This document shows, in pieces, positions 1 through 20,807 of a stretch of 20,807 nucleotides of DNA. A program made the position numbers and the translations under genes. A model generated the notes under the pieces. The model saw only the letters and a program-made list of their open reading frames with translations, did no database searches and had not been told where the DNA came from. Positions within the stretch are counted from its first letter, which is position 1, and each line of letters begins with the position of its first letter. The stretch comes from a virus, in IMG/VR virus record IMGVR_UViG_3300030061_003638, positions 4,972 through 25,778 of that record. One strand, given 5' to 3'.

Positions 1-2405
1 TGTAGTTCAATTTCACCTTTTTCATTTTTAATAATTTGTCCACCAATTTGTTCTTTAACAAATTTTATATCTGTTTTTATTTTATCAATGCCTAATTTTT
101 TCTCCTCAGGTAAATATTTATTTTGTATACTAAGGTTAATGTTTTCTAATCGTTTTTGAGTGTTTTCTAAAATTTTAGCCGCAACATCTTCATCATATGT
201 TTCTGCTTTAAATTTATTTTCTAATTCTTTGTATTCATTTTCAAGAGTAAGGTTTTTACTTGTTAGAATAAGATTATCTATTTCTGCTGATTTTTCTTCA
301 AGAAGAAAAACATTCATATTATCATTAAAATCTTCTTCTTGTACAAGTAGATCTATTTCAGCTTTTAGTTTATCTCCTTTAAAACCTTCTAGTTTAGCAG
401 CATATTTAGTTGTAACTATTTCTTGTTTTAAATCTTCTTTTGCAATGTCAAGGTTAATTAAAGCTTGATCTAATTCTGCTTCTAATTTTGGTCTAAGTGT
501 GTCATTGGTAATACCTTTTGCTACATTATCTAAATTAATATTTTTAAGTTCGGCCGCAAGTAAATCTGGTTTGTTATCAGCAATAGCTTGATTGATAGTA
601 TTAGTTATAAGTCTTCCATCTACTAAGGCTTGTTTATCTTCTACTTCTAGCCCTTTTAAAATATCTGCATATTCAAATTCTATTTCTTTAATAGCAGTTT
701 CCATATTAATTTTAGCTGTTTCTCCTTTTACTTTTCCAAGATCTGCGGTTGCTTTAGCTATAGATTCCGCAGTATATAAATCTCTATTTTTTTCTACATC
801 AGATGTTTTACGATACACAGCTATTAAACTTTCATCTACATCAAGGGTATCTTTGTCGTCCTTTAAATATACTTTCATTAATGGGTCGTCTTCTTTTTTA
901 AGAGCTTGGGTCAAAGCTAAATTTTTAATTGTTGCTTGTTTTTCTTTGTTAATTTTATCATAGGCTAATGCTTTTTCTCCTACCATTTTTGATCCTTGAC
1001 CTAAAACATTAGCTAAAGGTTCTCCTTGAGCATAAGCCATAGCTAATGGGGCAACAACTGTAGAAAGAATGTCACCTATCATTATGTCTTTATCCGCTCC
1101 TGTATCTCCTCCTAAAATATCAGAAAATAATTTATAGTTAGCATCATATTTAGTTCGTAAAGGAGATGCTGCATCTGTGTCTTCAGTAAAAAGATCCATT
1201 ATAAACTGACCTGTATTAGAGTAGGGATCTGAGGCTTCAAAACCAAATCCTTGTTCTTCTTCAACACTTACACCAGAAGAACCAGTGCCGTTAGCGTACT
1301 TTGGGATTTTGCGTACAGCTCCTCCCATTGCATAGCCTACAATTCCTCCTTGGGCTATTCCAACAGGTTGTGTAGGCATTTCTAAACTTCCGTCTTCTAC
1401 TTGAGCTATTCCAACATTAGCCGTCTCCGTGTTAAGCATTTGCATAACGGGTTGAATTAATGCTAGCACACTATCAGGTGTTTTTTCAGCATCTTCTTCT
1501 CCTACATAAGCCGCTAATTCTTTTCTTCTATCAGCTTCACTTAAATTATCACCTCTAGTAGATTGCATTAACTCATCATAAGTTTCAGAACTATCTATTT
1601 GTTGTCGAGCAGCTTCTCCTTCCGCCATCATTGTAGCAGTTTGTTCTTCACTAAAGCCGTCCATAATACCTACATTTTCAGCATTTACTTGTTCTCCCAT
1701 TGGAGGAGAACCTGCTTGTCTAAATCGAAGATCAGGACCTTCTCCTTCTCTTACAACAGAATTAGGATCAAAGGGAGCTTCTCCTTCTCTTACAACAGAA
1801 AATGGGTCTAAAATTTCTTGTCCTGAAGTTGGTTGTTGTTGTGATAAAAAATTTTGTATGGCTTGGAGTAAAGTTTCTCTCATCTTGTCTTCTCCGTGTG
1901 GACCAGAACCTTCAGATCTATTCATCTCTTCATTCATTTCATTTCTTAATTGATCTTTTATTTGCAATAATTTTTCATATTCATTTCCAGAGCTGCTAAT
2001 TGTTCTCTCTTCAATGGTAACTGAATCAAATGAAACATTAGGGTATAATAAGTTAAAATCAAACTCATCAAGAACATAGTCACTTCCTGATCCACCTAAA
2101 AAATCTTGGTCTTTTTTTAAATGTTCATTAATAGTATTTATAAAATTACTGCCTTTAACAGTACTTAATAGTTTTTCTAACCCAGATACTACTTTTTTTC
2201 CAAAACCTGCTGTTTTATCTTCTATAGATTGACTTCCTTCAAACATTTCATCTGTAAGCTCAATATCATCTACTATTTCTCCTTCTTTAGGAGAACCACT
2301 ATCTCTTTTAACTACAGGGTATGTTTCACGAACCACGGGCATCGGACCACGAAGAGGTGGTAATGCTGAAGGTCTTCTAAACATTTGTCTATTTAAAACT
2401 GCCAT
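1..2405 (-). CDS. Large virion-associated protein, C-terminus beyond window
   Basis: The frame is open from an ATG at 2405 to the left edge (801 codons visible, no stop). It begins MAVLNRQMFRRPSALPPLRG. Residues about 1-110 are acidic and linker-like. A 13-residue tandem repeat with core SVVREGE lies near residues 202-222. A Gly-rich patch (GGIVGYAMGGAVRKIPKYANG) near 350-370 resembles short patches that recur in marine phage structural proteins. From about residue 480 on the protein is highly charged (Lys, Glu, Asp, Ala, Leu) and probably a long alpha-helical coiled coil. No enzyme motif was seen. Its ATG overlaps the upstream stop by one base (TAATG), so it is the third gene of a co-transcribed late block. 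Size, helical content and position after two virion genes suggest an internal/ejection protein or tail-associated structural protein. The specific role is inferred. Confidence 0.75.
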   Translation of the reverse strand, partial: MAVLNRQMFRRPSALPPLRGPMPVVRETYPVVKRDSGSPKEGEIVDDIELTDEMFEGSQSIEDKTAGFGKKVVSGLEKLLSTVKGSNFINTINEHLKKDQDFLGGSGSDYVLDEFDFNLLYPNVSFDSVTIEERTISSSGNEYEKLLQIKDQLRNEMNEEMNRSEGSGPHGEDKMRETLLQAIQNFLSQQQPTSGQEILDPFSVVREGEAPFDPNSVVREGEGPDLRFRQAGSPPMGEQVNAENVGIMDGFSEEQTATMMAEGEAARQQIDSSETYDELMQSTRGDNLSEADRRKELAAYVGEEDAEKTPDSVLALIQPVMQMLNTETANVGIAQVEDGSLEMPTQPVGIAQGGIVGYAMGGAVRKIPKYANGTGSSGVSVEEEQGFGFEASDPYSNTGQFIMDLFTEDTDAASPLRTKYDANYKLFSDILGGDTGADKDIMIGDILSTVVAPLAMAYAQGEPLANVLGQGSKMVGEKALAYDKINKEKQATIKNLALTQALKKEDDPLMKVYLKDDKDTLDVDESLIAVYRKTSDVEKNRDLYTAESIAKATADLGKVKGETAKINMETAIKEIEFEYADILKGLEVEDKQALVDGRLITNTINQAIADNKPDLLAAELKNINLDNVAKGITNDTLRPKLEAELDQALINLDIAKEDLKQEIVTTKYAAKLEGFKGDKLKAEIDLLVQEEDFNDNMNVFLLEEKSAEIDNLILTSKNLTLENEYKELENKFKAETYDEDVAAKILENTQKRLENINLSIQNKYLPEEKKLGIDKIKTDIKFVKEQIGGQIIKNEKGEIEL
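1741..1800 (-). repeat. Two-copy 21-bp direct repeat, 39-bp period, in coding sequence
   Basis: Identical 21-bp copies lie at 1741-1761 and 1780-1800. The 39-bp period is 13 codons, so the reading frame is preserved. Each copy encodes SVVREGE, preceded by DPF or DPN and followed by AP or GP. It is a small in-frame duplication inside the linker-like part of the large virion gene. Confidence 0.85.
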
Positions 2406-3328
2406 TACACTACCCCTAACTTTTTAAGACCAGCTATTCCTGATATAGCCCCTATACCTGTTCCAATTGCTTGTTGTAATGGGCTTACAGAAGGTGCTTG
2501 AGCAATACTCAATACTTGTTGACTAGTTGGTGCTCCTTGTAAAATATCACCATAAAAACCTAATTGTTGATATGGTTGCATAATACCTTGTAATAAATTT
2601 TGTCGTTTAATATCTTCTTGTTGTTGTGCAAATTGTTGTTCAAATCCTCCTGTTGCAAGAAGATTAGATACATCTTGTGCGGCTAAACCTTGTTGTTGTG
2701 CACCAAGTCCTACCATTCCTTGACCAAGTGCGGCTTGTTGTTGACCTAAAGCCCCAATTCCTAATGCTGCTAATCGTTGTCTTTCCATTTGATTAGCAAC
2801 GCCTGCTTGAGCTTGACCAAAATTTTGTAAATTTAATTGAGATAAAGCTCGTGCTCGTGCATCTTGTAAATTTTCTCCAAGTTCTGCTTGAGCTACTCCA
2901 AATCGTGAACCACCAAATGCTCCTGCTTGTTGTGCTTGAGTCGCTAATTGTGATTCAGCTAATTGACCTTGTTTATTAAGTTCAGTCATTGTGGCATCAA
3001 TAACCGATTGTTGGAAAGGATTCATGTAAGCATCAAGTTGACCTTGAGTAGGAGCTCCCGTAATACCACCTAATTGAGTAATAGCTTGATCTGTTGTACC
3101 TAATCCTTTTGTTACTGCTTGTTGACCTTGAGTTAAAAATGGTTGATATGCACCAATACCCGCTTTTTGTAATGCAAGAGCATCTTTTTGATCTTGTGTT
3201 AAACCCGCAAGAATATAATCAGGAAGAGTGTATCCTTTTTCTGTAAGAGCTTTCGCCGTATCCATTAACCCAAGTTTACGGGCTTCTATATCGGGGGCTT
3301 CTCGTGTAATATATTCTTCGACTGACAT
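2405..3328 (-). CDS. Gln-rich internal virion protein (AGAFGGSR type)
   Basis: 307 aa. The N-terminus is MSVEEYITREAPDIEARKLG. Residues 101-111 read YMNPFQQSVID and residues 135-142 AGAFGGSR, followed by Gln/Ala/Leu-rich helical repeats to about residue 250 and a Gly/Ile hydrophobic C-terminal segment (about 285-303). The pairing of YMNPFQQ with AFGGSR is familiar from predicted structural or DNA-ejection proteins of marine and alphaproteobacterial podoviruses; I recognise the pattern, not a characterised function. The high Gln/Ala content suits a helical internal protein that unfolds during ejection. The ATG at 3328 overlaps the upstream stop by one base (TAATG), and the next gene starts the same way at 2405, which indicates translational coupling. 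No signal peptide and no catalytic motif were seen. Confidence 0.8.
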   Translation of the reverse strand: MSVEEYITREAPDIEARKLGLMDTAKALTEKGYTLPDYILAGLTQDQKDALALQKAGIGAYQPFLTQGQQAVTKGLGTTDQAITQLGGITGAPTQGQLDAYMNPFQQSVIDATMTELNKQGQLAESQLATQAQQAGAFGGSRFGVAQAELGENLQDARARALSQLNLQNFGQAQAGVANQMERQRLAALGIGALGQQQAALGQGMVGLGAQQQGLAAQDVSNLLATGGFEQQFAQQQEDIKRQNLLQGIMQPYQQLGFYGDILQGAPTSQQVLSIAQAPSVSPLQQAIGTGIGAISGIAGLKKLGVV

Positions 3329-4386
3329 TATGCTGCTACTCCTCTAGATTGCGTGGACAATGTACCACCTTTTTCTAAATTTTTCATTACTTCATACATT
3401 TTTTTAGCACCTTCTCTTCTACTTCCTTTTCCTGCATTTTCTACAGCTTGAGCTGTAAATACAAATTCTCCATCACTTAACATTGCAGGGATGTCATCAC
3501 TTGTACCTGTTCCTGGACCATTTATTTCACCATTCTTTCGTGGGAAATATTTTTCTGATCCATCCGCTAATTGTATTATTCCGCCTTTAGCAGATGTACG
3601 AATAAAATCAGTTGGTAAATCTTCAACAGGAAGTCCATAATAATCTTGTAAATCTTTATAGTAATAAGGTTTAACTCCTTGTCCTGCTATTTGAAATTCT
3701 TGTGGGTCTTCATAATATAATGGATTTAATGCCATTTGATCAGGAGGAACAAAGTCTTTTGCTTCTTTTGAAGCGGCCATATATGTTAATAAAGGAGATG
3801 TAACTGCGCCTGCCATTAATGCATTACCTGCAAAATTACCTCCTAAAAGTTTATTACCTCCTGTTGTTGCAACTTGTTTTGCTATTTGAGAATCTAACAT
3901 TTTGTCAGTAATTAGTTTTTTTGTTGCAGGATCAGCATTAGTAAATAATGCTGGGTTTACATTGTTAGATTTTAAAAATTCTACTTCAGTCATTCCTGTT
4001 GGAGTAATACTTGTATCTGCTGCAACAACTTCTTGAGGACCCATAAATTTATTTAAAAGGTTATATTTATCTCCCATAGCAAATTTTCCACCAAACATTC
4101 CTTTACCAGCATATTTTTGAAATGGTCCAAAAGATCCTGCAAGAGAACCAATACCATATCCAAGAGCTGCTGCTTTAAGAGCTTCTTCAGGAGATTTTCC
4201 TGCTATTAAACTTCCTATACCTGATCCAATACCAGCACCTGCCGCACCACCAATTAAAAAACCAATACCAGCACCTGCAATAGGGGCAACTTTTTTAACC
4301 GTATCTTTTACTTTTTTAAATATATTTTTAACAAATCCGCCAATACCGTATTGAGGAATAGTCTTTAAAAATTTTTCGTCAATCAT
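3328..4386 (-). CDS. Glycine-zipper virion protein with conserved phage C-terminus
   Basis: 352 aa. A Lys-rich amphipathic stretch (about 17-33) is followed by a long Gly/Ala/Ile segment (about 34-87) with GxxxG-type spacing, typical of a glycine-zipper that packs within or across membranes. The middle is unremarkable. From residue 290 there is GPGTGTSDDIPAMLSDGEFV, then TAQAVENAGKGSRREGAKKM, a C-terminal signature recurrent in marine phage structural proteins. The likely role is a structural or ejection protein that contacts the host membrane; this is inferred. The ATG at 4386 is preceded on the minus strand by AAAGG about 7 nt upstream. It is the first gene of the leftward late block and is divergent from the oxygenase operon across a 140-bp gap. 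Confidence 0.8.
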   Translation of the reverse strand: MIDEKFLKTIPQYGIGGFVKNIFKKVKDTVKKVAPIAGAGIGFLIGGAAGAGIGSGIGSLIAGKSPEEALKAAALGYGIGSLAGSFGPFQKYAGKGMFGGKFAMGDKYNLLNKFMGPQEVVAADTSITPTGMTEVEFLKSNNVNPALFTNADPATKKLITDKMLDSQIAKQVATTGGNKLLGGNFAGNALMAGAVTSPLLTYMAASKEAKDFVPPDQMALNPLYYEDPQEFQIAGQGVKPYYYKDLQDYYGLPVEDLPTDFIRTSAKGGIIQLADGSEKYFPRKNGEINGPGTGTSDDIPAMLSDGEFVFTAQAVENAGKGSRREGAKKMYEVMKNLEKGGTLSTQSRGVAA

Positions 4387-4465
4387 GCATAATCCTTTAA
4401 TAGCAACTGTTTTTTTGTTGAAAATGCAAGCAGGCGAAACTTGTAAGAAAAAGCCAATTTATTTA

Positions 4466-4481
4466 TATATTTATAGGGAAA
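4466..4481 (+). promoter_or_regulatory. Possible single-subunit phage RNA polymerase promoter core
   Basis: The divergent gap 4387-4526 holds TATAGGGA at 4472-4479 within an A/T run. This matches the initiation-proximal part of T7-type promoters (TATAGGGA). The upstream recognition half does not match T7 itself, which would be expected if the phage polymerase has its own specificity. One copy only, no polymerase gene in the window, so this is weak. Confidence 0.2.
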
Positions 4482-4484
4482 TTA

Positions 4485-4512
4485 TTGCTATATGACAACA
4501 AATATTTATAGT
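4485..4512 (+). promoter_or_regulatory. Candidate sigma70-like promoter of oxygenase operon
   Basis: TTGCTA at 4485-4490 (4/6 to the -35 consensus) and TATAGT at 4507-4512 (5/6 to the -10) are 16 bp apart and point at the gene starting at 4527. The predicted transcript would begin near 4519, inside the AAAGG ribosome site at 4517-4521, so the leader would be very short. That, and the A/T-rich background, keep confidence low. Confidence 0.3.
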
Positions 4513-4526
4513 AAAGAAAGGTAAGT

Positions 4527-5219
4527 ATGGTTAAGAAAGAGAAAACACAACAACAAGTATTAACTTTTGAGGCTATTAGACCCTTTGGCCCTACTATTGT
4601 TAAAGGAAAGTTACCTAAATATCTTATTGATTTAATGGATAATAAATCAACAGAGATGTTAGAAGATGAAAAACTTGCTAAAGAATTTGATCATTCAGGT
4701 TCTCTTGCAGGTAATGTTAAACAAGAAGTTAGGTTTCCTCAGAAGTGGATGAGCACAGAAGAGTTTTTGCCAATGGTAAATTTAATGGGTGAAATGGTTA
4801 AACAATATATTTCTATTCCTCCAGCTAATGAAACTATTACACCTGAGTATGTAGGTAAAATGGTCATTGAATCTATGTGGGTCGTGAGCCAATGGGCAGG
4901 AGACTTTAATCCTTTTCATATACACGAGGGACAACTATCAGGAGTTTTTTATTTACGAGTGCCTCCTAGTCTTCCAGAAGAATATGCAAAAGAAGATCAT
5001 TACCCAACTGTAGGAGATATAGTTTGGTTTGATGGTCGTGCCTCTACTTTTAGTGGTCATAAATTTCAACACTCTCCAGAAGTAGGTGACATATTTTTAT
5101 TTCCAAATTGGTTAGCACATGGTGTCTATCCTTTTAGAACACAAAATGAAGAAAGACGATCCGTATCGTTTAATCTTCATTTAATTAAAAAAGAAGAAGA
5201 AAAACAATTATTAAAATAA
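4527..5219 (+). CDS. Fe(II)/2-oxoglutarate oxygenase, 2OG-FeII_Oxy_5-like
   Basis: 230 aa. The double-stranded beta-helix core is readable: the metal region is FNPFHIHEGQLSGVFYL with H131 and H133 (E134 follows), and the distal part is GDIFLFPNWLAHGVYPF with H198. Arg 210/211 in RRSVSFN is the expected 2-oxoglutarate carboxylate anchor. The NPxHxHxG..SGVFYL and FPxWLxH pattern matches the putative oxygenase family PF13759, common in cyanophages and other marine phages. Such enzymes couple 2OG decarboxylation to hydroxylation of a substrate; the substrate here is unknown. AAAGG at 4517-4521 sits 5 nt before the ATG. It is the first gene of the rightward cassette, directly abutting the next. 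The first ~110 residues are a variable helical domain. Confidence 0.85.
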   Translation: MVKKEKTQQQVLTFEAIRPFGPTIVKGKLPKYLIDLMDNKSTEMLEDEKLAKEFDHSGSLAGNVKQEVRFPQKWMSTEEFLPMVNLMGEMVKQYISIPPANETITPEYVGKMVIESMWVVSQWAGDFNPFHIHEGQLSGVFYLRVPPSLPEEYAKEDHYPTVGDIVWFDGRASTFSGHKFQHSPEVGDIFLFPNWLAHGVYPFRTQNEERRSVSFNLHLIKKEEEKQLLK

Positions 5220-5495
5220 ATGATTAACATAAACAAAACTCCTATGGTTCGTATAACATGGCTTGATGCCCGTGATATGGAAACTGGGTGGTTACCTGCT
5301 AAGGATATTGTTAATGCACCGTTAGCCGTGTGCCAAGAAGTAGGATGGATGGTTACTAATACAGATAAGAAAGTTGTTATTATGCGTTCATGGTGCACAG
5401 ATAAAGATGATAACCACGGTGGCGGTGCTATTGCTATACCTAAAGGATGGGTAACTAAAATAGAATATTTAACAATTAGCTATGCTACTCAGTAA
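5220..5495 (+). CDS. Small conserved phage protein, function unknown
   Basis: 91 aa, starting MININKTPMVRITWLDARDM. It reads as a compact beta-rich domain: VRITWLDARDMETGW, then PLAVCQEVGWMVTNTDKKVVIMRSW, an acidic/Gly loop (DKDDNHGGG) and IPKGWVTKIEYL. Small proteins of this W-D-A...VGW...IPKG layout recur in marine phages near structural genes; no function is known to me. The start codon follows the upstream stop with no spacer, and the end overlaps the next gene by 14 bp, so it is co-translated with the oxygenases. Two Cys (39, 59) are present but no metal site is evident. Confidence 0.8.
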   Translation: MININKTPMVRITWLDARDMETGWLPAKDIVNAPLAVCQEVGWMVTNTDKKVVIMRSWCTDKDDNHGGGAIAIPKGWVTKIEYLTISYATQ

Positions 5496-6000
5496 AAAAC
5501 AAATTAAAGATATACAACAAAATAAAGTAACTTTTATTCGAAACTTTACTACTCTTAATAAAGTATATGATTTTAATTATATTTCTGTTGTAGCTGATGA
5601 ATATGTAGGCGATGAAAATGGTATACAAATTTATTCACGAGGGGATCATTCATTTGAAAAAGTATGGGGAGTTAAACATTTACATAATGCTGATTATGAT
5701 TTGTTTTCTTATTATGATTTTTTAAAAAAAATGTTTATTTTTAATGAAGATTCTCGAAGCGGTGTAGATTTATTTTTTTCTTTTGCTACATGTGTAGGAC
5801 CTCCGCACATAGATGAAGAATGTATATTTCTTTTAGGTTTAAAAGGAAGCACTATTTATAAAGATTATTTAAATCGCAAGGATTACATTGTAGAAAAAGG
5901 TGACTTGTTATTTATTCCAGGGGGAATTAGACATAAAGCTATTGCTTGTTCTCCTCGCATTATTGCTTCAATAGGTTTTTTTGGTGACAGAAAAAAATAA
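5482..6000 (+). CDS. Compact JmjC/cupin-type 2OG oxygenase (ROX-like)
   Basis: 172 aa. The core is GPPHIDEECIFLLGLKGS, then YIVEKGDLLFIPGGIRHKAI and IIASIGFF. The candidate iron triad is H109-x-D111 and H151. K121 is positioned like the 2OG-binding lysine of JmjC enzymes. The H-x-D...G.K...KGDLLFIPGG..H order resembles the ribosomal oxygenase/JmjC_2 group (RoxA/YcfD, NO66, MINA53; PF08007), which hydroxylate ribosomal proteins. This protein is much shorter than those and lacks their dimerisation and winged-helix parts, so its substrate may differ. The ATG at 5482 lies inside the preceding gene and no strong ribosome site is visible, suggesting coupling. A metal-binding cupin that is not an oxygenase is the alternative. 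Confidence 0.7.
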   Translation: MLLSKKQIKDIQQNKVTFIRNFTTLNKVYDFNYISVVADEYVGDENGIQIYSRGDHSFEKVWGVKHLHNADYDLFSYYDFLKKMFIFNEDSRSGVDLFFSFATCVGPPHIDEECIFLLGLKGSTIYKDYLNRKDYIVEKGDLLFIPGGIRHKAIACSPRIIASIGFFGDRKK

Positions 6001-6562
6001 AAATATTTTATCAGTTGATTGTGATTTTGTTAAAGATTCTAGATCTTTAGTAAAATTAATTAAATTTGTTTTACAATATATAGATAAGATAGAAGATACC
6101 CACATTGTAATATCTCAAAAACATGTAGACATATATTATATTTTAGAACCTTTATTAAAAAATAAAAAAACTATAGATGTAGTTTCTATTGATCATCATC
6201 ATGATTTAACTTATCCAGACTTTCCTATTGAAAAAGGATTAGCTTCTAGCAATTGGCTTGGATATTATTTAATGAAACCTAATTTTATTGATAATGCATA
6301 TTGGTTATCTAATTATACATCAGATCCCAATGCAGGAGTTAAATGTGAAGATTGGATAACTATTACTAAAACATTTGAAGATATTGCTTTTGATTCATTT
6401 GATTATTTATTTATTTGTGAATCTCCTTCTTATGCTACCAATGAATTTTCTTTGTGTGCTTACAGAATATTAATAGAAATTATAACAAGATTAAAAAATA
6501 AAGATAAATTTTTTTTTATGAAACCTACTTTACTTAACCATAAATATGCCTTTATTAACTAG
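5984..6562 (+). CDS. UPF0489/arginase-fold-like protein
   Basis: About 192 aa. The start is GTG at 5984 (TTG at 5981 is also in frame); both lie inside the end of the upstream gene. The N-terminus reads NILSVDCDF, followed by IVISQKHVDIYYIL, then VVSIDHHHDLTY, and LASSNWLGYYL. The S-V-D-x-D start and the SIDHHHDL metal-like cluster resemble UPF0489 (PF12640) and, more remotely, arginase/deacetylase-type metal sites; I recognise the layout only. No characterised activity is known to me for phage members. It sits between an oxygenase and a sulfotransferase with overlaps on both sides, so it is probably part of the same tailoring pathway. No membrane segment or signal peptide. Confidence 0.55.
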   Translation: MTEKNKNILSVDCDFVKDSRSLVKLIKFVLQYIDKIEDTHIVISQKHVDIYYILEPLLKNKKTIDVVSIDHHHDLTYPDFPIEKGLASSNWLGYYLMKPNFIDNAYWLSNYTSDPNAGVKCEDWITITKTFEDIAFDSFDYLFICESPSYATNEFSLCAYRILIEIITRLKNKDKFFFMKPTLLNHKYAFIN

Positions 6563-7145
6563 TCCCAATAATAAAAAAGTTTTTTTTATTCACATACCTA
6601 GAACAGCAGGGCGTGCTTTGTCTGAATGGTTTGTGCAGAATAATTTTAATATTGAACATTATGATTGGAAACATTTAATTAATGATAATCCTGTAGGACA
6701 TCTTTGTTATCCTAATTACAATCTTCTTCCAGGAGTAAAAGATGTTTTTAAATTTGCAGTAGTGCGAGATCCTTTAGATAGATTTATTTCTATGTGTCGC
6801 ATTGTAGATTATGATTTTAGTAAAGTAAAAACTAAAGAAGATTTTAAAAATGTTATTGAATCTTTAAAAGAACAAACAAAAGGAATGAATTGGTTTACTC
6901 CTCAACATTATTTTATTGATAAAAAAACAGTATGGTGGAAACTAGAAGCTAAATTTGAAAGAGTATTTGTAGAGTGGTTAGCTCTTCCTTCATATGGAAA
7001 TGTTAAGTTAGAAGGAAAGATAGGGGATTATCCTAAAGAAGATTATGATAGTAAGCCTCTTCCTTTACTTTCTATGGAAGTAAAAAATTTAGTTAAAGAA
7101 TATTATAAAGAAGATTATGAAAGGTTTAATTATGCAATACAATAA
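6546..7145 (+). CDS. PAPS-dependent sulfotransferase family protein
   Basis: 199 aa. The 5'-phosphosulfate-binding loop is clear at residues 14-22 (FFIHIPRTAG) and the 3'-phosphate-binding segment at 69-82 (KFAVVRDPLDRFIS). These are the two hallmark motifs of Golgi-type carbohydrate sulfotransferases and their bacterial/phage relatives (Sulfotransfer_2, PF03567-like), which move sulfate from PAPS to a hydroxyl group. It is shorter than cellular enzymes (usually ~300 aa) but holds both cofactor motifs, so the core looks intact. A hydroxyl made by a neighbouring oxygenase or a sugar added by the glycosyltransferase is an attractive acceptor, but that is inference. It overlaps its upstream neighbour by 17 bp and the next gene by 14 bp. 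No transmembrane anchor: cytoplasmic. Confidence 0.85.
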   Translation: MPLLTSPNNKKVFFIHIPRTAGRALSEWFVQNNFNIEHYDWKHLINDNPVGHLCYPNYNLLPGVKDVFKFAVVRDPLDRFISMCRIVDYDFSKVKTKEDFKNVIESLKEQTKGMNWFTPQHYFIDKKTVWWKLEAKFERVFVEWLALPSYGNVKLEGKIGDYPKEDYDSKPLPLLSMEVKNLVKEYYKEDYERFNYAIQ

Positions 7146-7659
7146 AGCTACTAGATTTGTACAATATGTAGATAATTTTTTAGATGAAAAAACTTTAAAA
7201 TCTCTTCAAGATAATTTTTTACAATTAGAGTATACTCCACGGGTAAATGAGGATGGATTGTATGGAAATAGACATCGTTTCAACACACAAAAAATGAAAA
7301 AAGATCCTTTATTAGATCGTATAAAAGAATTTTTTTTTCCTTATTATGATTTAGAACCCACAGAAGTTGCAGCACACCTAAGACATAATAGCACAAAACC
7401 TATGGTACATACAGATCATAAAACTGATTGTAATTTTTTATTGTTTGTTAAAGGTGAACCTTTATTAAATAATGGTACAGGTTTTTTTACTGACACTGGT
7501 CAACTTTCTTCTCATGTAGGGTTTGTAGAAAACAGAGCTATATTTTTTAATGGCGCTAAAATAGCTCACACAGATCTTCAGTCTTTTGGTGATAGCTCCC
7601 CTCGATATACATTAAATATTTTTTATAAAAAAGCTCAACCTAAAGCTGCGGGGTTTTAA
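7132..7659 (+). CDS. 2OG-Fe(II) oxygenase, HxD type, paralogue of 16718 gene
   Basis: 175 aa from the ATG at 7132. I prefer this to the in-frame ATG at 7117 because AAAGG at 7120-7124 is 7 nt upstream and the protein then begins MQYNKATRFVQYVDNFLDE. The iron site is MVHTDHKT (H93, D95) and IAHTDLQ (H146); the 2OG anchor is R158 in SPRYTLNIFY. NNGTGFFT and VGFVENRAIFFN are shared almost word for word with the protein at 16718-17251, as are the opening (Y)VDNF and EYTPRVNE/EFTPPPNE, so the two are paralogues. Family-level function is hydroxylation of an unknown substrate. The stop overlaps the next ATG by one base (TAATG). Confidence 0.85.
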   Translation: MQYNKATRFVQYVDNFLDEKTLKSLQDNFLQLEYTPRVNEDGLYGNRHRFNTQKMKKDPLLDRIKEFFFPYYDLEPTEVAAHLRHNSTKPMVHTDHKTDCNFLLFVKGEPLLNNGTGFFTDTGQLSSHVGFVENRAIFFNGAKIAHTDLQSFGDSSPRYTLNIFYKKAQPKAAGF

Positions 7660-8186
7660 TGAATAATTTATTAGACTATATAAAAGTTTACAGAAAAATT
7701 TTAGACAAAGAAACCTGTAATAAAATTATACAAGAAAAAGATTTAAAATTTTTTCCAGCTACTACTCAAGGAAGAGTAGTTTCTCATCGACAATGTTTAA
7801 TTAAAAAACTTAACCCTGAATTTGAATCAATAATTAAATTTAAAGTTATTGAAATAACTAATAGATACATGAAAGATTATCCTCATTTAATTACTGGGTT
7901 TGAAAATAAGGATACGGGTTATGATCATTTATTATATATGTCTTCTCATGAAGGAGAATATAAAGAACATGTTGATAATACTTTAAGTCATAAAAGAATA
8001 TTAAGTTGTTCTATTCTTTTAAATGATACTTATGAGGGAGGAGAGTTTTCTTTTTTTGATAACGAATATACTATTCCTTCTCAACAAGGAATGGCTATTG
8101 TTTTTCCTAGTAACTTTATGTTTCCCCATGCTGTAAAAAAAATTATTTCTGGTGATAGGCACGCCATTATAACTTGGATGTATTAA
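7659..8186 (+). CDS. 2OG-Fe(II) oxygenase, prolyl-4-hydroxylase-like
   Basis: 175 aa. The core reads GEYKEHVDNTLSHKRILSCS, then LNDTYEGGEFSFFD, then GMAIVFPSNFMFPHAVKKI and GDRHAIITWM. Iron ligands H104-x-D106 and H157 and the 2OG anchor R167 are all in place. The L.D.YEGGEF.F turn and FPS...PHAV segment are the signature of the P4H/PiuC group (2OG-FeII_Oxy_3, PF13640). These enzymes hydroxylate prolyl or other residues and some small molecules; the substrate here is unknown. The length matches a minimal catalytic domain, with a ~90-residue helical N-terminus. TAATG overlaps at both ends tie it tightly to the flanking oxygenase and glycosyltransferase genes. Confidence 0.88.
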   Translation: MNNLLDYIKVYRKILDKETCNKIIQEKDLKFFPATTQGRVVSHRQCLIKKLNPEFESIIKFKVIEITNRYMKDYPHLITGFENKDTGYDHLLYMSSHEGEYKEHVDNTLSHKRILSCSILLNDTYEGGEFSFFDNEYTIPSQQGMAIVFPSNFMFPHAVKKIISGDRHAIITWMY

Positions 8187-8971
8187 TGAATAATATTTTT
8201 GTAGGAACACCGTGTTATGGGGGAATGATTTCTGTAAATTATTTTGAAAGTTGTTTACGTTTAATGTCAGAATGTGCAGTTAATAATGTAGGATTACAGT
8301 TTGGTACAATTGGAAACGAGTCATTAGTAACAAGAGCTCGGAATACTTTAGTGCAATTATTTATGGATGATAAACAATACACTCATTTATTATTTATAGA
8401 TGCTGATATAGGTTTTAATGAAAAATCTGTAATGCGTATGTTAGATTTAGATCAAGAAGTAGTTACGGGAGTTTATCCAAGAAAGACTATTGACTGGACA
8501 AAAGTTATAAGAAAAGTCAAAGAAAACCCTAATATAAAAGAAAATGAATTGTTAGCTTCTTCTTTACAATATAATCTTAATGTAAAAAATCCTGACCATG
8601 TAGAAGTTAAAAAGGGGTTTATAGAAGTATTAGATGGGGCTACAGGATTTATGTTGATTAAAAGATCTGTTTTTGAAAAAATGGCAAAGGCTTATCCTAG
8701 ACTTAAATTTAAATCAGATCAGTCTTTAAATGAACCTCATGATAAAACATTTGATTATCACGATAATTCTAAATGGAATTATACATTTTTTGACACAATG
8801 ATAGAACCTAAAACTAAAAGATACTTGTCAGAAGACTATGCTTTCTGTAGACTGTGGCAAAAAATTGGTGGCACCGTATATGCTGACATTGTTAGTGGTC
8901 TGACACACTATGGGACTTATGCCTTTAAAGGCAATGTAGGTACTCAATTCTTGCCACCAGAGAAGAAATAA
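8186..8971 (+). CDS. GT-A glycosyltransferase-like protein (GT2-like)
   Basis: 261 aa from the ATG at 8186, which overlaps the upstream stop as TAATG; the in-frame ATG at 8174 would extend into the oxygenase gene for no gain. It begins IFVGTPCYGGMISVNYFES, then VTRARNTLVQLFM, then YTHLLFIDADIGF with D72-x-D74 as the DxD metal/nucleotide-sugar motif. LDGATGFMLIKRSVFE follows near residue 150, and the C-terminal LSEDYAFCRLW near 210 supplies the acidic ED pair expected for a catalytic base. This is the usual arrangement of GT-A enzymes found in phages. Donor and acceptor are unknown. It closes the first enzyme block and is followed after 16 bp by a structural gene, which suits modification of a virion protein or host envelope. 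Confidence 0.82.
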   Translation: MNNIFVGTPCYGGMISVNYFESCLRLMSECAVNNVGLQFGTIGNESLVTRARNTLVQLFMDDKQYTHLLFIDADIGFNEKSVMRMLDLDQEVVTGVYPRKTIDWTKVIRKVKENPNIKENELLASSLQYNLNVKNPDHVEVKKGFIEVLDGATGFMLIKRSVFEKMAKAYPRLKFKSDQSLNEPHDKTFDYHDNSKWNYTFFDTMIEPKTKRYLSEDYAFCRLWQKIGGTVYADIVSGLTHYGTYAFKGNVGTQFLPPEKK

Positions 8972-8987
8972 TTTAGTATGTGGCCTT

Positions 8988-10868
8988 ATGCAATTAACTG
9001 ATTTAAAATTTCAACCAGGTGTAGATAAACAAGATTCACCTTATGCTGCGGGAGATGATAGAAAATATGTTGATTCACAATTAGTACGTTTTCATTATGG
9101 GAAACCAGAACGTTGGAAAGGGTGGACTTATCTTCCTAATCCTAACGAAACTGTTATTGGTGTAGTTCGTGATACACATTCATGGGTTACATTAGATGGT
9201 AATAGATACCTTGCTATAGGTACAGATAGAAAATTATATATATTAGAGGGTAGTGCTCTTTATGATATTACCCCTATTCGTGAAACAGCTAGTCTATCAA
9301 ATCCTTTTACAACGGTAAGTGGTAGTCCAATTGTAACCGTAGCCGATGCTGCTCACGGAGCAGTCTTAGGTGACTTTGTTACTTTTGATGATGGTAGTGC
9401 TAATAATGTATTAGATGGAATAGAATTTAATAACGAATTTGAAATTACAGAAATAGTAGATACTGATAATTATAAGATTACTTATTCTTCAAATGCTTCA
9501 GGGGCAACAGCCGGGGGTGGTGGATCAGTTACAGCAACCTACCAAATTAACACGGGACCAGCTACATCAACATATGGATATGGTTGGGGTGTTTTAACTT
9601 GGGGACTAAGTACATGGGGAACAGCTCGTTCTTCTTCTGATGTAACTATCACTGCTCGTAATTGGTCTTTAGATAATTTTGGAGAAGATCTTGTTGCTAC
9701 TGTTTTAGATGGTGGTACTTATCAATGGGATAAAAGTAATGGAGTAAGTACAAGGGCCGTGAGCCTAGGTGTGACAGCACCTGTTGCTACTCGTTTTTCT
9801 TTAGTCTCTTCTGACACTCGACATTTATTTTTATTTGGAACATGCACTACGGTTACAGATGCAGCTACACAAGATGATTTATTTTTTAGATTTGCTGATC
9901 GTGAAAGTTTAACAGTGTTTGCACCTACAGCAGAAAATGAAGCAGGTTCGCTTCGTATTGCTGATGGTTCACGTATTATAGGCGCTGTTAGATCAACTGG
10001 TCAGATATTAGTTTGGACTGATCAATCGCTACATGGTATTCAATTTGTTGGGACACCATTTACATTTGGTCAACGACAACTTGGGGCTAACTGTGGATTG
10101 ATAGCACAGCATGCAGCTATTGATGTAAATGGAATGGCTTTTTGGATGGGTGATGATGCTTTTTATATGTATGATGGGGTTGTTAAAAAAATGCCATGTT
10201 CTGTTCAAGATTATGTTTATGACGATTTAAGTTATACTAATAAAAATGATATAGCTTGTGGGGTTAATCCTGAATTTAATGAAATACTTTGGTATTATCC
10301 TTCATCTAGTGCTACACAAATAGATAGAGTAGTTGTTTACAATTATTTAGAAGGTACTTGGTATACTTCAACATTAGGACGAACTAGTTATCTTGCTAAT
10401 TATACTTTTGAAAATCCTATTTCTTCTGAATACAATGCTTCTTTAGTGGCAAATGCTACAACAAGTACAGGGGTAAGTAATACACCGTTTGGTGTATCAG
10501 CAGGAGCTTCCTATTTATATAATCAAGAAACAGGTAATAATCAAGCTGATGGTTCGGCTATTAGTGCTTCTCTTACTACAGGATCAATTGAAATTGGTGA
10601 TGGTGATCAATTTATGTCAATTAGTAAATTTGTTCCAGACTTTACTTCTTTAGCTAATAATTTAACTGTTACCTTAACTTTAGAAGATTATCCTCAATCT
10701 ACAACTAGTCAAACAACAACAGGAACTGTAAGTAGCACAACAGACAAAATTAATATAAGAGGACGAGGAAGATCAGTAAAATTAAATTTTACAACTAATA
10801 CAGTAGATGATACTAACTGGAGACTTGGATCAATGAAACTACAACTTAGACCAGATGGAAGAAGATAA
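8988..10868 (+). CDS. Tail/DNA-stabilisation structural protein, P22 gp10-like
   Basis: 626 aa. The N-terminus (FQPGVDKQDSPYAAGD, then YVDSQLVRFHYGKPERWKGW) and the following RYLAIGTDRKLYIL...LYDITPIR are a recurrent pattern of a podoviral tail component related to packaged-DNA stabilisation protein gp10 of P22. Trp/Gly repeats near residues 195-213 (GWGVLTWGLSTWGTAR) belong to the same family. The rest is beta-rich with repeated blades, consistent with a beta-propeller or hub. It would sit in the neck/tail of the particle. It is larger than P22 gp10 (about 470 aa). No strong ribosome site is seen before the ATG at 8988. The stop overlaps the next ATG as TAATG. The family assignment is from memory of the pattern. 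Confidence 0.7.
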   Translation: MQLTDLKFQPGVDKQDSPYAAGDDRKYVDSQLVRFHYGKPERWKGWTYLPNPNETVIGVVRDTHSWVTLDGNRYLAIGTDRKLYILEGSALYDITPIRETASLSNPFTTVSGSPIVTVADAAHGAVLGDFVTFDDGSANNVLDGIEFNNEFEITEIVDTDNYKITYSSNASGATAGGGGSVTATYQINTGPATSTYGYGWGVLTWGLSTWGTARSSSDVTITARNWSLDNFGEDLVATVLDGGTYQWDKSNGVSTRAVSLGVTAPVATRFSLVSSDTRHLFLFGTCTTVTDAATQDDLFFRFADRESLTVFAPTAENEAGSLRIADGSRIIGAVRSTGQILVWTDQSLHGIQFVGTPFTFGQRQLGANCGLIAQHAAIDVNGMAFWMGDDAFYMYDGVVKKMPCSVQDYVYDDLSYTNKNDIACGVNPEFNEILWYYPSSSATQIDRVVVYNYLEGTWYTSTLGRTSYLANYTFENPISSEYNASLVANATTSTGVSNTPFGVSAGASYLYNQETGNNQADGSAISASLTTGSIEIGDGDQFMSISKFVPDFTSLANNLTVTLTLEDYPQSTTSQTTTGTVSSTTDKINIRGRGRSVKLNFTTNTVDDTNWRLGSMKLQLRPDGRR

Positions 10869-11035
10869 TGGCTAAAATAACAATTACACGATTACCAAAT
10901 GCTACACCAGATTATCAACCAAGTCAATTTGATCAAATGGTACGATTACTTGAACAACTTATTTTAAATTTAAACACATCATATTCTCAAGACATAGAAA
11001 ATAAATCTAGCGGAAGGAGTTGGTACTTTGGGTGA
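10868..11035 (+). CDS. Small 55-aa phage protein
   Basis: Short frame starting with the ATG that overlaps the stop of the 626-aa gene (TAATG) and ending TGA at 11033-11035, 8 bp into the next gene. The product starts MAKITITRLPNATPDYQPSQ, continues FDQMVRLLEQLILNLNTSYS and ends SSGRSWYFG. The middle is a predicted helix. It is too small to type, but conserved spacing and overlaps at both ends, and in-frame codon use like its neighbours, support a real gene. It is probably a minor virion or assembly factor transcribed with the tail gene. Confidence 0.7.
   Translation: MAKITITRLPNATPDYQPSQFDQMVRLLEQLILNLNTSYSQDIENKSSGRSWYFG
11014..11019 (+). promoter_or_regulatory. Ribosome binding site deciding a TTG start
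   Basis: AAGGAG ends 8 nt before the TTG at 11028. No ATG or GTG in that frame is available upstream before the preceding overlap, so this site selects TTG as the start of the 125-aa gene. Confidence 0.65.
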
Positions 11036-11405
11036 TACATTTAAAAATGCAGGAAAAGATCTTACAACAACAGATTTAACAACACTTTATACTGTTCCTA
11101 CAGCATCACCAGGTGTTACAGGAACATCACCTGTTTTTCCAACAACTGCTGTTATAAAATCTATTTTAGTTTGTAATGATCATGGAACTGCTACTACTCT
11201 TTTGGATGTAGTTTTTACTGATACTAGTGCTTCTGCTACAATTGCTTTATTTGAACAAAAAAGTGTAGCGGCAAAAACTACTGATGAATTATTAGATCAA
11301 CCTTTAGTATTAGAAGAAGGGGACATATTAAAAGTACAAGCTAATGCAGCTAATCAAGTACATGTAACTGCTAGTATATTAGAAATAACAAAAGGAGATT
11401 TGTAA
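11028..11405 (+). CDS. Small beta-rich virion-type protein
   Basis: 125 aa, TTG start supported by AAGGAG 8 nt upstream. It begins MGDTFKNAGKDLTTTDLTTL. It is Thr/Ala/Val rich with alternating hydrophobic strands (AVIKSILVCNDHG, LLDVVFTDTSAS, ATIALFEQKSVAA, LVLEEGDILKVQA, QVHVTASILEI), fitting a small jelly-roll or Ig-like sandwich. Similar small beta proteins in phages decorate heads or tails; this role is inferred from composition and from its place directly after two tail-region genes. The stop TAA at 11403-11405 abuts the beginning of the next, unusual reading frame. Confidence 0.75.
   Translation: MGDTFKNAGKDLTTTDLTTLYTVPTASPGVTGTSPVFPTTAVIKSILVCNDHGTATTLLDVVFTDTSASATIALFEQKSVAAKTTDELLDQPLVLEEGDILKVQANAANQVHVTASILEITKGDL
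11391..11397 (+). promoter_or_regulatory. Shine-Dalgarno before a non-canonical start
   Basis: AAAGGAG lies in the last codons of the upstream gene and ends 7 nt before ATC at 11405. The position is right for initiating the oxygenase frame there, although no ATG/GTG/TTG exists at that spot. Confidence 0.55.
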
Positions 11406-11995
11406 TCGATCTCCACTCTTTATTTATTACTCCTATTTTTTCATTAAATTTAGCAGGGTATGAAGATTTAATAAAAGATATTAAAGATCTTCAAGACAAA
11501 GAACCCCAGACTATAGAAGGAAAAAGCACTAAAGGAGGATGGCATAGCCATGATTTTCTTCACGAAAATGGAAAGTTTGGTACATTAAAATCTGAGATTG
11601 TTAATTTATCTCAAGAAGCTATGACACATTTAGATGTAATTGAAGAAATGATTCCTGAAGTAACGGGAATGTGGGCCGTGGTTAATGGACCGGGAAGCAG
11701 TAATCGTTTACATAATCACCCTTTTAATTACCTCTCAGGCGTTTTTTATTTACAAGTGCCTAAAGATAGTGGTTCTCTTATATTTCATGATCCTAGGCCT
11801 CAATCTGAAGTATTATCACCTCCTAAAAAACTAAAGGAAAGTATATATACAGCACACCGAGTAACATGGACACCTAAACAAAATGATATATTATTTTTTC
11901 CTTCTTGGCTTCAACATGAGGTAGAGGAAAATAATTCACAAGAAGAAAGAATTGTGATAAGTTTTAACATTGAATTAAAAAGGAGAAAACCATGA
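11405..11995 (+). CDS. 2OG-Fe(II) oxygenase, Oxy_5-like, non-canonical start
   Basis: The first ATG in frame is at 11621, but conserved sequence extends 72 codons further up: IDLHSLFITPIFSLNL and GGWHSHDF are typical N-terminal parts of the PF13759-type family. That frame reaches 11405, where an ATC follows AAAGGAG by 7 nt; the only stop above is TAG at 11372, and no ATG/GTG/TTG lies between. From 11405 the protein is 196 aa: metal region NRLHNHPFNYLSGVFYLQVP (H103, H105), distal FFPSWLQHEVEE (H171), 2OG anchor R182 in ERIVISFN. From 11621 it would be 124 aa and lose conserved strands. Either a rare ATC/ATT start is used, or a small deletion removed a TAATG-style ATG. Only the latter case would make it defective. 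It overlaps the next gene by 4 bp (ATGA). Confidence 0.75.
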   Translation: MDLHSLFITPIFSLNLAGYEDLIKDIKDLQDKEPQTIEGKSTKGGWHSHDFLHENGKFGTLKSEIVNLSQEAMTHLDVIEEMIPEVTGMWAVVNGPGSSNRLHNHPFNYLSGVFYLQVPKDSGSLIFHDPRPQSEVLSPPKKLKESIYTAHRVTWTPKQNDILFFPSWLQHEVEENNSQEERIVISFNIELKRRKP

Positions 11996-12246
11996 CTAAA
12001 ATTATAGAAGAAGCAAAAGTTTTAGGGGAAATTGATGCAGGTGATGGTCGTATGGTTCCTCATATTAGATGTAAATCTGAGACAACGATTATTAATACTC
12101 AAACAAGTCAAGAATATGATTCAGAAAATCATGCTAAATCTGATGTAGATGACCCTAATACAAGTACTAAAGAAGAACATATTCAAAGAAATGTAAAAAT
12201 ATTTGCTCCATCTTTAGCAGATATGATAGGTGCTAACGAAGACTAA
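11992..12246 (+). CDS. Small conserved phage protein, function unknown
   Basis: 84 aa, acidic. It reads EEAKVLGEIDAGDGRMVPHI, then TIINTQTSQEYDSENHAKSD, DVDDPNTSTKEEHIQRNVKI and a hydrophobic end (FAPSLADMIG). The NTQTGQ-like turn and VDDPNT...IxRxVxV pattern recur in small proteins of marine phages; function unknown to me. It has a strong ribosome site (AAAAGGAG 6-13 nt before the ATG). It overlaps the upstream stop (ATGA) and converges with the minus-strand gene so that the two stop codons share two bases. Confidence 0.8.
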   Translation: MTKIIEEAKVLGEIDAGDGRMVPHIRCKSETTIINTQTSQEYDSENHAKSDVDDPNTSTKEEHIQRNVKIFAPSLADMIGANED

Positions 12247-12458
12247 GCACTACAAGCTTCACATTCAACATCAGATTCATTCCCATTTAATATTACTTTT
12301 TCACTCGAAGTATCATGGCATCCACACCCTTTAAGGTGTTCAGATAGTGTTTTTTGTAGTCTTAAATTATCTCGCTCTAAGGCTAATAAACGTTCGTGGC
12401 AGCGACTCACCTTGTCAGCAAGGACAGCTATAGCTTTCAATACTTCTTGATTTTCCAT
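12243..12458 (-). CDS. 71-aa coiled-coil, Cys-rich small protein
   Basis: 71 aa. Residues about 5-43 are a leucine-patterned helix (ALERDNLRLQKTLSEHL), probably a coiled coil. The tail holds GCGCHD and, 20 residues on, CEACSA: a CxCH...CxxC arrangement that could bind zinc. A clear AGGAG lies 5-6 nt before the ATG at 12458. No signal peptide or membrane segment. It is the only minus-strand gene inside the 14-kb plus-strand region and splits it into two transcription units; it may be a regulator or an inserted accessory gene, but nothing in the sequence settles that. Confidence 0.75.
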   Translation of the reverse strand: MENQEVLKAIAVLADKVSRCHERLLALERDNLRLQKTLSEHLKGCGCHDTSSEKVILNGNESDVECEACSA

Positions 12459-12508
12459 AATTTCTCCTGTGATTTAAATTTTTGGGTGAGATCTAATTTA
12501 ACCATATT

Positions 12509-12538
12509 TTGATTGAAAGCAACAGAACTTTTTAAAAT
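12509..12538 (+). promoter_or_regulatory. Candidate promoter of the second oxygenase operon
   Basis: The 131-bp divergent gap 12459-12589 must hold the promoter(s). TTGATT at 12509-12514 and TAAAAT at 12533-12538 are 18 bp apart (4/6 and 5/6 to sigma70 boxes), with about 50 nt to the ATG at 12590. A perfect TTGACA at 12546-12551 also occurs, but its only -10-like partner (TATGAA, 12564-12569, preceded by TGG) is 12 bp away. The first pair is preferred; both are weak in such A/T-rich DNA. Confidence 0.3.
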
Positions 12539-12589
12539 TGTTTTATTGACAAAGAATATATGGTATGAAAGGGGCAGAAATTAGAGAGA

Positions 12590-13168
12590 ATGAATATAGA
12601 TACTTTAGATAACCCAACTTATCATTTTTTTATAAAGAATTACGAGGAAAAGAATATTCCCTGTTTAATAAAAAATTATTCTTTAGACTGGCCTATTTTT
12701 AAAATGCCTGATTACTACATAGCTAAAAAATTAAATATAGGGAATTTTTACCAGTATTTAAAAAGAGATTGTAATTATCTTTTACCTGACAAAGAAGATG
12801 TTTTTTATATAAGAGATTATTTAATTGCTGATAGTGTTCTGCATAATTCTTATTCTATTCCCTCTTACTTTGCTGATGCTCCTTTTCAGCCTAATGAATG
12901 GAAATGGTTGTATTGGGGTCCTCCTTCTTCTTCCTCTAAAATACATACGGATACTACGGAGTCATCTGCATGGAATGTTGTTATATCAGGCAAAAAAATG
13001 TGGTGGTTTTGGTTTAATAATAAAACTTATTATTGCACTCAAAAAGAAAAAGAAATTATTTTTACTCCAGGCAACATAGAACATGCAGCTTGTAACATAA
13101 CTTCGTGTCTTTCTATTACTCATAATTATTTAAGAGATCATGAGAAAATTAAATGGGCTACACAATGA
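12590..13168 (+). CDS. JmjC/Cupin_8-type 2OG oxygenase
   Basis: 192 aa. WKWLYWGPPSSSSKIHTDTT, then SAWNVVISGKKMWWFW, then IIFTPGNIEHAACNI and LSITHNYL reproduce the FIH/JMJD-type Cupin_8 domain (PF13621). Iron ligands are H119-x-D121 and H165; K136 in SGKKMW matches the 2OG-binding lysine; N129 in WN is also typical. Known members hydroxylate Asn, Lys, Asp or Arg side chains of proteins, or tRNA; the substrate here is unknown. Only ~16 residues separate KKMWWFW from the last strand pair, shorter than in cellular members (full proteins ~250-350 aa), so it is a compact version. It is the first gene of the second operon; ATGA joins it to the next gene. A weak purine-rich ribosome site precedes the ATG. 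Confidence 0.82.
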   Translation: MNIDTLDNPTYHFFIKNYEEKNIPCLIKNYSLDWPIFKMPDYYIAKKLNIGNFYQYLKRDCNYLLPDKEDVFYIRDYLIADSVLHNSYSIPSYFADAPFQPNEWKWLYWGPPSSSSKIHTDTTESSAWNVVISGKKMWWFWFNNKTYYCTQKEKEIIFTPGNIEHAACNITSCLSITHNYLRDHEKIKWATQ

Positions 13169-13746
13169 CTTTTAAAATACATAATAATGTTTTAACAAAA
13201 GAAGAGCATGAAAAACTTGTAAGGTATATTACAAGTAGTGGGTTTCAATGGAGTTACAGTAATGCAACTTATGATGCAAGTAATGAAACCGATACACCAC
13301 AAATGGTCCGTTCATTAATGGAACGTGGCCACATAGAGGATTGGCCAGACGAACCTAGTATTTGGACTTCACAACATTTTTATCACAAATATTTTTGGCA
13401 AATACCTCATCTGCATGATATTTTAAAAAACTGTGGTTCAACAAGAGATTATTGGAGAGTTAAATGTAATTTACTTCAACCGTATTACAACGCACCAGAA
13501 CACCATCCTTATCATGTTGATGTTGATAACGATGGTTGGCAGCCACCCGGTGGCTTCACTAGTTATATTTACTATATAAATAATAGTAACGGTTGTACAT
13601 GGTTTGATAGTGGAGGAAAAATAGAACCGATGGCTAACACTTGTATTGAGTTTGATAGTTATGTTAAACATGCAAGTTCTAATCCAACTAACGGACCTCG
13701 TTACGTAATAAATTTTGTGACAGCAAATGAACAATTAAAAATATAA
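13165..13746 (+). CDS. 2OG-Fe(II) oxygenase, HVD type with Gly/Tyr-rich core
   Basis: 193 aa from the ATG at 13165, which overlaps the upstream TGA as ATGA; the in-frame ATG at 13153 would add only four residues. N-terminal MTFKIHNNVLTKEEHEKLV is the helical segment common to these enzymes. The core reads HHPYHVDVDNDGW (H117, D119), GGFTSYIYYINNSNGCTWF, then EFDSYVKHASS (H169) and NGPRYVINFV (R179 as 2OG anchor). The triad and its spacing fit the PF13640/P4H-like fold, but the central strands differ from the other oxygenases here, so it is a separate lineage. Substrate unknown. The next ATG comes 1 bp after its stop. Confidence 0.8.
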   Translation: MTFKIHNNVLTKEEHEKLVRYITSSGFQWSYSNATYDASNETDTPQMVRSLMERGHIEDWPDEPSIWTSQHFYHKYFWQIPHLHDILKNCGSTRDYWRVKCNLLQPYYNAPEHHPYHVDVDNDGWQPPGGFTSYIYYINNSNGCTWFDSGGKIEPMANTCIEFDSYVKHASSNPTNGPRYVINFVTANEQLKI

Positions 13747-13747
13747 A

Positions 13748-14314
13748 ATGACAGAGCTTTATACTTATAATAATACTTCAATCTCTCCATTAATTCATTT
13801 TATTAACTTACATTTTAAACATAAATTAATTGGTGTTGAGATTGGTGTAGGTCAAGGTTTATCAATGTTTGAAGTTTTAGAAAAATGTGAATTAGTAAAA
13901 ATGTATTATGGTATTGATTCTTATCTTCCATTTGAAGATCACATTACTTACGGAAAAGAAAAAATATATTATGATCAAAAAAGCCAAGACCTTAGTAAAA
14001 CAATGTTATATCATTATTTAAAACACAGTAAGGGAAAAGAAAAAATAAAGATAATTGAAAAAGAATCTCGTATTGCTGTGGAAGAATTTCCTAATGAATA
14101 CTTTGATTTTATTTTTTTAGATGCATTTCCTACCTATGAAAATGCTGTACAAGATTTTACTTTATGGTTTCCTAAATTAAAAGTTAAAGGATTATTTTGT
14201 GGTCACGACTTTAACAATAAAATTATTCAAGAAGCTTTGATTGATTTTTTAAAATTAATTAAATTAAATAAAAAATTAAGTATAGCTAATGACACATGGG
14301 CTTTTATTAAATGA
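13748..14314 (+). CDS. Class I SAM-dependent methyltransferase (Methyltransf_24-like)
   Basis: 188 aa. Motif I is GVEIGVGQGLS (29-39) for S-adenosylmethionine binding. The acidic end of strand 2 is YYGIDSY (D57), and the post-motif strand is FDFIFLDAFPTYENAVQDF (D125), followed by KVKGLFCGHDF. This order, with LDA.P.YE and GG.CGHDF, matches PF13578-type methyltransferases, which methylate small molecules or sugar precursors in many clusters and are frequent in phage and glycan loci. No target-recognition or DNA-binding domain is visible, so DNA methylation is not favoured. It overlaps the next gene by 4 bp (ATGA) and is embedded in a run of oxygenases, so methylation and oxidation may act on a common substrate. 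Confidence 0.82.
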   Translation: MTELYTYNNTSISPLIHFINLHFKHKLIGVEIGVGQGLSMFEVLEKCELVKMYYGIDSYLPFEDHITYGKEKIYYDQKSQDLSKTMLYHYLKHSKGKEKIKIIEKESRIAVEEFPNEYFDFIFLDAFPTYENAVQDFTLWFPKLKVKGLFCGHDFNNKIIQEALIDFLKLIKLNKKLSIANDTWAFIK

Positions 14315-14979
14315 AAATTAAATATTTTTATTTACACGATAGTATTCCAGATTCTTTACGTTTATCTTTTAATAAAGAAATACCTAACCAAGATAAAGGG
14401 TATCATCGTTGTTATGCACACAAGTGGGCAAACTTAAATAGATTTACTGTAAGCTGTCCCTATGATTTAAATTTTACTATTAACCCTATTGAGGGACAAG
14501 AAGAATATAGTATTACTTTTCATGATGTATACACTTCAAATTTATTTAAAGATGGGTTAATACAAGTAACATTTAGCGATGCAGTAATTCATCACAAACC
14601 TGTTTTTCAAATTCCTTTGAATGTAGTTTTTTATACTAAAGAAACTTGTTTTTTAGAAACAGGATCTCCTAATAATTTTCAACATAATTTAAAATTTATT
14701 AATGGTAAGTTTGACATATCATCTTGGGTTCGTCCTCTTAATATAGCATTTGAAATACAAAGTTATCATCAAAAGGTACATATAAAAAGAAATGAAATTA
14801 TTGGTGAATTAATTTTTCATACATCTAAAATTAATGAAAATATTATTTTAGAAGAAAACAAAAATCCTTCTTCTCAGCTATTAAATTTAAGTCAAGGAAA
14901 TTCTAAAGTATCAGGTTATATTAAAAATACTAAAACTTTAATTAATAAAGGAAAAAAATTATTACAAAAAATTATATGA
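14311..14979 (+). CDS. Divergent DUF6065-like protein
   Basis: 222 aa, beta-rich for its first ~175 residues and Lys/Asn-rich, helical at the end. No signal peptide or catalytic motif I can name. By eye it follows the order of the protein at 17840-18529: a Cys-Pro segment (SCPYDLNFTI near 48-57 vs VCIPFLDSL), a TCFLETGSPNN stretch (112-122 vs SCLFTHPMNR), NGKFDISSWVRPLNIAFEI (131-149 vs EGIVDTDTYLNTIHFPFIL) and VHIKRNEIIGELIFHT (156-171 vs FLFKKGDPMVQVIPFK). I infer distant paralogy; similarity is low and needs a profile comparison. ATGA overlaps tie it to the methyltransferase before and the oxygenase after it. Confidence 0.6.
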   Translation: MKIKYFYLHDSIPDSLRLSFNKEIPNQDKGYHRCYAHKWANLNRFTVSCPYDLNFTINPIEGQEEYSITFHDVYTSNLFKDGLIQVTFSDAVIHHKPVFQIPLNVVFYTKETCFLETGSPNNFQHNLKFINGKFDISSWVRPLNIAFEIQSYHQKVHIKRNEIIGELIFHTSKINENIILEENKNPSSQLLNLSQGNSKVSGYIKNTKTLINKGKKLLQKII

Positions 14980-15581
14980 ATATAAATATTGAAACTCATT
15001 CGTTGTTTACTGAAAAGGTATGGACTTTTAAAATACCTAATCACGATACATGGAAAAACCATATAAATAATATTGTTAAAGTAGAATCAAATAAATCTAT
15101 ACACCAACATTCTACTTCTCCTGAAGAAGAGTGTAATGTTAAAGCTTCTCGCACAGGATGGTGGTCACATTTTCAATATTCTATTTTACGAAACCTAACT
15201 GACTTTATTGGAAATAACTGTTTAAATGCGATTGCTTCAACAGAAAAATTTGACATGCCTAAATTTACTGTAACTAATTGTTGGATTAATTGGTACGATA
15301 AAACTCAATATGCTGAAGTGCACAATCATCATTTTCATCCGCTTTCTGTTGTTTACTTTGTAGATCTTCCAGATGAAAATTCTAATTTTTTATTTCATAA
15401 TTATTATGGAAGTGCTTTAAAAAAAGACGGTGACAAATTATTAAATGTAGAAGAAGGAACGATTATAATTTTTAATGGATCTCTTCCTCATTCAGTTTCT
15501 CCTAATCTTTCTGATAAATTAAGAGTTACTTTTGCTGCTAATTATGAACCTGTTTTTGAAGAAGAAAGAAAAAAATATTAA
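14976..15581 (+). CDS. 2OG-Fe(II) oxygenase, Oxy_5-like, HNH motif
   Basis: 201 aa. N-terminal ETHSLFTEKVWTFKIPNHD corresponds to the family's usual LFxTPV(x)xxxxP opening, and TGWWSHFQYSI (60-70) to its conserved GWxS segment. The metal region is YAEVHNHHFHPLSVVYFVDLP (H116, H118); EEGTIIIFNGSLPHSVSPN gives H172; R183 in DKLRVTFAANY is the 2OG anchor. It belongs with the proteins at 4527, 11405 and 17248, all of which show H-x-H where most 2OG enzymes have H-x-D/E. The distal strand carries FNGSLPH instead of FPSWLxH. Overlaps: ATGA at its start, TAATG at its end. Confidence 0.82.
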   Translation: MNINIETHSLFTEKVWTFKIPNHDTWKNHINNIVKVESNKSIHQHSTSPEEECNVKASRTGWWSHFQYSILRNLTDFIGNNCLNAIASTEKFDMPKFTVTNCWINWYDKTQYAEVHNHHFHPLSVVYFVDLPDENSNFLFHNYYGSALKKDGDKLLNVEEGTIIIFNGSLPHSVSPNLSDKLRVTFAANYEPVFEEERKKY

Positions 15582-16099
15582 TGATACATAAATCTAAATT
15601 AATTATAAATAACAAAAAAGACTTTGTTAAAGAAATTCATACGGCAGCAGCTATTTATCGTGAAGCTTTTCCAGAAAAAGATTTAACCTGGGGATATAAT
15701 CTTTATAATACATTTGGTATTACTTCCCCTTCTAAATTATTTTATGAACTTTTTAAAGAACTACGAACAGTAATTTTAAATTACACTGATTCTAAATACA
15801 TATGGATGCAATCATGGATTAATTTTCATCAACAAGATGAAGTGTTACATTGGCATAGCCATGAGTGGGATTTTCATGGGTACATAACTATTGAACCTCA
15901 TCAGACAAGAACAGTATTTGAAAACTTTGAAATTGTTAATGAGGTAGGAAATATTTATATAGGTCCTGGTGATCTTTATCACAAGGTTATTGTAGATAAG
16001 AAATTTAATACTCCTCGTATAACTCTTGGTTTTGATTGTCACACAAAACCTTTAACACAACCTAACAATACAATTGGTTTAATACCTATTATACGATAA
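15581..16099 (+). CDS. Putative 2OG-Fe(II) oxygenase, HWHSH motif
   Basis: 172 aa. WMQSWINFHQQDEVLHWHSH (H90, H92, H94), then FHGYITIEPH, EVGNIYIGPGDLYHKV (H134) and NTPRITLGFDC (R146) outline a double-stranded beta-helix with His metal ligands and an Arg 2OG anchor. The first motif is H-x-H-x-H-E, close to but not the same as the HNH/HTH motif of the Oxy_5-like group, and the N-terminal 70 residues are unrelated to it. Which His residues bind iron cannot be decided by eye. A cupin-like metal enzyme that does not use 2OG is the main alternative. TAATG overlaps at both ends. Confidence 0.72.
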   Translation: MIHKSKLIINNKKDFVKEIHTAAAIYREAFPEKDLTWGYNLYNTFGITSPSKLFYELFKELRTVILNYTDSKYIWMQSWINFHQQDEVLHWHSHEWDFHGYITIEPHQTRTVFENFEIVNEVGNIYIGPGDLYHKVIVDKKFNTPRITLGFDCHTKPLTQPNNTIGLIPIIR

Positions 16100-16725
16100 T
16101 GGAATATTATTCTTTTTCAAAAAACATTATAGCCGCTAATAATTTTTTACCCCCAAATATAATAGACAAGCTGTATATAGATTTTTTAAATTTAAGAAAT
16201 TATTTTGATATATCTGAATGGCAAAATAAAGAAGGAAATAAAAAAAAAGAATTTTATTCTCCTCATTGTGGGGGCTTTGATTTTTGGATCACAGATAAAA
16301 ATGTAAAAGATTTTGAAAACACTACTATTTTACATTTAAAATCATGGTTTTTGCATCAAGGATTATTAGCCTATATTCAAGATAATTTTTCTAACTCTGT
16401 ATTTGATTTATTAAATAGAAAATTAAAGTTTTCAATTCATGTTGTTTCCTATAATAAAGAAGGATATTATAATTGGCATCAAGATATTAATCCAAAGAAT
16501 ATATTTACGATGAATTTAATTTTACAAAAACCCAGTAATTTAATAGGTGGAGAATTTTTATTTAAAGATAATAATAAAATAATTAAAACTAATAACACTC
16601 ATAATTTTTTTTCTTGTTTTCCTTCTTTTATATGGCATGCGGTTAAACCTTTGCAAGCAGATAAAGAAGTATCTTTTTTAGAACAACGATTTAGTATTCA
16701 ATTTTGGTGGAGATTAGATGAATAG
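16099..16725 (+). CDS. 2OG-Fe(II) oxygenase, P4H-like
   Basis: 208 aa. N-terminal helical part, then KFSIHVVSYNKEGYYNWHQD (H127, D129), TMNLILQKPSNLIGGEFLF, FFSCFPSFIWHAVKPL (H180) and EQRFSIQFWW (R197). The full HxD...H...R set plus the L....L.GGEF.F turn matches the PF13640/PiuC-type oxygenases; the same turn appears in the 7659-8186 protein (YEGGEFSFF), placing both in one broad subgroup, although the N-termini do not resemble each other. A ~30-residue insert lies between the GGEF strand and the distal His. Substrate unknown. The start overlaps the upstream stop (TAATG) and the stop lies 8 bp inside the next gene. Confidence 0.86.
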   Translation: MEYYSFSKNIIAANNFLPPNIIDKLYIDFLNLRNYFDISEWQNKEGNKKKEFYSPHCGGFDFWITDKNVKDFENTTILHLKSWFLHQGLLAYIQDNFSNSVFDLLNRKLKFSIHVVSYNKEGYYNWHQDINPKNIFTMNLILQKPSNLIGGEFLFKDNNKIIKTNNTHNFFSCFPSFIWHAVKPLQADKEVSFLEQRFSIQFWWRLDE

Positions 16726-17251
16726 TATTTTTGTACAAGATAATTTTTTTGAAGATGATATTTTTCAAAAAATAAAATTAGAAATACCTACAGTAGAATT
16801 TACTCCTCCTCCTAATGAAACTAGAGTTTATCAATCTTCTTATTGGTTTGATCATAAATTACCAGTAATGTGTGAAGTTCAAAAATTAATATATAAAAAT
16901 ATAAAACTTTATTTTAATATGGAAGTAGATGTAAATGAAGTTACAGACGTAGATTGTATGTATACTATGTCTAATGCTAAAGATCATCCACGCCCACATA
17001 CTGACGGTTCAGCAACTCATCAATGTCTTATCTATATAAAAGGAGATTCACACTTGGCTAATGGCACAGGTTTTTATACTCGTGATCCAGAAGATATATT
17101 AAAATTTCATTTAAACTTAAATGTAGGATTTAAAGAAAACAGAGCTGTATTTTTTTCTTCAGATAATTGGCACTCACCTATGCAATGGTCAGGTGAAAGT
17201 TCATGGAGATATAGTATTGCTAATTTTATGACAATGAAAGGAAAAAAATGA
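16718..17251 (+). CDS. 2OG-Fe(II) oxygenase, paralogue of 7132 gene
   Basis: 177 aa. HPRPHTDGSATHQCLIYIKG holds H94 and D96; NWHSPMQW holds H152; SWRYSIANF holds R164. The opening FVQDNFFEDD, EFTPPPNE, the NGTGFYT segment and NVGFKENRAVFFSS are matched by VDNFLDEK, EYTPRVNE, NGTGFFT and HVGFVENRAIFFN of the protein at 7132-7659. A gap-free match of the distinctive GTGF[FY]T and VGF.ENRA[IV]FF blocks is strong evidence of common origin, with enough divergence to suggest different substrates. It has an 8-bp overlap with the gene before and an ATGA overlap with the gene after. Confidence 0.86.
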   Translation: MNSIFVQDNFFEDDIFQKIKLEIPTVEFTPPPNETRVYQSSYWFDHKLPVMCEVQKLIYKNIKLYFNMEVDVNEVTDVDCMYTMSNAKDHPRPHTDGSATHQCLIYIKGDSHLANGTGFYTRDPEDILKFHLNLNVGFKENRAVFFSSDNWHSPMQWSGESSWRYSIANFMTMKGKK

Positions 17252-17847
17252 AAAAGAAAATTATAGTAGAAGGACGTTTCATTAGTAAATTTACTGTTCC
17301 TAAAAAATATATTAAAGATTTAAATAATCATTATGAAAAAGCAAAAACTCATTTATCAAGTTATGGTCATAGATTAGCAGGAAGACTAGATTCAGAATTA
17401 AATATTATGGCATTAATTGAAAAAACACAGGCTTTTAAATATTTTGTAAAATGTATGAATGATCATCTTAAAACAAGTGAGGATTTTAATGTATGTAAAC
17501 CGGGTCCACATCATTTAGATATTAATGGTTGTTGGATTAATGATATGAAAGAAGGAGAATATAATCCTCCTCATACACATCATGACGGAACAGGATGGTC
17601 TACTGTTTTATTTTTAAAAGTTCCTGAGTTTATAGATGATACAAAAGATCCTCATAAATTTAAAGATGGTCAATTGTGTTTTATAATGAATCAAAATATA
17701 TGTCATTATGTTACTCCTAAAGTAGGAGATTTTTATATATTTAGAGCAGATCATCAACATTGTGTAATGCCTTTTAAAACAAAAAAATCTGGGGCTATAA
17801 GACGTTCTATGTCTTTTAATTTTATTGAAGTGAAAAAAGATGTTTGA
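17248..17847 (+). CDS. 2OG-Fe(II) oxygenase, Oxy_5-like, HTHHD motif
   Basis: 199 aa. INGCWINDMKEGEYNPPHTH (H109, H111, then H112 and D113), STVLFLKVPEFIDDT, GQLCFIM, TPKVGDFYIFRADHQHCVMP (H171) and RRSMSFNFIEV (R185/186). The N.W.N....GEYNPPHTH and GDFYIF...H.V.PF...RRSMSFN layout is the textbook pattern of phage PF13759-type proteins and closely parallels the protein at 4527-5219 (GDIFLFPNWLAHGVYPF, RRSVSFN). The N-terminus is short and Lys-rich. It overlaps the upstream gene as ATGA and the downstream gene by 8 bp. Substrate unknown. Confidence 0.86.
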   Translation: MKKKIIVEGRFISKFTVPKKYIKDLNNHYEKAKTHLSSYGHRLAGRLDSELNIMALIEKTQAFKYFVKCMNDHLKTSEDFNVCKPGPHHLDINGCWINDMKEGEYNPPHTHHDGTGWSTVLFLKVPEFIDDTKDPHKFKDGQLCFIMNQNICHYVTPKVGDFYIFRADHQHCVMPFKTKKSGAIRRSMSFNFIEVKKDV

Positions 17848-18529
17848 GAAACAAATAAAGTTTATTGCTACCGATAAAGAAATGTTAGACATATGGCCTC
17901 ATCCACGTCCTGCTTCTCGTTTTATCCCTGAAGAATATAAAAAATTAGAAAGATTTACTGAAGGTAATATACATGAACCAACTGTTAAAGTATGCATACC
18001 TTTTCTTGATTCTTTAACGGCTGGATATATTATTCCATTTGATCAAGATTATTTAGTTGATCCAGTAGAAAATGATTTTAGTGTAACCCCTGCCAACAAA
18101 GAACAAAATAATTTTGGTTACCATAAAAAAGCTCAGTTACCATTAGAATGGCAAAAAAATTCTGGAGAAAAAGCAGGAAAATTTATTAACAAATGGCTTA
18201 TTCAAACACCACCTGGTTATAGTTGTTTATTTACACATCCTATGAATAGATATGGAGAAACTCGATTTAAAATTATTGAAGGTATTGTAGATACAGATAC
18301 TTATCTTAATACAATTCATTTTCCTTTTATTTTAAATAAAAGAGATAAACAATTTTTATTTAAAAAAGGCGACCCTATGGTTCAAGTTATTCCATTTAAA
18401 CGAGAAGCATGGAAAATGTGGTCTGGTTTTTATTATGAAAAAAAACACAGTCAAACTCTTCGTTTACTTTTAAGTGAGTGGAGCGATAGATATAAAAAGT
18501 TTTTTTGGCATAAAAAAAGTTTTAAGTAA
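17840..18529 (+). CDS. DUF6065-like phage protein
   Basis: 229 aa. It contains DIWPHPRPASRFIPEEYKKL, then VKVCIPFLDSLTAGYIIPFD, NNFGYHKKAQLP, NKWLIQTPPGYSCLFTHPMN, GIVDTDTYLNTIHFPF and KGDPMVQVIPFKREAWKM. I recognise this run of motifs as a family widespread in marine phages (DUF6065 in my memory); no biochemical function is known to me. Many conserved Pro, His and Asp suggest an enzyme or binding protein rather than a structural one. The family's usual length is close to this. It is the last gene of the operon, overlaps the oxygenase before it by 8 bp, and ends 4 bp short of the convergent tail-fibre block, with no obvious terminator hairpin between. Confidence 0.72.
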   Translation: MFEKQIKFIATDKEMLDIWPHPRPASRFIPEEYKKLERFTEGNIHEPTVKVCIPFLDSLTAGYIIPFDQDYLVDPVENDFSVTPANKEQNNFGYHKKAQLPLEWQKNSGEKAGKFINKWLIQTPPGYSCLFTHPMNRYGETRFKIIEGIVDTDTYLNTIHFPFILNKRDKQFLFKKGDPMVQVIPFKREAWKMWSGFYYEKKHSQTLRLLLSEWSDRYKKFFWHKKSFK

Positions 18530-18533
18530 CTAA

Positions 18534-18869
18534 TTAAGAATCATCGTCAGGATTATTATAATTAGGATCAGCTATTAATTCGTCTTTTCTAGTCTGTCCC
18601 CAATCTAATAAATTTTGAACTGTAGTAGTGCCAGTAACAATATCGCTTGTAGAATTTAAATCTGTATTACCTTTCATTTTTCCTGAAGGACCACAATGTT
18701 GTATTTCATTATCACCTGATAAAGTATTATAAATAATGTAATGAATATTATTATCTCCTGGCTGACCAGATGGTAAAGCAGGCATTGAGTCCCCTTTATC
18801 TGCCCATTTAATATAAAAATTATCTACTTTTATATAATCTCCATTTGATATTACAATTTCTGTTGCCAT
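18534..18869 (-). CDS. Tail-fibre-associated small protein
   Basis: 111 aa, starting MATEIVISNGDYIKVDNFYI. The middle (ALPSGQPGDNNIHYIIYNTL, then GDNEIQHCGPSGKMKGNTDL) resembles small proteins next to phage tail fibres that carry an H-x-I-x-Y/W strand pair followed by an NEIQ...G.M.GN turn. The C-terminus is an acidic helix (LLDWGQTRKDELIADP). AAGGAG precedes the ATG on the minus strand. It lies 11 bp after the collar fibre gene, so fibre assembly or tip decoration is the likely role, by position only. Last gene of the leftward tail block. Confidence 0.75.
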   Translation of the reverse strand: MATEIVISNGDYIKVDNFYIKWADKGDSMPALPSGQPGDNNIHYIIYNTLSGDNEIQHCGPSGKMKGNTDLNSTSDIVTGTTTVQNLLDWGQTRKDELIADPNYNNPDDDS

Positions 18870-18880
18870 TATATTTCTCC

Positions 18881-19534
18881 TTAGTGTTTTATAATATAGT
18901 TAACCACCACATATGGTGAGAATGAATTGGTTCCTGCAGCTGTAACAGTTCCTGTTAAAGCTCCCCCTGAATTAGTTACGGCTACAGTTCCTGTTAATGT
19001 TCCCGCTAATGTTCCTGTGCCATGATTATGTGCTGTTCCTGATCCTTCACTACCTGAAGGATTATAATTAAAACGACCTTGGTTTGATTGTAATCTTCCT
19101 GATCCTGAAGGGCCACCTCTTAATTGCAAAGTATGTGTATGAGAAGCTAATTGAGCCGTGGTTAAAGATGTAGTTCCAATATCCCCTGTCATAGTAACTG
19201 ATTGGTTATTAGCTACAGTAGCCGTAATTGTGCTTACAGCTTGATTGTTAGTCATTGCAACAGTAACTGTATTAGCACCACCAGTAGCTGCTAAATTATA
19301 AGTATTACCATCATATCCTTGTGGAGTTTTTCCTTGTAATTGAGGTACATTAAATGTTGTTGACCCATTACCTGCTCCATAAGTAGTAGAAAGTACAGTA
19401 AAAAGTTCAGCATAAGTAGTTCGAGAAACTGCTGAACCATCACATAATAAATATCCGTTTGGTGCTGTTGCTTTACCCCAAGGTTTAATAGTTCCTACTT
19501 CACTTCTATTTGTAAAATCTTGTAAATTAGTCAT
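18881..19534 (-). CDS. Tail fibre protein with phage tail collar domain
   Basis: 217 aa. Residues 13-72 (VGTIKPWGKATAPNGYLLCD, GSAVSRTTYAELF, YGAGNGSTTFNVPQLQGKTP) are a clear Phage Tail Collar domain (PF07484). It is followed by a Thr/Val/Gly-rich region with LASHTHTLQLRG and HNHGTGTLAGTLTGTV, and the family's usual end FSPYVVVNYIIKH. The H-T-H and H-N-H pairs are typical of metal-coordinated trimeric fibre tips. It is a distal tail fibre/receptor-contact protein. Its start overlaps the upstream gene by 8 bp; GGAG lies about 10 nt upstream. Confidence 0.92.
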   Translation of the reverse strand: MTNLQDFTNRSEVGTIKPWGKATAPNGYLLCDGSAVSRTTYAELFTVLSTTYGAGNGSTTFNVPQLQGKTPQGYDGNTYNLAATGGANTVTVAMTNNQAVSTITATVANNQSVTMTGDIGTTSLTTAQLASHTHTLQLRGGPSGSGRLQSNQGRFNYNPSGSEGSGTAHNHGTGTLAGTLTGTVAVTNSGGALTGTVTAAGTNSFSPYVVVNYIIKH

Positions 19535-20252
19535 TGTACTTTAATCTCCATCCATAAGTTGCATCGTAATACACTAGAGCTATACCTGCACTGTTAGTAG
19601 TAATTTCTAAATCAGCAGCAGATCCCATAATTTTTTCAGAGTTACGACCTACGGTAATTTTATTTGTTCCTGCCGTTCCCTCAGCATCTATAATTTTACA
19701 TTGCATTCCCATACTTGGAGAAGCTGGTAATGTTAAAGTAAAAGTTCCCCCTGATGTATCAGCAAAAATATTATCGCCATCTACCATAGTATAGTTTCCA
19801 GTTTTTTTAACCCATGTTTCACTTAAACCTGCTAGATCAAAAATATCATACCAGTTAGTACCATCAGTAGCTAATAAACGATATTTACCGTTTGTAACGG
19901 TTACTGTGTTTCCTGTAGCCCCTAATCGTGCTGAAATATCAGCGCCACCACTAATATTATTATAGATCCCCATAGTTTTTTGAGTTGCAGGAAATTGAAT
20001 TGTATGAGTAGTTGAAACTGTTCCTGTAAAAATTAATTGATTTTGTCTGGCTTCATTGTTTGCTTGAGATTGTGGACCATCACCGTTTGATAATGTGGTT
20101 GCCGTGCCAGTAGTAATAGCTTTTGAATATACACCAGCAATAGCAAATTCAAAAACTTGAGAAAAGTTGTTATTGGTTATTGTTCCCCACGTGCCTGAGT
20201 TTTCCCCATTTACTTGTAGTTCCGTTCTAAGCCCTGTTGAATATGTTGACAT
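19527..20252 (-). CDS. Tail fibre/appendage protein
   Basis: 241 aa. The N-terminus (STGLRTELQVNGENSGTWGT, then NNNFSQVFEFAIAGV) is a virion-attachment segment I associate with marine phage fibres (the GENSGTWG...N pattern). Central beta strands follow. The C-terminal half (GNYTMVDGDNIFADTSGGTF, LTLPASPSMG, NKITVGRNSEKIMGSAADLE, LVYYDATYGWRLKY) is a recurring phage fibre domain. The ATG has AGGAG 5-6 nt upstream. It probably forms a trimeric fibre shaft, with the collar protein encoded downstream as the tip. No hydrolase motif was seen. Confidence 0.85.
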   Translation of the reverse strand: MSTYSTGLRTELQVNGENSGTWGTITNNNFSQVFEFAIAGVYSKAITTGTATTLSNGDGPQSQANNEARQNQLIFTGTVSTTHTIQFPATQKTMGIYNNISGGADISARLGATGNTVTVTNGKYRLLATDGTNWYDIFDLAGLSETWVKKTGNYTMVDGDNIFADTSGGTFTLTLPASPSMGMQCKIIDAEGTAGTNKITVGRNSEKIMGSAADLEITTNSAGIALVYYDATYGWRLKYND

Positions 20253-20268
20253 TTAATCTCCTAAGTAA

Positions 20269-20297
20269 GTTTTATTGATTAATATAAAGTTTGTCAA
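20269..20297 (-). promoter_or_regulatory. Candidate promoter in tail-fibre block
   Basis: On the minus strand a perfect TTGACA (20292-20297) is followed after exactly 17 bp by TAAAAC (20269-20274, 4/6 to TATAAT), pointing at the fibre gene starting at 20252. The predicted start would abut the AGGAG at 20258-20262. The same DNA contains a 7-bp inverted repeat (20286-20292 and 20297-20303, loop GTCA) directly after the upstream gene's stop, which could be a weak hairpin instead; it has no clean U-run. Confidence 0.3.
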
Positions 20298-20302
20298 AAC
20301 TT

Positions 20303-20807
20303 TTATGCAGCCTTAGTTACTTCCGCCCAACTAATAGAACTGTTAGAGTCATCTACAACATTCCATCCAGTAATGTCAATATCTCCAGTAGCAACAGTAC
20401 CTTGAACGCCTGTTAAAGTCAAGGTTGATGAAGCCTCAATACTTGGATTACCACGACTTGCAGTAAGAGAAACTCCAGTTAAAGCGTATGATGATATTTG
20501 CGTTGCTTGTCCTATAGCCGATGTTGCAGCTTGCCCTGTTGGAGTTATAACAACACCTCCTGCAGCGACTGCACTACCAACATAAGATGTTAAATCATTT
20601 GCTGAATATTCATTTGCATCACTGACAGGAGTATTAGCTTGTCCACCCATACCTGAGTGTTGAGTACAGTAGTAATATAAAGTTGGTGCACTAGAAGCCA
20701 CAGTTATTTGAGTATAGGCTCCTGCATTACCTGGAGTTCCGTTTGTTGTTACACCAGTAGTATATTCAGATCCTCCGCCGTGAGATCCATCCGAAGTCTC
20801 ACTAAAG
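20303..20807 (-). CDS. Tail protein with cupredoxin-like motif, N-terminus beyond window
   Basis: 167 aa visible, open to the right edge; the GTG at 20701 is internal and not the start. The visible N-terminal part reads FSETSDGSHGGGSEYTTGVT, then NGTPGNAGAYTQITVASSAP, then LYYYCTQHSGMGGQANTP. The last motif, C-x2-H-x2-M after an aromatic strand, has the form of a blue-copper (cupredoxin) ligand loop; related segments recur in marine phage tail proteins. The C-terminal ~110 residues are Ala/Thr/Gly-rich beta structure ending in DIDITGWNVVDDSNSSISWA. It is the first visible gene of the leftward tail-fibre block. Whether it binds copper depends on a His upstream, outside the window. Confidence 0.75.
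   Translation of the reverse strand, partial: FSETSDGSHGGGSEYTTGVTTNGTPGNAGAYTQITVASSAPTLYYYCTQHSGMGGQANTPVSDANEYSANDLTSYVGSAVAAGGVVITPTGQAATSAIGQATQISSYALTGVSLTASRGNPSIEASSTLTLTGVQGTVATGDIDITGWNVVDDSNSSISWAEVTKAA

Follow-up and report, generated by a model that had tools for sequence, protein, structure and literature searches.

The island and its flanks

The DNA analysed here (the window) is a 20,807-nucleotide stretch of the IMG/VR virus record IMGVR_UViG_3300030061_003638 (positions 4,972 to 25,778). Between positions 4527 and 17847 of its plus strand, beside tail genes, lie twelve Fe(II)-oxygenase-type genes arranged nearly head to tail. Both flanks, with ejection-protein genes on the left and tail-fibre genes on the right, are on the minus strand, and one virion structural gene sits inside the island with oxygenases on either side. 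The twelve form four groups: five of the PF13759 type (group A), three PHD/OGFOD1-like (group B), two P4H-like of the PF13640 type (group C), and two JmjC/ROX-like (group D). The initial annotation had listed the same twelve open genes, and its gene counts and subgroups were right. Genes are named below by their start positions.

3–4386, minus: left flank, ejection or internal virion-type genes; 2405–3328 matches phrog_4287 "DNA ejection protein" (2e-9)
4527–5219, plus: group A oxygenase, core copy A1, adjoining the ejection-protein genes; PF13759, 67 bits
5220–5495, plus: 91-aa conserved backbone protein, phrog_25889; 69 loci
5482–6000, plus: group D oxygenase, JmjC_2/ROX-like; PF08007, 28.5 bits (cut-off 22)
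5981–6562, plus: orphan; 5482, 5981 and 6546 move together as one cassette; no Pfam or PHROG match
6546–7145, plus: sulfotransferase; PF03567, 29.3 bits; phrog_3347, 1e-22
7132–7659, plus: group B oxygenase, phrog_274/phrog_1644 type, PHD-like; phrog_274, 1.6e-11
7659–8186, plus: group C oxygenase, P4H-like; PF13640, 53.2 bits (cut-off 27)
8174–8971, plus: putative GT-A glycosyltransferase, backbone, start probably the ATG at 8186; phrog_1574, 2e-43
8988–10868, plus: virion structural protein, backbone; phrog_3287, 2e-77
11028–11405, plus: 125-aa conserved backbone protein, phrog_1276; 81 loci
11405–11995, plus: group A oxygenase, core copy A2, start ATC overlapping the upstream TAA; PF13759, 94.8 bits
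11992–12246, plus: 84-aa conserved backbone protein; 66 loci
12590–13168, plus: group D oxygenase, JmjC, JMJD6-like; PF02373, 35.3 bits (cut-off 24)
13165–13746, plus: group B oxygenase; phrog_274, 3.5e-28
13748–14314, plus: SAM-dependent methyltransferase; PF13578, 47.2 bits
14311–14979, plus: phrog_17480 protein, linked to the methyltransferase; 1e-14
14976–15581, plus: group A oxygenase; PF13759, 42.5 bits
15581–16099, plus: group A oxygenase, divergent; phrog_2696, 3e-47; phrog_81, 4e-7
16099–16725, plus: group C oxygenase; PF13640, 35.6 bits (cut-off 27)
16718–17251, plus: group B oxygenase, paralogue of 7132; phrog_1644, 2e-11; phrog_274, 3e-8
17248–17847, plus: group A oxygenase; PF13759, 48 bits
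17840–18529, plus: DUF6065 protein, the usual distal backbone gene; PF19541, 28.5 bits; phrog_7084, 2e-41; 37 loci
18534–20806, minus: right flank, a small protein and tail fibre/collar genes; PF07484 Collar, 79 bits; phrog_9116 and other tail families

The structural gene 8988 has tblastn matches in pelagiphages and in phage DSL-LC04, where it is called a stabilization protein. The profile of 8174 matches the archaeal virus protein A197 (PDB 2c0n, 5e-5), and its D-x-D is invariant. A dUTPase-like nature of the DUF6065 protein, suggested by eye, found no support in a structure profile search. A promoter and terminator scan was uninformative (100 promoter-like sites versus 86.9 ± 10.2 in shuffled sequences), and a nucleotide-level search against known phages gave nothing useful.

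Fold and metal-site assignment

All twelve genes encode double-stranded beta-helix proteins of the Fe(II)-oxygenase type, as judged from profile searches (Pfam, PHROG and PDB), linked iterative profiles, AlphaFold models for two of them, metal-site residues, and dN/dS. Eight scored above curated cut-offs in the Pfam search that the initial annotation had proposed (4527, 11405, 14976, 17248, 7659, 16099, 5482, and 12590), while 7132, 13165, 15581, and 16718 fell below them and were assigned via PHROG matches and iterated or joint profiles. Metal-site residues are invariant or nearly so across 15 to 47 divergent relatives per group. The genes are under purifying selection, with dN/dS of about 0.03–0.3 in nearly all comparisons. 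The motif to which the initial annotation had pointed (His-x-(Asp/His), a distal His, and a following Arg or Lys) does occur in the genes but is not diagnostic by itself. Of 270 relatives called oxygenases, 268 had it, but so did 47 of the 199 other phage proteins between 150 and 260 aa long (24%), and three further genes of the block (5981, 6546, and 8174) bear it without being oxygenases by profile. At such a background frequency the bare motif is weak evidence, and we dropped the motif search as a criterion.

In group A, the H-x-H, distal His and Arg align with those of the solved members 3bvc and 2rg4; H92, H94, and H134 are invariant in 47 sequences, with R146 in 45 and Lys in the other two. 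All five genes carry H-x-H where H-x-D is usual, which makes their chemistry less certain: one has to postulate either a three-His site, which would be unusual for a 2OG oxygenase, or another carboxylate. The divergent member 15581 reached 12.5 bits against PF13759, below the cut-off of 27, and its iterated profile pulled in the same approximately 240 relatives as the PF13759 members, merging it with the group. Gene 11405 has no ATG, GTG, or TTG start and begins at an ATC that relatives keep: ATC or ATT stands at 37 of 43 distinct junctions among relatives, and the first 72 codons show coding signal.

Group B carries the HxD/E..H pattern of a two-His-one-carboxylate facial triad, as do group C and 5482. 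A joint profile of its three members matches OGFOD1 (4nhx, 7e-7) and EGLN1/PHD2 (5lb6, 2e-6) over the full length, and 7132 and 16718 are 30% identical (E 4e-18), with the latter reaching only 17.6 bits against PF13640. Structures had also been suggested as a check, and of the two proteins modelled, 13165 (pLDDT 83) matched PHD2 in Foldseek (1.7e-7, TM approximately 0.58). Among relatives of 13165, H117 and H169 are invariant and D119 and R179 nearly so. The group C profile matches prolyl 4-hydroxylases (1e-17), with lysyl hydroxylase/glycosyltransferases among its weaker matches; H127 and H180 are invariant, and D129 is found in 24 of 27 sequences and Glu in three. For group D, the JmjC match of 5482 spans only 37 residues, yet its model (pLDDT 90) matches YcfD/NO66 over most of its length (8e-8), and H109, D111, H151, and R159 are invariant. 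The profile of 12590 matches JMJD6 (6e-10), and its HTD..H metal motif is present. Groups B to D resemble PHD2, OGFOD1, P4H, JMJD6, and YcfD in fold and metal motif, and for B and C the profiles match over the full length, but identity is 10–20% and the phage proteins are single small domains.

Relatives and gene turnover

The source phage is probably marine and a relative of the HTVC023P-type pelagiphages (SAR11 viruses). The window's own record has no PolA, and the placement is made through a 64-kb relative, G001, whose structural gene is 81% identical to that of the window. Its PolA is 53% and its TerL 61–62% identical to those of HTVC023P and HTVC027P; membership in the HTVC023P type has been defined by PolA at least 45% similar to that of cultured members (PMC9599517). 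All oxygenases found in G001 but one lie at 46.5–57.7 kb. Another record (G003, 59.7 kb), linked by a 41-residue end match, had no group-profile matches and was excluded.

Relatives share the backbone and two core oxygenases, 4527 and 11405, and counterparts of the former occupy the same place with 74–95% identity. The remainder of the island is variable. Ten relatives' islands that are bounded on both sides hold 3–12 recognised 2OG oxygenases each, in different combinations, and gene content differs one gene at a time among close relatives. The islands of relatives also carry other capping enzymes (sulfotransferase, carbamoyltransferase, and tryptophan halogenase). The accessory genes moved horizontally: compared with diverged phages, they are far more alike than the backbone or tail genes are. 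For example, 12590 is 98% identical in L011, though the structural gene of that contig is only 47% identical, and in L014 dS is 0.14–0.51 for the bank versus 0.6–1.25 for the tail. The 5482/5981/6546 trio is found at another place within the islands of both contigs. Where bank content was compared with tail fibres, which covered a few contigs, bank genes moved without the neighbouring tail genes and are therefore not tied to one tail sequence.

The initial annotation had offered either a multi-step oxidation pathway or a bank of substrate-specific hydroxylases. Gene-by-gene turnover in close relatives and cassettes moving between diverged phages make the bank the better reading, as a fixed pathway would behave otherwise.

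Possible functions

Our leading explanation, held tentatively, is that this is a late-gene tailoring island whose oxygenases and transferases act on virion proteins. Around one structural gene, the island combines twelve oxygenases with a sulfotransferase, a methyltransferase, and a putative glycosyltransferase. The oxygenase genes would be expressed late, together with the structural gene, and their products would act in the cytoplasm. Each would hydroxylate a residue in a separate protein, with virion (tail or ejection) proteins as the likeliest targets. Some of the hydroxyls so introduced would be capped by the transferases, and the phage would thereby alter the chemistry or stability of its virion surface as hosts vary. 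This is consistent with the opposite-strand structural genes that bound the island and the structural gene within it, with the predominance of protein hydroxylases (PHD2, OGFOD1, prolyl/lysyl hydroxylases, JMJD6, and YcfD/NO66) among the solved structures closest to groups B to D, with tail-fibre adjacency in unrelated cyanomyoviruses, and with the capping enzymes in relatives' islands. However, variable phage islands may lie close to tail genes in general, the PDB is biased towards protein-hydroxylase relatives, the chemistry of the five group A enzymes is less certain, and the bank genes moved between phages independently of the adjoining tail genes.

LpxO and KdoO are dioxygenases that act on lipid A or Kdo, and the island could instead modify host surface glycans or lipids during infection, for example against superinfection or re-adsorption. 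The sulfotransferase and putative glycosyltransferase here, the carbamoyltransferases and further sulfotransferases in relatives' islands, and a variable content that fits adaptation to host surface types all speak for this possibility. We nonetheless consider it unlikely: our searches showed no resemblance of any of the twelve to LpxO or KdoO, there are more oxygenases than glycan enzymes, and no genes of a sugar-nucleotide pathway were seen in the block. Virion tailoring also has a broader form, which is speculative and a little less probable again. Unrelated marine phages would share a swappable bank adding hydroxyl, halogen, sulfate, methyl, carbamoyl, or sugar groups to the proteins of their own virions. 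The chemistry at receptor contacts would then vary beyond what the genetic code provides, and a single virion might be modified by a dozen enzymes.

Hydroxylation of host proteins (ribosome, EF-Tu, RNA polymerase, or defence proteins) for takeover or disarming, with variability reflecting an arms race, is a more doubtful reading. Nearest solved relatives do target ribosomal proteins, EF-Tu, and regulators (OGFOD1, YcfD, NO66, and the P. putida P4H bound to EF-Tu), and horizontal turnover is independent of tail genes, but the island's neighbours are late structural genes, not early genes for host takeover, and the protein-hydroxylase similarity is at the superfamily level. Auxiliary metabolism, in which oxygenase activity would deplete 2-oxoglutarate or convert small molecules by oxidation and so reprogram host nitrogen, iron, or carbon metabolism, has been proposed for cyanophages (reviewed in PMC9602691), and HTVC027P infection raises host iron-transport genes (PMC12753301). 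We find it improbable here, as twelve divergent conserved enzymes are a poor means of lowering one metabolite, there were no TauD-like matches, and both the island's location and its companion transferases speak against it. A single oxidation pathway making one compound is very improbable: overlapping head-to-tail genes with methyl- and sulfotransferases resemble a biosynthetic operon, but the shifting oxygenase combinations of close relatives do not suit it, and no scaffold-making enzyme was recognised. DNA-base modification (TET/JBP/AlkB type) was rejected, as no such family exceeded the cut-off and the island does not adjoin replication genes.

Comparison with known systems

Cyanophage oxygenases had been described in the initial annotation as isolated, which is wrong. 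S-SCSM1 has been reported to encode 24 2OG oxygenases (PMC9602691), and our own counts were 22 in S-SCSM1, 25 in P-SSM2, and 19 in P-RSM6. These sets belong to the same families A to E, often adjoin tail-fibre genes, and occur with halogenases. Tail-fibre adjacency was seen in six of nine cyanomyovirus records inspected (S-RIM44, S-SZBM1, P-RSM6, P-TIM40, S-RIM32, and P-HM1), four of which carry tryptophan halogenases.

Bank families in cyanomyoviruses are partly hidden under wrong PHROG names. The name "DNA endonuclease V" for one such family is wrong, "ferrochelatase" for phrog_2954, a partner gene in relatives, is probably wrong, and "minor coat protein" is perhaps wrong. None of 14 phrog_2954 members matched any ferrochelatase model in Pfam even at E 1, and no ferrochelatase was among the PDB profile-search matches; the family has an invariant H-x-D and distal His and a weak group B profile match (E 1.6e-4, probability 50%). 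Such names hide the size of the bank and may explain both the "ferrochelatase partner" and the seasonal signals of ferrochelatase that have been reported. Scattered "auxiliary metabolic genes" come together as a single system that has a location and can be tested: an enzyme bank next to tail genes, probably expressed late and exchanged horizontally between phages.

Marine phages with many 2OG oxygenases each had been described before, so the novelty lies in density, adjacency, and cassette structure. Cyanomyoviruses have larger totals, but in genomes of 190–250 kb and with at most 8 per 14 kb in the five genomes examined. HTVC023P-type pelagiphages were reported to have, as a group, eight non-orthologous 2OG oxygenases, often close but "not adjacent" (PMC9599517). 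HTVC023P and HTVC027P are probably of the same lineage (via the PolA and TerL of G001) and share the island site near tail genes and overlapping families, but their islands hold 3–4 oxygenase-type genes against the twelve, mostly head to tail, of the window, which also has JmjC types and several PHD-like members. In metaviromic islands of marine phages, Fe(II)-dependent oxygenases were among the commonest hypervariable-island genes, together with tail fibres, but as eight genes over many phages and not as a dense bank (PMC3909814). Swappable enzyme banks of this kind, whose most likely role is the chemical modification of proteins, turn up in many marine phages, and the island in the window is the densest example that we found.

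Oxygenase families and their metal site

The initial annotation proposed twelve Fe(II)/2OG oxygenases in this phage DNA, and wherever its refuting condition (lack of the fold and metal triad) could be examined, by profiles or AlphaFold models, the proposal withstood it. Profile searches placed the genes (named by start position in the window) in four groups:

4527, 11405, 14976 and 17248, with 15581 by linkage; plus strand; group A (PF13759)
7132, 13165 and 16718; plus strand; group B (phrog_274/1644)
7659 and 16099; plus strand; group C (PF13640)
5482 and 12590; plus strand; group D (JmjC)

Within each of groups A, B and C, iterated profiles made from relatives alone unite the members, and profile-profile comparison linked group C to B (98%, 5e-14) and to A (97%, 6e-11); it gave no mutual link for 5482 and 12590, whose alignments are thin. 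Among solved structures, the group A profile matched the PF13759 members 3bvc/2rg4 (2e-21), group B matched OGFOD1 (7e-7) and PHD2 (2e-6), group C prolyl 4-hydroxylases (1e-17), and 12590 JMJD6 (6e-10). AlphaFold models of 13165 (pLDDT 83) and 5482 (pLDDT 90) matched PHD2 and the ribosomal oxygenases YcfD/NO66, respectively.

Both His are invariant in group B, with Asp and Arg nearly so (41 sequences), and in group C, where the acid is Asp or Glu. For 5482 and 14 relatives, the HxD, distal His and Arg are all invariant. The group A motif is H-x-H..H..R, with three His invariant in 47 divergent sequences, and is also present in two solved bacterial members. In 4527, 11405, 14976, 15581, 17248 and their relatives, invariant H-x-H replaces H-x-D/E. 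The second His of this pair may bind metal; if both residues do, a three-His iron site would be implied. dN/dS was ~0.03–0.3 for nearly all comparisons, oxygenases included (codons compared with relatives L009, L010, L014, L011, L015 and L021); these are functional genes and not debris.

Some of the families concerned are probably misnamed. The PHD-like group B proteins, including 7132, 13165 and 16718 and their relatives, fall in phrog_274 (“DNA endonuclease V”) and phrog_1644 (“minor coat protein”), and the modeled fold of 13165 shows at least these members of phrog_274 to be oxygenases. No ferrochelatase match was found for phrog_2954 (“ferrochelatase”, HTVC023P gp67), in which H-x-D and the distal His are invariant (L007:10295-10912, alignment A6). 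Its profile link to the oxygenases is only suggestive, and the pelagiphage/cyanophage “ferrochelatase” is probably another oxygenase family. If so, one gene superfamily would partly have been counted twice, both where pelagiphages are reported to pair ferrochelatase with oxygenase (PMC9599517) and in the reported seasonal enrichment of ferrochelatases (PMC11561400).

Architecture of the island

The window (bases 4972-25778 of a 25.8-kb IMG/VR virus record) has 22 named plus-strand genes from 4527 to 18529, with one opposing gene noted among them:

12243-12458; minus strand; small gene

Minus-strand structural genes flank the island: those to its left are of ejection-protein type, those to its right encode tail collar/fibre proteins. 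Since most plus-strand genes overlap by 1–20 bases or abut, their coordinates make long co-transcribed units likely. A short gap (translated XXXX) lies left of the window (L008, around record position 4959-5032); the record is therefore a scaffold.

Scans of viral contigs returned >100 loci. The recurring backbone runs A1 (4527), a 91-aa protein, often a B gene, a putative glycosyltransferase, the structural protein, a 125-aa protein, A2 (11405), an 84-aa protein, a variable stretch and usually DUF6065. In 10 relatives whose islands could be delimited at both ends, there are 3–12 recognised oxygenases (median 7), the minimum being an artefact of the boundary rule, as the profile map of that locus, L053, has at least 6. 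The window's 12 tie with contig L014, whose gene order differs. In the 64-kb relative G001, every oxygenase found except one lies at 46.5–57.7 kb; this phage has PolA and TerL of HTVC023P type, and it shares 81% identity with the window in the structural protein. In relatives, a tryptophan halogenase, carbamoyltransferase domains and further sulfotransferases adjoin oxygenase genes (L116:5699-7168; L109:4536-5504; L119:14145-14672; L121:2947-3774). Island proteins of ~280 aa without a Pfam/PHROG match look by eye like GT9-type glycosyltransferases (L092:14675-15562 and six relatives).

The core oxygenase 11405 has no ATG/GTG/TTG start. An ATC start overlaps the upstream stop (TAATC) and is preceded by AAAGGAGA (window 11394-11420); an inverted repeat spans it, and codon-position bias indicates that the first 72 codons are coding. 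Among 43 distinct junctions in relatives, 32 have ATC and 5 ATT (37/43 together), and two have ATG. Such AUC/AUU initiation across the clade is unusual, and translation of 11405 may be low or termination-coupled.

Cassette exchange and likely targets

Against L014, backbone dS is ~0.7–1.0 and tail-gene dS 0.6–1.25, whereas most bank (accessory) genes have dS of 0.14–0.5. In the comparison with L011, identity is just 47% for the structural protein but 98% for 12590, 94% for the methyltransferase 13748 and 94% for 15581; L010 gives the same contrast. The trio 5482-5981-6546 (oxygenase, orphan protein, sulfotransferase) also sits at different places in the window and L014. Because of these differences, we conclude from the comparisons that accessory oxygenases are exchanged between diverged phages, in these cases independently of tail genes. 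A 41-residue piece of 12590 (83% identical) ends the 59.7-kb record G003 (L016), through transfer or an assembly chimera; the rest of that phage had no matches to island profiles.

We also read nine phage records around a group A gene, drawn from the best matches rather than at random (eight T4-like cyanobacterial myoviruses, one pelagimyovirus). The gene adjoins tail-fibre or tail-fibre-assembly genes in six, four of which also have one or two tryptophan halogenases there; in P-SSM2, S-H9-2 and Mosig it lacks a tail-fibre neighbourhood. As calibration, profiles counted 22 oxygenases in S-SCSM1, against 24 published. The densest 14 kb in five cyanomyoviruses has 8; with 12 oxygenases in 13.3 kb, the window shares the highest density in this analysis with L014.

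The best-supported reading is a late bank of enzymes that would modify proteins. The analysis establishes the fold of the enzymes, their conservation and the movement of their genes; the steps beyond these are proposed. Virion proteins would be the favoured target, because the bank is probably transcribed in one block with a structural gene and adjoins tail genes in unrelated phages. Its decoupling from tail sequences speaks against a dedicated enzyme for each tail variant, and host proteins or host surface glycans may be the targets instead. Many 2OG oxygenases per marine phage, their variable-island location and their likeness to EGLN prolyl hydroxylase are already known (PMC9602691, PMC3909814, PMC12774648). 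To judge from published work, what is new is the adjacency and density of the oxygenases, the backbone-plus-bank architecture, the evidence that cassettes move separately from backbone and tail, the repeated occurrence next to genes for tail fibres and halogenases, and the probable misnaming of families.

Follow-up and report, generated by a model that had tools for sequence, protein, structure and literature searches.

A conserved AUC/AUU codon as the probable weak start of a phage oxygenase gene overlapping a virion gene

The window analysed here is a 20,807-nucleotide stretch of an IMG/VR virus record whose full length is 25,778 bases. A DNA-level search for relatives of the region among annotated phages returned none. 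The 626-aa virion protein encoded in the window shows 38–41% identity to Pelagibacter phages HTVC027P and HTVC023P, which makes SAR11 or a similar bacterium the likely host. Four consecutive plus-strand genes are of concern. Gene A, a 55-aa ORF with a TAATG start (10868–11035), lies upstream of gene B (11028–11405), which starts with TTG and encodes a 125-aa virion-type protein; it is followed by gene C (11405–11995), a 2OG-Fe(II) oxygenase of 196 codons from ATC to the stop, and then by an 84-aa gene (11992–12246) with an ATG and its own Shine–Dalgarno sequence, AAAGGAG. More broadly, positions 4527–17847 of the window hold many different 2OG-Fe(II) oxygenase-like genes packed densely among virion genes, with methyltransferase- and glycosyltransferase-like genes interspersed, and HTVC023P-type pelagiphages have been described as carrying eight distinct 2OG oxygenases (PMC9599517).

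Gene B has a distant relative in Roseobacter phage CRP-901 that is annotated as a 'putative immunoglobulin domain protein', and its own start is also of some note. The TTG (11028–11030) overlaps the TGA of gene A, so that a second conserved non-ATG start lies next door to that of gene C, and TTG is found in 90/90 family members with a KGxL C-terminus. In other phages, ATG is the predominant start among more distant relatives of gene B, and the genes downstream of them have ordinary ATG or GTG starts. None of the cultured phages in the searched collection has the gene B–gene C arrangement.

With respect to the junction between genes B and C, the gene C frame is open from 11375, immediately after a TAG (11372–11374), and, as the initial annotation had stated, contains no ATG, GTG or TTG before the ATG at 11621–11623. 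That ATG is codon 73 of gene C and the choice of a standard gene caller; we reject it as the true start. The TAA stop of gene B (11403–11405) contributes its last A as the first base of the proposed start codon, ATC (11405–11407), to give TAATC, and the final codons of gene B contain AAAGGAG (11391–11397), which lies 7 nt ahead of this ATC. Both elements are thus present as first described, as are several TAATG junctions at neighbouring genes (ATG at 7659, 8186, 10868, 15581 and 16099). Three explanations had been offered for the missing ATG, namely initiation at ATC/ATT, a −1 frameshift, and an assembly error or natural deletion; the evidence below favours the first, makes the second unlikely and leads us to reject the third.

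The product of gene C is predicted to be a full-length 2OG-Fe(II) oxygenase. It matches PF13759 with an E value of 4.5e-27 (94.8 bits, against a curated cut-off of 27) and phrog_81 with an E value of 2.6e-39. The fold of an AlphaFold model (pLDDT 82) is similar throughout to those of solved 2OG oxygenases, and the best PDB matches include the prolyl hydroxylases PHD2 and P4H, with E values of about 1e-6 to 1e-12; residues 1–7 are poorly predicted. Residues H103, H105 and H171 are invariant in 26 sequences, and no invariant acidic residue was identified in these at the usual HxD place.

Comparison with homologous loci, which had been proposed as a check, gave a uniform answer. A first scan with peptide patterns from gene C residues other than the start, avoiding the N-terminus, recovered 28 loci, and the junction reads TAATC in 28/28. 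The DNA pattern TAATN, in which the third base of the start is left open, yielded 58 gene C loci, all with ATC, together with two unrelated ATG genes. Profile scans extended this marine phage family to a clade 55–58% identical to the window (clade 2; gene B ending in KGAL, junction TAATC GAA) and to one 50–55% identical (clade 3; gene B ending in KGQL, junction TGATT or TGATC). After removal of duplicates, 125 distinct overlapping junctions remain across the three clades, and every one has ATC (69) or ATT (56), with no ATA, ATG, GTG or TTG, counts that are not independent events because the loci are related by descent. By codon and stop, the pairs are ATC/TAA (61), ATT/TGA (56) and ATC/TGA (8); TAA is used in clades 1 and 2, which hold ATC strictly, and TGA in clade 3, which prefers ATT. 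A tree computed with the start codon excluded shows only about seven changes among the ATC, ATT and ATG states.

Within clade 1, ATC is the start in 42/42 distinct genes. It is the rarest Ile codon of this clade (ATT 296, ATA 251 and ATC 26 among the 573 other Ile codons of the same genes), yet it is fixed at the start of gene C, and the adjoining Asp codon varies (GAC in 24, GAT in 18). Variation 5′ of the ATC tracks the third positions of gene B, and from codon 2 onward it tracks those of gene C. The coding constraint that had been noted as far up as 11405 is present from codon 1, in all three clades. These data confirm that the ATC junction is real and far beyond chance, and they suggest that the conserved ATC/ATT is a weak start signal retained in evolution and not a sequencing error. 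The absence of ATA, another possible weak start, from the 125 junctions counts against a weak-start reading. As a separate observation, codons 5–7 of gene C (11417–11425) are invariantly TCT TTA TTT in clade 1 (42 distinct genes), despite the six codons available for each of Ser and Leu. We considered these codons as a downstream start signal and set the idea aside, since they vary in clade 3 and a similar sequence is kept in forms that start with ATG; the constraint thus does not appear tied to the start.

The same comparison disposes of two alternatives. The idea that the ATG is missing through misassembly, or was lost recently to leave a pseudogene, has nothing in its favour beyond the single window and is refuted by the relatives, in which the same codon and intact frames recur in many independent metagenome contigs from three clades; we give it essentially no credence. 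Translation from the internal ATG at 11621, with the 72 N-terminal codons as a relic, has the merit of using the first standard start in the window's gene C frame, and we regard it as very improbable. Codons 2–72 show the third-position-dominated variation of the rest of the gene, the N-terminal motif xLHSLFITP is kept across clades and in ATG-started relatives, and a start at 11621 would delete ordered elements of the model (strand 12–15, helix 21–32, strand 42–47 and helix 56–75).

The Shine–Dalgarno sequence inside gene B is as consistent a feature as the codon itself. AAAGG[AG] or AAGGG is present at the end of gene B in 125/125 overlapping junctions. The Gly codon of gene B that bears it has a purine third base in 105/105, whereas at the other Gly codons of gene B a purine occupies this position in only 106/289 (Fisher 3e-36, with the kinship of the loci ignored).

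Copies of gene C with a standard start do exist, and their arrangement is informative. A scan with the start pattern DTR, which covers ATG, ATA, GTG and TTG among others, found only ATG among true gene C homologues, and these begin at the residue equivalent to 11405 (MxLHSLFITP). Relatives beginning at the equivalent of 11621 had been named as the finding that would speak against the upstream start; the ATG-started relatives instead place it at 11405. One kind of ATG copy has another gene between B and C and forms three separate nested branches inside clade 3, some of the tree forks behind these branches being weakly supported. In the other kind, gene C follows gene B after a spacer with its own Shine–Dalgarno sequence, and on the tree they cluster next to clade 3 together with further ATG forms. 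The internal sequence of gene B in the spacer type is AAAGGT, with Gly encoded by GGT, in 8/8, whereas the weak-start junctions all have GGA or GGG.

A programmed −1 frameshift near the end of gene B, producing a small amount of a gene B–oxygenase fusion in which the Ile is an ordinary internal residue, is a more substantial competitor. Phages use −1 frameshifting for capsid, tail and Ig-domain proteins, and gene B encodes a small virion/Ig-like protein; moreover, relative to gene B, gene C is in the −1 frame, which in all loci checked stays open for at least 10 codons before the ATC, and weak Z_ZZN motifs occur somewhere in each locus. The slippery motifs are, however, chance occurrences whose position is not kept (56 junctions have A_AAA at codon −4 and 65 have T_TTT at codon −9), and by the motif rules of PMC4066793 shift-prone motifs are absent from 11/125 junctions. 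The last codons of gene B vary synonymously, the Leu before the stop being CTC, TTA, TTG, CTG, CTT or CTA. Across 40 loci, no RNA structure was detected at or 3′ of the junction (mean folding z −0.3 to +0.3), although stimulatory structures do not always accompany bacterial −1 frameshift sites. An internal Ile in clade 1 would be expected often to be ATA or ATT, and ATC is observed always; in uncoupled copies of gene C this very residue is encoded by ATG; and an ATG is likewise missing from genes that follow gene B in another frame. Frameshifting offers no good explanation for the Shine–Dalgarno sequence, the overlap, the conserved codon or the reappearance of ATG, and we consider it unlikely. 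A formal resemblance to the prfB (RF2) recoding site, with which the junction shares the order of Shine–Dalgarno sequence, one codon, Leu codon and stop, does not extend to the direction of the shift, which is +1 in prfB; gene C is in the −1 frame.

In terms of mechanism, we therefore return to initiation at the near-cognate codon itself. Gene C would be read as a full 196-residue oxygenase from AUC here, and from AUU or AUC in relatives, with the Shine–Dalgarno sequence at the 3′ end of gene B positioning the ribosome at this codon. The start overlaps the upstream stop in each junction type (TAATC, TGATT and TGATC), and this overlap suggests that the ribosome probably arrives by terminating there and then re-initiating, so that gene C would be coupled to gene B. 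Initiator tRNA (fMet) would pair with AUC with a mismatch at the third position, and because of this mismatch the yield of gene C per message is expected to fall well below that from AUG. The predicted Met-started N-terminal peptide is MDLHSLFITPIFSLNL. Neither the window nor 13 related loci yielded a tRNA gene, and hence there was no sign of a phage initiator tRNA with an altered anticodon. SD-guided AUC/AUU initiation by just-terminated ribosomes would account for the Shine–Dalgarno sequence, the overlap, the fixed codon and the return of ATG on uncoupling. Selection would retain the weak start since it sets the oxygenase dosage relative to the virion gene. We consider it probable, with good though not complete confidence, that gene C is made from a near-cognate AUC/AUU start kept by selection as such a dosage setting.

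A variant of this proposal accepts that ATC/ATT is used and differs over why it is weak. The selected trait could be the freedom of the 3′ end of gene B from a strong initiation site that would obstruct ribosomes as they complete the virion protein, with oxygenase dosage secondary. A strong Shine–Dalgarno sequence inside gene B is always accompanied by a weak start, and ATG occurs with a Shine–Dalgarno sequence outside gene B and a ruined inner one; in addition, the five TAATG overlaps of the window have, by eye, no comparably strong Shine–Dalgarno sequence. Against this, overlaps that combine a Shine–Dalgarno sequence with ATG are common in bacteria. We regard this variant as a minority reading that still deserves weight. 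Low oxygenase dosage is not universally required, as gene C uses ATG with a good Shine–Dalgarno sequence in other branches.

The preferred reading, a retained weak start, may apply to more than gene C. In three loci (L329, L333 and L336), gene B is followed by a different 2OG-like ORF of ~200 aa in the +1 frame, which has no standard start for 82 nt; its best start is a CTG one base after the gene B stop, and this CTG is likely to be the start used. In two other loci, in which a counterpart of gene A precedes gene B, the following gene starts with GTG (L215) or TTG (L219). Given the weak starts in these five loci, the habit appears to belong to the position after the Shine–Dalgarno sequence of gene B and not to one gene or frame. 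A bolder extension, which we put forward only tentatively and rate as rather doubtful, is that the AUC/AUU gate would be a position-dependent setting on whatever gene comes after the virion gene, dropped for ATG once uncoupled.

Known systems provide partial parallels. The lysis gene of MS2 starts with UUG, a standard codon in contrast to that of gene C, and MS2 is an RNA phage, unlike the phage that carries gene C. Nonetheless, the coat–lysis pair of MS2, discussed in PMC2268962, is alike in that a downstream gene overlaps or lies near the stop of a virion gene and is expressed to a limited extent by just-terminated ribosomes; in E. coli, re-initiation has been established for starts that overlap a stop or lie near one (PMC2268962). 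With respect to the codon, infC, which encodes IF3, starts with ATT in E. coli and ATC in Streptomyces (PMC5472188) and resembles gene C in having an evolutionarily kept ATC/ATT start with a Shine–Dalgarno sequence, but infC is a self-regulating cellular gene and gene C a phage oxygenase. The sigR gene of Streptomyces has a GTC start that is repressed by IF3; there, a non-canonical start within an operon sets the ratio of two products, and canonical starts are harmful (PMC5472188). It differs in being a cellular regulator with GTC, whereas the gene C start overlaps the stop of the previous gene. In S. aureus, cvfC1 (AUU) and ccpN (AUA) are reported to have conserved non-canonical starts with strong Shine–Dalgarno sequences and ~10% of AUG output (PMC13009471). 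These resemble gene C in pairing a conserved weak start with a strong Shine–Dalgarno sequence; they are cellular genes and apparently not at a stop–start overlap, and AUC is not reported in that study. Weak starts in infC, sigR, cvfC1 and ccpN give reduced output, and sensitivity to IF3 where tested (PMC5472188, PMC13009471). The gate at gene C may possibly be IF3-sensitive as well, or responsive to ribosome-pool conditions in the infected cell.

Autoregulation of IF3 in the host was considered as a model and rejected, as the device was not seen in the likely host. Among seven sampled Pelagibacter genomes with a readable infC start, all have GTG and not ATT or ATC, so that SAR11 seems to lack the classic start for IF3 autoregulation. 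In Pelagibacter loci L476, L477, L480, L481, L483, L484 and L485, this GTG directly follows an upstream TAA.

Few non-canonical start codons of bacteria have been studied well, and conserved examples are already known; what is new at gene C is a phage case tied to a stop–start overlap, the literature searched containing no family of phage genes in which an AUC/AUU start is conserved. Gene callers limited to ATG, GTG and TTG must trim ~72 residues off gene C in every genome that carries it. Furthermore, the use of AUC/AUU when overlapping versus AUG when uncoupled forms a natural contrast that makes the reason for the weak start directly testable.

When further ORFs without a start were surveyed, most of the hits were antisense noise. 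Two single-locus cases lie just after the 84-aa gene and have no standard start: a methyltransferase-like ORF in L109 (3813–4619, plus strand) and a 2OG-like ORF in L187 (945–1457, plus strand). Each might start with AUA or AUU, or might have lost its start at a recombination junction.
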